Part shown: positions 1 through 64,000 of the stretch, in pieces
Layout of the letters: every line of letters begins with the position of its first letter
Numbering within the stretch: position 1 is the stretch's first letter
DNA from: Nocardioidaceae bacterium
Lineage (GTDB): Bacteria; Actinomycetota; Actinomycetes; Propionibacteriales; Nocardioidaceae
Assembly: GCA_017744365.1 (NCBI GenBank)
Contig: JAGIBL010000001.1
Span: forward strand, 1,322,501 to 1,386,500
Direction: 5' to 3'
DNA: 64,000 bases
Program-made: the position numbers and the translations under genes
Notes under the pieces: model-generated
The model's database searches: none
Seen by the model: the letters and a program-made list of their open reading frames with translations, nothing else
What the model was told of the DNA's origin: nothing

Positions 1-587
1 CGCGCCTTCGGGGCGTCGGCGGCGTCTCCGAGGTTCACCCGCAGCCACGCGGGCGGGATCGCCGACCAGATCGCGCCGTCGTCGTACTTGGTACCCACCA
101 CCGGGGTGTCCGCGGTGAGCACGACGGCGCGGGCACCCGCTGCCACGGCGCTCTCCAGCAACGGCCGTGCCAGGGCGCGCTCCTCGGGCAGGTAGGCCTG
201 CAGCCACCAGGTCACCCCGGTGGCGGCGATCTCGGCGAAGGTCGCGGTCGCGTTGCTCGAGACCACCATCGGCACGCCGGCGGCGGCACAGGCCTTCGCC
301 ATCGCGACCTCACCGCCGGGGTCGGCCGCGCGCTGCAGCGTTGTCGGTGCCACCCCGTACGGTCCCGAGGCATCCGAACCCAGGAAGGAGGTGGTCGTCT
401 CGACCGCACGGACGTCGACGAGCACCCGCGGGAGCAACCGGTAGCGGAGCCAGGCCTCGGCCGCCTCCGAGGCCGTCACCCCGTCCCGGGCGCCTTGCCG
501 GTAGTAGCCGAAGACGACCTCGGGCAGCACGTCGCGGGCCCGTTCCTCCAGGGAGAGCAACCAGGTGCTCTGCTCGGGCCCGCTCAC
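1..587 (-). CDS. FMN-dependent alpha-hydroxy-acid oxidase (lactate oxidase/dehydrogenase family), 3' part missing
   Basis: The N-terminal ~195 residues of an FMN (S)-2-hydroxyacid oxidising enzyme; the gene runs off the left edge. Seen: an early segment RQGARDGVTASEAAEAW, then LLPRVLVDVRAVETTTSFLG and a GPYGVAPTTLQ stretch matching the flavin-binding first strand of this TIM-barrel family, followed by VVSSNATATF and WWLQAYLP. The family oxidises L-lactate, glycolate, mandelate or similar acids. The substrate cannot be told because the catalytic His/Arg lie in the missing half. The start is taken as GTG at 587, two bases after the tyrS stop, suggesting co-transcription with tyrS. Confidence 0.85.
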   Translation of the reverse strand, partial: MSGPEQSTWLLSLEERARDVLPEVVFGYYRQGARDGVTASEAAEAWLRYRLLPRVLVDVRAVETTTSFLGSDASGPYGVAPTTLQRAADPGGEVAMAKACAAAGVPMVVSSNATATFAEIAATGVTWWLQAYLPEERALARPLLESAVAAGARAVVLTADTPVVGTKYDDGAIWSAIPPAWLRVNLGDAADAPKA

Positions 588-589
588 GA

Positions 590-1852
<1,263 letters not shown>

Positions 1853-1912
1853 GGGACAAGCCTGCCGTATGCCTGCGCGGAGCGGCCAACCGGTTCGGCG
1901 TACGGGCGTTCC

Positions 1913-3466
1913 CTAGCGGATGCCCAGCTTGCGCATGAACCGCAGGCCCTTGACCGTCTGGTCGACCTGCTTGGACCAGTCGGTGTCCTCGGGGTTCGAG
2001 AGCACCTGCTTCTTGAGCACGGCGACGTTTTGCACGTCGGTGTACTTGAGCATGCCCGCGTCACCGTGCCGGCTGCCGACCCCGGACGTCTTGAACCCGC
2101 CCGAGGTCGACTTCTTCGAGGCGTAGGAGGCGGCCAGCCCGTCGTTGATGTTGATGTTGCCCGCCTCGATACGGCGGCCCACCGCCTCGGCCTTCGCGAG
2201 ATCCTTGCCCCAGACGCTGGCATTGAGGCCGTACTCGGTGTCGTTGGCCTTCGCGATCGCGTCGTCCAGGCTCGTGTAGCCGTAGATCGTGGTCACCGGG
2301 CCGAAGGTCTCCACGGTCGCGTGGATGGCGTCGGCGGGGAGGTCGGTGAGCACGGTCGGCTCGAAGAAGGCCGGGCCGAGGTCGGGGCGGGCCTTGCCGC
2401 CGGTGAGCACGGTGGCGCCCTTCTCGACGGCGTCGTTGACGTGCGACTCGACCCGCTCGCGCTGGGCGACCGAGACCAGCGAGCCCATCAGCGGGCCGAA
2501 GTCGTAGGACGCCCCGACCGAGATCTCCTGGGCGCCCTTGACGAAGGCGTCGGTGAACTCGGCGCGGCGCGACTCGGGCACGTAGATCCGCTCGATGTGC
2601 ATGCAGGCCTGGCCGGCGTTGAGGAACGTGGCGAACAGGGCGCCCTTGACGGTCTCCTCCAGATCGGCGTCCTCGAGCACGATCAGCGGGTTCTTGCCGC
2701 CGAGCTCCAGGGTGCAGCCGATCAGGTTCTGACCGGCGCGCGCGCCGATGGTGCGCCCGGTCGCGGTGGAGCCGGTGAACATGACGAAGTCGGCGTTGTC
2801 GATGATCGCGGGACCGATGTCGGGGCCCTCGCCGGCGACCAGCTGGACCAGCCCGGCCGGGAGCCCCGCCTCGTAGAGCAGCCCGACGCCGTACGCGACG
2901 TTGAGCAGCGACTTGTTGTCCGGCTTGAGCACGATGCCGTTGCCCGCGATCAGGGCCGGCATGGCGTCGGACAGGCTGGTCGCGAACGGAAAGTTCCACG
3001 GCGAGATCAGGCCGATGACGCCCTTGGGCACCCGGACCTCGGTCGAGGTCGACACCACCGGGACGACGCCGCCGTGCTTGCGCTCCTTGAGGACGCGCGG
3101 CGCCGCCTTGATGTAGTGGCTGGTGGTCATCACCACGTCGCAGGTCTCCTCGAAGGCCATCCGGCGGGCCTTCCCGGTCTCGACCTGCATCAGGTCGACG
3201 ACGGTGAGATTCCTCTGCAGCAGCAGCTCGTGGAACCGCTTCATCACGTCGATGCGACGCTTGAGCGGCCACGAGGCCCAGATCGCCTGCGCCCGGCGGG
3301 CCTCGCCGTACGCCGTCTCGACGTCCTCACCGCTGGACTGCGGAAGGTCGACGACCTTCTCGCCGGTGTAGACCTCGACCACGGGCACGGTCTTGCTGGT
3401 GGTCGAGACGACCATGCCGGTCAGCTTCGCGAGGAGGTCAGGGGTGATCGACGAGGGCAGGCTCAT
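1913..3466 (-). CDS. gabD2: NAD(P)-dependent succinate-semialdehyde dehydrogenase family protein (GabD2-type aldehyde dehydrogenase)
   Basis: Aldehyde dehydrogenase of 517 residues, expected to oxidise succinic semialdehyde or a related aldehyde to the acid. Seen: PWNFP at 156-160, the Rossmann turn TGSTATG at 231-237, general-base Glu254 in ELGGK, and catalytic Cys288 in NAGQACMHIERI. Overall organisation resembles mycobacterial GabD2 more than E. coli GabD. The start is placed at ATG 3466 (MSLPSSITPD); the longer frame to 3502 would cross the operator-like palindrome and overlap mpg. No clear Shine-Dalgarno precedes the ATG, so a leaderless or very short-leader mRNA is possible. The exact aldehyde is inferred only from family resemblance. 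Confidence 0.82.
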   Translation of the reverse strand: MSLPSSITPDLLAKLTGMVVSTTSKTVPVVEVYTGEKVVDLPQSSGEDVETAYGEARRAQAIWASWPLKRRIDVMKRFHELLLQRNLTVVDLMQVETGKARRMAFEETCDVVMTTSHYIKAAPRVLKERKHGGVVPVVSTSTEVRVPKGVIGLISPWNFPFATSLSDAMPALIAGNGIVLKPDNKSLLNVAYGVGLLYEAGLPAGLVQLVAGEGPDIGPAIIDNADFVMFTGSTATGRTIGARAGQNLIGCTLELGGKNPLIVLEDADLEETVKGALFATFLNAGQACMHIERIYVPESRRAEFTDAFVKGAQEISVGASYDFGPLMGSLVSVAQRERVESHVNDAVEKGATVLTGGKARPDLGPAFFEPTVLTDLPADAIHATVETFGPVTTIYGYTSLDDAIAKANDTEYGLNASVWGKDLAKAEAVGRRIEAGNININDGLAASYASKKSTSGGFKTSGVGSRHGDAGMLKYTDVQNVAVLKKQVLSNPEDTDWSKQVDQTVKGLRFMRKLGIR

Positions 3467-3475
3467 GACCGAAAC

Positions 3476-3489
3476 TGTAACTCGTTCTA
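3476..3489 (-). promoter_or_regulatory. KstR-like TetR operator upstream of the aldehyde dehydrogenase
   Basis: The 14-mer TGTAACTCGTTCTA (plus strand) fits the palindromic pattern TnnAACnnGTTnnA known for the cholesterol-catabolism repressor KstR of mycobacteria and rhodococci. On the minus strand it reads TAGAACGAGTTACA and ends 9 bases before the ATG at 3466, where a bound repressor would cover the transcription start. Regulation by KstR or another TetR regulator is inference; no regulator gene is in the window. Confidence 0.5.
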
Positions 3490-3498
3490 GTTTCGGTG

Positions 3499-4086
3499 TC
3501 ACCGGTCCCGCGGGCGTGGCTTGGCGGCGACGTACCGGCTGACGCTCGGCTCGCCGTCGACCCAGAACCGCCAGGGCCGGTCCGCGGCCAGCCGCAGGCC
3601 CACCCGCGGACCCGTCCGGATCAGCTCCGGAGCGACCGGCTCGCCGAGGGTGAGGGCTCCCCCGGTCAGATCCAGGGTGTTGTGCCGCAGGTCGAGGCCG
3701 AGCGCCTGGCAGAGCCGGGCCGGGCCGCGCGCGAGGTCGCGGTCGGTCGAGCGGACCCGCCGGTGCCGGGCGGCGTCGATGCCTTCGACGACCTCGCCGG
3801 CGCGCAGCAGCACCGCGCTGGGCACGCCCGCGGGGCCGCAGACGACGTTGCAGCAGAAGTGCATGCCGTAGGTGAAGTAGACGTAGAGGTGCCCGGGAGG
3901 CCCGAACATCACCTGGTTGCGCGGGGTCGGGCCGCGGTAGGCGTGGCTGCCCGGGTCGTTCGGGCCGTCGTACGCCTCCACCTCGGTGATCCGGACCGCG
4001 ACGCCGTCGTGCCGCAGGGTCGCGCCGAGCAGGCGCGGGGCGACCTCGAGCACCGGCGCGCTCAGGACCTCGGACAGAACGGGCAC
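3499..4086 (-). CDS. mpg: 3-methyladenine DNA glycosylase (AAG/MPG family)
   Basis: DNA base-excision repair glycosylase that removes alkylated purines and hypoxanthine. Seen: PRLLGATL near the N-terminus, the catalytic Glu in ITEVEAYDGPNDPGSHAY, the nucleotide-pocket run TPRNQVMFGPPGHLYVYFTY and GMHFCCNVVCG, all in family order. The chosen GTG start at 4086 gives 195 residues, the normal size, and has GAGGA about 7 bases upstream; a longer frame to 4137 would run into the divergent gene. It is divergent from the MmcQ-like gene and 32 bp upstream of the dehydrogenase start. Confidence 0.93.
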   Translation of the reverse strand: MPVLSEVLSAPVLEVAPRLLGATLRHDGVAVRITEVEAYDGPNDPGSHAYRGPTPRNQVMFGPPGHLYVYFTYGMHFCCNVVCGPAGVPSAVLLRAGEVVEGIDAARHRRVRSTDRDLARGPARLCQALGLDLRHNTLDLTGGALTLGEPVAPELIRTGPRVGLRLAADRPWRFWVDGEPSVSRYVAAKPRPRDR

Positions 4087-4135
4087 CCGGGCATCCTCAC
4101 ACGCAATTGTCGGTGCCCGGTGGTTGGGTCGACCC

Positions 4136-4483
4136 ATGCCAGTGACCGCAGAGGATGTCCGCCAGATCGCTCTCTCACTGCCGCGCGCCTACGAGGCCTG
4201 GGTGCGCGACACCCGCAAGTTCCGGGTCGGCCGGATCGTGTTCGCCGCGATCTCCCCCGACGAGACCCAGCTCGGGTTCGGCTTCCCGCGCGAGGAACGA
4301 GCCGCCCTCGTCGAGAGCGAGCCCGAGAAGTTCCTGCTCCCCCGCCCGTCGGACATGCGCTACCAGTGGGTGCACGCGCGGATGGAGGCGCTGGAGGCGG
4401 ACGAGCTGCGGGAGCTCGTCGTCGACGCCTGGACGATGTGCGTGCCCAAGTCGGTCGCGGCGGGATACCTGGCCGGGGTGTGA
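4136..4483 (+). CDS. MmcQ/YjbR family protein
   Basis: A 115-residue protein of the MmcQ/YjbR (CyaY-like fold, DUF419) family; biochemical role unknown, though members are often described as double-wing DNA-binding folds. Seen: MPVTAEDVRQIALSLPRAY at the start, a FRVGRIVFAAI strand, and a C-terminal ELVVDAWTMCVPKSVAAGY helix typical of the family. The ATG at 4136 is used because the region before it overlaps the divergent mpg promoter area. A second family member lies at 30847-31275. Confidence 0.85.
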   Translation: MPVTAEDVRQIALSLPRAYEAWVRDTRKFRVGRIVFAAISPDETQLGFGFPREERAALVESEPEKFLLPRPSDMRYQWVHARMEALEADELRELVVDAWTMCVPKSVAAGYLAGV

Positions 4484-4525
4484 GGGGCTTGTCGAGCACG
4501 GCCGCTCGGGAGCAGCATCGGGTCC

Positions 4526-8207
<3,682 letters not shown>

Positions 8208-8211
<4 letters not shown>

Positions 8212-9383
8212 GCACCCTCCTCCGAGTAGGCGGTGTCGAGCAGGCCCGGCCAGGCGGCCAGGAAGGCCTCGGCGTCGGCGTCGGTGAGCACCAGCGGGGG
8301 CGCCAGCCGGATCCGGTCCGGGGTCGGGTTGTTCACGATGAAGCCCGCCTCCAGCGCGGCCGAGGCCAGGTCGGCGCTCCGTGGCGACGAGAGCGTGAGC
8401 CCGATGAGCAGGCCCTCACCACGGACCTCGGTCACCCGCGGGTCAGCGGCCAGTCCGTCGCGCAGCTTCTGGCCGAGCACGAGGGTGCGCTCGAGGAGGT
8501 TCTCGTCCTCGATCGCGCCGATGACCGCGAGCGCGGCCGCGCAGGCGACTGGGTTGCCACCGAAGGTGGTGCCGTGGTTGCCCGGCTCGAGCAGGTGGGC
8601 GGCCTCGTCCAGCGCGATGCAGGCGCCGATCGGGAAGCCGCCGGCCAGGCCCTTCGCGACGGTCACCAGGTCCGGGGCCACGGCAGGGTCGGCGGCCGCG
8701 GCGAACCAGTGGCCGGTCCGGCCCATGCCGGTCTGGATCTCGTCGAGCCAGAGCAGGGCGCCGTGCTGCAAGGTGATCCGGCGGGCGGCGGCCAGGTAGC
8801 CGGGCGGGGGCACGTTCACGCCGGCCTCGCCCTGGAGCGGTTCGAGGACCACCGCGGCGGTCCGGTCGGTGACCACGTCGGCGAGCGCCTGCTCGTCGCC
8901 GTACGGGACGAAGGTGACCTCGCCGGGCAGCGGCTCGAAGGGCTCCCGGTACGCCGCCTTGGCGGTGAGCGCGAGCGCGCCCATCGTGCGGCCGTGGAAG
9001 CCCTCGAGCGCGGCGACCAGGTGGGTCCGGCCGGTACGGCGGGTCACCTTGAGGGCGGCCTCGTTGGCCTCGGTGCCGGAGTTGGTGACGAAGACGCGGC
9101 CCTCGGCGCCGACCAGGGCGAGCAGCTTCTCGGCGAGCTCGACCTGGGGTCCCGAGGTGAAGAAGTTCGAGATGTGCCCGAGCGTGCGCAGCTGCGTGGT
9201 CACCGCGTCGACCAGCGCCGGGTGCCCGTGGCCGAGCGCGTTGACGGCGATGCCGCCGAGCAGGTCGACGTACTCGCGGCCGTCCTCGTCCCAGACGTGC
9301 GCGCCCTCGCCACGGACCAGCGCCAGCTTGGGCGGCCCGAAGGTGTTCATCAGCGCGCTCGCGTAGCGCTCCTTGACGCTCAT
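8208..9383 (-). CDS. argD: Acetylornithine aminotransferase
   Basis: PLP-dependent class III aminotransferase, 391 residues, converting N-acetylglutamate semialdehyde to N-acetylornithine. Seen: [21 protein letters not shown], the PLP phosphate-binding [27 protein letters not shown], the Asp-containing [15 protein letters not shown], and the Schiff-base Lys in [14 protein letters not shown]. The start is the ATG at 9383 ([12 protein letters not shown]), overlapping the argB stop by ATGA; its stop overlaps argF the same way. Confidence 0.96.
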
Positions 9384-10309
9384 GCCGACCCCTTCGCCTT
9401 CCGGATCTTGGTGGCGACCCCGGGCAGCACCTGGGTGCCCACGCCCTCGTCGGTGAAGATCTCCAGCAGCACCGCGTGCGGCTCGCGCCCGTCCACGACC
9501 GTGGCCCGCGGGACCCCGCCGGCCAGCGCGTCCAGGCAGGCCTGCATCTTCGGGATCATCCCGCTGTCCAGGCTCGGCATCAGCGCGCCCAGCTCCTCGG
9601 GGCTGATCTCGCCGATGACGTCGTCGCTGTTGCCGTAGTCGCGGTACAAGCCCTCGACGTCGGTGAGCACCAGCAGCTTCTCGGCGCCCAGCGCGACCGC
9701 CAGCGCGGCGGCGGCGGTGTCGGCGTTCACGTTGTGCACCGCGCCCTCGGGGTCCGGCGCGACCGAGGAGATCACCGGGATCCGGCCCGCGTCGATCACG
9801 TCCTGGACCGCCTCCGGGCGGACCGAGGCGACCTCGCCGACCAGGCCGAGGTCGACCTCCTCGCCGTCGATGACCAGGTTGGTCCGCTGGGCGGTGAACA
9901 GGCCGCCGTCCTCGCCGGACAGCCCGACCGCGAGCGGCCCGTGCTGGTTGATCAGCCCGACCAGCTCCCGCTGCACCTGGCCGACCAGCACCATCCGGAC
10001 CACGTCCATCGCCTCGTCGGTGGTCACCCGCAGCCCGCCGCGGAACTCGCTCTCGATGCCGAGGCGGTCGAGCATCTGCGAGATCTGCGGGCCGCCGCCG
10101 TGCACCACGACCGGCTTGAACCCGGCCATCCGCAGGAACACGACGTCCTCGGCGAAGGCCTGCTTCAGCTGCTCGTCCACCATGGCGTTGCCGCCGTACT
10201 TCACCACCACGACCTTGCCGTGGTAGGCCATCAGCCACGGCAGCGCCGCGGCCAGGGTGGCTGCCTTCGCGGGCTCGACCGCGGGCCTCATCCCATCATC
10301 TCCGCTCAT
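9380..10309 (-). CDS. argB: Acetylglutamate kinase
   Basis: Phosphorylates N-acetylglutamate, usually the arginine-inhibited step; 309 residues of the amino-acid kinase fold. Seen: [40 protein letters not shown], and [20 protein letters not shown]. An extended N-terminal helix (about residues 7-25, [18 protein letters not shown]) is of the type linked to arginine-sensitive hexameric enzymes, so feedback inhibition is likely but inferred. ATG at 10309 overlaps the argJ stop by ATGA. Confidence 0.96.
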
Positions 10310-11457
10310 GAGCTGTACGCGCTGTTCTCGTGCACGTACGCGTGGGTCAGGTCGTTGGTCCACACCGTGGCCCGCTCGGCGCCGGCCTTGAGGTCGATGG
10401 TGACGGTCACCTCGCGGCCGGTGAGGTCCACGTTCGCCGGGTCCTCGGCCGGGGTCGAGCTCCGGCACACCCAGACGCCGTTCATCGCGACGTCGAGGTC
10501 GGCCGGGTCGAAGGCCGCGGTGGTGGTCCCGACGCTGGCGAGCACCCGGCCCCAGTTGGGGTCGTTGCCGAAGACGGCCGCCTTGAAGAGGTTGCTGCGG
10601 GCCACGCTCCGGCCGACCTCGACCGCCTCGTCCTCGCTGACCGCGTTGAGCACGGTGATCGCGATCTCGTGGTCGGCGCCCTCGGCGTCCTTGAGCAGCT
10701 GCATCGCCAGGTCGGCGCAGGCCTGGGTGAGCGCGTGCGTGAAGTCCTCGACGCTCGGGGTGATCCCGCTGGCGCCGCTGGCCATCAGCGTGACGGTGTC
10801 ATTGGTCGACATGCAGCCGTCGGAGTCGAGCCGGTCGAAGCTCACCCGGGTGGCCGCGCGCAGCGCCTTGTCCAGGTCGGCGGCGTCGAGCACCGCGTCG
10901 GTGGTGATGACCACCAGCATCGTGGCCAGCTGCGGGGCCAGCATGCCGGCGCCCTTGGCCATCGCGCCGATGCTCCAGCCGGCGCCCTCGACGACGACCT
11001 GCTTCGGCACCGTGTCGGTGGTCATGATGGCCGCTGCGGCGTCGGCTCCCCCGGCCACGGCCAGGCCCGCCACGCAGGCGTCCACGCCGTCGAGCAGGTG
11101 CTGCCGGTCGTTGGCCAGGCCGATCAGCCCGGTCGAGCAGACCACCACGTCGATGGCGCCGATGCCGAGGCCGTTCGCGACCTGCTCCGCGACCGCGTGC
11201 GTGGTCTGGAACCCCTCCGGGCCGGTGTAGCAGTTGGCGCCACCGGAGTTGAGCACGACCGCCTTGACGGTGCCGTCCTTGACGACCTCCTGGCTCCACA
11301 GCACCGGGTTGGCCTTGCAGCGGTTGGCGGTGAAGACGGTCGCGGAGTCGAAGCGGGGACCCTGGTTGACGACGAGGGCGAGGTCCTTGGCGCCGGTCGA
11401 CTTCAGGCCGGCGGCGACACCGGCAGCGACGAAGCCGGCGGGGTGGGTGACAGACAT
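10306..11457 (-). CDS. argJ: Bifunctional glutamate N-acetyltransferase/ornithine acetyltransferase
   Basis: Recycles the acetyl group from N-acetylornithine to glutamate (and may also use acetyl-CoA); 383 residues. Seen: [24 protein letters not shown], and the self-cleavage region [16 protein letters not shown]. By family rule the chain breaks between Ala and Thr of LATML, freeing the nucleophilic Thr and giving alpha and beta chains. The C-terminal half has [15 protein letters not shown]. It lies three bases after the ACT-domain gene and overlaps argB by ATGA. Confidence 0.96.
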
Positions 11458-11460
11458 GGA

Positions 11461-13714
<2,254 letters not shown>

Positions 13715-13734
13715 GTCCGGCTGCCCGAGCGTTC

Positions 13735-13774
13735 TTGCCCCTTCCCGAGCGATGTTTCGCTCGGGAAGGGGCAA
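13735..13774. terminator. 17-bp perfect stem-loop between convergent genes
   Basis: A perfect 17-bp inverted repeat (TTGCCCCTTCCCGAGCG at 13735-13751, its complement at 13758-13774) with a 6-base loop. It lies between the sortase-like gene ending at 13714 and pheT ending at 13806. It lacks a U-tract on either strand, as is common for actinobacterial bidirectional terminators. An extra copy of CCCGAGCG sits 20 bp upstream. Confidence 0.7.
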
Positions 13775-13805
13775 AATCCCATGTTGACCAGAAAATTCGA
13801 CCCGA

Positions 13806-16286
13806 TCAGGCGCGCTGCTCGGCGCCGAACCGCTCCACCGCGACGGCCACGGCGGCGTCCCGGGCTGCCCCGGTCTCGGCCTCGGTGAGGGTCCGGTCAG
13901 GGGCGCGGAAGCGGAGTGCGAAGGCCAGCGACTTGCGGCCCTCCCCGATCTGCTCGCCGCGGTAGACGTCGAAGAGCCGCACGCTCTCGCAGAGCGCGCC
14001 GGCTCCCTCGCGCAACGCACGGCCAACCTCCTCGGCGGGCACGTCGGCGCCGACCACGAGGGCCACGTCCTCCTTGGCCACCGGGTAGGTGGAGAACTCG
14101 GGCGCGGGCACCACGGCGACCGCGTGCGCGAGCAGCGCGGTCAAGTCGATCTCGGCGATCGCGGTGCGCGCGGGCACGCCGAGCGCCTGGCAGACCCGCG
14201 GGTGCAGCTCGCCGGCGTACCCGAGGGAGACCTCGCCGACGAACAGCTCGGCGCACCGGCCCGGGTGCCACGGCGCCTGCTTGCCCGTGCGCACGTCCAC
14301 CTCCACGCCGAGCGCCGCGGCCACCTCGCGGATCGAGTCGATCGGGTCGCTCCACGCGACCGGGCGGCCCGCACCCCACCAGCCCGACGGCTCGCGGTCG
14401 CCGGCCAGGGCCAGCACCAGGTGCAGCGGCTGGTCGGGCAGCGCCTTGTTGAGGTCGTCCCACTCGCCGTCGCTCGGCCGCCGGTCCACGCCCAGGATCG
14501 GCGCGGCCGGTCCCCCGTGCGGCAGCGTCACCGTGGCCACCTCGAACAGGGCCAGGTCGTCGTTGCCGCGGCCAGTGTTGCGCGCCACCGTCTCGAGGAT
14601 CCCGGGGAGCAGCGTGGTGGTCATCAGCGGCGCCTCGGCCGAGAGCGGGTTCGCCAGCCGCAGGGCGAACCGGCGCGGGTCGTCCTCGGCGAGCTCGAGG
14701 CTGTCGAAGGCCTCGGTGCCGACGAACGGAAAGGTGAGCACCTCGACGTACCCGGCACCGGCCAGGGTCCGGCCGACCCGGCGGCGCAGCTGCTGGGTGA
14801 AGGTGAGACCGCGACCCGCCGGGGCCGGCGGCAGCACCGAGGGCACGTTGTCGTAGCCGACGATCCGGGCGACCTCCTCGACCAGGTCGAAGGGGTCGGT
14901 GATGTCGCGGCGCCACGGCGGCGGCACCACGACCAGGTCCTCGGTGCCGTCGACGCTGCAGCCGACGGCGGTGAGGTTCTCCGCCACGGTGTCCGCGCCG
15001 ATCTCCATGCCGGTGACCCGGGCCGGGAGCGACGCGGCGATCCGGATCGACGGGCTGGCCGGCGGCTCGCCGACCTTGGTGACGCCCGGGTCGGCCACGG
15101 CGCCGCCGTACTGGACCAGGAGCTCGACCACCCGGTCGGCCGCGGCCTCGGGGATGGTCGGGTCGACACCGCGCTCGTTGCGCTTGCCGGCCTCGGAGGT
15201 GAGCTTGTGCCGCTTGCCGGTGCGGAACATCGAGACCGGGTCCCAGGAGGCGACCTCGACCAGGATGCGGGTCGTGGACCCGGACATCTCGGTCGTCGCA
15301 CCGCCCATGACGCCGCCGAGCCCGATCGGGCCGGAGTCGTCGGTGACCACGAGGTCCTGGGCCGAGAGCACCCGGTCGGCGTCGTCGAGGGTCGTCAGGT
15401 GCTCGCCCTCGGTCGCGCGCCGCACGCGGATGGGGCCCTGCAGCCTGTCCAGGTCGTAGCCGTGGATCGGGTGGCCGAGCTCGAGCATCACGTAGTTGGT
15501 GACGTCGACGGCCAGCGAGATCGGCCGCATCCCGGCCAGCTGGATCCGCCGGGCCATCCAGCGCGGCGTGGGCGCGGCCGGGTCGAAGCCGGTGACCGTG
15601 CGGGCCACGAACACCGGGCAGCCCTCCGGGTCCTCGACCAGCACCGGGTAGCCGTCGGCGTTCGGCTCGGGCACGTCGCGCGCGGCCGGGTCGGTGTACG
15701 GCGCGTCGAACCCGAGCGCGGCCTCGCGGGCGACGCCGCGCAGCGAGAGCGCGTAGGCCCGGTCGGGGTTGATCTCGAACTCGATGACCTCGTCGTCGAG
15801 GTGCAGGTACTCCCGCACGCTCTCCCCCGGCTGCCCGGCGTCCGGGGGCAGCACGATGATGCCTGTGTGATCGTCGCCCAGGCCCAGCTCGCGGGCCGAG
15901 CAGATCATCCCCGCGGAGACGTGCCCGTAGGTCTTGCGGGCACTGATCTCGAAGCCTCCGGGAAGCACCGCTCCCGGGAGCACGACGACGACCAGGTCGC
16001 CGGGCTCGAAGTTGTGCGCACCGCAGACGATGCCCTGCGGCTCACCGGTTCCGTTGGCGTCACCGACGTCGACCGTGCACCAGTTGATGGTCTTGCCGTT
16101 CTTCTGCGGCTCGGGCTCCTTGGTGAGCACCTTGCCGACGACCAGCGGGCCGGTGACGTCCGCGCCCGGGTAGGTCAGCGACTCCAGCTTGAGGCCGAGC
16201 GCGGTCAGCTTGGCGGCGAGGTCCTCGGTCGAGAGCCCGTCGGGCAGGTCGACGTACTCGCGGATCCAGGAAACCGGGGCGCGCAT
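13806..16286 (-). CDS. pheT: Phenylalanyl-tRNA synthetase beta subunit
   Basis: Beta chain of the alpha2-beta2 enzyme charging tRNA-Phe; 826 residues. Seen: start MRAPVSWIREYVDLP, an EMAP/tRNA-binding-type domain around 40-150 (VVGKVLTKEPEPQKNGKTIN), B3/B4 editing region with HPIHGYDLDRLQGP, B5 region GMEIGADTVAENL, and a C-terminal anticodon-binding FDX-ACB domain beginning FSTYPVAKEDVALVVG. The ATG at 16286 is one base after the pheS stop; the frame continues upstream into pheS but without a family-like N-terminus. Confidence 0.97.
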   Translation of the reverse strand: MRAPVSWIREYVDLPDGLSTEDLAAKLTALGLKLESLTYPGADVTGPLVVGKVLTKEPEPQKNGKTINWCTVDVGDANGTGEPQGIVCGAHNFEPGDLVVVVLPGAVLPGGFEISARKTYGHVSAGMICSARELGLGDDHTGIIVLPPDAGQPGESVREYLHLDDEVIEFEINPDRAYALSLRGVAREAALGFDAPYTDPAARDVPEPNADGYPVLVEDPEGCPVFVARTVTGFDPAAPTPRWMARRIQLAGMRPISLAVDVTNYVMLELGHPIHGYDLDRLQGPIRVRRATEGEHLTTLDDADRVLSAQDLVVTDDSGPIGLGGVMGGATTEMSGSTTRILVEVASWDPVSMFRTGKRHKLTSEAGKRNERGVDPTIPEAAADRVVELLVQYGGAVADPGVTKVGEPPASPSIRIAASLPARVTGMEIGADTVAENLTAVGCSVDGTEDLVVVPPPWRRDITDPFDLVEEVARIVGYDNVPSVLPPAPAGRGLTFTQQLRRRVGRTLAGAGYVEVLTFPFVGTEAFDSLELAEDDPRRFALRLANPLSAEAPLMTTTLLPGILETVARNTGRGNDDLALFEVATVTLPHGGPAAPILGVDRRPSDGEWDDLNKALPDQPLHLVLALAGDREPSGWWGAGRPVAWSDPIDSIREVAAALGVEVDVRTGKQAPWHPGRCAELFVGEVSLGYAGELHPRVCQALGVPARTAIAEIDLTALLAHAVAVVPAPEFSTYPVAKEDVALVVGADVPAEEVGRALREGAGALCESVRLFDVYRGEQIGEGRKSLAFALRFRAPDRTLTEAETGAARDAAVAVAVERFGAEQRA

Positions 16287-16287
16287 C

Positions 16288-17394
16288 TCAGATCTCCGTT
16301 CCGAAGGCGCGGGAGAAGCGGACGTCACCCTCGAAGAAGGACCGCAGGTCCTCCACGCCGTGACGGAACATCAGGGTTCGGTCGATGCCCATGCCGAAGG
16401 CGAAGCCCGTGTACCGCTCGGCGTCCACGCCGCAGGCCACCAGCACGCGCGGGTTCACCACGCCGCAGCCGCCCCACTCGATCCAGCCCTCGCCACGACA
16501 GGTCCGGCAGGTGGCCTCGTCGACCAGCCCGCTGCCCCGGCAGACGAAGCAGACCAGGTCCACCTCGGCGCTCGGCTCGGTGAAGGGGAAGTACGAGGGC
16601 CGGAACCGGGTGGTGATGCCCTCGCCGAAGATCGCCTGCGCGAAGTGGTCCAGCGACCCCTTCAGGTGTGCCATCGTGATGCCCTCGTCCACGACCAGGC
16701 CCTCGACCTGGTGGAACATCGGGCTGTGGGTGGCGTCGTACTCGTCGGTGCGGAACACCCGGCCCGGGCAGACCACGTAGATGGGTGGCTCGCGCGTCAG
16801 CATCGTGCGCGCCTGCACCGGCGAGGTGTGCGTGCGCAGCACCACGTGGTTCTCGGCCGGCTCGGTCCAGAAGGTGTCCTGCATGGTCCGCGCCGGGTGG
16901 TCCGGACCGAGGTTGAGGGCGTCGAAGTTCAGCCACTCGGCCTCGACCAGCGGGCCCTCGGCGACCTCCCAGCCCATCGCGACGAAGATGTCGGCGATCC
17001 GCTCGGACATCGTGGTGATCGGGTGCCGGGCGCCGCGCGGAGTGCGGTCCCAGGGCAGCGTGACGTCGACGGTCTCGTCGACGAGCATCCGCTCCTCGGC
17101 CTCGGCCTCCAGCTCCGCCTGCCGTACGGCGAGAGCCTGGTTGACCGCGCCCCGGGCCTGGCCGACGCGCGCGCCGGTCTCCTTGCGGGCCGCCGGCGGC
17201 AGCGCACCGATCTCCCGGTTGGCCAGCGCGAGCGGGGACCGGTCGCCGGCGTGCTCGGAGCGGACCCGCTTGAGCTCGTCGAGGTCGGACGCGGCGGCGA
17301 TCGCGGCCAGCGCCGCGTCCCGCATCGCAAACACCTCCTCCTCCCCGAGCGGGGTCACCTGCACGGGGTCGTAGGAGCTGTTCGGTCCGGACAT
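16288..17394 (-). CDS. pheS: Phenylalanyl-tRNA synthetase alpha subunit
   Basis: Catalytic class II subunit, 368 residues. Seen: N-terminal coiled-coil region (about 20-100) that contacts tRNA, motif 1/2 region HPARTMQDTFW and VVLRTHTSPVQARTM, motif 2 FRTDEYDATHSPMFHQVEG, and motif 3 GFAFGMGIDRTLM. Between them is a compact CFVCRGSG...CRTCRGEGW double CxxC element (a zinc-knuckle-like insert seen in actinobacterial PheS). Metal binding is inference. It heads the pheS-pheT pair. Confidence 0.97.
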   Translation of the reverse strand: MSGPNSSYDPVQVTPLGEEEVFAMRDAALAAIAAASDLDELKRVRSEHAGDRSPLALANREIGALPPAARKETGARVGQARGAVNQALAVRQAELEAEAEERMLVDETVDVTLPWDRTPRGARHPITTMSERIADIFVAMGWEVAEGPLVEAEWLNFDALNLGPDHPARTMQDTFWTEPAENHVVLRTHTSPVQARTMLTREPPIYVVCPGRVFRTDEYDATHSPMFHQVEGLVVDEGITMAHLKGSLDHFAQAIFGEGITTRFRPSYFPFTEPSAEVDLVCFVCRGSGLVDEATCRTCRGEGWIEWGGCGVVNPRVLVACGVDAERYTGFAFGMGIDRTLMFRHGVEDLRSFFEGDVRFSRAFGTEI

Positions 17395-17464
17395 GACTGC
17401 CTCTCGAGTTCGGGGTGGGACTGGAAGAGTCTATTGACGCGTGCCCGGGACCGCCGAGCGGGTT

Positions 17465-18493
17465 TCACCCTCGTACGTCGGAGTCCGGCCAGTCGAGCAC
17501 GATCCGGGCTCCCCCACCGGGCGCGTCCTCGATCCGCAGCTCGCCGCCGTGCACCCGGACCAGGCCGTTGACGATGTACATGCCGAGCCCGGAGCCACCG
17601 CGCACGCCGTGCTTCCAGAACTTCGTGAACACCCGGGTGCGCAGCTCCTCGGGGATGCCGCTGCCCTGGTCGTCCACGGTGATCCGGACGCCGAGCGGTC
17701 CGGGCTCGGTGACCACGCTGACCCGCCCGTCGCCGTGCCGCACGGCGTTGTCGACGAGGTTGGTGGCCACCTGGACGAACTTGTCCGGGTCGGCGAACGC
17801 GATCGCGGTCGGGTTCTCGTGCCGGACGTCGATGGTGCGGCTGGTGCCCGCGCGCACCGACTCGGCGATCCGGTCGAGCACCGGCGCGAGGTCCATCTCG
17901 CGGGGGTAGAGCGGCAGCCGGCCGGTGTCGATCCGGGCGACGTCGAGCAGCTCGGTGATGAGCCGGGAGAGCCGCTCGGCATCGGTCGCGACCGTGTGCA
18001 GCATCAGCTTCTTCTGTTCGTCGTTGAGCCGCTCCCACTTGCTCAGCAGCGTGGTGACGAAGCCCTTGACGCCGGTCAGCGGCGAGCGCAGCTCGTGGGC
18101 GACGGTGGCGACCAGGTCGGACCGCTCCCGGTCCAGGCGGGCCCGGCCGCGCCCGGAACGGATCACCAGCGCGACCCGGCTGACCTCGCCGTGCTTGCTG
18201 ACCCGCTGCAGCCGGGTGGTGACGAGCACCTCGGTGCCGTCCAGGAGCAGCCAGGAGTGCTCGGGGATGCCGCTGCGGGTGTTCAGGCCGTCCAGCGGAC
18301 GGGCCTCGGAGTACCAGTCGGTGCCGTCCTGGTTCTGCAGCGCGACCGCCTCGGCCAGGCTCGCCCCGGCCCGCGCCTTGGGACCGAGCATCCGGCGCGC
18401 GGTCTTGTTGACCAGCAGCACGGTGCCGGTGCCGTCGGCGACGACGACGCCGTCGGGCAGCGAGTCCCAGAGGTCGGCGTTCTCCTCGTTCAC
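17465..18493 (-). CDS. Cytosolic PAS-type sensor histidine kinase
   Basis: A 342-residue histidine kinase without membrane segments. Seen: PAS-like input (about 8-100, LPDGVVVADGTGTVLLVN), HisKA dimer helix with phospho-accepting His in VATVAHELRSPLTGVKGF, and an ATP-binding domain with N-box NLVDNAVRHGDG, G1 DDQGSGIPEEL, FTKFWKHG and G2 GGSGLGMYIV. No response regulator is adjacent. The start at GTG 18493 overlaps the stop of a 47-residue gene as GTGA. The signal is unknown, and the partner must be encoded elsewhere. Confidence 0.93.
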   Translation of the reverse strand: MNEENADLWDSLPDGVVVADGTGTVLLVNKTARRMLGPKARAGASLAEAVALQNQDGTDWYSEARPLDGLNTRSGIPEHSWLLLDGTEVLVTTRLQRVSKHGEVSRVALVIRSGRGRARLDRERSDLVATVAHELRSPLTGVKGFVTTLLSKWERLNDEQKKLMLHTVATDAERLSRLITELLDVARIDTGRLPLYPREMDLAPVLDRIAESVRAGTSRTIDVRHENPTAIAFADPDKFVQVATNLVDNAVRHGDGRVSVVTEPGPLGVRITVDDQGSGIPEELRTRVFTKFWKHGVRGGSGLGMYIVNGLVRVHGGELRIEDAPGGGARIVLDWPDSDVRG

Positions 18494-18633
18494 CCGCCGG
18501 AGTACTTGACGGCGAAGTCCTGCTCGGTGTTGCGGCCCGCCTCCGGGTCCGGCACCGGTCGCACGTCGTGCTCGGCGACCGTGTCCTCGAGCTTCACGGG
18601 CTCCGGGAGCTTGGTGTAGTCCTCCGGCTTCAT
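18490..18633 (-). CDS. Small conserved-looking hypothetical protein (47 aa)
   Basis: A 47-residue acidic/charged protein starting MKPEDYTKLPEPVKLEDTVA, with a Pro/Asp-rich middle (VRPVPDPEAG) and ending VKYSGG. No domain, signal peptide or membrane segment. Reality is supported by context: its ATG overlaps the methyltransferase stop as ATGA and its stop overlaps the histidine kinase start as GTGA, so it fills the gap exactly. It may be a partner or modulator of the kinase, but this is conjecture. Confidence 0.65.
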   Translation of the reverse strand: MKPEDYTKLPEPVKLEDTVAEHDVRPVPDPEAGRNTEQDFAVKYSGG

Positions 18634-19424
18634 GAACCCAGGGTAGGACGAACGCGCGCGGACGCGTAGAGGCAGACCGCGGCGGCGGTGGCCAGGTTGA
18701 GGCTCTCGGCGCGGCCGAGGAGCGGGATCGCCACCCGGTGGTCGGCCAGGCCGGCCAGCTCAGCGGGAAGGCCCCAGGCCTCGTTGCCGAGCAGCCAGGC
18801 GACGTCGCCCGCGAGCAGGTCGTCGGCGGCGAACAGGCCGGTCTCCCCGGTGCCGTCGGCGGCGAGCACCGCGTACCCGGCTCGCTGCGCGGCGAGCACC
18901 ACCGCGGCGGGGTCGGGCGCGAGCGCGACGGGCAGGTGGAAGAGCGAGCCGACGGTGGCACGCACGGTCTTGTCGTTGTACGGGTCCACGCTGTGCCCGG
19001 CCAGCACCACGGCCCGGGCACCGGCGGCGTCCGCCGTACGGATGATGGTGCCCGCGTTCCCGGGGTCCCGTACGTCGGCGCAGACCGCGATCGGACCGGG
19101 ACCGGGAGCCGCCAGCGCCTCGGCGAGCGGCACGTCGAGGAAACCGCAGACCGCCACCAGCCCCTGCGGGGTGACCGCGCCGGAGAGCGAGGCGGCGGCC
19201 CGCTCGTCGACGAGATGGACGGTCAGGCCGTCCAGGAGGGCGGCGTGCTCCTCGTGGGCCGCGGGAGTGGCGAACACCTCGACCACGCAGCCCGGGATCG
19301 CGGCCGCCTCGGCGACCGCCTTCCAGCCCTCGACGAGGAAGAGCCGCCGCTCGGTACGGACCGAGCGGCGGCTGAGCTTCCGAGCCTCCTTGACGCGAGC
19401 GTTGCCCGCGGCGAGGGGGGTCAT
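18630..19424 (-). CDS. TrmH-family (SPOUT) RNA 2'-O-methyltransferase
   Basis: A 264-residue knotted SAM-dependent RNA methyltransferase, probably acting on 23S rRNA or tRNA ribose. Seen: N-terminal substrate-binding part with RTERRLFLVEGWKAVAEA, then SPOUT motif 1 DVRDPGNAGTIIRTADAAG, motif 2 LLGNEAWGLP, and motif 3 IPLLGRAESLNLATAAAV. It lies just downstream of infC-rpmI-rplT, a common actinobacterial arrangement (upstream of pheS). The exact target nucleotide is not deducible. Confidence 0.93.
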   Translation of the reverse strand: MTPLAAGNARVKEARKLSRRSVRTERRLFLVEGWKAVAEAAAIPGCVVEVFATPAAHEEHAALLDGLTVHLVDERAAASLSGAVTPQGLVAVCGFLDVPLAEALAAPGPGPIAVCADVRDPGNAGTIIRTADAAGARAVVLAGHSVDPYNDKTVRATVGSLFHLPVALAPDPAAVVLAAQRAGYAVLAADGTGETGLFAADDLLAGDVAWLLGNEAWGLPAELAGLADHRVAIPLLGRAESLNLATAAAVCLYASARVRPTLGS

Positions 19425-19441
19425 GCGTCAGGCCCCAGGGA

Positions 19442-19825
19442 TCAGGCGCTGACCGGGGCGTTGACGTCCTCGGGCAGGGCGGCCTTGGCGACCTCGACGA
19501 GCGCGGCGAAGGCCGGCGCGTCGTTGACGGCCAGGTCGGCCAGGATCTTGCGGTCGACCTCGACGCCGGCCAGGCCGAGGCCCTGGATGAACCGGTTGTA
19601 GGTCAGGCCGTTCTCGCGCGCACCGGCGTTGATCCGCTGGATCCAGAGCTTGCGGAACTCGCCCTTCTTCTTGCGGCGGTCGTTGTAGCTGTAGACCAGC
19701 GAGTGGGTGACCTGCTCCTTGGCCTTGCGGTACAGGCGCGAGCGCTGACCCCGGTAGCCGGAGGCCCGCTCGAGGACGACCCGGCGCTTCTTCTGGGCGT
19801 TGACCGCCCGCTTGACGCGTGCCAT
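19442..19825 (-). CDS. rplT: 50S ribosomal protein L20
   Basis: rRNA-binding assembly protein of the large subunit, 127 residues. Seen: basic N-terminus [34 protein letters not shown], and the C-terminal domain with [20 protein letters not shown], all family hallmarks. It is third in infC-rpmI-rplT. In other bacteria L20 represses this operon via leader RNA; whether that holds here is unknown. Confidence 0.98.
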
Positions 19826-19866
19826 TTCTACTTACTCCTTGAAAGTTCTAGGTGCCGAGGGGCGGA

Positions 19867-20061
19867 TCAGAGGCCGAGCAGCTTCTTGGCGCGCGGACGG
19901 TCGGCCTCGGCGAGCTCCACCGTGCCGGTCATGCGCCGGGTCACCTTCGAGGCCTTCTTCTCGAGGTTGTGGCGCTTGCCCGCCTTCTCGCGCAGGATCT
20001 TGCCCGAGCCGGTCACCTTGAACCGCTTGCTCGCGCCGGAGTGCGTCTTGTTCTTCGGCAT
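19867..20061 (-). CDS. rpmI: 50S ribosomal protein L35
   Basis: Small basic ribosomal protein of 64 residues. Seen: [20 protein letters not shown] and [17 protein letters not shown], a standard L35 pattern. It sits between infC and rplT, with 64 bp from the infC stop and 41 bp to rplT. Confidence 0.98.
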
Positions 20062-20125
20062 CTTCGTACTTTCTCTTCGTGTCGGTCAGCGGCGGGACTG
20101 CTCCCGGCCACCGGGACGGGTGGTC

Positions 20126-20806
20126 TCAGGCCTCGATCTCGGGATCGAGGTTCTCGGAGCGCTTGCGCTCCTTCTTCTGGGCGGCCGGTCCGCTGTGCGA
20201 GGCCTTGATCTCGGCCTCCTCCGCGGCCTGCTCGGCCTGCTTGGCGGCAGCCGCCTCTACCTTGGCGGCCTTCACCTCGGCCTTGGCCTCGGCCTTCTTC
20301 TTGTGCGGTCCCAGGACCATGATCATGTTGCGGCCGTCCTGCTTCGGGCTGGACTCCACGAAGCCCAGCTCCTGGACGTCCTCGGCCAGGCGCTGCAGCA
20401 GCCGGAAGCCCAGCTCGGGGCGGTGCTGCTCGCGGCCACGGAACATGATGGTGATCTTGACCTTGTCGCCCTGGCGCAGGAAGCGAACGACGTGACCCTT
20501 CTTGGTCTCGTAGTCGTGCGCGTCGATCTTCGGCCGGAGCTTCATCTCCTTGATGACGACGTTGGTCTGGTTGCGGCGAGCCTCACGGGCCTTCTGGGCG
20601 TTCTCGTACTTGAACTTCCCGTAGTCCATGAGCTTGGCGACCGGCGGCCGTCCCTGCGGGGCGATCTCGACCAGGTCGAGGTCGGCCTCCTGGGCCAGCT
20701 TGAGTGCCTGCTCCGTCGGCACGATGCCGACGGTCTCGCCGTTGGGACCGACGAGCCGGACCTCGGGTACCCGGATCCGCTCGTTGATGCGCAGCTCGGT
20801 GCTGAT
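20126..20806 (-). CDS. infC: Translation initiation factor IF-3
   Basis: Binds the 30S subunit and polices start-codon choice. The frame with full IF-3 homology begins [20 protein letters not shown] and has no ATG/GTG/TTG there. An AGGAGG (20811-20816) lies just upstream of ATC at 20806, so initiation at AUC is proposed, as infC genes use rare starts for autocontrol. This gives 226 residues. Seen: N-domain to about 85, C-domain [19 protein letters not shown], and a Lys/Ala/Glu-rich C-terminal tail (about 170-226) typical of actinobacteria. A shorter GTG start at 20722 would delete part of the N-domain. Confidence 0.95.
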
Positions 20807-21031
20807 GTGTCCTCCTGGGTCGTGTTACTGGTCGACCGCACAGGAGTCCTCCCATGACGAAGGGCTTCCGTGCCGACGCATGGAAGCCCCTTGATACAGC
20901 GGACACATCACGGCGCATGCGCCGTCCCGCTGGACCGGACCCGACGACCTGGTCGCTCCGAGGAGCCGGTCGGTGCGGGTGGGAGGAGGCCTCCACTTGT
21001 CAGATTGCACGCCGAAGCGCGCAATCGGTCG
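20807..21031 (-). promoter_or_regulatory. Long structured 5' leader of infC-rpmI-rplT
   Basis: About 225 nt between the proposed transcription start and the AUC codon. Seen on the minus strand: a 10-bp stem closed by a C(UUCG)G tetraloop (21026-21003), a 16-bp perfect palindrome ACGGCGCATGCGCCGT (20925-20910), and a hairpin GGGCTTCC/GGAAGCCC (20892-20860). These are followed by the AGGAGG ribosome site. No convincing ORF. It probably mediates autoregulation by IF-3, L20 or L35; the ligand is unknown. Confidence 0.55.
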
Positions 21032-21037
21032 TCGTCC

Positions 21038-21065
21038 AGGGTACAGGCTCCCCCCGGATCCGTCA
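21038..21065 (-). promoter_or_regulatory. Candidate infC promoter
   Basis: On the minus strand TGACGG (21065-21060) and TACCCT (21043-21038) are separated by 16 bp, a reasonable -35/-10 pair for the housekeeping sigma factor. The -35 overlaps the SseB-like gene's stop codon. Predicted start about 21031. Confidence 0.4.
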
Positions 21066-21554
21066 CATCCGCTGGGTCCAGCCCCACCCGTCCCCCACCG
21101 GCTGCAGCCGCAGGCCGGTCGCGAGCGCGCGCAGGTCCTCGCCCTCGACGGCCAGCATGACCGGCCCGGCCAGGTCGACCAGCAGCGCGTCGGCGCCGTC
21201 CTGGACCGCCGAGGCTGCCGCCTGGGACAGCGGCACCGGGACCGGACGGGCCTCGGGGTTCCAGGCCTGCAGCGAGGCGGTCGAGGTGAACGAGAGCAGC
21301 GCGGTGCGGCCGTCGCGCCCGGTGACCAGCACCGCGGCCATGTCGCTGGTCTTCTCGTGCGCGTGGCCGTGCTCGTCGACCTCGACCTCGCCGAGAAGGG
21401 CCACTACGGGCACCAGCACCCGGCTGTCCTGGAGGGCCGCGACGGCCTGCGGGTAGGCCGCCGGATCCGCGTCGTACGACGCCAGCGCGGCGGTGACCTC
21501 GGCGGAGGCGGAGCCGTCGTCACCGGCGAAACCGGGGTCGGGAATGGTGCGCAT
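21063..21554 (-). CDS. SseB-family protein
   Basis: A 163-residue protein with the SseB N-terminal-domain layout: LQDSRVLVPVVALLGEVEVD, EKTSDMAAVLVTGRDGRTAL, FTSTASLQAWNPEARPVPV and a final hydrophobic domain VMLAVEGEDLRALA. Actinobacterial members are usually annotated only as SseB family and have no defined role. Start ATG 21554, divergent from the plus-strand gene at 21588 with 33 bp between. Confidence 0.8.
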   Translation of the reverse strand: MRTIPDPGFAGDDGSASAEVTAALASYDADPAAYPQAVAALQDSRVLVPVVALLGEVEVDEHGHAHEKTSDMAAVLVTGRDGRTALLSFTSTASLQAWNPEARPVPVPLSQAAASAVQDGADALLVDLAGPVMLAVEGEDLRALATGLRLQPVGDGWGWTQRM

Positions 21555-21587
21555 CCGGCGATTCTCCCAGCCGCGTAGCCTGCACCC

Positions 21588-22811
21588 GTGACCGACTCCG
21601 AGCGCGCAGCCCTGGCCCGCCAGCTCTCCGCGGCGGTCGACGCCCTGGACGACCCGGCGACGCCGATGGTCGTCGTCGACCTGGACGCCTTCGACGCGAA
21701 CGCCGCGGACCTGGTCCGGCGCGCGGGCGGCACCCCGATCCGGGTGGCGTCGAAGTCCCTGCGCGTCCCGGACCTGCTCCGCCGCGCGCTGGCTCGTCCC
21801 GGGTTCGCGGGCGTCCTCGGCTACGCCCTGCGCGAGGCCCTCTGGCTGGTCTCGCACGGGGTCAGCCGGGACGTGGTGCTGGCCTACCCGACCACGGACC
21901 GCGGCGCCCTACGGCGGCTGCTCGCCGATCCCGAGGCGCTGGCCGCTGTCACGCTCATGGTCGACGACCCGGCGCATCTCGACCTGGTCGACAGCGTCCG
22001 CGACGGCAGTGCCGCGACGAGCGGGGCCTCCGAGGTACGCGTGGCGATCGACATCGACGCCGGCCTGCGCTGGGGCCGCTCCCACGTCGGCCCGAAGCGC
22101 TCCCCCCTGCACGACCCCGGCGAGGTGCTCGCCTTCGCCCGCGAGGTGGTCGCCCGGCCGGGCTTCCGGCTGGTCGGCGTGATGACCTACGAGGGGCAGG
22201 TCGCCGGTGTGCAGGACCAGGTGCCGCACCAGAAGGCCAGGTCCGCCGTCGTACGGCGCCTGAAGTCCGCCTCGATGGCCCAGCTCGCCGAGCGCCGCGG
22301 CCGGATCGCGGCGGAGCTGCGCGAGCTGGTCGAGCTGGAGTTCTGGAACGGTGGCGGCTCGGGCAGCATCGAGGCGACCGCCGCCGACGCCGCGGTGACC
22401 GAGCTGGCCGCCGGCTCGGGCCTGCTGGTGCCGACGCTCTTCGACCACTACCGGTCGTTCCGGCCGCGCCCGGCCGCGTTCTACGGCGTGCCGGTGGTCC
22501 GGCGGCCGACCGAGGAGATCGCGACCGTCGCCGGCGGCGGCTTCCTGGCCAGCGGGCCGGCCGGCAAGGACCGCGCCCCGACGCCCTGGGCTCCCCCGGG
22601 CCTGCACCTGACCGGGCTCGAAGGTGCCGGTGAGGTGCAGACGCCGCTGACGGGTCCGGGCGCCGCGGACCTGCGGATCGGCGACTGGGTCTGGTTCCGG
22701 CACGCCAAGTCCGGCGAGCTCGCCGAGCACACCAACCTGGTGCACCTGCTGGAGGGCGCCCTGGTCACCGGCAGCGTGCCGTCGTACCGGGGGCTGGGCT
22801 GCGCGTGGTGA
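21588..22811 (+). CDS. PLP-dependent amino acid deaminase/aldolase (D-threonine aldolase-like, alanine racemase fold)
   Basis: A 407-residue fold-type III PLP enzyme. Seen: TPMVVVDLDAFDANAADLV, the likely Schiff-base Lys in RVASKSLRVP, VDIDAG-type strand (VAIDIDAGLRWGRSHVG), VGVMTYEGQVAG, NGGGSGSIEAT and a C-terminal beta domain with AEHTNLVHL including the His expected in metal-dependent D-threonine aldolase/D-serine dehydratase (DSD1) enzymes. Substrate (a D-beta-hydroxy amino acid) is inferred. GTG start at 21588. Its 3' end overlaps the next gene by 7 bp, so the two are co-expressed. Confidence 0.85.
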   Translation: MTDSERAALARQLSAAVDALDDPATPMVVVDLDAFDANAADLVRRAGGTPIRVASKSLRVPDLLRRALARPGFAGVLGYALREALWLVSHGVSRDVVLAYPTTDRGALRRLLADPEALAAVTLMVDDPAHLDLVDSVRDGSAATSGASEVRVAIDIDAGLRWGRSHVGPKRSPLHDPGEVLAFAREVVARPGFRLVGVMTYEGQVAGVQDQVPHQKARSAVVRRLKSASMAQLAERRGRIAAELRELVELEFWNGGGSGSIEATAADAAVTELAAGSGLLVPTLFDHYRSFRPRPAAFYGVPVVRRPTEEIATVAGGGFLASGPAGKDRAPTPWAPPGLHLTGLEGAGEVQTPLTGPGAADLRIGDWVWFRHAKSGELAEHTNLVHLLEGALVTGSVPSYRGLGCAW

Positions 22812-23332
22812 CGGCGGTCCTCGACCTGCTGGCCGCGCGCGAGCCGACCCTCGGAGCGGGCCGGCTGCTCTGCATCGACGGGCCGGCCGGGTCCGGGAAG
22901 ACCACGCTCGCGGGCCAGGTCGCCGAGCGGACCGGGGCGCCGGTGCTCCGCATGGACGACCTGTACGACGGCTGGCGCGGGCTGCCCACGGTCGGGCCGC
23001 ACGTGCTCGGCATCCTGGAGCCGCTGGCGGCGGGGGCACCGGGCCGGTACCGCCGCTACGACTGGCACGCCGGCGCGTACGCCGAGGAGCACGTGGTCGC
23101 GCCCGCTCCCCTGCTCGTCCTCGAGGGCGTCGGCTCCGGCTCGCTCGCCTGGTCGTCCTGGGCGACCGCGCTGGTCTGGGTCGAGGCCGACGCCGAGGTC
23201 CGGCTGGCCCGCGGACTGGCCCGGGACGGCGAGGAGTACCGCGACGAGTGGCGGCAGTGGTCCGAGGACGAGCAGGTGCTGTTCGCCCGGGAGCGCACCC
23301 GCGAGCGCGCGGACCTGGTGCTGCGGACCTAG
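22805..23332 (+). CDS. P-loop nucleoside/uridine kinase-like protein
   Basis: A 175-residue kinase. Seen: Walker A IDGPAGSGKTTLAGQVA near 25-40, a substrate Asp pair in RMDDLYDGWRGL, GRYRRYDWHAGAYAEEHVV, and Walker-B-like LLVLEGVGSGSLAW, then a LID-type region VEADAEVRLARGLARDG. This matches the uridine kinase-like group common in actinobacteria. The substrate is not known. It starts at GTG 22805 inside the end of the preceding gene and converges on the PH-domain gene with a 4-bp overlap. Confidence 0.82.
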   Translation: MVTAVLDLLAAREPTLGAGRLLCIDGPAGSGKTTLAGQVAERTGAPVLRMDDLYDGWRGLPTVGPHVLGILEPLAAGAPGRYRRYDWHAGAYAEEHVVAPAPLLVLEGVGSGSLAWSSWATALVWVEADAEVRLARGLARDGEEYRDEWRQWSEDEQVLFARERTRERADLVLRT

Positions 23333-23787
23333 TCGTTCCGCTCGGTCCTGGTGTTCTCGGCGACGAGCCGGCGCAGCTCCCGGACCGCCTCGACCGCGCG
23401 CTGCCCGTCCGAGCCCTGGATCGCGATCGCGGAGATCGACGTGCCGTCGGAGAGGTCCAGCCCGGCCCAGGGCGCTCCGCGGCGCAGGTTCACCGCGACC
23501 ACCTCGGCCCACTCCAGCTCGCGCTTGCGGTAGCCGTTGACCACGGTGATCCCGGCGACGGTCGCGGTCACCCGGGAGCGCATCAGCGCGTACCAGACGG
23601 CGCCGGCCAGCAGGATCAGGAAGACCAGCGTGCCGCGCTGGAAGGTGTCGAACTTGGCGCGGATGTCCGGGCCCCAGGCGATCCACACGGCCACCAGCAG
23701 CACCAGCGTGAACCCGCCCGCGACGGTCCCCATCAGCCGGGCGCCGAAGGGTCGCCAGGTGTGCGGCAGCGTGACGGGCCCGGTCAT
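23329..23787 (-). CDS. PH-domain membrane protein
   Basis: A 152-residue protein with two membrane helices (about 18-37 and 51-66: TVAGGFTLVLLVAVWIAW and TLVFLILLAGAVWYALM). These are followed by a cytoplasmic bacterial-PH-like beta domain (VTATVAGITVVNGYRKRELEWAEVV). Family function unknown. It is placed 10 bp after hisG and is probably the last gene of the rib-his transcript. Confidence 0.8.
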   Translation of the reverse strand: MTGPVTLPHTWRPFGARLMGTVAGGFTLVLLVAVWIAWGPDIRAKFDTFQRGTLVFLILLAGAVWYALMRSRVTATVAGITVVNGYRKRELEWAEVVAVNLRRGAPWAGLDLSDGTSISAIAIQGSDGQRAVEAVRELRRLVAENTRTERND

Positions 23788-23797
23788 CGACTGCGCG

Positions 23798-24658
23798 TCA
23801 CAGCCGGCAGGCGTGGATGTCGGTCAGCAGGATCGCCCGGGCGCCGATCTGGTACAGGTCGTCCATCAGCTGCTGGGCGCCGGCGCTGGGAACCATCGAG
23901 CGCACCGCCACCCAGCCCTCGCGATGAAGCGGCGAGACGGTCGGGCTCTCCAGGCCGGGGGTGAGCGCGACGGCCTGCTCCACCTTCTCGGCCGGGATGT
24001 CGTAGTCCATCATCAGGTAGGACCGGGCCACCAGGACGCCGTCGAGGCGGCGCTTGAAGACCTCGAAGCCCTCCGGCTCGGTGCCGGCCCGGGTGATGAG
24101 CACGGCCTCGGACTCGAGGATCACGTCCCCGACGACGGCCAGCCCGGCCTGCTTGAGGGTGCTGCCGGTCTCGACCACGTCCGCGATCACGTCGGCGACG
24201 CCGAGCTGGATGCTGGTCTCCACCGCGCCGTCCAGCCGGACCACCTCCGCGGCGATCCCCTTCTCGGCGAGGTAGCGCTCCACCACGCCGACGTACGAGG
24301 TGGCGATCCGCTTGCCGGCCAGGTCGGCCAGGTCGTCGAGCACGCCCGGCGGGGCCGCGAAGCGGAACTTGGAGCGGCCGAACCCGAGCGAGCGGACCTC
24401 CTCGGCCTTGGCGCCGGAGTCGTGCAGCAGGTCGCGTCCGGTGATGCCGATGTCGAGGGTGCCCTCGCCGACGTACAGGGCGATGTCGCGCGGGCGCAGG
24501 TAGAAGAACTCCACCCCGTTCGCGGCGTCGAGGAGGGTGAGCTCCTTGGAGTCGGTGCGCTGCCGGTAGCCGGCCTCGCGCAGGATGTCGGAGGCCGCGG
24601 TGGACAGCGAGCCCTTGTTCGGCAGCGCGATGCGGAGCAGCTTGCCGTTTCCGTTCAT
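23798..24658 (-). CDS. hisG: ATP phosphoribosyltransferase (long form)
   Basis: First, feedback-regulated step of histidine synthesis: ATP plus PRPP to PR-ATP. The 286 residues correspond to the long HisG with a C-terminal PII/ACT-like regulatory domain (about 210-286, LESPTVSPLHREGWVAVRSM). Seen: LRIALPNKGSLS, VGEGTLDIGITGRDLL, and the PRPP-binding VADVIADVVETGSTL. No HisZ partner is needed for this form. It lies 8 bp after hisE. Confidence 0.96.
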   Translation of the reverse strand: MNGNGKLLRIALPNKGSLSTAASDILREAGYRQRTDSKELTLLDAANGVEFFYLRPRDIALYVGEGTLDIGITGRDLLHDSGAKAEEVRSLGFGRSKFRFAAPPGVLDDLADLAGKRIATSYVGVVERYLAEKGIAAEVVRLDGAVETSIQLGVADVIADVVETGSTLKQAGLAVVGDVILESEAVLITRAGTEPEGFEVFKRRLDGVLVARSYLMMDYDIPAEKVEQAVALTPGLESPTVSPLHREGWVAVRSMVPSAGAQQLMDDLYQIGARAILLTDIHACRL

Positions 24659-24666
24659 GGGGATTC

Positions 24667-24930
24667 CTAGAGGTGGGCGTAGACGTCGTCGAGCGAGATT
24701 CCGGCGGCGAGCATCAGCACCTGCGCGTGGTAGAGCAGCTGGCTGATCTCCTCGGCCGCCCGCTCATGGCCCTCGTGCTCCGCGGCCATCCAGGACTCGG
24801 CGGCCTCCTCGACCAGCTTCTTGCCGATCGCGTGCACGCCGGCGTCGAGCGCCGCCACGGTGCCGGAGCCCTCGGGGCGGGTCTCAGCCTTGTGGCTGAG
24901 CTCGGCCCACAGCTCCTCGAACGTCTTCAC
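24667..24930 (-). CDS. hisE: Phosphoribosyl-ATP pyrophosphohydrolase
   Basis: Second step of histidine synthesis, PR-ATP to PR-AMP; 87 residues of the all-alpha MazG-like NTP-PPase fold. Seen: [39 protein letters not shown] with the metal-binding Glu residues, and [20 protein letters not shown] start at 24930. Pairing with hisG only (no hisI) is the usual actinobacterial arrangement. Confidence 0.96.
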
Positions 24931-24936
24931 GAGGGA

Positions 24937-25428
24937 TCAGCCTAGATGTTCGCGGCGGCGGATCTTCTTCAAGGTCGCTGCGGTGAGAAGGGCGGCGCTG
25001 GTGGCCTCGTAGCCCTTGTCCTCCTTCGAGCCCTCCAGCCCGGCCCGGTCCAGCGCCTGCTCCTCGTTGTCGCAGGTGAGCAGCCCGAAGCCGATCGGGA
25101 CGCCGTGGTCGAGGGCGACCCGGGTCAGCCCGTCGGTCGCCGCGGAGGAGACGTACTCGAAGTGCGGGGTGCCGCCGCGGATGATGACGCCCAGCGCGAT
25201 CACCGCGTCGAAGCCCTGCCGGGCCAGCGCGTCGGCCACCACCGGCAGCTCGAAGGAGCCCGGCACCCGGACCACGACCGGCGACTCGACCTGGTGCAGC
25301 TTGAGCGCGTCCATGGCGCCGTCGAGCAGGCCGCCCATGACCCTCTCGTGCCAGCTCGCGGCGACCACGGCGACCCGCAGGTCGTGGCAGTCGAACGGCT
25401 TGTCGGTGGGGCTGCCGTCGCCGCTCAT
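24937..25428 (-). CDS. ribH: 6,7-dimethyl-8-ribityllumazine synthase
   Basis: Penultimate riboflavin step, joining the pyrimidinedione and dihydroxybutanone phosphate; 163 residues forming icosahedral or pentameric shells. Seen: [36 protein letters not shown], the loop [20 protein letters not shown] with the phosphate-binding segment, and [23 protein letters not shown] 25428 overlaps the ribBA stop as ATGA. Confidence 0.97.
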
Positions 25429-26708
25429 GACGTCGCTCCTTCGGGGTGGGTCACGGTCAGGTCAGGGAGATCGTGGCCCATCCGGTCCCGCTTGGTCAGC
25501 AGGTAGGCCAGGTTGTGGTCGTTGGGTCGCGGGGTGAGCGCGACCCGCTCGGCCACCGGCACGCCGTACGACTCCAGGCTGGAGGTCTTGTCCGGGTTGT
25601 TGGTCAGCAGCCGGACGCCGCTGACGCCGAGGTCGCGCAGGATCTGCGTGGCCGCGCCGTAGTGCCGGGCGTCGGCGGGCAGGCCGAGGTCGAGGTTGGC
25701 GTCCACGGTGTCGCGGCCGCCGTCCTGGAGCTGGTAGGCCTGCAGCTTGGCGAGCAGGCCGATCCCCCGGCCCTCGTGGCCGCGCAGGTAGATGACCACG
25801 CCGCGGCCCTCGTCGGCGATCCGCTGCAGTGCCTCCTCCAGCTGCGGCCCGCAGTCGCAGCGGGCCGAGCCGAACACGTCCCCGGTCAGGCACTCGCTGT
25901 GCACCCGGGTCAGCACCGGCTCGTCGGTGCGCAGGTCGGCGGGGTCGCCGTACACCAGGGCCAGGTGCTCGGAGCCGTCCACGGTGATCCGGTAGCCGAA
26001 GGCGGTGAACTCGCCGTACTTGGTGGGCAGCCGGGTCTCCGCGACGCGCTCGACGTGCCGCTCGGTCCGGCGGCGGTAGTGCACCATCTGCTCGATCGAG
26101 ATCATCCTCAGGCCGTGCTCGTCGGCGAACGCACGAAGCTCGGGTCCGCGCTTCATGGTGCCGTCGTCGTTGACGATCTCGACCAGCACGCCGGCCGGGG
26201 TCAGGCCGGCCATCCGGGCCAGGTCCACCGCCGCCTCGGTGTGGCCGCGGCGGACCAGCACGCCGCCCTCGCGGTAGCGCAGCGGGAACACGTGCCCGGG
26301 CCGGGTGATCTCCCACGGCTCGGTCGCCGAGTCGGCCAGCACCCGGGCGGTGTGCGCCCGGTCGGCGGCGGAGATGCCGGTGGAGACCCCGTCGCGGGCG
26401 TCGACCGAGATCGTGTACGCCGTCCGGAGCTTGTCCTTGTTGTGCGGGGTCATCAGCGGGATCTCGAGCCGGTCCAGCATGTCGGCGGGCATCGGCACGC
26501 AGATCACGCCGCTGGAGTGGCGGATCGTGAACGCCATCAGCTCGGGGGTCGCCTTGGCCGCGGCGAAGATCAGGTCGCCCTCGTTCTCGCGGTCCTCGTC
26601 GTCGACGACCACGACCGCCTTGCCGGCGGCGATGTCGGCGATCGCGTCCTCGACCGGGTCCAGCCGGATGCCTTCGTGCTGCCGGGCGCTCGGGTTCTGC
26701 TCGGTCAT
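25425..26708 (-). CDS. ribBA: Bifunctional 3,4-dihydroxy-2-butanone-4-phosphate synthase/GTP cyclohydrolase II
   Basis: Two entry enzymes of riboflavin synthesis fused in 427 residues. RibB part (about 1-205): [19 protein letters not shown] with acidic metal ligands and [11 protein letters not shown], and [14 protein letters not shown]. RibA part (about 206-427): zinc cysteines in [18 protein letters not shown], then [19 protein letters not shown] and [20 protein letters not shown]. Start overlaps the ribE stop by ATGA. Confidence 0.97.
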
Positions 26709-27295
26709 CGGGGGCTCACCATCTTCTCGACGTACTTCGCGATCACGTCCACCTCGAGGTTGACGGGGTCGCCGGGTTGCTTGAAGCCCAGCGTGGTGCG
26801 GGCCAGGGTCTCGGGGATGAGGCTGACGGTGAAGCTGCTCTCGTCGACGTCGACGACCGTCAGCGAGATGCCGTCCACGGTGATCGATCCCTTGGGCACC
26901 AGGTACCGCGCGAGGTCGGCTGGCAGGGAGACCTCGACGACCTCCCAGTGCTCGCTGGGGCTGCGCGAGACCACCGCGCCGGTGCCGTCGACGTGGCCCT
27001 GGACGATGTGGCCGCCGAGCCTGGTGGCCGGGGTGACCGCGCGCTCGAGGTTGACCTTCGTGCCCTCCTCGAACGCACCGAGGGACGTCTTGGCGAGGGT
27101 CTCGTGCATCACGTCGGCGGTGAAGCTCCCGTCATTCGTGGCGACGACGGTCAGGCAGCAGCCGTTGACCGAGATCGAGTCGCCCAGGCCCGCGTCGCTG
27201 GTGACCAGGGGCCCGTGGACGGTGAGCCGCACGGCGTCGCCCTGGTCCTCCAGGGAGACCACGGTGCCGAGCTCCTCGACGATGCCGGTGAACAT
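26705..27295 (-). CDS. ribE: Riboflavin synthase alpha chain
   Basis: Dismutates two lumazines to riboflavin; 196 residues with two similar barrels. Seen: [19 protein letters not shown] start, [21 protein letters not shown] in barrel 1 and [20 protein letters not shown] in barrel 2, plus [13 protein letters not shown]. The ATG follows directly on the ribD TGA (TGAATG). Confidence 0.97.
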
Positions 27296-28324
27296 TCACG
27301 CCCTCCTCAGGGTGATGCGGACGTTCGCGTCCGGGCCGGTGCCCACGGTCGCGACGTCGGTGATCTGCAGGTGCAAGGCGTCCGCGATGGTGGTGATTCC
27401 CAGGTCGCCGACGGCGTTCTTGCCGGCGCCGAGCAGCATCGGCGCCACGTAGGTGACGATCTCGTCGACCAGTCCGGCCTCCAGGAACGCCGCGGCCAGG
27501 GTCGGACCGCCCTCGAGGAACACGTGCTGGCGGCCTCGCCGATGCAGGTCGTCCAGGGCCGCAACGGGGTCCTGGGTGCGCAGCTGGACCGTCTCGGCAG
27601 CGGCGTCGAAGACCCGCTTGGCCGGGTCGAGGTCGCGCAGGCCCATGACCGCGCGCAGCGGCTGGTGCTGGAGGGGGACGTCGAGCTCGTCGCGGACGGT
27701 GAGCTGCGGGTCGTCGACGGCCACGGTGTTGGTGCCGACGAGCATCACGTCGCACTCGCCGCGGAGGCGGTGCGTGTCCCGCCGCGCGGCGACCGAGCTC
27801 ACCCAGCGGCTGGTGCCGTCGGCGGCGGCGCTGCGGCCGTCGAGGGTGGTGGCGAACTTCCAGGTCACGAACGGGCGACCGTGCTCCATCGCGAACGTCC
27901 AGGTCCGGTTCAGCGCCCGGGCCTCACGCTCGAGGAGGCCCATCTCGACCTGGACGCCGGCGGCTTTGAGCGTCTGCGCTCCCCCGGCCGCGAGCGGGTT
28001 CGGGTCCGGCTGGGCGAAGACGACCCGCTCGACACCGGCCTCGATGAGCGCCTGCGCGCAGGGGCCGGTGCGGCCGGTGTGGTTGCAGGGCTCCAGGGTG
28101 ACGACCGCCGTCGCGCCCTGGGCAGCGTCCCCTGCTTCGGCCAGCGCGGCGGCCTCGGCGTGCGGGGTGCCGGCCCCGCGGTGGAAGCCCTCGGCGATCT
28201 CGCTCCCGTCGGGGGCGAGCAGCACGCAGCCCACGCGCGGGTTGGGACCGAGAGGAACGCCCGGGGTGGCGGCCAGCGCGAGGGCGCGCCGCATCGCCTT
28301 CTCCAGGGCCTGGTTGTCGATCAT
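27296..28324 (-). CDS. ribD: Bifunctional diaminohydroxyphosphoribosylaminopyrimidine deaminase/reductase
   Basis: Second and third riboflavin steps, 342 residues. Deaminase domain (about 1-145): zinc ligands in TPHAEAAAL and EPCNHTGRTGPCAQAL. Reductase domain (about 150-342): VTWKFATTLDGRSAA, VMLVGTNTVAVDDPQLTV, VFLEGGPTLAAAFLEAGLVD. The ATG at 28324 (MIDNQALEKAM) is used; the longer frame would extend toward the FMN riboswitch. About 100 nt separate start and riboswitch. Confidence 0.96.
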   Translation of the reverse strand: MIDNQALEKAMRRALALAATPGVPLGPNPRVGCVLLAPDGSEIAEGFHRGAGTPHAEAAALAEAGDAAQGATAVVTLEPCNHTGRTGPCAQALIEAGVERVVFAQPDPNPLAAGGAQTLKAAGVQVEMGLLEREARALNRTWTFAMEHGRPFVTWKFATTLDGRSAAADGTSRWVSSVAARRDTHRLRGECDVMLVGTNTVAVDDPQLTVRDELDVPLQHQPLRAVMGLRDLDPAKRVFDAAAETVQLRTQDPVAALDDLHRRGRQHVFLEGGPTLAAAFLEAGLVDEIVTYVAPMLLGAGKNAVGDLGITTIADALHLQITDVATVGTGPDANVRITLRRA

Positions 28325-28423
28325 GCGCCCCGCCTTCCGCCTCGGCCCGCGGGCTCGAGGGGTGGGGACGCACGGGTGCATCGGGAAGCGCCGTCGATCC
28401 ACGGCGTCCGACGACCCAGCGTG

Positions 28424-28540
28424 CTTCTTCCCATCCGGACTTTCACCGTCGGTCCAGGAGTTCCACCTGGTCAACCGCTCACTGGCTGCGAACGGGTCGC
28501 GGACTGTTACCGCCGGCTCGGAGTTTCACCGATCCCAGAG
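28424..28540 (-). promoter_or_regulatory. FMN riboswitch (RFN element)
   Basis: On the minus strand the conserved RFN segments appear in order: GGGATCGGTGAAACTCCGA, GGCGGTAACAGTCCGCGACC, GTTGACCAGGTGGAACTCC, GACGGTGAAAGTCCGGATGG and GAAG. It lies between the ribD start and a 16-bp palindrome. FMN binding should lower expression of ribD-ribE-ribBA-ribH. About 100 nt of expression platform follow; I could not assign a clear terminator there, so translational control is also possible. Confidence 0.96.
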
Positions 28541-28544
28541 CACG

Positions 28545-28560
28545 CGAGTTGTACAACTCG
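28545..28560. promoter_or_regulatory. Perfect 16-bp palindrome upstream of the FMN riboswitch
   Basis: CGAGTTGTACAACTCG is a perfect palindrome ending about 5 bp before the first riboswitch base. On the minus strand this is where the -10 region of the ribD transcript should lie, so a repressor or activator binding here would act on initiation, in addition to the riboswitch. No regulator assigned. Confidence 0.45.
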
Positions 28561-28603
28561 TCAGGGACAAGAGTGCCACATGCCCCCCGGAGCTGCCCTG
28601 TGA

Positions 28604-28673
28604 CCCCGCTCTCACCGCCCCGCTCTCACCGCCCCGCTCTCACCGCCCCGCTCTCACTGCCCCGCTCTCACCG
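28604..28673. repeat. Five tandem copies of a 14-bp unit
   Basis: The unit CCCCGCTCTCACCG repeats five times head to tail, with a single change in copy 4 (CACTG), followed by a partial copy. It lies in the rpe-ribD gap beside the 22-bp array. Near-identity suggests recent slippage or expansion; no coding potential is evident. Confidence 0.9.
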
Positions 28674-28674
28674 C

Positions 28675-28740
28675 CCCGCCGAATCCGGCCTTCTGGTCCG
28701 CCGAGTCAGGCCTTCTGGTCCGCCGAGTCAGGCGTTCTGG
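28675..28740. repeat. Three tandem 22-bp units covering the 3' end of rpe
   Basis: Units start at 28675, 28697 and 28719 with core CCGCCGAGTCAGGCCTTCTG. The third copy encodes the last residues (QNA) and stop codon of rpe, so the array extends out of the coding end. The same unit, in opposite orientation, forms the array at 29440-29541 on the other side of rpe. Confidence 0.9.
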
Positions 28741-29396
28741 CGTGCGGCCGTGGCCTTGTCACGCAGGGCGTTCACCATGTCGTCGGGGTGCTCGGCGGAG
28801 AAGACCGCGGACCCGGCCACGAAGACGTCCGCACCGGCCTCGGCGCACCGCTCGATCGTCTCCAGGGAGACACCGCCGTCCACCTGCAGCCAGACCTCGA
28901 GACCGGCGGCCGAGATCAGCTCGCGGGCACGCCGGATCTTCGGCAGGCACAGGTCGAGGAACTTCTGGCCCCCGAACCCGGGCTCGACCGTCATCACCAG
29001 GAGCATGTCGAGCTCGCCGAGCATGTCGGCGTACTGCTCGATGCCGGTCGCCGGCTTCAGCGCCATCGAGGCGCGGGCGCCCTTGGCGCGCAGCTCCCGG
29101 GCCAGCCGGACCGGCGCCTTGGCGGCTTCGGCGTGGAAGGTGACCGAGCCGGCTCCGGCCTCGGCGTACGCCGGCGCCCAGCGGTCGGGGTCCTCGATCA
29201 TGAGGTGCGCGTCCAGCGGAAGGTCGGTCGCCCTGGCCAGCGACTCGAAGACCGGCAGCCCGATGGTCAGGTTCGGCACGAAGTGGTTGTCCATCACGTC
29301 CACGTGCACCCAGTCCGAGCTGGGGATGCGGGCGACCTCGTCGGCCAGCCGGGACAGGTCGGCGTTGAGGACGCTCGGGGTGATCTGGATTCCCAT
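28728..29396 (-). CDS. rpe: Ribulose-phosphate 3-epimerase
   Basis: Pentose-phosphate pathway TIM-barrel epimerase (ribulose-5-P to xylulose-5-P); 222 residues. Seen: [35 protein letters not shown] with metal-binding His/Asp, [26 protein letters not shown] and [20 protein letters not shown]. The ATG at 29396 (MGIQITPS) is the family start. The last codons lie inside a 22-bp repeat. Flanked on both sides by inverted repeat arrays. Confidence 0.96.
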
Positions 29397-29439
29397 GACG
29401 CCGCTGATCGTAGTGGTGAACTCCTGACGAGCCACAATC

Positions 29440-29541
29440 CGGTTCTCGGGGGGCCAGAAGGCCGGACTCGGGGGGCCAGAAGGCCGGACTCGGGGGGCCA
29501 GAAGGCCGGACTCGGCGGGCCAGAAGGCCGGACTCGGCGGT
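29440..29541. repeat. Four-plus tandem 22-bp units between rsmB and rpe
   Basis: Full units begin at 29454, 29476, 29498 and 29520 (core CCAGAAGGCCGGACTCGG, then GGGG or CGGG), preceded by a partial copy. The array abuts the rsmB stop codon (29543-29541). It is the same unit as at 28675-28740 but inverted, so the rpe gene is bracketed by inverted arrays. Confidence 0.9.
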
Positions 29542-30860
29542 CAGTGGCGGCGGAGGAGGGAGATGAACATGGCGTCGGTGGAGTGGCGGTGGGGCCAGAG
29601 CTGGACGGCGCCGGGGAGGTGCGGGGACTCGGCGTCCTTGGCTTCGGGGAGGAGATCCGTTGCCGGTTCGAGGGCGACGTCGGGGCGGCGCTCGAGGATC
29701 TCCCGTACGACGTGCGCGGTCTCGGCCACGACCGGCGAGCAGGTGGCGTAGACGACCACGCCCCCGGGACGGACCGAGTCGAGGGCCCGGTCCAGCAGTG
29801 CCCTCTGCAGGGGCACGAGCTCCTCCACGTCCGACGGCGAGCGGCGCCAGCGGCTCTCCGGGCGGCGGCGCAGCGCCCCGAGGCCCGAGCAGGGGGCGTC
29901 GACGAGGACCCGGTCGAAGGTTCCGGATCTCCAGGCGGGCCGGGTGCCGTCGCCGGCGATCACGCTCGCGACTCCCCCGGGCACCGCGCGCAGGCCCTGG
30001 GCGACCAGCGCAGCCCGGTGCGGCTGGCGCTCGTTGGCGAGCAACCGGGCGCCGCGCTGGGCGGCGATCGAGGCGAGCAGCGCGGCCTTGCCCCCGGGGC
30101 CGGCGCAGAGGTCCAGCCACTGCTCGTCGCGCCCCTCGACCTCCGCCCGGGTGAGCGCGAGCGCGACCAGCTGTGACCCGGCGTCCTGGACCCCGGCCCG
30201 GCCCTCGCGCACCGCGGCCAGCGCGCCCGGGTCTCCCCCGCCCAGCTCGACCGCGTACGGCGAGATCGGCAGCGGCACGCCGCCGGAGTCGGTCAGCTCG
30301 GCCACGTCGGCCAGCCCGGGCCGTGCCACCAGCACCACCGAGGGGCGGGCGTTGTCCGCGGCGAGCAGGTCGTCGAGCTCAGCAGGCCGGTCGAGCGCCT
30401 CGGTCAGCGCGTCGACCACCCACTGCGGGTGCGAGGTGCGCTCGGCCAGCGAGCGACCGGCCAGCCAGTCGGCCAGCGGGCGCGTCGCGGTCTTGCGCAG
30501 CACCGCGTTGACGAGTCCGGCGGGCCGGTGACCGATCCGGTTCTTGACCAGGTCGACCGTCGTGCTCACCGCGGCATGGCTGGGGACCCGCAGCGAGAGC
30601 ACCTGGTGGACGCCGAGCCGGAGCGCGTCGCGGACCGGGGCGTCCAGCGGCCGGTCCACGAGCTGGGCGAGCACCGCGTCGTACGCGCCGCGCATCCGCA
30701 GGGTGCCGCCGACCAGCTCGGTGGCCAGCGCCGCGTCACGGTCGGCGAGCCGGCGCTCGCGGAGCAGCCGGGACAGCTCCAGGTTGGCGTAGGCGTCCTG
30801 CTCGTCGACGGCCCGCAGCACGTCGAAGGCGACCAGCCTCGCGGGGTCAACGCGCGCCAA
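29541..30860 (-). CDS. rsmB: 16S rRNA (cytosine-967-C5)-methyltransferase
   Basis: Sun/Fmu-family rRNA m5C methyltransferase, 439 residues. N-terminal NusB-like domain (about 1-140, ARLVAFDVLRAVDEQDAYAN). Catalytic domain with SAM motif LDLCAGPGGKAALLA, the catalytic Cys in VDAPCSGLGALRR (motif VI) and ATCSPVVAE (motif IV/VI-type second Cys). Its 5' end overlaps the MmcQ-like gene by 14 bp; its stop abuts the 22-bp array. Confidence 0.94.
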   Translation of the reverse strand: MARVDPARLVAFDVLRAVDEQDAYANLELSRLLRERRLADRDAALATELVGGTLRMRGAYDAVLAQLVDRPLDAPVRDALRLGVHQVLSLRVPSHAAVSTTVDLVKNRIGHRPAGLVNAVLRKTATRPLADWLAGRSLAERTSHPQWVVDALTEALDRPAELDDLLAADNARPSVVLVARPGLADVAELTDSGGVPLPISPYAVELGGGDPGALAAVREGRAGVQDAGSQLVALALTRAEVEGRDEQWLDLCAGPGGKAALLASIAAQRGARLLANERQPHRAALVAQGLRAVPGGVASVIAGDGTRPAWRSGTFDRVLVDAPCSGLGALRRRPESRWRRSPSDVEELVPLQRALLDRALDSVRPGGVVVYATCSPVVAETAHVVREILERRPDVALEPATDLLPEAKDAESPHLPGAVQLWPHRHSTDAMFISLLRRH

Positions 30861-31275
30861 GGTGCTCCTTGACCAAGGACTTCGGCGCGCAGGCCCGCCA
30901 GGCGTCGGTGATGACCTCGACGAGCTCGTCGCGACCGACCTCGCCGAGCCGGGAGAGCTGCACCAGCACGGCGTTGTAGCCGTTGAAGTGCGGGATGGTG
31001 AAGTACGGCCCGCCGCTCTCGACCAGCTCGACCTTGTCGGCCTCGCTGGGCGTCCGGATCACCAGCAGGTCGTCGTACAGGTCACCGGTCCGAGGGTCGA
31101 CTGCGGTCTTGTGGGGCTTGCGGTAGAGCACGAACCCGCGGCCCTGCCGCTCGCCGTCGCGGTAGCGGTGGTGCACCAGCCAGGTCGGGACGTCGCCCCA
31201 CGAGGTCCCGAACCAGGTCTCGGGGAGGCCGGCGCAGATCTCGTCGACGTCCTCGGGGCGTGCCGCACGGCTCAT
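30847..31275 (-). CDS. MmcQ/YjbR family protein (second copy)
   Basis: A 142-residue protein of the same family as the gene at 4136. Seen: ARPEDVDEICAGLPETWFG, GRGFVLYRKPHKTA, FTIPHFNGYNAVLVQLSRLG and the C-terminal VITDAWRACAPKSLVKEH. Function unknown. It lies between fmt and rsmB in the def-fmt-rsmB group, a frequent place for such a gene in actinobacteria, and overlaps rsmB. Confidence 0.85.
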   Translation of the reverse strand: MSRAARPEDVDEICAGLPETWFGTSWGDVPTWLVHHRYRDGERQGRGFVLYRKPHKTAVDPRTGDLYDDLLVIRTPSEADKVELVESGGPYFTIPHFNGYNAVLVQLSRLGEVGRDELVEVITDAWRACAPKSLVKEHLGAR

Positions 31276-31285
31276 GGGCGCGACG

Positions 31286-32212
31286 CTACTCCCCGAGCCT
31301 GGTACCGGACTCGATCCGCACGCCCCGTGCCCAGTCGGCGGCGGACATCTGCTTCTTCCCGAACGCCTTGACCTCGCCGAGCTCGACCGGGGCGGTGCCG
31401 GTGCCGACGTACACGGCGTTCTTGGTCACCTCGAGCACACCGGGTGCCAACGGCTCGCGGTCGGTGAGGGACACCGGACCGAGCTTGAGCCGCTCTCCGT
31501 CGTACGTCGTCCAGGCACCGGGCCCGGGGGTACAGGCCCGGATCCGCCGGTCCACGCCGAGGGCCGGGTCCTCCCAGTCGACCCGGGCGTCCTCGACGCT
31601 GATCTTCGGGGCGATGGTGACGCCCTCGGCCTGCTGCTCGCGGGCCTCCAGGGAACCGTCCTCGATGCCGTCCAGCGTGGCCACCAGCAGACCCGCGCCG
31701 CCCTCGGCCAGCTTCGCGAGCAGGGTGCCGGCGGTGTCGTCGGGCCGGATCGTCTGGGTCATCAGCCCGAACGTCGGCCCGGCGTCGAGCGCGGGCACGA
31801 TCCGGAACGTGGTCGCGCCGGTGACCTCGTCGCCGGCCCAGATCGCGTGCTGGACCGGGGCGGCGCCGCGCCAGTGCGGCAGCACCGAGAAGTGCAGGTT
31901 GACCCAGCCGTGCTCGGGGATCTCCAGCGCCGAGGACGGCAGCAGCGCGCCGTACGCGACCACCGGGCAGCAGTCGGGGCGCAGCGCGCGCAGCTCCTCC
32001 TGGAAAGCCGGGTCCTTCGGATGGTCGGGCTTGAGGACCGGGACGCCCAGCTCCTCGGCCCGCTGCGCGACCGGCGACGGGGTGAGCTTGCGGCCGCGGC
32101 CCGCGGGCGCGTCCGGGCGGGTGACCACGCCGACGAGCTCGTGCTGGCTCGACGCGATCGCCTCCAGCGACGGCAGCGCGACCTCGGGAGTCCCGGCGAA
32201 GACGACCCTCAC
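31286..32212 (-). CDS. fmt: Methionyl-tRNA formyltransferase
   Basis: Formylates initiator Met-tRNA with 10-formyl-THF; 308 residues. Seen: [17 protein letters not shown], the folate-site [20 protein letters not shown] with catalytic Asn/His, [13 protein letters not shown] and C-terminal tRNA-binding domain. The start is set to GTG 32212 (V-R-V-V-F-A-G-T), with a GAGGG ribosome site; an upstream frame to 32236 would overlap def and lacks homology. Confidence 0.96.
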
Positions 32213-32219
32213 AGCGCCC

Positions 32220-32762
32220 TCACAGCCCGAAGCCACCCGTCGCGTGCGGCGAGATCCGCACCTGGGTGTCCGCGCCGAACCACTCCGACTCGCGGATCGT
32301 CCTCATGGCGGCCTTGCGCGCCTCCCGGTCGAGCCGGTCGATGAACAGGATCCCGTCGAGGTGGTCCGTCTCGTGCTGGATCGCGCGCGCCAGCAGGTCC
32401 GTGCCCTCGATGGTGACCGGGTCGCCGAACATGTTGAAGCCGCGCGCGATCACCGACTGGGCGCGCAGGCAGTCCAGGGACAGCCCGGGCAGCGACAGGC
32501 AGCCCTCGGGCCCGTGCTGGGTCTCCTCGGACAGCGACAGCTCCGGGTTGACGAGGTGGCCGAGCACACCCTCGACGTGCCAGGTGAAGACCCGCAGGCC
32601 GATGCCGATCTGGGGAGCCGCGAGCCCGGCTCCGGGCGCGTCGACCATGGTGTCGGTCAGGTCCGCGACCAGCGAGCGCAGCTCCTTGTCGAAGTCGGTC
32701 ACCGGGGCGGCCGCGGTGCGCAGCACCGGGTCGCCGAACAGCCGGATCGGCCGGATTGCCAA
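32220..32762 (-). CDS. def: Peptide deformylase
   Basis: Metal-dependent removal of the N-formyl group from new proteins; 180 residues. All three motifs are present: [18 protein letters not shown] (metal Cys) and QHETDHLDG (metal His pair and catalytic Glu). It precedes fmt, its functional partner, by 7 bp. Confidence 0.97.
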
Positions 32763-32969
32763 CGGGGGCTCCTTCCTGGGGACCGAAGAAGTCTAGGTGC
32801 AGGGTGTCTGGCCCGCGCCACTGCCGTCGCGAGCGTCGTCAGGCGCGGTGCATGGCAAGGCGGAGGAGGGAGACGGCCCGGGGTTGGCCGTCGACTGACG
32901 ACAACGCGGCCAGGCGCCGTGGATGGCGGCGCGCAGCAGGCAACAGGCGCGGGTCGGGCACCCTGGGTC
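32763..32969. other. 207-bp intergenic region between priA and def with degenerate repeats
   Basis: No gene found. Two related 16-mers, AGGCGCGGTGCATGGC (32841-32856) and AGGCGCCGTGGATGGC (32912-32927), differ at two positions. An inverted pair CGTCGTCAG (32834-32842) and CTGACGAC (32895-32902) encloses part of the region. Near def on the minus strand TAGACT (32796-32791) may be the -10 of the def-fmt promoter. It could be a decayed repeat island like those after rpe and pyrF. Confidence 0.4.
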
Positions 32970-34982
32970 TCAACCGAGATCGTGCGGGTCCACCTGGACC
33001 CGGACGTGCGGCTCCTTGCGCGCCGAGCGCCGGGCCTGCATCGCCTGGAGGGCCGCGGACAGGTCCGCGCCGGCGGCCCGCGGGACCCGTACGACGAGCC
33101 GCTGCTCGTCCTCGGCGGGTACCGGGCCGAGCACCTCCGCGCCCGCGGGGAGCTCGAGGGCCGCCCGGGCGGCGTCGAGCACCTCGGCCGGGGCGGTGAG
33201 CGTGGCCACCCGCGAGGAGGGCGGCAGGTGGGCCTGCTGCCGCTCGGTGATCTCCCGGTCCGCGAAACCGCCCGCGTCCCAGCGGACCAGCGCCTGCAGC
33301 GCCGGGTGCGCCGGGTCGCCGACCGCGAGCACCCGTCCGCCCGGGGCGACCAGGGCGGCCGCGTTGGACCAGCGGCGCAGCGCCTCCTCGGCCGCGCGCA
33401 GGTCGGAGCGGGCCAGCAGCAGCCAGGTGTCGAGCAGCAGCACAGCCGCGTAGCCGCGCTCGGCGACCGGTTCCGCCCCCGGCGTGGAGACCACCAGCGC
33501 GGGCTTGTCCGGGACGTCGGACAGCACCCGGTCCCCCGACGAGGTCCGCACCGGGACCGACGGGAACGCCCGGCCGAGCTCCTCCGCGGTTCGGAGGTCC
33601 CCCAGCACCGGCGCGCGCAGCCCGTGCCCGCCGCAGACCGGGCAGGTCCAGCCGGCCGCACTGGTCCCGCACCAGGCGCACGCGGGGGCCGCGCCCGCGC
33701 CGACCACGCGCAGCGGTCCGTGGCAGACCTGGCAGTCGGCCGGGGTCCGGCAGCGGTCGCAGGCGAGCCGGAGCGCGTACCCGGCGCGCGGGGTCTGGAT
33801 CAGCACCGGCCCCTGCTCCAGGCCCGCCTTGATGGCCTCGAACGCGTCCGCGGGCAGCCGGGCACCGCGGCCGGCGGGGTCGCGCGCCACCTGGAAGTCG
33901 GAGTCGCCGGCGACCTTGACCGTCACGCGGCGGCGCAGCTCCTCGCGGGGCAGCGCCACCTCGTGCGCCCAGCCGCTGCGCAGCAGGTACTCGGCCTCGA
34001 CGCTGCGGGCGTGCGACCCGAGCAGCACCGCGGTGCCGGCGAGCCGGGCGCGCAGCAGCAGCACCTCGCGGGCGTGCGGGTACGGCGCCCGCGGCTCGGC
34101 GAACAGGTCGTCGCCGTCGTCCCAGAGCGCGACCAGGCCGAGGTCGGCGACCGGGGCGAACGCGGCCGCCCGGGTGCCGAGGGCCACCCGCGCCCGGCCG
34201 CGGGAGAGCGCCAGGAAGGCGGCGTAGCGCTGGGCCGGGCCGGCATCGGCGGTGAGAACCACGTGCTGCCCGGGCTCGAGCCGGGCGGAGAGCGCGGTGT
34301 CCAGCCGCTCGACGTCGCGGTAGTCCGGCACGCAGACCAGGGCGCCCCGGCCGGAGGAGGCGGTCGCGACCACCGCCTCGGCCAGCAGCGGGGCCCAGTC
34401 GTCGCCGGGGCCGGCCGACCAGACGGCACGCGGCGTCTCGCCCCGAGTCAGCGACTCCAGCAGCCCCGCTCCCCCCTCGTACGACGACCACCGCGCCGGG
34501 TCCGCGACGGCGGTCCAGGGCGGCGGGCTCGGGGTGGCCTTCTTCTCGGTGGTCGCGTGCCGTCCCGGGACCGCCAGCCGGAGCACGTCCGAGCGGGTCC
34601 CGGCGTACCGGGCGGCCACCTCGCCGACCAGCTCGGCGACCTCCGGGGTGAGGACCGGCTCGGCGCTGACCACGCGGCGCAGCGGCTGCAGCCGGCCCGG
34701 GTGCTCGCTGGCCACCGTACGGGAGATCAGGAAGCCGTCCACGTCCTGGCCGGCGAAACGCACCTTGACCCGGGCACCCGGCACCGCCGTCTCGGCCATC
34801 GTGGCCGGGACCGCGTAGTCGAACGGCCGGTCCAGGTGCGCCAGCGGCAGGTCGACGAGCACCTGGGCGACGGGGTCCTGCTCGGCCAGCACCAGCGGCT
34901 TCTTCTCGGCCGGGGGCTTGGCCCTCCGCGCCTCGGCACGCGCGATCCCGGGGAGCGAGAGCTCACCCTGGGGATCGGTCAT
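32970..34982 (-). CDS. priA: Primosomal protein N' (PriA), helicase motifs degenerate
   Basis: Replication-restart protein of 670 residues. Seen: N-terminal DNA-binding domain (DPVAQVLVDLPLAHLDRPFDY, KVRFAGQDVDGFLISR) and the Cys-rich zinc region CDRCRTPADCQVCHGPL...CAWCGTSAAGWTCPVCGGHGL. The Walker A loop is replaced by SAGPGDDWAPLL and the DEAH box by LWDDGDDLF, so ATP-driven helicase activity is unlikely, as is known for mycobacterial PriA. Start ATG 34982 (MTDPQGELSLPG); a longer frame enters the metK terminator. Confidence 0.93.
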   Translation of the reverse strand: MTDPQGELSLPGIARAEARRAKPPAEKKPLVLAEQDPVAQVLVDLPLAHLDRPFDYAVPATMAETAVPGARVKVRFAGQDVDGFLISRTVASEHPGRLQPLRRVVSAEPVLTPEVAELVGEVAARYAGTRSDVLRLAVPGRHATTEKKATPSPPPWTAVADPARWSSYEGGAGLLESLTRGETPRAVWSAGPGDDWAPLLAEAVVATASSGRGALVCVPDYRDVERLDTALSARLEPGQHVVLTADAGPAQRYAAFLALSRGRARVALGTRAAAFAPVADLGLVALWDDGDDLFAEPRAPYPHAREVLLLRARLAGTAVLLGSHARSVEAEYLLRSGWAHEVALPREELRRRVTVKVAGDSDFQVARDPAGRGARLPADAFEAIKAGLEQGPVLIQTPRAGYALRLACDRCRTPADCQVCHGPLRVVGAGAAPACAWCGTSAAGWTCPVCGGHGLRAPVLGDLRTAEELGRAFPSVPVRTSSGDRVLSDVPDKPALVVSTPGAEPVAERGYAAVLLLDTWLLLARSDLRAAEEALRRWSNAAALVAPGGRVLAVGDPAHPALQALVRWDAGGFADREITERQQAHLPPSSRVATLTAPAEVLDAARAALELPAGAEVLGPVPAEDEQRLVVRVPRAAGADLSAALQAMQARRSARKEPHVRVQVDPHDLG

Positions 34983-34998
34983 GGGCGCTATCCAAGCA

Positions 34999-35034
34999 CT
35001 GAGCCCTCCCACCCCGAGGGGCAGGAGGGCTCAG
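34999..35034 (-). terminator. metK terminator hairpin
   Basis: Perfect 11-bp inverted repeat CTGAGCCCTCC (34999-35009) and complement (35024-35034), with a further CCCC/GGGG pairing inside the loop. It starts 11 bp after the metK stop and ends before the priA start. No U-tract. Confidence 0.75.
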
Positions 35035-35044
35035 CGACCAGGAC

Positions 35045-36241
35045 TCAGATGCCGGCGGCCTTCTTCAGGTCCTCGGCGCGGTCGGTGCGCTCCCAGGTGA
35101 ACTCGGGCAGCTCACGACCGAAGTGACCGTACGCGGAGGTCTTGGCGTAGATCGGGCGCTTCAGGTCCAGGTCGCGGATGATCGCGGCCGGGCGCAGGTC
35201 GAAGACCTCGAGGACTGCCTTCTGGATGGTCTCGTCGGAGACCACGCCGGTGCCGAAGGTCTCGATGAAGACACCGACCGGGGCGGCCTTGCCGATGGCG
35301 TAGGCGACCTGGGCCTCGCAGCGACGGGCCAGGCCCGCGGCGACGACGTTCTTCGCGACCCAGCGCATCGCGTAGGCAGCCGAGCGGTCCACCTTGGACG
35401 GGTCCTTGCCGGAGAAGGCGCCGCCGCCGTGGCGGGCCATGCCGCCGTAGGTGTCGACGATGATCTTGCGGCCGGTCAGACCGGCGTCGCCCATCGGACC
35501 GCCGACGACGAAGTTGCCGGTCGGGTTGACCAGCAGCCGGTAGCCCTCGGACGGGATCTCGAAGGTCTCCAGCACCGGGTCGATGACGTGCTTCTTGATG
35601 TCGGGCGCCAGGGTGCCGTCGAGGTCGATGCCCTCGGCGTGCTGGGTGGAGAGCACCACGGTGTCGATGCGGACCGGGCGGTCGTTCTCGTCGTACTCGA
35701 TGGTGACCTGGGTCTTGCCGTCCGGGCGCAGGTAGTCCAGCGTGCCGTTCTTGCGGACCTCGGTCAGCTTCTCGGCGAGCCGCTGGGCGATGCTGATCGG
35801 GAGCGGGAACAGCTCCTTGGTGTCGTCGCAGGCGTAGCCGAACATCAGGCCCTGGTCGCCGGCGCCCTGCTTGTCGAGCTCGTCGCCGGAGCCGCCGACG
35901 CGGGACTCGTGACCGACGTCGACGCCCTGCGCGATGTCGGGCGACTGCTGGCCGAGCGCGATCTGGACACCACAGGAGTTGCCGTCGAAGCCCTTGACGG
36001 AGGAGTCGTAGCCGATCTCCAGGATCTTCTCGCGGACCAGCTGGGCGATCGGCGCGTAGGTCTTCGTGGTCACCTCACCGGCGACGACGACCAGCCCGGT
36101 GGTCAGCAGCGTCTCGCAGGCGACCCGGCTGTCGGGGTCGTCGGTCAGCAGCGCGTCCAGCACCGTGTCGCTGATCGCGTCGGCGATCTTGTCCGGGTGA
36201 CCCTCGGTCACGGACTCGGAGGTGAACAGACGTCCAGTCAC
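35045..36241 (-). CDS. metK: S-adenosylmethionine synthetase
   Basis: Makes SAM from methionine and ATP; 398 residues. Seen: [58 protein letters not shown]-type stretch ([17 protein letters not shown]), [19 protein letters not shown]. Start GTG 36241 with AGGAG five bases upstream. Separate transcript from coaBC is likely because of the 136-bp gap. Confidence 0.97.
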
Positions 36242-36377
36242 TGTGTCTCCTGTTGGTTCCCTGGCCGGATCTCGGCCAGTGGCTACATGCTCGGGCGTTT
36301 GTCGCCTGAACGTGGTCAGAATAACGAATCGTCCTCATGCTGAGACTGAGGTCTCACACGGGCCGCCCCCGCTGTTG
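36242..36377 (-). promoter_or_regulatory. metK upstream region with two hairpins
   Basis: On the minus strand TGAGAC/GTCTCA (36356-36341, 6-bp stem, 4-nt loop) lies just after coaBC and may end it. CTGGCCG/CGGCCAG (36279-36261, 7-bp stem, 5-nt loop) lies just before the metK ribosome site AGGAG. I looked for SAM-I/SAM-IV or SAM-II consensus elements and found none. Confidence 0.45.
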
Positions 36378-37619
36378 CTAACGGTCTCGGAGCAATTCGG
36401 TCACGCGGTCCCAGATCACCTGCGCCAGCGCGCTCTTGGAGCCGCGCGGGACGCTGGTGCTGCTGCCGTCCTTGCCCAGCACGACGGCCTCGTTGTGCTC
36501 CTCGCCGAACACCTTGCCGCCGCCCACGTCGTTGACCACGAGCAGGTCGCAGCCCTTGCGCGCCAGCTTGGTGCGGGCGTGATCCATCACGGTGCCGTTC
36601 TGGTCACCGGTCTCGGCGGCGAACCCGACCACGACGATCCCCGGGTGCGGCCGTTCGTGGGCCAGGCCGGCGAGGATGTCGGGGTTCTGGGTCAGCTCGA
36701 TGGTCGGCGAGCTGCCGTCCTCGGCCTTCTTGATCTTCGAGTCGGCGTACGACGAGGGCCGGAAGTCGGCCGGGGCCGCGGCCATCACCACGGCGTCCGC
36801 GGTCGCGCTCGCCGCCACCACCTGCTCCTGCAGCTCGGCGGTGGTGACGACCTTCACCACCTTGACGCCGGCCGGGTCGGGCAGGGTCGTGTTCGCGGCC
36901 ACCAGGGTCACCTCGGCGCCGCGGGCGGCCGCGGTCCGCGCGAGCGCGTAGCCCTGCAGCCCCGAGGAGCGGTTGCCGAGGAAGCGGACCGGGTCCAGGT
37001 ACTCGCGGGTGCCGCCGGCGGAGACGACGACGCGACGGCCGGCCAGGTCCAGCTCGCGGGCACCGCCACGGGCGAGCAGGTCGGTGGCGAGCGCGAAGAT
37101 CTCGGCCGGCTCGGGCAGCCGGCCCTTGCCGGTGTCCACGCCGGTCAGGCGACCCTCGGCGGGCTCGATGACCAGGGCGCCGCGCTCGCGCAGGGTGGCC
37201 ACGTTGGCCGCGGTGGCGGCGTTCTCCCACATCTCGGTGTGCATCGCCGGGGCGTAGACGACCGGGCAGCGCGCGGTGAGCAGGGTGTTGGTGAGCAGGT
37301 CGTCGGCGAGGCCGTGGGCAGCCTTGGCGAGCAGGTCGGCGGTGGCCGGGGCGACCACGACCAGGTCGGCGCTCTGCCCGATGCGCACGTGCGGTACCTG
37401 GTGCACGTCGTCCCAGACCTCGGTGTGCACCGGCTTGCCGGACAGCGCCGCCCAGGTGGGGGCTCCGACGAACTCCAGCGCGGCCCTGGTCGGGACCACG
37501 GTCACGTCGTGGCCGGACTCGGTGAACCGGCGGAGCAGCTCACAGGCCTTGTACGCAGCGATCCCGCCGCTCACGCCGAGGACGACGTGAGGACGGGATC
37601 GTTCAGGTTGCGCGTTCAC
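36378..37619 (-). CDS. coaBC: Bifunctional phosphopantothenoylcysteine decarboxylase/phosphopantothenate-cysteine ligase
   Basis: Two CoA-pathway steps in 413 residues. CoaC flavoprotein half (about 1-185): VVLGVSGGIAAYKACELLR, HVRIGQSADLVVVAPATADLLAKAAHG with the catalytic His, and APAMHTEMWENAAT. CoaB half: VVVSAGGTREYLDPVRFLGNRSSG and VMAAAPADFRP, VGFAAET. Start taken at GTG 37619, with weak ribosome-site support. It follows rpoZ by 13 bp. Confidence 0.96.
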   Translation of the reverse strand: MNAQPERSRPHVVLGVSGGIAAYKACELLRRFTESGHDVTVVPTRAALEFVGAPTWAALSGKPVHTEVWDDVHQVPHVRIGQSADLVVVAPATADLLAKAAHGLADDLLTNTLLTARCPVVYAPAMHTEMWENAATAANVATLRERGALVIEPAEGRLTGVDTGKGRLPEPAEIFALATDLLARGGARELDLAGRRVVVSAGGTREYLDPVRFLGNRSSGLQGYALARTAAARGAEVTLVAANTTLPDPAGVKVVKVVTTAELQEQVVAASATADAVVMAAAPADFRPSSYADSKIKKAEDGSSPTIELTQNPDILAGLAHERPHPGIVVVGFAAETGDQNGTVMDHARTKLARKGCDLLVVNDVGGGKVFGEEHNEAVVLGKDGSSTSVPRGSKSALAQVIWDRVTELLRDR

Positions 37620-37632
37620 CGGGAGGCCCGCG

Positions 37633-37941
37633 TCACTCGCCCGCGGGCTCCGCGGCGGTCGGGGCGGCCTCGTCGGGGTCGATGTCCTCGCAGACCAGGA
37701 GGTCGTCGTTGATCTCGCGCAGCGCGATCGAGAGCGGCTTCTCCTGGACGTGCGTGTCCACCAGCGGGCCGACGTACTCGAGCAGGCCCTCGCCGAGCTG
37801 GGAGTAGTAGGCGTTGATCTGACGCGCCCGCTTGGCGCTGTAGAGCACCAGCTTGTACTTGGAGTCGGTCTTGGTCAGCAGGTCGTCGATCGGGGGGTTG
37901 GTGATCCCCTCGGCGACGGGCTTGGTGCCGGACACGCTCAT
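37633..37941 (-). CDS. rpoZ: DNA-directed RNA polymerase omega subunit
   Basis: Small assembly subunit of RNA polymerase, 102 residues. Seen: [20 protein letters not shown], the beta'-clamping stretch [20 protein letters not shown] and [15 protein letters not shown]. An acidic tail ([16 protein letters not shown]) is typical of actinobacteria. Located between gmk and coaBC as usual. Confidence 0.96.
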
Positions 37942-37987
37942 CGAGCCTCACAAAAGCTAGGAAGTCGGAAATCCCGGGCAGACAGCC

Positions 37988-38545
37988 TCAGGACCGCATC
38001 AACTCTACCAACTCTTCGGCGGCAGCGGGAATCGTGTGGTTGACCACGGTGGCGTCGAACTCGGCCTCCGCGGCCAGCTCGGCCCGCGCGGTCTCCAGCC
38101 GGCGCTCCCGCTCGGCCTCGCTCTCGGTGCCCCTGCCGACCAGCCGGCGGACCAGCTCCTCCCAGCTCGGCGGCGCCAGGAAGACGAACCGGGCCTCGGG
38201 CATCCGCTCGCGGACCTGGCGGGCGCCCTGCAGGTCGATCTCCAGCAGCGCGGGCCTGCCCGCGCGCAGCGCCTCGGCGACCGGGCCGCGCGGGGTGCCG
38301 TACCGGGCCGCCTTGTGCACCACCGCCCACTCGAGCAGCTCCTCGTCGGCGATCATCCGGTCGAACTCGGCGTCGGAGACGAAGTGGTAGTGCACGCCGT
38401 CGATCTCGCCGGGCCGCCGGGGGCGCGTGGTGGCGGAGACGGAGATCCAGATCTCGGGGTGGTGCTCGCGCAGGTACGCCGTCACGGTGCCCTTCCCGAC
38501 CGCGGTCGGGCCGGCCAGGACCGTCAGCCGGGTGGCCTCACTCAC
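37988..38545 (-). CDS. gmk: Guanylate kinase
   Basis: GMP to GDP; 185 residues. Seen: P-loop [19 protein letters not shown]-binding [20 protein letters not shown] and LLEWAVVH, and [19 protein letters not shown]. Its first 8 bases overlap the mihF end. Confidence 0.97.
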
Positions 38546-38858
38546 CGTCGGGGAACTCGGCCACCAGGGCCGCGACCTGCTTGGCCCCCAGCCCGCGCAC
38601 CCGGCGGCTCTCGGAGATCTTCAGCCGCTCCATCACCTGGGCGGCACGGACCTTGCCCAGCCCCGGCATCGACTGCAGCAGCTCGCTGACCCGCATCTTG
38701 CCGATGACCTCGTTGTGCTCGCCCTCGGCCAGCACCTCGGCGATCGACGCGCCCGAGTGCTTGAGCCGGTTCTTCACCGCGGCCCGCTCCCGGCGCGAGG
38801 CGGCCGCCTTGTCCAGGGCGGCCTGACGCTGTTCGGGAGTGAGTGGTGGCAGAGCCAC
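38538..38858 (-). CDS. mihF: Integration host factor, actinobacterial type
   Basis: A 106-residue nucleoid protein (mIHF) with an N-terminal helix and a C-terminal helix-two-turn-helix fold. Seen: [36 protein letters not shown] and [18 protein letters not shown], then [19 protein letters not shown] 38858 is chosen (V-A-L-P-P-L-T-P) with AGAGG 8 bases upstream; an upstream extension to 38903 is not family-like. Binds and bends DNA; located next to gmk as in mycobacteria and streptomycetes. Confidence 0.95.
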
Positions 38859-38946
38859 GGGGGCGACCTCTTCTTCTCGATGACCGGGAGCGGTGGGGAG
38901 CAATCTAGTCAGCAGGGCTGGCGGGCTGCAACGCGGCCTCCGGCGT

Positions 38947-39405
38947 CTACAGGCCGAGCTGGAGCTTGCAGACGTCTCGTGCCTGCTGGTCGATGCCGCT
39001 GAACGCGTCCACCACGTCCTGGTCGGCCACCTCGGAGGCGGCCTGGGCGATCCTGGTCTTCTCCGTGGCGGAAAGCCCGGCGGGCGGCTGCCCGTTCGCG
39101 AAGTCGCCCGGCTTCACGCCCGCCTTCTCGATGGCCTCGTCGAGGGAGTCCAGGGCGCTGAGCACGGTCTGCCACTCGTCGTCGAGGTCGTCGGGAGCCT
39201 TGGCCGCGAGCCGGTGCAGGGCAGGCAGGTTGCCGATCAGCGCCATTCCGGAGGAGTCGTCGGCGAAGACGCCCTGGTCCTTCTTCAGCGCGCCGCAGTA
39301 GGCGTCCTCGCCGCTCCCACCCCCGCACCCCGCCACCGCCGAGGCGGCGCAGATGAAAGCCACCAGGACGCTGAGGCGTCGCAGATGAAAGTCCTGGACT
39401 TTCAT
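38947..39405 (-). CDS. Secreted lipoprotein of unknown function
   Basis: A 152-residue lipoprotein: MKVQDFHLRRLSVLVAFI then lipobox AVAGC, so Cys27 would be lipidated and the Gly/Ser-rich mature start GGGSGED follows. The rest is helical and soluble with two more Cys (EDAYCG, DVCKLQ) that could form a disulfide; no known domain. The N-terminal 22 or so codons consist of two copies of the 22-bp repeat read in different frames, so the signal peptide has been partly built from repeat DNA. Role unknown. Confidence 0.75.
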   Translation of the reverse strand: MKVQDFHLRRLSVLVAFICAASAVAGCGGGSGEDAYCGALKKDQGVFADDSSGMALIGNLPALHRLAAKAPDDLDDEWQTVLSALDSLDEAIEKAGVKPGDFANGQPPAGLSATEKTRIAQAASEVADQDVVDAFSGIDQQARDVCKLQLGL

Positions 39406-39453
39406 CTGCGACGCCTCGGCGGTTTTTGGGGTTTCATCTGAGACGCCTCAGCG
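39337..39453. repeat. Four-copy dyad array (F-F-R-R, 31-32 bp period) at the pyrF 3' end
   Basis: A 22-bp unit (core GAGGCGTCGCAGATGAAA) occurs at 39337 and 39369 on the plus strand and inverted at 39400 and 39432. Start-to-start distances are 32, 31 and 32 bp, about three helical turns. The two central copies form a perfect 45-bp palindrome (39369-39421 region, centre GTCCTGGAC). The last copy contains the pyrF stop codon; the first two lie inside the lipoprotein signal peptide. Confidence 0.92.
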
Positions 39454-40275
39454 GAGGAGGGTGGAGAAGGAGTCGTTGGCCTGCTGGACGGCGGCGCGCA
39501 GGGCGGCCGGGTCGGGGCCGGCGCCGAGGATCTCGCGGGCCGAGTTCGGGACCACGTTCGCGAGCACGTCGCCGAAGATACGCCGGACGGTCTCGGGGCT
39601 GCCGCCCTGAGCGCCGATGCCGGGAACCAGCAGTGGTCCGTTGATGCCGAGGTCCTCGCCGGTCTCCCCGATGGTGGCGCCGACCACCGCGCCGTACGAG
39701 CCCAGCGGCGTCGCCCCCGCGTTGGCCTCCCGGAGCGCGTCGAGCACCGTGCCGGCCACGGTGCGGCCGTCGGCGGTGCGGGCGTGCTGGAACTGCGGTC
39801 CCTCGGGGTTCGAGGTGAGCGCCAGCACGATCACGCCGGCCTCGTGCTTGGCGGCGGTCTCGAGCATCGGCGCGAGGCTGCCGAAGCCCAGGTACGGCGA
39901 CGCCGTGATCGCGTCGACGGCCAGCGGCGAGGCCGGGTCGAGGTAGGCGTCGGCGTAGCCCTGCGCGGTGCTGCCGATGTCCCCGCGCTTGACGTCCAGG
40001 ATCGCCAGCGCGCCGGCCTCCCGGATGGTCCGGATGGTCTCCTCCAGCACCGCGACGCCGGCGGACCCGAACCGCTCGAAGAACGCCGACTGCGGCTTCA
40101 CCGAGGCGCTCACCGGAGCCAGCGCCTCGGCGGCGGTCAGCGCGAAGGTGCGCAGCCCGTCGAGCGTGTCCGGCAGCCCCCAGGACACCAGCAGCGCGCC
40201 GTGCGGGTCGATGCCCGGGCAGAACGGCCCGCGGGCATCCATCGCGGCCCGCAGCCGCGCACCGAAGGAACTCAT
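39448..40275 (-). CDS. pyrF: Orotidine 5'-phosphate decarboxylase
   Basis: Last step of UMP synthesis; 275 residues of the long (PyrF type 2) form. Seen: FCPGIDPHGALLVSWGLPDT, VSASVKPQSAFFERFG, AILDVKRGDIGSTAQGYADA with the catalytic Lys/Asp array, and GINGPLLVPGIGAQGG. ATG 40275 overlaps the pyrD stop as ATGA. Its stop codon lies in a repeat unit. Confidence 0.96.
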   Translation of the reverse strand: MSSFGARLRAAMDARGPFCPGIDPHGALLVSWGLPDTLDGLRTFALTAAEALAPVSASVKPQSAFFERFGSAGVAVLEETIRTIREAGALAILDVKRGDIGSTAQGYADAYLDPASPLAVDAITASPYLGFGSLAPMLETAAKHEAGVIVLALTSNPEGPQFQHARTADGRTVAGTVLDALREANAGATPLGSYGAVVGATIGETGEDLGINGPLLVPGIGAQGGSPETVRRIFGDVLANVVPNSAREILGAGPDPAALRAAVQQANDSFSTLLR

Positions 40276-41311
40276 CGTCGGTACTCCCTCGCGATTGCCT
40301 TGTTGAGCTTGCGCGGCCACAGCGGCCCCTCGTAGACGAACGCCGTGTAGCCCTGCAGCAGGTCGGCGCCCGCGGCAAGCCGGTCCAGCGCGTCGGCCGG
40401 CGTGGTGATGCCGCCGACCCCGACCAGGGTCATCTCGTCCCCCACCTGCGAGCGCAGCAGCCGGAGCACCTCCAGCGCGCGCTGCCTGACCGGCGCACCG
40501 GAGACCCCGCCGGCACCGGCCTTCTCGATCTCGGCCGGCGTGGAGACCAGGTCCTCGCGACTGGTGGTGGTGTTGGTCGCGATGATGCCGTCGAGCCCGA
40601 GCGTGGTGGCCAGGTCGGCGACCTCGAGCACGTCCGCGTCGGCCAGGTCGGGGGCGATCTTGACCAGCAGCGGCAGGTGCTGGGTGGTGACGTCGTCGGC
40701 GCGGCGTCGTACGGCGGCGAGCAGGGGCTCGAGCTTCGCCACCGCCTGCAGGTCGCGCAGGCCGGGCGTGTTCGGCGAGGAGACGTTGACCACCAGGTAG
40801 TCCGCGTACGGCGCGAGCAGGGTGGTGCTCTTCTCGTAGTCCGCGATCGCGGCGTCCTCGGGGACGACCTTGGTCTTGCCGATGTTGACCCCGAGGACGG
40901 GGCCGGGCTTCCCGCGAGCGGCACGCTGCCGGAGTCGCTCGGCGACCACCTCGGCGCCGTCGTTGTTGAAGCCCATCCGGTTGATGACCGCGCGGTCCTT
41001 GGGCAGCCGGGCCAGCCGCGGCTTGGGGTTGCCGGGCTGCCCCTCCCCCGTGATCGTGCCGACCTCGACGAACCCGAACCCGAGGGCGCCGAGCGCGTCG
41101 ATGCCGACGGCGTTCTTGTCGAACCCGGCGGCCAGGCCGAGGACGCCCGGAAAGTCGATGCCCATCCGGCGGACCCCGGCCTTCGGGGCCAGCGCCCGGT
41201 CCGCCGCCCTCAGGCCCGGGCGAGCGGCCCGGACCGCCGCGAACGCCGCGTGGTGGGCCTGCTCGGGGTCGATCCGGGTCAGCACCTTGTCGAAGAGGAT
41301 CCGGTAGCCGG

Positions 41312-41315
<4 letters not shown>
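40272..41315 (-). CDS. pyrD: Dihydroorotate dehydrogenase (quinone), class 2
   Basis: Membrane-associated flavoenzyme, dihydroorotate to orotate; 347 residues. Seen: N-terminal amphipathic extension (about 1-40), [64 protein letters not shown] with the class-2 Ser base, and [23 protein letters not shown] 41315 overlaps the carB stop as ATGA. Confidence 0.96.
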
Positions 41316-44594
<3,279 letters not shown>

Positions 44595-44611
<17 letters not shown>

Positions 44612-45722
44612 TGCTCTCCATGAGGCTCGCGAAGCGGTCGAACAGGTAGGCCGCGTCGTGCGGGCCGGCCGCGGCTTCGGGGTGGTACTGGACGGAGAAG
44701 GCCTTCAGGGCACCGGAGGCGTCGCGCAGCTCCAGGCCTTCGACGACGTCGTCGTTGAGGCAGACGTGGCTCACCGTGGCCTCGCCGTACGGCGTACCGG
44801 TGCTGCCCTCGAGAGGCGCGTCGACCGCGAACCCGTGGTTGTGCGCGGTCACCTCGACCTTGCCCGTGGTCCGGTCCATCACCGGCTGGTTGATGCCGCG
44901 GTGGCCGTACTTGAGCTTGAAGGTGCCGAAGCCGAGCGCGCGCCCGAAGAGCTGGTTGCCGAAGCAGATCCCGAAGTACGGCAGGCCGGCGCCGAGCACC
45001 TCGCGCAGCACCGCGATGTTCTGCTCCGCGGTGGCCGGGTCGCCCGGGCCGTTGGAGTAGAAGACGCCGTCCGGCTCGACCGCCTGGATGTCGGCCAGCG
45101 TCGAGTCGACCGGCAGCACGTGCACCTCGATGCCGCGCTCGCTCATCATCCGCGGGGTGTTCGCCTTGATGCCGAGGTCGATCGCGGCCACGGTGAAACG
45201 CTTCTCCCCGACCGCCGGGACGACGTACGGCTCCGTGGTGGTGACCTCGCCGGCCAGCGCCGCGCCGGTCATCTCGGCGGACGCTCGCACCTTGGCGAGC
45301 AGCGCCTCGGCGTCGGTGCTCGCCGAGGAGATCCCGACCCGCATCGCGCCGCGCTCGCGCAGGTGCCGGGTCAGCGCACGGGTGTCGATCCCGCTGATGC
45401 CGACCACGCCCTGCTCGCGCAGCTCGTCGCCCAGGGACCGTGTCGAGCGCCAGTTGCTCGGAATCCGGGCAGGGTCGCGGACGACGTACCCGGCCACCCA
45501 GATCTTGCGGGACTCCGGGTCCTCGCCGTTCATGCCGGTGTTGCCGACGTGCGGCGCGGTCATCACCACGACCTGGCGGTGGTACGACGGGTCGGTGAGC
45601 GTCTCCTGGTAGCCGGTCATGCCGGTCGAGAAGACGGCCTCGCCGAAGGTCTCCCCTGCGGCGCCGTAGGCCTCGCCGCGGAAGGTGCGTCCGTCCTCGA
45701 GGACGAGGATGGCCTCAGTCAT
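44595..45722 (-). CDS. carA: Carbamoyl-phosphate synthase small chain
   Basis: Glutamine amidotransferase subunit, 375 residues. Seen: [51 protein letters not shown], the catalytic Cys in [16 protein letters not shown] and the His/Glu pair in [13 protein letters not shown]. Its ATG overlaps the preceding gene's stop by ATGA. Confidence 0.97.
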
Positions 45723-46180
45723 GCGTTGCCCCTTGCCAGTTTGGAAATCGAACGGACCCAGGCGTCCACCTCGGGACGGATCGCCGCGCCCTTGCTGCCG
45801 AGCTGGGCCTTGGCGGCGTCCTTGACGCTGCGGGCGGCCTCCATCCGGAACCCGGTCTCCCAGTCGTGACCCTCGTGGGACCAGCGCACCAGGAGGAGGT
45901 CGTGCACGGGCTTGCCGCGGAACGACTCCGCCGCGCGGGCGCCGCGCAGCGCCTCGGTGCGGATCCGGAACGACCCGGCGATCCGGACCACGTCGAGCGC
46001 CTCGGCCGAGAGGGAGAGCCTGGCCGCGCTCTTCGCCGACAAGCTCTGCCCGACGACCCGCTCCCCCTTCTCGTCCAGGGTGCCGAGATAGCGCGCGCTC
46101 GCCTGCATCTTCGCGGGCGGCAGCTCGGAGATCGGCGGGATCGGCACCAGGGCGGGCACCTTGCTGGTGCGTCCGAACAT
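45719..46180 (-). CDS. PH-like domain protein of the pyrimidine operon
   Basis: A 153-residue protein in the position of Mycobacterium tuberculosis Rv1382, between pyrC and carA. Seen: [50 protein letters not shown] and [22 protein letters not shown], a beta-rich PH-like pattern; no clear membrane helix, unlike some relatives. Function unknown. The start shares one base with the pyrC stop (TGATG) and its stop overlaps carA, so it is firmly inside the operon. Confidence 0.8.
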
Positions 46181-47466
46181 CAGGCGAGCTTCCCGTCGAG
46201 GACGGTCGCCTTGCCGCGAAGGAACGTCGCGACCACCCGGCCGGGCAGCTCCATGCCGGCGTACGGGGTGTTGCGGGAGAGCGAGGCCATCTCGCTGGCC
46301 TCGACCGTGCGGGTGGCGGCGGCGTCGTACAGGGTGAGGTTGGCGGGCTCGCCCTCGGCCAGCGGGCGGCCGTGGTCGGCGAGCCGGCCGATCCGCGCCG
46401 GCGCCGACGAGAGCCGCTCGGCGACCTCGGCCCAGCCGATCAGGCCGGTGTCGACCATGGTGTGCTGCACGATCGAGAGCGCGGTCTCGAGGCCGAGCAT
46501 CCCGAACGCCGCCGCCTGCCACTCGCAGTCCTTGTCCTCGTGCGGGTGCGGGGCGTGGTCGGTGGCGACGATGTCGATCGTCCCGTCGGCCAGGCCGGCG
46601 CGCAGCGCCTCGACGTCGGCGGCGGTGCGCAGCGGCGGGTTGACCTTGTAGATCGGGTCGTACGTCGCCGCGAGCTCGTCGGTGAGCAGCAGGTGGTGCG
46701 GGCAGGCCTCGGCGGTGACGTTCCACCCCTTGCTCTTCGCCCACCTCACGATCTCCACGCTGCCGGCGGTCGAGACGTGGCAGACGTGCAGCCGCGAGCC
46801 GACGTGCGCGGTCAGCAGGCAGTCCCGGGCGATGATCGCCTCCTCGGCGACCGCCGGCCAGCCGCGGAGCCCGAGCCGGCCGGAAAGCTCGCCCTCGTTC
46901 ATCTGGGCGTCCTCGGTGAGCAGCGGTTCCTGCGCGTGCTGGGCGATGACGCCGTCGAAGGCCTTCACGTACTCGAGCGCCCGGCGCATGATCACCGGGT
47001 CCGAGACGCACTTGCCGTCGTCGGAGAAGACCCGCACCCGGGCGGCGGAGTCGGCCATCGCGCCGAGCTCGGCCAGTCGCTCACCGGCCAGCCCGACGGT
47101 GACCGCGCCGACCGGGAACACGTCGCAGTGGCCGGCCTCGCGGCCCAGCCGCCAGACCTGCTCGACCACGCCGGCGGTGTCCGCGACCGGGTCGGTGTTG
47201 GCCATCGCGTGCACCGCGGTGAACCCGCCGAGCGCGGCGGCCTGGGTGCCGGTGTCCACGGTCTCGGCGTCCTCACGGCCGGGCTCGCGCAGGTGGGTGT
47301 GCAGGTCGACCAGGCCGGGGAGGGCGATGAGCCCGGTGGCGTCGACGACCTCGGCGCCCTGCGCTTCGAGGTTCTCGCCGATCGCGGCGATGACGCCGTT
47401 CTGCAGCAGCAGGTCCGTGGGCTCGGCGCCGTACGGCTGGGCGTTCTTGATCAGGTACGTGGTCAC
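46180..47466 (-). CDS. pyrC: Dihydroorotase
   Basis: Carbamoyl aspartate to dihydroorotate; 428 residues, class I. Seen: metal-binding [63 protein letters not shown] and the catalytic Asp in [17 protein letters not shown] start overlapping the pyrB stop (GTGA). Confidence 0.97.
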
Positions 47467-48416
47467 GCGTCGCTCTCCTCGGAAGTCGTCAGGGCCGGCT
47501 CGGAACCGCCGAGCAGCAGGTAGAGCACCGCCATCCGGACCGCGACGCCATTGGTCACCTGCTCGACGATCACCGACCGCTCGGAGTCGGCGACGTCGGC
47601 GGTGATCTCCATGCCGCGGATCATCGGGCCGGGGTGCATCACGATGGTGTGCTCCTGGAGGCTGCCCATCCGGCGGGCGTCCAGGCCGTAGCGGCGCGAG
47701 TACTCCCGCGCGCTCGGGAAGAACGAGGCGTTCATCCGCTCCCGCTGGACGCGCAGCATCATCACCGCGTCGGCCTTCGGCAGCACCGCGTCCAGGTCGT
47801 AGGAGGTCTGCACGCCCCAGGTCTCCACGCCGTACGGCAGCAGGGTCGGCGGCGCGACCAGGGTGACCTCGGCGCCGAGGGTCTGCAGCAGCAGTGCGTT
47901 GGAGCGGGCCACCCGGGAGTGCAGCACGTCGCCGACGATCGCGATCCGGCGGCCGTCGAGATTGCTGAGGTGGCGGGTCATGGTGAACGCGTCGAGCAGC
48001 GCCTGGGTCGGGTGCTCGTGGGTGCCGTCGCCGGCGTTGATGACGCTGGAGCGGGACCAGCCGGCGTTGGCCAGGTTGTGCGGTGCGCCCGAGGCCCAGT
48101 GCCGGACGACGACCGCGTCGGCGCCCATCGCCTCCAGCGTGAGCGCGGTGTCCTTGAGCGACTCCCCCTTGCTCAGCGAGGAGCCCTTCGCTGAGAAGTT
48201 GATGACGTCCGCGGAGAGCCGCTTGGCCGCGGCCTCGAAGGAGATCCGGGTCCGGGTGGAGTCCTCGAAGAACAGGTTGACGATGGTCCGGCCGCGCAGG
48301 GCGGGGAGCTTCTTGATCGGCCGGTCCGCCAGGCTGCGCAGCTCGGCGGCGGTGCTCAGGATGAGCTCGGCGTCGTCGCGGGTCAGGTCGCCCGCGCTGA
48401 GAAGGTGCTTCTTCAC
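47463..48416 (-). CDS. pyrB: Aspartate carbamoyltransferase
   Basis: Committed pyrimidine step, 317 residues. Seen: the intact carbamoyl-phosphate motif [47 protein letters not shown], and [12 protein letters not shown]. It can be compared with ArgF in the same window, which has a divergent P-loop. ATG overlaps the pyrR stop (ATGA). Confidence 0.97.
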
Positions 48417-48976
48417 CGGATCGTCACCCCGTCCTCGCCGTCGTCGTACTCGGCCAGCCGGACGGCGACCTTCTCGGCCAGCGAGGTCGGCAGGTTCTTG
48501 CCGACGAAGTCGGCCCGGATCGGCAGCTCGCGGTGGCCGCGGTCGACCAGCACGGCGAGCTGGACCGCTCGCGGGCGGCCGATGTCGTTGAGCGCGTCGA
48601 GGGCGGACCGGATGGTGCGGCCGGAGTAGAGGACGTCGTCGACCAGCACCACGACCTTGTCGTCGATGCCCTCGCTGGGGATCTCGGTCGGGGCCAGGGC
48701 GCGGGCGGGCCGCAGCCGCAGGTCGTCGCGGTACATCGTCACGTCCAGGGACCCGACCGGCACCGCGGCGCCCTCGACCTCGGTGATCTTGGCGGCGATC
48801 CGGGAGGCCAGGTGCACGCCGCGGCTGGGGATGCCGAGCAGGACGATGTCCTGGGCGCCCTTGTTGCGCTCGAGGATCTCGTGGGAGATGCGGGTGAGGG
48901 CCCGGGTGATGTCCCGGGAGTCGAGGACGGTGCGTCCGTCGACGGGTGGCAGATCTGGCTGCTGGGTAGGCGGCAT
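48413..48976 (-). CDS. pyrR: Bifunctional pyr operon regulator/uracil phosphoribosyltransferase
   Basis: A 187-residue PRTase-fold RNA-binding regulator, controlled by UMP. Seen: [35 protein letters not shown], the PRPP loop [22 protein letters not shown] and [14 protein letters not shown] 48976 with AGGAGG 9 bases upstream. First gene of the pyr operon; it likely binds its own leader RNA (next feature). Confidence 0.96.
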
Positions 48977-49068
48977 CGCGCCTGACCTCCTTCTCCGCCT
49001 CACGGGACGGCTCGTTAAAGGATGTCGTGCTTCGCGGGCGACTCTACCAGCCGCCTGCCGGACGCGAA
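48977..49068 (-). promoter_or_regulatory. pyrR promoter and PyrR-binding RNA loop
   Basis: On the minus strand TTCGCG (49068-49063) and TAGAGT (49046-49041) with 16-bp spacing form a likely promoter, predicting a leader of about 58 nt. Within it CCGTCCCGTGAGGCGG (49010-48995) followed by AGAAGG resembles the PyrR anti-antiterminator loop. The pyrR ribosome site AGGAGG (48991-48986) starts only 3 nt after it. This layout suggests translational repression by PyrR-UMP rather than attenuation. Confidence 0.6.
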
Positions 49069-49070
49069 CC

Positions 49071-49105
49071 GGCGGCGCCGCCCGTCGGAACGGGCCTGCG
49101 CCGCC
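49071..49105 (-). terminator. Terminator hairpin after the CsbD-like gene
   Basis: Inverted repeat GGCGGCGC...GCGCCGCC with inner GCCCG/CGGGC pairing, 15 bp downstream of the CsbD-like stop and just upstream of the pyrR promoter. No U-tract. Confidence 0.65.
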
Positions 49106-49120
49106 AGTCGGGTTTCGGGC

Positions 49121-49291
49121 TCAGCTGAAGGCGTCCTTCACCTTCTCGCCGGCCTGCTTGAGATCGGCCTTGGTCTGGTCGACCTTGCCCTCGGCCTCGA
49201 GGTCCTCGTCGTCGCTGGCCTTGCCGAGCGCTTCCTTGGCCTCGCCGACCTTCTCGTCGGCAGCGTTCTCGAGCTTGTCCTGGTTGCCCAT
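49121..49291 (-). CDS. CsbD-family stress protein
   Basis: A 56-residue, highly charged helical protein: start MGNQDKLENAADEKVGEAKE, middle ALGKASDDEDLEAEGKVDQT, end VKDAFS, the CsbD/YjbJ-like pattern. Family members accumulate in general stress; molecular role unknown. ATG with AAGGGGG 5 bases upstream. It stands alone between nusB and pyrR with its own terminator. Confidence 0.85.
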   Translation of the reverse strand: MGNQDKLENAADEKVGEAKEALGKASDDEDLEAEGKVDQTKADLKQAGEKVKDAFS

Positions 49292-49357
49292 GACAACCCC
49301 CTTCGCGTCGGGTGCGTACGACGTCCCGGGTACCCGGAGCGACCGCTCCCAAACGGG

Positions 49358-49768
49358 TCAGGCGATCAGGGTCTCCTTGTCCCGGACGATGTTGCCCAGC
49401 ACTCCGTTGACGAACGCGGGCGACTCGTCCGTGGACAGCTCGCGGACCAGGCTGAGGGCCTCGCTGATCGCCACCGGGTCGGGCACCTCGTCGACGTACA
49501 GGAGCTCGAAGACGGCCAGCCGCAGCACGTTCCGGTCCACCGCGGGCATCCGGGACAGCGTCCAGCCCTGCGCGTACGTCGTGATCAGCTCGTCGAGGCG
49601 GCCCAGCCGGTCGGCGACCCCGCGGACCAGCTCGACCGTGTAGTCGTTGGCCGGGCGCTCGCCGGCCGCCAGCTGCTCCTCGAGCAGGGCACCAGGCGCC
49701 TGACCCCGGGCCTCCGCCGCGAAGATCAGGTCCAGAGCCCGCTTGCGGGCTTTCGAACGAGCGCTCAT
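49358..49768 (-). CDS. nusB: Transcription antitermination protein NusB
   Basis: All-alpha RNA-binding factor for rRNA antitermination, 136 residues. Seen: SKARKRALDLIFAAEARGQA, VELVRGVADRLGRLDELI, SRMPAVDRNVLRLAVFELLY and PVAISEALSLVRELST. Start shares a base with the efp stop (TGATG). Confidence 0.96.
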   Translation of the reverse strand: MSARSKARKRALDLIFAAEARGQAPGALLEEQLAAGERPANDYTVELVRGVADRLGRLDELITTYAQGWTLSRMPAVDRNVLRLAVFELLYVDEVPDPVAISEALSLVRELSTDESPAFVNGVLGNIVRDKETLIA

Positions 49769-50331
49769 CAGCCCTTCACGCGGCCCAGGTACGACGAGTC
49801 GCGGGTGTCGACCTTGACCTTCTCGCCCTGGTTGATGAACAGCGGCACCTGGATCTCGTGGCCGGTCTCCAGGGTGGCCGGCTTGGTGCGGCCAGTGGCG
49901 GAGTCGCCGGCGAGGCCGGGCTCGGTGAACGTGATCTCCAGCTCGACCGAGGCGGGCAGCTCGATGAACAGCACCCGGCCCTCGTTGGTGGCGACGATCG
50001 CCTCCTGGTTCTCCAGCATGAAGTTCGCGGCGCTGCCGACCACGTCCGGGCCGACCTCGGTCTGCTCGTAGGTTCCGGTGTCCATGAAGACGTAGTTGGT
50101 GCCGTCGTTGTAGAGGTACTGCATCGTGCGCCGGTCGACGGTCGCGGTCTCGACCTTGGTGCCCGCGTTGAAGGTCTTGTCGACGTTCTTGCCGGACTCC
50201 ACGTTGCGCAGCTTGGTCCGGACGAAGGCCGGGCCCTTGCCGGGCTTCACGTGCTGGAACTCGACGACGGACCAGAGCTGGCCGTCGATGTTGAGAACCA
50301 TGCCGTTCTTGAGGTCGTTCGTGGTTGCCAT
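49768..50331 (-). CDS. efp: Elongation factor P
   Basis: Relieves stalling at polyproline; 187 residues, three beta-barrel domains. Seen: [20 protein letters not shown], the tip loop [19 protein letters not shown] with the Lys normally reached toward the peptidyl centre, [13 protein letters not shown] and the C-terminal [14 protein letters not shown]. No modification enzyme gene nearby. Confidence 0.97.
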
Positions 50332-50362
50332 GCGCGCGTGAGCCCTTGTCTGCGTTGGTTGA

Positions 50363-50382
50363 GGGCGCTTCGCTCCGCGCCC
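50363..50382 (-). terminator. Candidate terminator after the ECF sigma gene
   Basis: Hairpin GGGCGC/GCGCCC with an 8-nt loop, 12 bp beyond the sigma-factor stop and upstream of efp. Short stem and no U-tract. Confidence 0.45.
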
Positions 50383-50393
50383 GACGCGGCAGT

Positions 50394-50978
50394 CTAGCCG
50401 TCGAGCGTCGTACGGCGTAGCCGGGCGAGCCCGCGGTGCCGGGCCACCCGGACGGCGACCTGGGAGATGTCCAGCGCGGTCGCGGTCCCGGCCACGTCCA
50501 GGCCGACCACGTCGATGCACGCGATCACCTCGCGCTCCCGGGTGGGCAGCGACGCGAGCGCCTGGTGGATCCACTGGTCGGCGACCACGTCGGCCTCCAG
50601 GGCGTGCAGGATCGCGGTGTCCCCCAGCGCGTCCTCCACCTGCCCGACCGGGGACGTCCCGCGCCGGGCGCTGCGGCGGCGGGCGTTCTGGGCGTGGTGG
50701 CGGGCGATCCCGAACAGCCAGCCCGCGAAGGCGTCGTCGTCGCCTCGGAACTCGTGCACCTTCTCCGCCGCGGTCAGCCAGGCCTCCGCGGCCAGGTCCT
50801 CCGCGCTCGCGGCCACGTCCGGAGAGGTCAGGTGGGCCAGCCAGGCCACCAGCCGGCCGGCGTGCGCGCGGTAGAGCTGCGCCCAGGCAGCGGCATCGCC
50901 GTCCCGGGCGCGGTCGACGAGGGCGCCGTCGGCGGGCGCCCTCCGCTCAGCTTCCCGAGCCGCCGGAGACACCCGCAT
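50394..50978 (-). CDS. ECF-type RNA polymerase sigma factor
   Basis: A 194-residue sigma-70 family ECF factor. Region 2 (about 25-100): [59 protein letters not shown]. Region 4 (about 135-190): [20 protein letters not shown] then [23 protein letters not shown] 50978 with GGAGG 5 bases upstream is chosen; it lies 32 bp inside the end of the upstream membrane-protein gene, implying coupled synthesis. Likely held by that membrane protein. Promoter targets are unknown. Confidence 0.93.
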
Positions 50979-51570
50979 CGCCGCCTCCGGATCCGCTGTG
51001 GCCACCGGAACCGTCCGTGGGTTCCGGGGTCGCCGTCGCCTTCCCGCTCCCGCTGTCCGTCTCGGGCTCGGACCCGCTGTCGTGACCGCCACGACCCCGG
51101 TGGTCCTCCTCGGGGGTCTCGGTGCCACCACCGCCGGGTCCCTGGTGCCCGTCCTCGGTCGCCTCCTCGCCAGGCTCCTCCCCGTGGTGCCCGCCCGGCC
51201 CGTCCTCCCCGGGCTCCTCGGCCTCGTCCTCGTCCTCGGCGTCGTCGTCGTCGTCCCCGGAGACGCCAGCCGGCCCGGTCGGCGTTTCCGCCGTCGAAGG
51301 GGTGCGCGGGCCGGCCGGCGTCGGAATCCGGGTCGGGACCTGGGGCTGTGTGGGGGGTTGGTCCTCGACGACCCGGGTGGCTGCGTAGGCAGCGCCGGAA
51401 AGTAGGAGCAGCGTGACCAGCGCTGCGATGACGACGCGGGCGAGCCGTCGTACGGGACGGGCCGCCACTGCCGCGCCCAGCGCGGCGACCGACGCCAGCC
51501 GGGCCATGAAGACAGGGTCCGGTTCCAGGTCGGGTATCTCGGCTCGAAGCCGCCTGCTCAGCTCATCCAT
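50947..51570 (-). CDS. One-pass membrane protein with acidic His-rich extracellular tail; putative anti-sigma factor
   Basis: A 207-residue protein: cytoplasmic N-terminus (MDELSRRLRAEIPDLEPDPV, about 1-44), one membrane helix (about 45-65, RVVIAALVTLLLLSGAAYA), then a long disordered exterior rich in Asp/Glu, Gly, Pro and some His (for example GDDDDDAEDEDEAEEPGEDG and GGHHGEEPGEEATEDGHQG). No canonical zinc anti-sigma motif (HxxxCxxC). Gene order and overlap with the sigma gene suggest an anti-sigma role, with the tail as a cation or envelope sensor. Both are inference. Confidence 0.72.
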   Translation of the reverse strand: MDELSRRLRAEIPDLEPDPVFMARLASVAALGAAVAARPVRRLARVVIAALVTLLLLSGAAYAATRVVEDQPPTQPQVPTRIPTPAGPRTPSTAETPTGPAGVSGDDDDDAEDEDEAEEPGEDGPGGHHGEEPGEEATEDGHQGPGGGGTETPEEDHRGRGGHDSGSEPETDSGSGKATATPEPTDGSGGHSGSGGGDAGVSGGSGS

Positions 51571-51596
51571 TCCTCACCGCTGTTCGGTCCGGTCAA

Positions 51597-51630
51597 CCCC
51601 GGTCGTGCAGCCGCCGCGCCACGACCGGGG
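51597..51630 (-). terminator. Terminator hairpin after the secreted acidic protein gene
   Basis: Perfect 11-bp inverted repeat CCCCGGTCGTG (51597-51607) and complement (51620-51630), 12-nt loop, 17 bp past the stop of the secreted protein gene. It separates that gene's transcript from the membrane protein/sigma pair. Confidence 0.75.
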
Positions 51631-51646
51631 CCAGACCATGAGGGCG

Positions 51647-52129
51647 TCAGTCGTCGCCGCCGCCGTGACCGCTGTGGTCGCCGTCGTCCCCGCCGTGGTG
51701 GCCGGAGTCGTCGGAGGGACCCGAGTTCTCGCTCGGACCCCGGTTGTCGTGCTCTGCCTCGTTCTCGTCCGCCTCGTGCTCGGCCGCCTCTCCCGCGGCC
51801 TCCTCGGCCTCCTCGGCGGCTTCCTCGGCAGCCTCGTTCTCGTCCTCGGCCGCTTCGTTCTCGTCCTCGCCGGGCTCGTCGGCGTGCTCGCCCTGGTGGT
51901 TCGCTCCCTGGCGGTGGTGGTGCTCCGCCTCCGCGGGTTCGGGCGCCTCGGTCTCGGGCGCCTCCGTGGGCTCCGGGGTGACGTCGTCGTCCGGGCTCGA
52001 GACCGGGCTGGACGCCGGTGCGTGCTGGTGGGCGGGGGCGCTCGCCGCGCCGACCGCGTAGGCGCCGCCGATGGACAGGGCGGCGGCGCTGAGAGCGCCG
52101 ACGACCGTTCTGAACGGAGTGATGCGCAT
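51647..52129 (-). CDS. Secreted acidic, His-rich low-complexity protein
   Basis: A 160-residue exported protein. Signal peptide about 1-30 (MRITPFRTVVGALSAAALSI, then GGAYAVGAASA). The mature part is almost entirely Glu/Asp/Ala with His clusters: EAEHHHRQGANHQGEHADEP in the middle and SGHHGGDDGDHSGHGGGDD at the end. Coiled-coil-like EEA repeats lie at about 90-125. Composition suggests cation binding in the envelope. GGAGG lies 9 bases before the ATG. Probably a target and partner of the adjacent ECF system. Confidence 0.75.
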   Translation of the reverse strand: MRITPFRTVVGALSAAALSIGGAYAVGAASAPAHQHAPASSPVSSPDDDVTPEPTEAPETEAPEPAEAEHHHRQGANHQGEHADEPGEDENEAAEDENEAAEEAAEEAEEAAGEAAEHEADENEAEHDNRGPSENSGPSDDSGHHGGDDGDHSGHGGGDD

Positions 52130-52169
52130 GTGTACTTTCCTCCCGATGATGACGACGGTTGAGGTGCGT

Positions 52170-52205
52170 CATCGGTTCATGTCGCCGGGAGGTGCGAGCG
52201 TTACA
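52170..52205 (-). promoter_or_regulatory. Candidate ECF-dependent promoter of the secreted protein gene
   Basis: On the minus strand TGTAACG (52205-52199) contains the AAC core usual in ECF -35 elements and lies about 70 bp before the ATG, with GACATGA about 16-17 bp downstream as a possible -10. Assignment to the adjacent sigma factor is inferred from proximity. Confidence 0.35.
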
Positions 52206-52229
52206 TCGCGGACTTGGGAATTTCTGCGC

Positions 52230-52661
52230 TCAGTTCCGGGCCAGGTGCTCCAGGGCCATCCGGTAGCCGTCGATGCCGTACCCGGCGATCACCGCGGCGG
52301 CGTGCGGGGTGACCACCGAGCTGTGCCGGAACACCTCCGGCCGCTGCGTCGGGTCGGAGATGTGCACCTCGACGAGCGGTGCGACCAGCTGGCCGCAGGC
52401 GTCGTAGATCGCGTAGGAGTAGTGCGTCCAGGCAGCGGCGTTCAGCACCACCGGGATCTCCTCGTCGGCGGCGTCGTTGAGCCAGTCGAGCAGCTCGCCC
52501 TCGTGGTTGGTCTGGCGCACCTCGACGTCCAGCCCCAGGTCGCGGCCCCAGCCCACGCACAGGTCCGCGAGCTCGTCGTACGTCGTGTAGCCGTAGATCT
52601 CGGGCTGGCGGCGGCCCAGGCGACCGAGGTTGGGGCCGTTGAGCACCAGGACCCTGGTCAC
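52230..52661 (-). CDS. aroQ: 3-dehydroquinate dehydratase, type II
   Basis: Third shikimate step; 143 residues of the dodecameric type II enzyme. Seen: VLVLNGPNLGRLGRRQPEIY with catalytic Arg/Tyr, RQTNHEGELLDWL, VLNAAAWTHYSYAIYDA (Asn/His site, normally N-P-G-A-Y-T-H-T-S) and VEVHISDPTQRPEVFRHSS. Variant flanking residues but all catalytic positions kept. GTG start overlaps the aroB stop (GTGA). Confidence 0.93.
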   Translation of the reverse strand: MTRVLVLNGPNLGRLGRRQPEIYGYTTYDELADLCVGWGRDLGLDVEVRQTNHEGELLDWLNDAADEEIPVVLNAAAWTHYSYAIYDACGQLVAPLVEVHISDPTQRPEVFRHSSVVTPHAAAVIAGYGIDGYRMALEHLARN

Positions 52662-53761
52662 GCCTCCCCCAGGTACTCGTAGGCCGTGCGCAGCAGCGCC
52701 TCGTCCGGGTCGGTGAGGACGCCCGGCTTCGCCAGTCCGTCGAGCACCAGGAAGCGCAGGTTCGCGCCGCGGGCCTTCTTGTCCACCCGCATCGTCGCCA
52801 GCAGCTCCTCGAACGGCGCGCTGGCGAAGCGGGTCGGCAGCCCGACCGAGGCCAGCACCCGCGCGTGCCGGGCGGCGGTCTCGTCGTCGAGACGCCCGGC
52901 GCTGCGCGCCAGCTCGGCCACGTAGACCATGCCCAGCGCGACCGCCTCGCCGTGCCGGACCCGGTAGCCGGTGGCCTTCTCGATCGCGTGCGCCAGCGTG
53001 TGCCCGTAGTTGAGCACCTCCCGGCCCGGGTGGCCGTCGGCGCCGCCGGTCTCCTTGAGGTCGGCGACCACGACGTCGATCTTGACCGCGATGGCCCGCT
53101 CGACCAGCTCGCGGAGCACCGCGGAGCGCGGCTCGAGGGCGTCCGCGGGGTTGCGCTCGACCAGGTCCAGGATCACCGGGTCGGCGATGAAGCCGCACTT
53201 GAGCACCTCGCCGAGGCCCGCGATCAGCTCGGGCTCGGGCAGGGTGCCGAGCACGTCGAGGTCGCAGACCACGCCGGCGGGCTCGTGGAAGGCGCCGACC
53301 AGGTTCTTGCCGGCGCCGGTGTTCATCCCGGTCTTGCCACCGACCGCTGCGTCGACCATGGCGAGCAGCGTGGTCGGGACGTGCACCACGGGCACGCCGC
53401 GCAGCCAGGTGGCCGCGATGAACCCGCCCATGTCGGTGGTGGCCCCGCCGCCGACGGTCACGACCGCGTCCGAGCGGGTGAACCCGGCCGCGCCGAGCTG
53501 CTCCCAGGCGTCCAGCGCGACCGTGCCGGTCTTGGCGACCTCGCCGTCGGGCAGCGGGATCAGCAGCACCTGGTAGCCGTCGAGGTGGGCGATCACCTTC
53601 TCGGCGAGGTGGGCCAGCGGCTCGGCGAAGAGGACCGCGACCCGGTCCGGCCGGTCGCCCAGCATCGCGGGCACCTCGCCCAGCACGTGGTGGCCGACCA
53701 CCACGTCGTACGGCGCCGCGCCGCCGACGTGCAGCCGGGTGACGGTCTGCTCTCCAGGCAT
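52658..53761 (-). CDS. aroB: 3-dehydroquinate synthase
   Basis: DAHP to 3-dehydroquinate, NAD and metal dependent; 367 residues. Seen: LIPLPDGEVAKTGTVALDAW, VVTVGGGATTDMGGFIAATW, GVPVVHVPTTLLAMVDAAVG with GKTGMNTGAGKNLVG, LNYGHTLAHAIEK and RHGEAVALGM with zinc ligands. ATG 53761 is one base after the aroK stop. Confidence 0.97.
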   Translation of the reverse strand: MPGEQTVTRLHVGGAAPYDVVVGHHVLGEVPAMLGDRPDRVAVLFAEPLAHLAEKVIAHLDGYQVLLIPLPDGEVAKTGTVALDAWEQLGAAGFTRSDAVVTVGGGATTDMGGFIAATWLRGVPVVHVPTTLLAMVDAAVGGKTGMNTGAGKNLVGAFHEPAGVVCDLDVLGTLPEPELIAGLGEVLKCGFIADPVILDLVERNPADALEPRSAVLRELVERAIAVKIDVVVADLKETGGADGHPGREVLNYGHTLAHAIEKATGYRVRHGEAVALGMVYVAELARSAGRLDDETAARHARVLASVGLPTRFASAPFEELLATMRVDKKARGANLRFLVLDGLAKPGVLTDPDEALLRTAYEYLGEA

Positions 53762-53762
53762 G

Positions 53763-54272
53763 TCACCCATCCTGCACCAGGCCCCGGACCTCGTCAGCCA
53801 CCTCGGCAGCGGTCCGGCCGTCGGTCTCCACGGTGTGGCGCGCGAGCGCGGCGTAGATCGGGGTGCGCTCGTCGAGGAGCTGCTTGATCCGGCCGCGGAC
53901 GTTGCCGAGCAACAGCGGGCGCGAGACGCCGAGACCGACGCGGGAGGCGGCGTCGGCCAGCCCGACCCGCAGGAAGACCACCGGGTGTCCGTCCAGGAGC
54001 GCGCGGGTGTCCTCGGCCAGCACCGCACCGCCGCCGAGGGCGAGCACGCCGTCGTGGTCGCGCAGGGCGTCCGCGACCGCCTGCCGCTCCAGCGCCCGGA
54101 AGGCCTCCTCGCCGTCGTCGACGAAGATCTCCGCGACCGCCTTGCCGGCGCGCTCCTCGACCAGGTGATCGGTGTCGGCGAAGCCCACGCCCAGCGACTC
54201 GGCGACGAGGCGGCCGACCGTGGTCTTGCCCGCGCCCATGGTGCCGATCAGGACGACCAGCGGTCCGGTCAC
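53763..54272 (-). CDS. aroK: Shikimate kinase
   Basis: Phosphorylates shikimate; 169 residues of the NMP-kinase fold. Seen: P-loop [17 protein letters not shown], shikimate-binding [13 protein letters not shown] and LALGGGAVL, and the LID Arg in [24 protein letters not shown] start overlapping the aroC stop (GTGA). Confidence 0.96.
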
Positions 54273-55447
54273 GAGTACCTCAGGGACGCGAGGTAGGAGT
54301 CGACGTTGCGCTTGGTCTCGGTCACCGAGTCGCCGCCGAACTTCTCCAGCACGGCGTCGGCCAGCACCAGAGCGACCATCGCCTCGGCGACGATCCCGGC
54401 AGCCGGGACCGCGCACACGTCGGAGCGCTGGTGGTGCGCGACGGTCGCCTCGCCGGTGGCCACGTCCACGGTGCGCAGCGCCTTGGGCACGGTCGCGATC
54501 GGCTTCATCGCGGCGCGCACCCGGAGGACCTCGCCGGTGCTCATCCCGCCCTCGGTGCCCCCCGACCGGTCGGACGTACGACGGAGCCGGCCGTCCTCGG
54601 TGACGATCTCGTCGTGGGCCTGCGAGCCGGGCGTGCGGGCCAGTTCGAAGCCGTCGCCGACCTCGACGCCCTTGATCGCCTGGATGCCCATGAGCGCACC
54701 GGCCAGCCGGGCGTCGAGCCGGCGGTCCCAGTGCACGTGCGAGCCGAGGCCCGGCGGGAGGCCGTGCACGACCACCTCGACGACGCCGCCGAGGGTGTCG
54801 CCGTCCTTGTGGGCCTGGTCGATCCGCTCGACCATCAGCTTGGAGGCGTCCGGGTCGAGCACCCGGACCGGGTCCGCGTCGAGGCGGGCCACGTCATCGG
54901 GGCCGGGCAGCTCGGTCGCGTGCGTGCGCACCCCGCCGATCTCGAGCACGTGGCTGACGATCCGGGCGCCGGTGGCCTGCTCGAGGAACGCGCTGGCGAC
55001 CCTCCCGAGCGCCACCCGGGCGGCGGTCTCGCGGGCGGAGGCCCGCTCGAGGATCGGACGGGCCTCGTCGAAGTCGTACTTCTGCATGCCCACCAGGTCG
55101 GCGTGGCCGGGGCGCGGCCGGGTCAGCGCGGCGTTGCGGCCGGTCTCCTTGAGCAGGCTCGGGTCCACCGGGTCCGCGGACATCACGGTCTCCCACTTGG
55201 GCCACTCGGTGTTGCCGACCTCGACGGCCACCGGGCCGCCCTGGGTCTGGCCGTGCCGGACGCCGCCGGTGATGGTGACCTCGTCCTGCTCGAACTTCAT
55301 CCGGGCTCCGCGTCCGTAGCCCAGCCGCCGCCGGGCGAGCGCGTCCGCGATGTCCGCGGAGGTCACCTGGACGTGCGCGGGCAGGCCCTCGAGAATCGCG
55401 ACGAGAGAAGGGCCGTGCGACTCCCCCGCGGTCAGCCAACGAAGCAT
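54269..55447 (-). CDS. aroC: Chorismate synthase
   Basis: FMN-dependent EPSP to chorismate; 392 residues. Seen: [71 protein letters not shown] and [19 protein letters not shown]. Start ATG 55447 fixed by family N-terminus; an upstream in-frame extension runs through the dyad repeat and is rejected. Confidence 0.97.
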
Positions 55448-55489
55448 GCCCGAAGTCTCCCACGCACCCGTTCCCACCCGCCGACCCGT

Positions 55490-55594
55490 CTTGAAAGTGC
55501 ACGTGTTGACGCTGACCTGGCGCAAAGGTGCACGTGTACGTGCACCTTTGCGCCAGGTCAGCGTCAACATGAGTACTTTTGCGCCAGGTCAGCG
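55490..55594. repeat. Dyad array (F-F-R-R, 31-bp period) at the prepilin peptidase 3' end
   Basis: A unit with core GCTGACCTGGCGCAAAGGT lies at 55510 (forward) and inverted at 55544 and 55575. A decayed forward copy (TGAAAGTGCACGT) ends at 55504, 31 bp before the matching point of the next. The central pair forms 31-bp perfect arms (55505-55535 and 55538-55568) around two bases. The last copy contains the peptidase stop codon (55591-55589). Same architecture as 39337-39453 with a different sequence. Confidence 0.9.
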
Positions 55595-56368
55595 CATGAG
55601 GGAGCCGTAGCCGAGGGCATCGGTGATGGCGGACCCGAAGGCGATCGCGACGAAGGCGCCGGCGATCATGAACGGGCCGTAGGAGAAGCGCTTGCGGAAG
55701 GAGCGGTTCACCAGGGTCAGCACCAGGCCGCCGATGCCGCCCAGGAGCACCCCGCCGAAGAGGCCGACGTAGAGCTCCGGCCAGCCGAGGGCCCCGAGGA
55801 CCAGGCCGAGCACACCGGCCAGGCGCACGTCGCCGTAGCCCCAGCCACCCGGGAACACCAGCCAGAACAGCAGGAAGGACCCGCCGTAGATCGCCCAGCC
55901 GATCAGCGCGCGGAGCAGGTCGTCGTGGTCCCCGCTGCCGAGAGCGGCCACCACGATGGTGACCACGGCGACGCCGTACATCGGCGCGATGATCCGGGTG
56001 GGCAGGTAGGTGGTCTGACCGTCGACGTACGCGAGCAGGACCCCGGCCGGTACCAGCGGCAGGGCCACCAGCAGGTCCCAGGACCACTCCACGCGGAAGC
56101 TCACGAACGCGGCGAGCACGAGCGTGGCCAGGCCGAGCACGAGTCCCAGGCGCGGGCGACGGGCCAGGTCGGCGTAGAGCACCTTCTGGACGACCGGGGC
56201 GCGCTCGAAGAGCCCCGGCTCCCCAGAAACCGGCTCGTCGGAGACGTCCGGGTTCAGCGGCGCGTCCGGGGCCGGTTCGGGCAACCGGGCCAGCACCCGC
56301 GGGCCCGCCCAGCCGGCGACCAGGGCAGCCAGCAGAGCGACCAGCGCCTGGGCGACGTCGACGCTCAC
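55589..56368 (-). CDS. A24-family prepilin peptidase
   Basis: A 259-residue polytopic aspartyl protease that cleaves type IV prepilin-like leaders at the inner membrane. Seen: N-terminal helix VAQALVALLAALVAGWAG, then several membrane helices, and the two catalytic Asp motifs AYVDGQTTYLPTR and the GxGD-type GGWGYGDVRLAG. The N-methyltransferase domain of PilD is not evident. GTG start overlaps the aroE stop (GTGA). No pilin gene is in the window; its place between aroE and aroC is common in actinobacteria. Confidence 0.9.
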   Translation of the reverse strand: MSVDVAQALVALLAALVAGWAGPRVLARLPEPAPDAPLNPDVSDEPVSGEPGLFERAPVVQKVLYADLARRPRLGLVLGLATLVLAAFVSFRVEWSWDLLVALPLVPAGVLLAYVDGQTTYLPTRIIAPMYGVAVVTIVVAALGSGDHDDLLRALIGWAIYGGSFLLFWLVFPGGWGYGDVRLAGVLGLVLGALGWPELYVGLFGGVLLGGIGGLVLTLVNRSFRKRFSYGPFMIAGAFVAIAFGSAITDALGYGSLMR

Positions 56369-57192
56369 GCGGTGCCTCCGCCCCGTGAGCCGAGCGCGTC
56401 CTCGCCCGCCTGCCGCATGGCCGGCAGCGGGCCGGGCCGCCCGGTCATCAGGGTCACCTGCAGCGCTGCCTGGTGCACCAGCAGGTCCAGCCCGGTGACC
56501 ATCGCGGCCTTCCGGGCGCGGGCGGCCCGGGCCAGCGGCGTCGGCCACGGGTCGTAGACCACCTCGAAGACGACCGGTGCCTCCACCAGGGGCACGAGCG
56601 GCGGCTGCGCGTCGGCCGGGATCGTGGAGACCAGCACGTCCCCGCTCGCCCGCTCGCCGAGCACGCCGACGGTCACCTCCAGGCCGCGTCCGTGCCGGGC
56701 GACCGCGGCGAGCGTCTCGTGCGCGCGGGCGGGCTCGCGGACGAGCAGGCGGGCCCGGTGGCAGCCCAGGTCGGTGAGCGCCAGCAGCACCGAGGCCGCG
56801 GTCGCGCCGCCACCGAGCACCACCGCGTCGGTCCACGGTCCCGAGGAGCGCTCGGTCAGCGCGGCCTTCGCGCCCGGGATGTCGGTGTTGTAGCCGAGCC
56901 GGCGACCCTCACCCAGGACCACGGTGTTCGCGGCGCCGGAGAGCGACGCCCACGCGTCCACCTCGTCGAGCAGGCCCATCACGGTCCGCTTGAGCGGCAT
57001 CGTCAGCGACAGGCCGCGCCAGGCGCCGTCCAGGCCCTCGACGAACCCGGCCAGCCCGGCCTCGTCGACCTCGATCGCGTCGTAGGTCCAGTCCAGGCCG
57101 AGCTCGCGGTACGCGGCCCGGTGCAGCACCGGCGAGAGCGAGTGCGCGATCGGCGAGCCGAGGACGGCGCAGCGCTGGGCGGGCGCGGCCAT
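56365..57192 (-). CDS. aroE: Shikimate dehydrogenase
   Basis: 3-dehydroshikimate to shikimate with NADPH; 275 residues. Seen: CAVLGSPIAHSLSPVLHRAA, catalytic Lys in LSLTMPLKRTVMG, NTVVLGEGRRLGYNTDIPG, nucleotide loop VVLGGGATAASVLLAL and LDLLVHQAALQ. Follows mltG by one base. Confidence 0.95.
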   Translation of the reverse strand: MAAPAQRCAVLGSPIAHSLSPVLHRAAYRELGLDWTYDAIEVDEAGLAGFVEGLDGAWRGLSLTMPLKRTVMGLLDEVDAWASLSGAANTVVLGEGRRLGYNTDIPGAKAALTERSSGPWTDAVVLGGGATAASVLLALTDLGCHRARLLVREPARAHETLAAVARHGRGLEVTVGVLGERASGDVLVSTIPADAQPPLVPLVEAPVVFEVVYDPWPTPLARAARARKAAMVTGLDLLVHQAALQVTLMTGRPGPLPAMRQAGEDALGSRGGGTA

Positions 57193-57193
57193 G

Positions 57194-58360
57194 TCAGTCG
57201 CAGTTCTTCGAGTTCGTCTCGCGGCACCACGCGCGCAGCTTGGCCACGTTCGCGTTGTGCTCGGCCAGCGTGGTGGCGAACGCGGTCTCGCCGGTCTCCA
57301 GGTTGATCGGCACGAAGAACAGCCAGTCGCCCTGCGCGGGGTTCAGCGCGGCCTCGATGGTGCGCTCCCCCGGCGACCCGATCGGCCCCGGGGGCAGCCC
57401 GGTGTGCACGTAGGTGTTGTACGGCGACGGGTTGTCGCGCTGCGCCTGGGTGGTCCAGACGGTGCCCGCGAGGTTGTTCGCATAGGCCACCGTGGCGTCC
57501 GACTGCAGCGCCATCCCGTCGTCGAGCCGGTTGTAGAAGACCCGGGCGATCTTGGGCAGGTCCTCCTTCCGGCTGCCCTCGTACTCCAGGATGCTCGCGA
57601 GCGTGAGCACCTGCTCCGGGGTGTAGCCGAGCGCCGAGGCGCGTGCCTCGAGGTCGAGGTCGGCGGTGACCGCGACGGTCTTGGCGACCATCTGCTTGAG
57701 CAGCTGCTGCGCGGTCTCGCCGGGCACGACGGTGTACGTCGCCGGGAACAGGTAGCCCTCGATCCGGCCACCGGCCGAGGCGGGCAGCCCGAGCGCGGCC
57801 GGGTTCTTCAGCGCGGCCCGGACCTGCGCCGCGGTGATGTCGGTGTGCTTGACGATGGCCTTGGTGACGTCCTTGACCCGGTAACCCTCGGGCACGGTGA
57901 CCCGCGCCTGGATCAGGTTCTTCGGGTTCACCAGCACAGCGAGGGCGTCGGAGGCCTTCATCTCCTTCTTGAGCTGGTAGAAGCCGACCTGGATGCTCCG
58001 GGAGCGGTCGTCGGCGACGGCCGCGTCGGTGAACGCGCCCACGCTCTTGACCACGCCGGCCTGCTTGAGGCTGCGCCCGATCGCGGCGGAGGTGTCGCCG
58101 GTGTGCACCTCGACGACCACCTGGCCGGTGCCCGGGCCGGAGAAGTCCGGGTTCTCACCGACCAGGCCCTTGACCTTGTCGACCGCCCAGCCGCCACCGA
58201 CCCAGAGCCCGCCGAGCACGACCACGAGCACGAGCAGCATCGGGAGGCACCCCCGCGCGCGGCGACCGCCGCTGACCTCGGCCCGGCGGCTGCCCGGCTC
58301 GCGGCGACGCTCGGGAGGCGGCGTGTCGTCGGGCTCGAAGCCCAGGCCGATGTCGCTCAA
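57194..58360 (-). CDS. mltG: Endolytic peptidoglycan transglycosylase MltG
   Basis: Membrane-anchored lytic transglycosylase that releases nascent glycan strands; 388 residues. Seen: cytoplasmic Arg/Pro-rich N-terminus, membrane helix (about 50-70, LPMLLVLVVVLGGLWVGGGW), LysM-like region, and the catalytic Glu in LTLASILEYEGSRKEDLPK then ARVFYNRLDDGMALQSDATV and YNTYVHTGLPPGPIGSPG. Start chosen at TTG 58360 because AGGAGG lies 8 bases upstream; the longer frame overlaps ruvX. Confidence 0.93.
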   Translation of the reverse strand: MSDIGLGFEPDDTPPPERRREPGSRRAEVSGGRRARGCLPMLLVLVVVLGGLWVGGGWAVDKVKGLVGENPDFSGPGTGQVVVEVHTGDTSAAIGRSLKQAGVVKSVGAFTDAAVADDRSRSIQVGFYQLKKEMKASDALAVLVNPKNLIQARVTVPEGYRVKDVTKAIVKHTDITAAQVRAALKNPAALGLPASAGGRIEGYLFPATYTVVPGETAQQLLKQMVAKTVAVTADLDLEARASALGYTPEQVLTLASILEYEGSRKEDLPKIARVFYNRLDDGMALQSDATVAYANNLAGTVWTTQAQRDNPSPYNTYVHTGLPPGPIGSPGERTIEAALNPAQGDWLFFVPINLETGETAFATTLAEHNANVAKLRAWCRETNSKNCD

Positions 58361-58373
58361 CTCGTCTGCCTCC

Positions 58374-58850
58374 TCAGGCCTCGGGTGCCGCGGGCACGGC
58401 CTCGCCCGCGTGGGCACCGCGGGCGCGCTCGGTGTCCACGGCGGACTGCAGGATCACCACCGCCGCGGCCTGGTCCACGACGGCACGCCGGCGCTTTCCC
58501 TTCCGGCCGCGGTCGCGGAGCACCGCCTCGGCGGTGACCGTGCTCAGCCGTTCGTCCACCAGGCGCACCGGGCACGGCGCAACCCGTACCGCGAGCGCCC
58601 GGGCGAACTCTCGCACCTTACCGGCCGCGGGTCCCTCGCCCCCGGAAAGCGAGCGCGGCAGGCCGACGTAGACCAGCACCGCGTCGGTCTCCTCGACGAG
58701 CGCGGCCAGCCGGTCCAGGTCGCCGTCTCCCCGCGGCACCGTCTCCACCGGGGTCGCCAGGATCCCGGCCGGGTCGGTGCTCGCGACCCCGATCCGGGCG
58801 TCGCCGGGGTCGATGCCCAGGCGGACGCCGTACGGGTCGAGACCGCTCAT
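58374..58850 (-). CDS. ruvX: Putative Holliday junction resolvase/pre-16S rRNA nuclease (YqgF family)
   Basis: A 158-residue RNase H-fold protein. Seen: VRLGIDPGDARIGVASTDPA with the first catalytic Asp, VYVGLPRSLSGGEGPAAGKV and LVDERLSTVTAEAVL with the acidic site. In alaS-ruvX-mltG-aroE as in most actinobacteria. rRNA maturation is the better-supported cellular role of the family. Start shares a base with the alaS stop (TGATG). Confidence 0.95.
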   Translation of the reverse strand: MSGLDPYGVRLGIDPGDARIGVASTDPAGILATPVETVPRGDGDLDRLAALVEETDAVLVYVGLPRSLSGGEGPAAGKVREFARALAVRVAPCPVRLVDERLSTVTAEAVLRDRGRKGKRRRAVVDQAAAVVILQSAVDTERARGAHAGEAVPAAPEA

Positions 58851-61534
58851 CAGGGCAGCGTACGGCGGGCGGCCTCGACCGCCTCGGCGGCCTTGCTCGG
58901 GTCCGAGCCGCCACCCTGGGCCACGTCGTCCTTGCCGCCGCCCTTGCCGCCGAGCACCTCGGCGGCCGCGCGCACCAGCGTGTTCGCGGACAGGCCCGCG
59001 TCGCGACCCCGGTCGTTGACCGCGGCGACCACGGAGGTCTTGCCGTCGGCGACCCCGACCACCACCGCGGCTCCGGGCCGGTCTCCGGGCAGGCGGCCAC
59101 GGATGTCGAGCGCGAGCGTGCGCACGTCACCGCCGCCCGCGCCCTCGACCACGGTGCCGACGAACGAGGTCCCGCCGAGGTCCTGCGCGCCCGCGGCCAG
59201 CTCGGCCGCACCGGCGAGCAGCTGGGCCAGCCGGACCTTCTCGATCTCCTTCTCGGCGCCGCGCAGGCGCTCGAGCAGGTCGTCGATCCGCTCGGGCAGC
59301 TGCTCGGGACGCACCTTGAGCGCCTCGCTGAGCTGAGCGACGATCACGTGCTCGCGCGCCAGGAAACGGTAGGCGTCGCCGCCCACGAGCGCCTCCACCC
59401 GTCGTACGCCGGAGCCGATCGAGGACTCGCCGAGCAGCTTGACCACGCCGAGGTGACCGGAGCGCTCGACGTGGGTGCCGCCGCAGAGCTCGCGGGCCCA
59501 GTCGCCGACCGAGACCACCCGGACCACGTCGCCGTACTTCTCACCGAAGAGCGCCATCGCGCCGGAGCGGACGGCTTCCTCCTGGCTCATCAGCTCGGCG
59601 TGCACCGCCAGGTCGGCGAGCACCAGGTCGTTGACCCGCGCCTCGACGTCCTCCATCGCGCTCTGCGAGACAGCCCCGGTCGCGGAGAAGTCGAAGCGGA
59701 ACCGGCCGGGCGCGTTCTCCGAGCCGGCCTGCGTCGCGGTTTCCCCGAGCGCCTCCCGGAACGCCTTGTGCACCATGTGGGTCGCGGTGTGCGAGCGGCT
59801 GATCGAGCGGCGCCGGTCCACGTCCACCAGCGCGTGCGCGTCCAGGCCGGAGGTGATCTCGCCGTCGAGCACCCTGACCCGGTGCACGATCAGGCCGGTG
59901 ATCGGTGACTGCACGTCGAGGACCTGCACCCGAGCGCCGTTGGCGAGCTCGATGACGCCCTCGTCGGCGAGCTGGCCGCCGCCCTCGGCGTAGAACGGTG
60001 TCCTGTCGAGGACCAGCTCGACCTCCTGGCCGGAGCCGGCCGAGGAGATCACGTGGCCGTCGGGTCCGATCAGGCCGCGCACCGCGCCGTCGCTGACCAC
60101 CTCGGAGTAGCCGGTGAACTCGACCGGCTTGCCGAGCGCGTCCGCGACCTCGCGGTAGGCCCCGGTGTCGGCGTGCTTGCCCTTCTTGGCCTTCGCGTCC
60201 GCCTTGGCGCGCTCACGCTGCTCGGCCATCAGCCGGCGGAAGCCGTCCTCGTCGACGACGAGACCCTTCTCCGCCGCCATCTCCAGGGTCAGGTCGATCG
60301 GGAACCCGTAGGTGTCGTGCAGCGCGAACGCCTTGTCCCCGGCCAGGGTGGTCGAGCCGGCCGCCTTCGCCTCGTCAGCGGCCAGGTCGAAGATGGTGGT
60401 GCCGGTGCGCAGGGTCTGGCGGAACGCGTCCTCCTCGGCGTAGGCGACCTGGGCGATCCGGTCCCACTCGGTGCCGAGCATCGGGTAGCCCGCCGCCATC
60501 AGGTCGCGGCTGACGGGCATCAGCTCGGGCAGCGCGCGGTCCTCGAAGCCGAGCAGCCGCATCGAGCGGACCGCGCGGCGCAGCAACCGGCGCAGCACGT
60601 AGCCGCGCGACTCGTTGCCCGGGGTGACGCCGTCGCCGATGAGCATCATCGAGGAGCGGACGTGGTCGGCGACCACGCGGAACCGCACGTCGTCCAGGGC
60701 ATCGGTGCCGTACCGCTTGCCGGTCAGCTGCTCGGCGCGCTCGATCACCGGGAACATCACGTCGATCTCGTACATGTTCTGCTTGTCCTGCAGCAGGAAC
60801 GCGACCCGCTCCAGGCCCATGCCGGTGTCGATGTTCTGCTTGGGCAGCGGCCCGGCGATGTCGAAGTCCTCCTTGCTGCGGACCGCGCTGAGCTCGTCCT
60901 GCATGAAGACCAGGTTCCAGATCTCCAGGTAGCGGTCCTCGGCGTTGAAGTCGCCGTCCGCGCCGTACGCCGGACCGCGGTCGTAGAGGATCTCCGAGCA
61001 CGGCCCGCCGGGGCCGGGGATGCCCATCGACCAGTAGTTCTCCTTCTTGCCGAGCCGGATCACCCGGTCGTCGGGGAGGCCGGTGGTCTTGCGCCACAGG
61101 TCGACGGCCTCGGGGTCGTCGACGTACACGCTCGGGTAGAGCCGCGACTCCTCGAGCCCGAAGCCACCCTCGGCCACCGGCTTGGTCACCAGGTCCCAGG
61201 CGAGCTCGATGGCGCCGGCCTTGAAGTAGTCGCCGAAGGAGAAGTTGCCGCACATCTCGAAGAAGGTGCCGTGCCGGGTGGTCTTGCCGACGTCCTCGAT
61301 GTCCGGGGTGCGCACGCACTTCTGGATGCTCACCGCACGCGGGTAGGCGGGTGTCTCCTGGCCGAGGAAGAACGGCTTGAACTGGACCATGCCGGCGTTG
61401 ACGAACAGCAGGTTGGGGTCGTCGAGCAGCAGCGGGGCCGACGGCACGGGCGTGTGCCCGGCGGCCTCGAAGTGGGAGACGAAGCGGCGGCGGATGTCGG
61501 CGGTCGAGCCGACGGGGCTGCCCACGGGGTCCAT
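58850..61534 (-). CDS. alaS: Alanyl-tRNA synthetase
   Basis: An 894-residue class II synthetase with editing. Seen: catalytic core with [58 protein letters not shown]; editing-domain zinc motif [17 protein letters not shown] and [14 protein letters not shown]-terminal DHHA1/C-Ala domain with [15 protein letters not shown]. Normal length. Confidence 0.98.
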
Positions 61535-61809
61535 CAGTGCGTGCCTTCCAGTGCTGGCGGAGTCGGGGGGTTCGCAGCCTCGAGCTGCAGGGGAACATCA
61601 AGCGCGTAGCCCAGGCGCTCGCGCAACTCGGTTTCCCGCTCGGCCATCCCGGTGCGCAGCTCCTCGGCGAACAGCTGGGCGCCGACGCCGAGACCGGCGA
61701 CACGGTCGCGCAAGCCGTCGGGGGTGAAGGCCTCGGCGACGCGACGGGCCTTCACCACGGCGTAGACGCCCGCACCGGCCCCGGCCACGAACCAGAACCC
61801 GCGCCTCAT
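61534..61809 (-). CDS. DUF6167-like small membrane protein
   Basis: A 91-residue protein starting [19 protein letters not shown], one membrane helix, then a charged helix ([20 protein letters not shown]). Resembles the actinobacterial DUF6167 group that sits next to alaS. Function unknown. Stop overlaps the alaS ATG (ATGA). Confidence 0.75.
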
Positions 61810-62285
61810 CCGAAGCTCTCCCGCTGGGCGGCGCGCACGTCACGCAGGTGCTGCTTGACCTGGGCCCGGCGGCGCTTGCGGGAGGCCCGGACCTCGCGCC
61901 TCATCTCGAAGCGGATCCGGTTGCGCGACTCCGCGGACAGCGCCCGGCGCAGCCCGTGCGCGAAGGCAGCGGTCTTGACCAGGGGGGCGCCGAGGGTGGC
62001 GCTGAGCACCAGCCGGTCGGGCACTTCGACAGGAGGTTCCGCCGGCACCTCGGCGCGGCCGATGTCGGTGATCACGTACTCGGTGACCTCGCGGACCGGG
62101 GCGGGCGCCGGGCGCGGGGTGAGCTCGTCGAGCCGCGCACGCAGGTCGTCGGCCTCGCGCTGGGCGGCGAGCAGCATCGCCTCGAGATCGGCGCGGCTGC
62201 GGCTGCGGCGTCGTACCAGCGCGACCAGCCCGACCACGAGCAGCGCCGCCAGGGCACCACCGATCGCTCCGACCAACGCCTCCAT
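61806..62285 (-). CDS. Hypothetical membrane-anchored protein
   Basis: A 159-residue protein: N-terminal membrane helix (about 1-22, MEALVGAIGGALAALLVVGL), coiled-coil-like stretch (ADLEAMLLAAQREADDLRAR), Pro-rich linker, then EYVITDIGRAEVP and a basic C-terminal helix (RKRRRAQVKQHLRDVRAAQR). No recognised domain. ATG 62285 is used because upstream sequence belongs to the rarA 3' region. Overlaps the DUF6167-like gene by ATGA. Confidence 0.75.
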   Translation of the reverse strand: MEALVGAIGGALAALLVVGLVALVRRRSRSRADLEAMLLAAQREADDLRARLDELTPRPAPAPVREVTEYVITDIGRAEVPAEPPVEVPDRLVLSATLGAPLVKTAAFAHGLRRALSAESRNRIRFEMRREVRASRKRRRAQVKQHLRDVRAAQRESFG

Positions 62286-62296
62286 GAGGAGTGACC

Positions 62297-63652
62297 CTAC
62301 CTGCCGCGGATCATCCGGCGGAGCCGCTCCCACCGTTCCTTCATCGCGGCCTCGGCGCCCAGCTCGGTCGGCTCGTAGTAGGTCGCCTCCTGGACCACGT
62401 CGGGGGCGTACTGCTGCTCCGCGATCCCGAACGGCTCGTCGTGGGAGTACTTGTAGGAGCGGCCGTGACCGAGCTTCTTGGAGCCGGCGTAGTGGGCGTC
62501 GCGCAGGTGCGGCGGCACCGCGCCGATCTTCCCCGCCCGTACGTCGGCCACGGCGGCGTCGATGGCCTTGATGACCGCGTTCGACTTGGGCGCCAGGGCC
62601 AGCTCGATGGTCGCCTGCGCCAGGTTGAGGCGGGCCTCGGGCATCCCGATCAGCTGGACCGCCTGGGCAGCCGCCACCGCGGTGGTGAGCCCCGCCGGGT
62701 GGGCCAGGCCGACGTCCTCGCTGGCCAGGATCACCAGCCGGCGGGCGATGAACCGCGGGTCCTCACCGGCCTCGATCATCCGGGCCAGGTAGTGCAGCGC
62801 CGCGTCCACGTCGGAGCCCCGCACGGACTTGATGAACGCGCTGATGACGTCGTAGTGCTGGTCACCCTGCCGGTCGTAGCGGACCGCCGCCCGGTCGACC
62901 GCGGTCTCGGCGGTCTTCAGGTCGATGCGGTCGGCCTCGTGCGCGGTCGCCGCGCCGGCGGCGGCCTCGAGGTAGGTCAGCGACCGGCGCGCGTCTCCCC
63001 CGGCCAGCCGGACCAGGTGGTCGCGGGCGTCCTCGTCGAGGCCGACGGTGCTGTTCAGCCCGCGCTCGTCGGCCAGGGCGCGGTCGATGACGTCGCGGAT
63101 GTCGTCGTCGGTGAGCGGTTCCAGGGTCAGCAGCAGGCTGCGCGAGAGCAGCGGCGAGATCACCGAGAAGAACGGGTTCTCCGTCGTCGCGGCCACCAAG
63201 GTCACCCAGCGGTTCTCCACGCCCGGCAGCAGCGCGTCCTGCTGGGCCTTGGTGAACCGGTGCACCTCGTCGACGAAGAGCACCGTCTCCTGGCCGGTGG
63301 AGACCAGGCGGGCCCGGGCGGCGTCGATCGCGGCGCGGACCTCCTTGACCCCGGCGGCCACCGCGGACACCTCGACGAAGACCCGGTTGGTCTGGCCCGA
63401 GACGATCGCGGCGATCGTGGTCTTGCCCGTGCCCGGGGGTCCCCAGAGCAGCAGCGACATCGGCTGGTCGCCCTCGATCAGCCGGCGCAGCGGCGACCCC
63501 GCCGCGAGCAGGTGCTCCTGCCCCACGAGCTCGTCCAGCGTGCGCGGCCGCATCCGCACGGCCAGCGGGGCGGACGCGTGCGCGTTGCCGGCCAGGGTGC
63601 CGCCGCCGGCGGCCGGGGTCGCCGGGGCGGTCTCGAACAGCGCGTCGTCCAC
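62297..63652 (-). CDS. rarA: Replication-associated recombination protein A (RarA/MgsA family AAA+ ATPase)
   Basis: Acts at stalled replication forks; 451 residues. Seen: [20 protein letters not shown], Walker [19 protein letters not shown], Walker [21 protein letters not shown], sensor 1 [20 protein letters not shown], and the C-terminal tetramerisation domain ([37 protein letters not shown]). Confidence 0.95.
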
Positions 63653-63684
63653 GGGGCCAGCCTACGGACGGGCGCTGACAGTGC

Positions 63685-64000
63685 TCAGCGGCCCGTGAAC
63701 TGCTGGGTCTTCAGGTCGTACCAGCGGTCGTCGAAGCCGGGCTTGTTGAGCTGCTCGACCGGGGTGGCCCCGGGGACCGGGGAGCCCTGGGCGTCCACGC
63801 CGCAGACGTCCATGGTGACCGGGGTGGCCGGGTGCGCGCCGAGCTCGCCGGCGAAGTGGCAGGCGACCTTGTGCCGCGGGCCGATCTGCAGCAGCGGCGG
63901 CTCGACCTTGGCGCAGATCTCCTGGGCGAACTGGCAGCGGGTGCGGAACCGGCAGCCCGACGGCGGGTTGATCGGGCTCGGGACGTCGCCCTGCAGCCGG
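63685..64000 (-). CDS. Peptide/nickel ABC transporter ATP-binding protein, C-terminal part
   Basis: Last ~105 codons of an oligopeptide/dipeptide (Dpp/Opp/Nik) ATPase; the 5' part is beyond the right edge. Seen: the characteristic C-terminal extension [46 protein letters not shown] with conserved Cys residues that mark the oligo/dipeptide transporter ATPase C-terminus. No Walker motifs remain in the window. A second membrane-proximal partner cannot be seen. Confidence 0.85.

Follow-up and report, generated by a model that had tools for sequence, protein, structure and literature searches.

The four repeat islands in the window (the whole stretch of 64,000 nucleotides from a Nocardioidaceae bacterium that was analysed) are members of three dispersed families, A, P, and R, which were followed by a genome-wide pattern search. 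In G000, each of the three flanks, as inverted arrays, one gene for a putative DNA-binding, Vsr-like nuclease, and a further family, X, does so in G011 and G019. As the islands appear to be scattered copies of these arrays, and each followed family flanks one nuclease gene, the system looks like a repeat-and-enzyme pair, REPIN/RAYT-like in plan but with an unrelated enzyme. The islands are probably non-autonomous copies of arrays that belong to nuclease-linked elements. If true, this would pair repeats with an enzyme that has no relation to RAYT; it would provide a testable role for a protein family of unknown function and account for lineage-specific repeats at gene ends that can supply stop codons.

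Repeat islands and their relation to stop codons

The islands in the window comprise the following features:

28676..28741, plus strand: R family island at rpe, three 22-nt units
29431..29540, minus strand: R family island at rsmB, four 22-nt units and a degenerate fifth
39338..39358, plus strand: P unit 1, inside the downstream lipoprotein-like ORF as listed
39370..39390, plus strand: P unit 2
39400..39420, minus strand: P unit 3, inverted, pairing with P unit 2 possible
39432..39452, minus strand: P unit 4, inverted, 21 nt, covering the pyrF stop codon (39448-39450)
55479..55509, plus strand: degenerate outer-left arm of the A island
55510..55526, plus strand: A unit, inner left arm of the central hairpin
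55547..55563, minus strand: A unit, inner right arm of the central hairpin
55578..55594, minus strand: outer A unit, 17 nt, covering the A24 peptidase stop codon (55589-55591)

The first-pass annotation had claimed that a unit covers or abuts the stop codon of each of the four genes, and the coordinates bear this out: the rpe stop (28728-28730, minus strand) falls within the third R unit of 28676-28741, and the rsmB stop (29541-29543) directly adjoins the first of its four R units. It was also right that rpe and rsmB have one unit in common while the other islands have different ones, and that units are direct and/or inverted, with inverted units in the P and A islands. The names rpe, rsmB, and pyrF are backed by NCBIfam; for the A24 peptidase no NCBIfam match was found at 1e-10, and the name is that of the first-pass annotation. 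In a protein scan the nearest sequences were from Nocardioidaceae, RsmB being 69% identical to a protein of a MAG and 61-63% to those of Nocardioides. Direct-repeat scores reach 17.5 (A24 peptidase), 18.0 (pyrF), and 71.5 (rsmB), versus a best of 12.0 in shuffled gaps. The score of 45.5 in the rpe gap derives from a neighboring 14-nt array and not from the R units, which Tandem Repeats Finder reports as three copies with a 93% match.

Units are phased to stop codons beyond the window as well, a check that had been proposed with the initial observation, as judged from edge counts and random placements with gene ends taken from a custom gene caller that misses some genes. Among the islands examined, 142 of 191 neighboring stops lie within -30 to +10 nt of an array edge, versus 3 of 57 starts. 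For islands in co-directional gaps (n = 47), a mean of 17% of the free space is located on the stop side, where 50% is expected (none of 20000 random placements gave so low a value); with 50 nt reserved before the start (n = 31), the value is 22%.

Dispersed families and their distribution

Genome-wide, family A yields 123 matches (period mostly 31-32), family P 70 (period 32), and family R 49 (period 22), while reversed-pattern controls give none in the whole genome. The units sit at many unrelated genes. The initial proposal, that fold-back or template switching had copied each gene's own end locally, is thereby refuted as an origin of the units and can be practically discounted: the same units are dispersed at unrelated genes, each family is linked to a nuclease gene of its own, and every island proved to be part of a dispersed family that has no relation to the gene it flanks, the very outcome that the proposal had named as fatal to it. 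The "unknown element" offered in the same proposal was the better guess. In families P and X, same-side neighboring units show greater similarity than expected, which suggests that local copying may enlarge islands; in family A no such excess was found.

The families are nearly confined to one or two genomes. At no more than one mismatch, family A has 98 copies, versus four single matches in 57 relatives; family R has 74 copies versus 0-4 in each of 23 relatives, and family X has 102 copies in G011 and 135 in G019 versus 0-1 in the other 22 genomes. Dispersal on a genome-wide scale pertains to A, P, R, and X. For most other master genes few same-genome loci were examined, and no further copies of their arrays were seen there; for the fourth master of G000 (L315), loci totaling about 760 kb contain no copy. 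A same-genome 13-mer test drew mostly on loci from G000, G011, and G019 that had been fetched for holding the families and are biased accordingly; three loci chosen otherwise back the link (G005 L104, G007 L141, and G019 L164).

The junction after an accA3-like (biotin-carboxylase) gene is filled in G000 and G019, with different units, and empty in relatives, where the gap measures 0 nt (G015), 1 nt (G011), and 3 nt (G018). Filled and empty states of one site, a criterion for mobile elements, both occur at this junction; the arrays were not seen to move, nor did the data establish a target-site duplication. CRISPR was considered and rejected, since units occur in either orientation and the intervening stretches resemble one another.

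The nuclease gene flanked by the arrays

There are five loci at which 1.0-1.2 kb separates the two halves of an array: one each for A, P, and R, and one for X in each of two species. Every one of them contains a related gene, with 41-55% identity to the first. At one other split array (L280 in G019), with halves 0.4 kb apart, no homologue was found between them at 1e-20. The encoded proteins match the Pfam families AbiEi_4, MTES_1575, and DUF559; the Pfam cut-off is exceeded by DUF559 in two of the five and by MTES_1575 in none. The N-terminal two thirds score against the AbiEi models of PADLOC with E-values down to 1.7e-15. This part is predicted to be an AbiEi-like region of winged-helix type, followed by a C-terminal Vsr-like PD-(D/E)XK nuclease region, in which Asp243, Glu254, His261, and Asp269 are invariant across 30 sequences. 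Profile matches in PDB are weak: 3hrl ("Endonuclease-Like Protein", E-value 0.016), 3r3p ("Mobile intron protein", 0.45), PvuRts1I (0.68), and, with the smaller profile only, Vsr (0.75). 3r3p is presumably a Vsr-like (EDxHD) homing endonuclease; such enzymes share the broad type of nuclease region and a mobile context, whereas the repeated entity here is a short non-coding array. In actinobacteria, proteins of this kind are annotated as DUF559 or AbiEi-domain proteins with no role assigned. No literature linking DUF559 proteins with dispersed repeats was found in a search whose coverage left out most subscription papers and bioRxiv preprints.

The protein family is present in 23 of the 24 genomes of the genus and in three further actinobacterial genera. 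Close homologues (at least 250 bits) number 34 in 21 of the 24 genomes, and all were tested for flanking repeats at their match coordinates. At least one of three criteria is satisfied by 33 of them and at least two by 26, the exception being L303 with none; among 116 control genes the corresponding counts are 13 and 2, with a threshold score of 15 that was chosen after the controls were seen. Weaker homologues, 16 of 47 being tested, give 5 and 0. Flank sides scoring at least 15 have periods of 31-32 or 21-22, in a search over the range 18-36. No array was found at nine gene ends in three genomes without a close homologue, versus 5 of 59 in 19 others, a comparison of few ends at four orthologous genes.

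Master genes are syntenic across eight, seven, and four species at three junctions and so look fixed rather than mobile. Five neighbors, at four masters, were identified by family: Era, UppS, a Fur-like protein, a CRP-like protein, and lysine-tRNA ligase. No toxin gene is among these five; further neighbors were compared for shared synteny. The housekeeping nature of the five argues against the nuclease gene being an AbiE toxin-antitoxin or defense gene with the repeats as its operator. That explanation would accommodate the match of the N-terminal two thirds to AbiEi models, yet an operator is not expected at tens of other gene ends, and we regard it as very doubtful.

Unit sequence tracks protein sequence (Mantel r = 0.555, n = 19, 0 of 5000 permutations), also for pairs from different genomes (r = 0.568). 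On the protein tree, loci of one period class group together, with 3 changes versus a shuffled mean of 6.2 (0 of 500 as low). For three loci, L046 (that of family P), L290, and L296, the unit of the nearest protein ranks only 11th to 17th of 18. The correlation could reflect joint vertical descent without recognition.

Folding, binding, or spreading

Compared with shuffles, folding is much stronger for the pyrF and A24 islands (z = -13.2 and -12.8), but not for the rpe and rsmB islands (z = -0.2 and -0.6) or for one side array of the master L297. Strong agreement of mirrored arms is limited to family A, whose inner arms exceed chance (22.81 of 25 versus 21.39 expected) and whose outer arms lack covariation; agreement is weak in P and in X, where core positions are conserved. 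The hairpin was therefore rejected as a general principle of the islands. The same observations bear on the possibility that the islands are nothing more than bidirectional terminators or mRNA-end hairpins that ordinary recombination has spread, with the nuclease gene as a chance neighbor. Their 3'-end position, the two strong hairpins, and the inner arms of family A would fit; the islands that fold like shuffles, the outer arms of A, and the excess of flanked nuclease genes over controls in the same loose count make it improbable. A somewhat better, though still unlikely, explanation holds that selection maintains the arrays at gene ends as binding sites, the AbiEi-like protein being their resident binder (a roadblock terminator or nucleoid protein) and not their spreader. 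Spacings of 21-22 and 31-32 bp, near two and three helical turns, recur in unrelated units, the masters are syntenic, and in family X core positions are conserved although its mirrored arms show weak agreement. However, bursts of copies that stay within one or two genomes, and orthologous junctions both filled and empty, need a route that copies sequence, and the conserved active-site pattern of a nuclease would be superfluous for a roadblock.

Under the reading as nuclease-linked elements, a complete element would consist of a nuclease gene between two inward-facing arrays at gene ends, and the islands would be arrays minus the gene. The protein might recognize its own unit and cut or nick DNA; repair may then copy arrays into new gene ends and keep the copies of one genome alike. 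Surviving arrays would lie flush with stops because convergent genes here are normally almost in contact and the TGA or TAA within units can act as a stop. Copies may be retained through a host role, such as ending transcription in both directions or shielding mRNA ends. The chances seem evenly balanced that AbiEi-like proteins with a Vsr-like nuclease region are repeat-spreading enzymes of a second kind that evolved independently, each recognizing its own lineage-specific array, copying it into stop-codon junctions genome-wide, and co-evolving with the unit as RAYTs do with REPINs.

Comparison with known systems and distant homologues

In the literature (PMC3116915, PMC8049555, PMC3733652), REP/REPIN sequences are described as dispersed short repeats, often inverted pairs, that favor the 3' side of genes and convergent gaps and whose ends can supply the stop of a flanking gene; a genome has several flavors, each beside one single-copy gene, and RAYTs are vertically inherited. 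The present repeats are likewise dispersed, often inverted, located at gene 3' ends, and able to supply stops, with one gene per flavor (G000 for A, P, and R; G011 and G019 for X) and with genes that look vertically inherited. They differ in their tandem units with a period of 21-22 or 31-32, and in the enzyme. RAYT itself was rejected: the Y1 (HUH) transposase model PF01797 has no match in the own genome and is positive in 5 of 14 control genomes. Of the words GTAG and CGTC, which tag one end of REP/REPIN units, neither occurs in the A, R, or X unit, and CGTC lies inside the P unit. AbiEi antitoxins of type IV toxin-antitoxin systems, which bind inverted repeats (PMC7319586), resemble the N-terminal region but lack the fused nuclease region; the five neighbors identified here include no toxin gene. 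The nuclease-linked arrays can also be set beside another kind of gene-end repeat. Neisseria DNA uptake sequences are short repeats in species dialects, often inverted at gene ends; the copies described here are far fewer, longer, arrayed, and tied to a nuclease gene.

Shared flanking repeats were found at six of the seven distant named homologues inspected; the Nonomuraea homologue has no flanking repeat. A plasmid search gave one further homologue, H3. One Tsukamurella palindrome occurs at 19 places in eight records, and in the seven records besides that of the gene its best place starts 1-30 nt after an annotated stop. Among 81 viral stretches matching a pattern, none encodes a relative; a phage collection gave one weak match.

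Dispersed families of gene-end repeats

The first-pass annotation described repeat units that include or abut the stop codons of rpe, rsmB, pyrF and the A24 peptidase gene in the window (contig 7, 1322501-1386500 of G000, the genome under study; 4.76 Mb, GC 71-73%). Among named taxa, the Nocardioidaceae are closest to G000. The repeats are present as claimed, with the stop codon located within the unit at rpe, pyrF and A24, and immediately before it at rsmB. According to a whole-genome search, the window units constitute three families dispersed across G000: A (unit CGCTGACCTGGCGCAAA, 123 matches at ≤2 mismatches), P (unit GCNGAGGCGTCGCAGATGAAA, 70 matches at ≤3 mismatches) and R (unit CCGCCGAGTCNGGCNTTCTGG, 49 matches at ≤2 mismatches); the reversed control patterns of A, P and R each gave 0 matches in the whole genome. 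The unit period is mostly 31-32 nt in A, 32 nt in P and 22 nt in R. Islands, i.e., repeat arrays at gene ends, are mostly direct runs meeting head-on ('>><<') in families A and P, and one-way runs are more frequent among R islands. A sample of 255 gaps, drawn from ten 20-kb stretches at round coordinates and the window, contained two further gene-end families, which are listed here together with two features near the rpe gene:

L083:15262-15328, gene-end repeat, period 23 (stretch at round coordinates)
L084:14366-14450, gene-end repeat, period 22 (stretch at round coordinates)
Window 28604-28679, tandem array of the 14-nt unit CCCCGCTCTCACCG, 5.4 copies, separating the R units at rpe from the FMN riboswitch region
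Window 28417-28547, minus strand, FMN riboswitch (Rfam RF00050, 92.8 bits)

The 14-nt array was assigned to none of the repeat families followed. At window 39338-39405, the P island coincides with the initial codons of a called lipoprotein-like ORF, and its units may therefore encode part of the signal peptide.

Position relative to stop codons

Position was analyzed for 36 A, 22 P and 24 R islands and for 42 islands of family X, which comes from two relatives (G011 and G019); four additional islands, covered by a called gene, were excluded. With gene ends taken from our own codon-usage gene caller, which misses some genes, 142 of the 191 neighbouring stops are located -30 to +10 nt from an array edge (A 51/57, P 23/35, R 26/39, X 42/60), and 3 of the 57 neighbouring starts fall within the same range. 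Several of the outlying stops near 1.1 kb correspond to the master loci described below. In co-directional gaps (n=47), the array lies close to the stop side, at a mean of 0.17 of the free space, and none of 20000 random placements was as low. Convergent genes almost abut one another in the sampled G000 stretches (median distance 5 nt, 31 gaps); an island between them can therefore hardly avoid lying flush with the two stops.

A nuclease-like gene within split islands

In each family and genome, one of the examined islands has its array interrupted by 1.0-1.2 kb (L041 for A, L046 for P, L076 for R, and for X L254 in G011 and L277 in G019). All five split loci contain a gene for a related protein, 307-344 residues as cut. 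The Pfam model AbiEi_4 exceeds its cut-off in three of the five proteins; of the nuclease models, DUF559 does so in two and MTES_1575 in none. Such a gene, AbiEi-like with a Vsr-like nuclease region and flanked by inverted arrays of one family, is called a master here.

A profile of the five proteins gave 81 hits at 1e-20, spread over 23 of the 24 genomes of the genus. Flanks were tested for all 34 matches of at least 250 bits (21 genomes), for 16 of the 47 weaker ones and for 116 similar-sized control genes from G000. The features sought were an inverted match between the flanks, an upstream direct repeat of period 18-36 and a downstream one likewise, each with a score of at least 15. At least one was found in 33 strong homologues, 5 weak homologues and 13 controls, and at least two in 26, 0 and 2, respectively; the two controls with at least two features are rpe and the A24 gene, which adjoin window islands. 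The period was 31-32 or 21-22 wherever a flank side reached the score. Both neighbours have their 3' ends toward the element in 24 of the 34 strong homologues, and one neighbour does in 9 (one case is unassigned). In 30 aligned masters, one neighbour pair is common to 8 species; other neighbours include a CRP-like gene (7 species), a UppS and Fur-like pair (4) and Era (2). As neighbours are common across species, the master genes are probably old residents, while the units changed.

Three more distant AbiEi-like paralogues (L331, L332 and L334) are flanked by palindromes on either side, with no tandem units, and a similar palindrome in G003 is also located at the lpd gene end (L146).

Joint change of unit and protein

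Proteins of one period class group together on the protein tree, in which 25 of 30 rows are labelled (3 changes vs a shuffled mean of 6.2; 0/500 as low). A unit was obtained from 26 of the 30 masters. For the 19 of period 32, unit similarity tracks protein identity (Mantel r 0.555, 0/5000), also for pairs from different genomes only (r 0.568). In 8 of these 19 masters, the best-matching unit belongs to the nearest protein; for L046, L290 and L296, the unit of the nearest protein ranks only 11th to 17th of 18. These patterns show linkage together with joint descent, and by themselves fall short of proof of recognition.

Turnover between genomes

Family A is represented in G000 by 98 copies at ≤1 mismatch; of 57 relatives, 4 have a single match each, and one of these 4 belongs to the 23 same-genus genomes. 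Family R has 74 copies in G000 vs 0-4 in relatives. Family X, different from the G000 families, is common to two species, with 102 copies in G011, 135 in G019 and 0-1 in the other 22 genomes. A biotin-carboxylase gene and a convergent gene, which we take to be accA3(-like) and TetR(-like), are separated by 0 nt in G015 (TGA abutting TCA), by 1 nt in G011 and by 3 nt in G018; at the orthologous junction, G000 has an A island and G019 an array built from another unit. The accA3-like gene matches NCBIfam biotin-carboxylase models. At rpe, the 32-nt arrays present in G019 and G005 consist of other units.

Possible mechanism and relation to known systems

The two inner arms of family A are 22.81/25 identical vs 21.39 expected (n=36), and agreement is not raised for the outer arms, for non-mirrored pairs or between tandem neighbours; the central hairpin of family A is therefore copied or kept as one unit. 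Inner-arm agreement is weaker in P (19.67/24 vs 18.82) and weak in X (20.62/25 vs 19.96), where likeness is found among same-side neighbours instead.

The N-terminal two thirds of the paired protein match AbiEi models, and AbiEi binds inverted repeats, according to PMC7319586. The C-terminal part contains invariant D, E, H and D residues; among solved structures, it matches weakly by sequence to an 'Endonuclease-Like Protein', a 'Mobile intron protein' and PvuRts1I, as well as to Vsr with a smaller profile only. PMC3710099 places MTES_1575 among the Vsr-type nuclease domains of conflict systems. The AbiEi-like nuclease protein might thus recognize the arrays and cleave DNA, and the arrays would be copied through repair.

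According to PMC3116915, PMC8049555 and PMC3733652, the known pairing of repeats and transposase, REPIN-RAYT, is similar in that its flavours are tied to single-copy, vertically inherited genes, and in that its repeats are extragenic and can supply stop codons. Its defining enzyme, the Y1 transposase RAYT, was not found in G000, and the arrays are therefore not assigned to this class of REPs. Within the parts of the literature covered by our search, no account linking DUF559 proteins to dispersed repeats was found.

Homologues beyond the genus

In named plasmid-collection records, seven of eight homologue places were inspected (Tsukamurella tyrosinosolvens 3, Arthrobacter 3, Nonomuraea 1), the proteins being 30-44% identical to the finding query. 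Palindromes or repeats common to both sides are present in six of the seven, a count that covers the homologue flanks only; the inspected flanks of the Nonomuraea homologue contain neither. In L337 and L339, the gene's own stop lies within the repeat. The palindrome around a Tsukamurella gene annotated as DUF559 (WP_170181047.1) is found at 19 places, spread over 8 records that are each from Tsukamurella, and in the 7 records besides the gene's own, the best place begins 1-30 nt after an annotated stop. A second palindrome occurs at 6 places in 5 records, and the Arthrobacter repeat at 8 places in one record, including the gene's own flanks.
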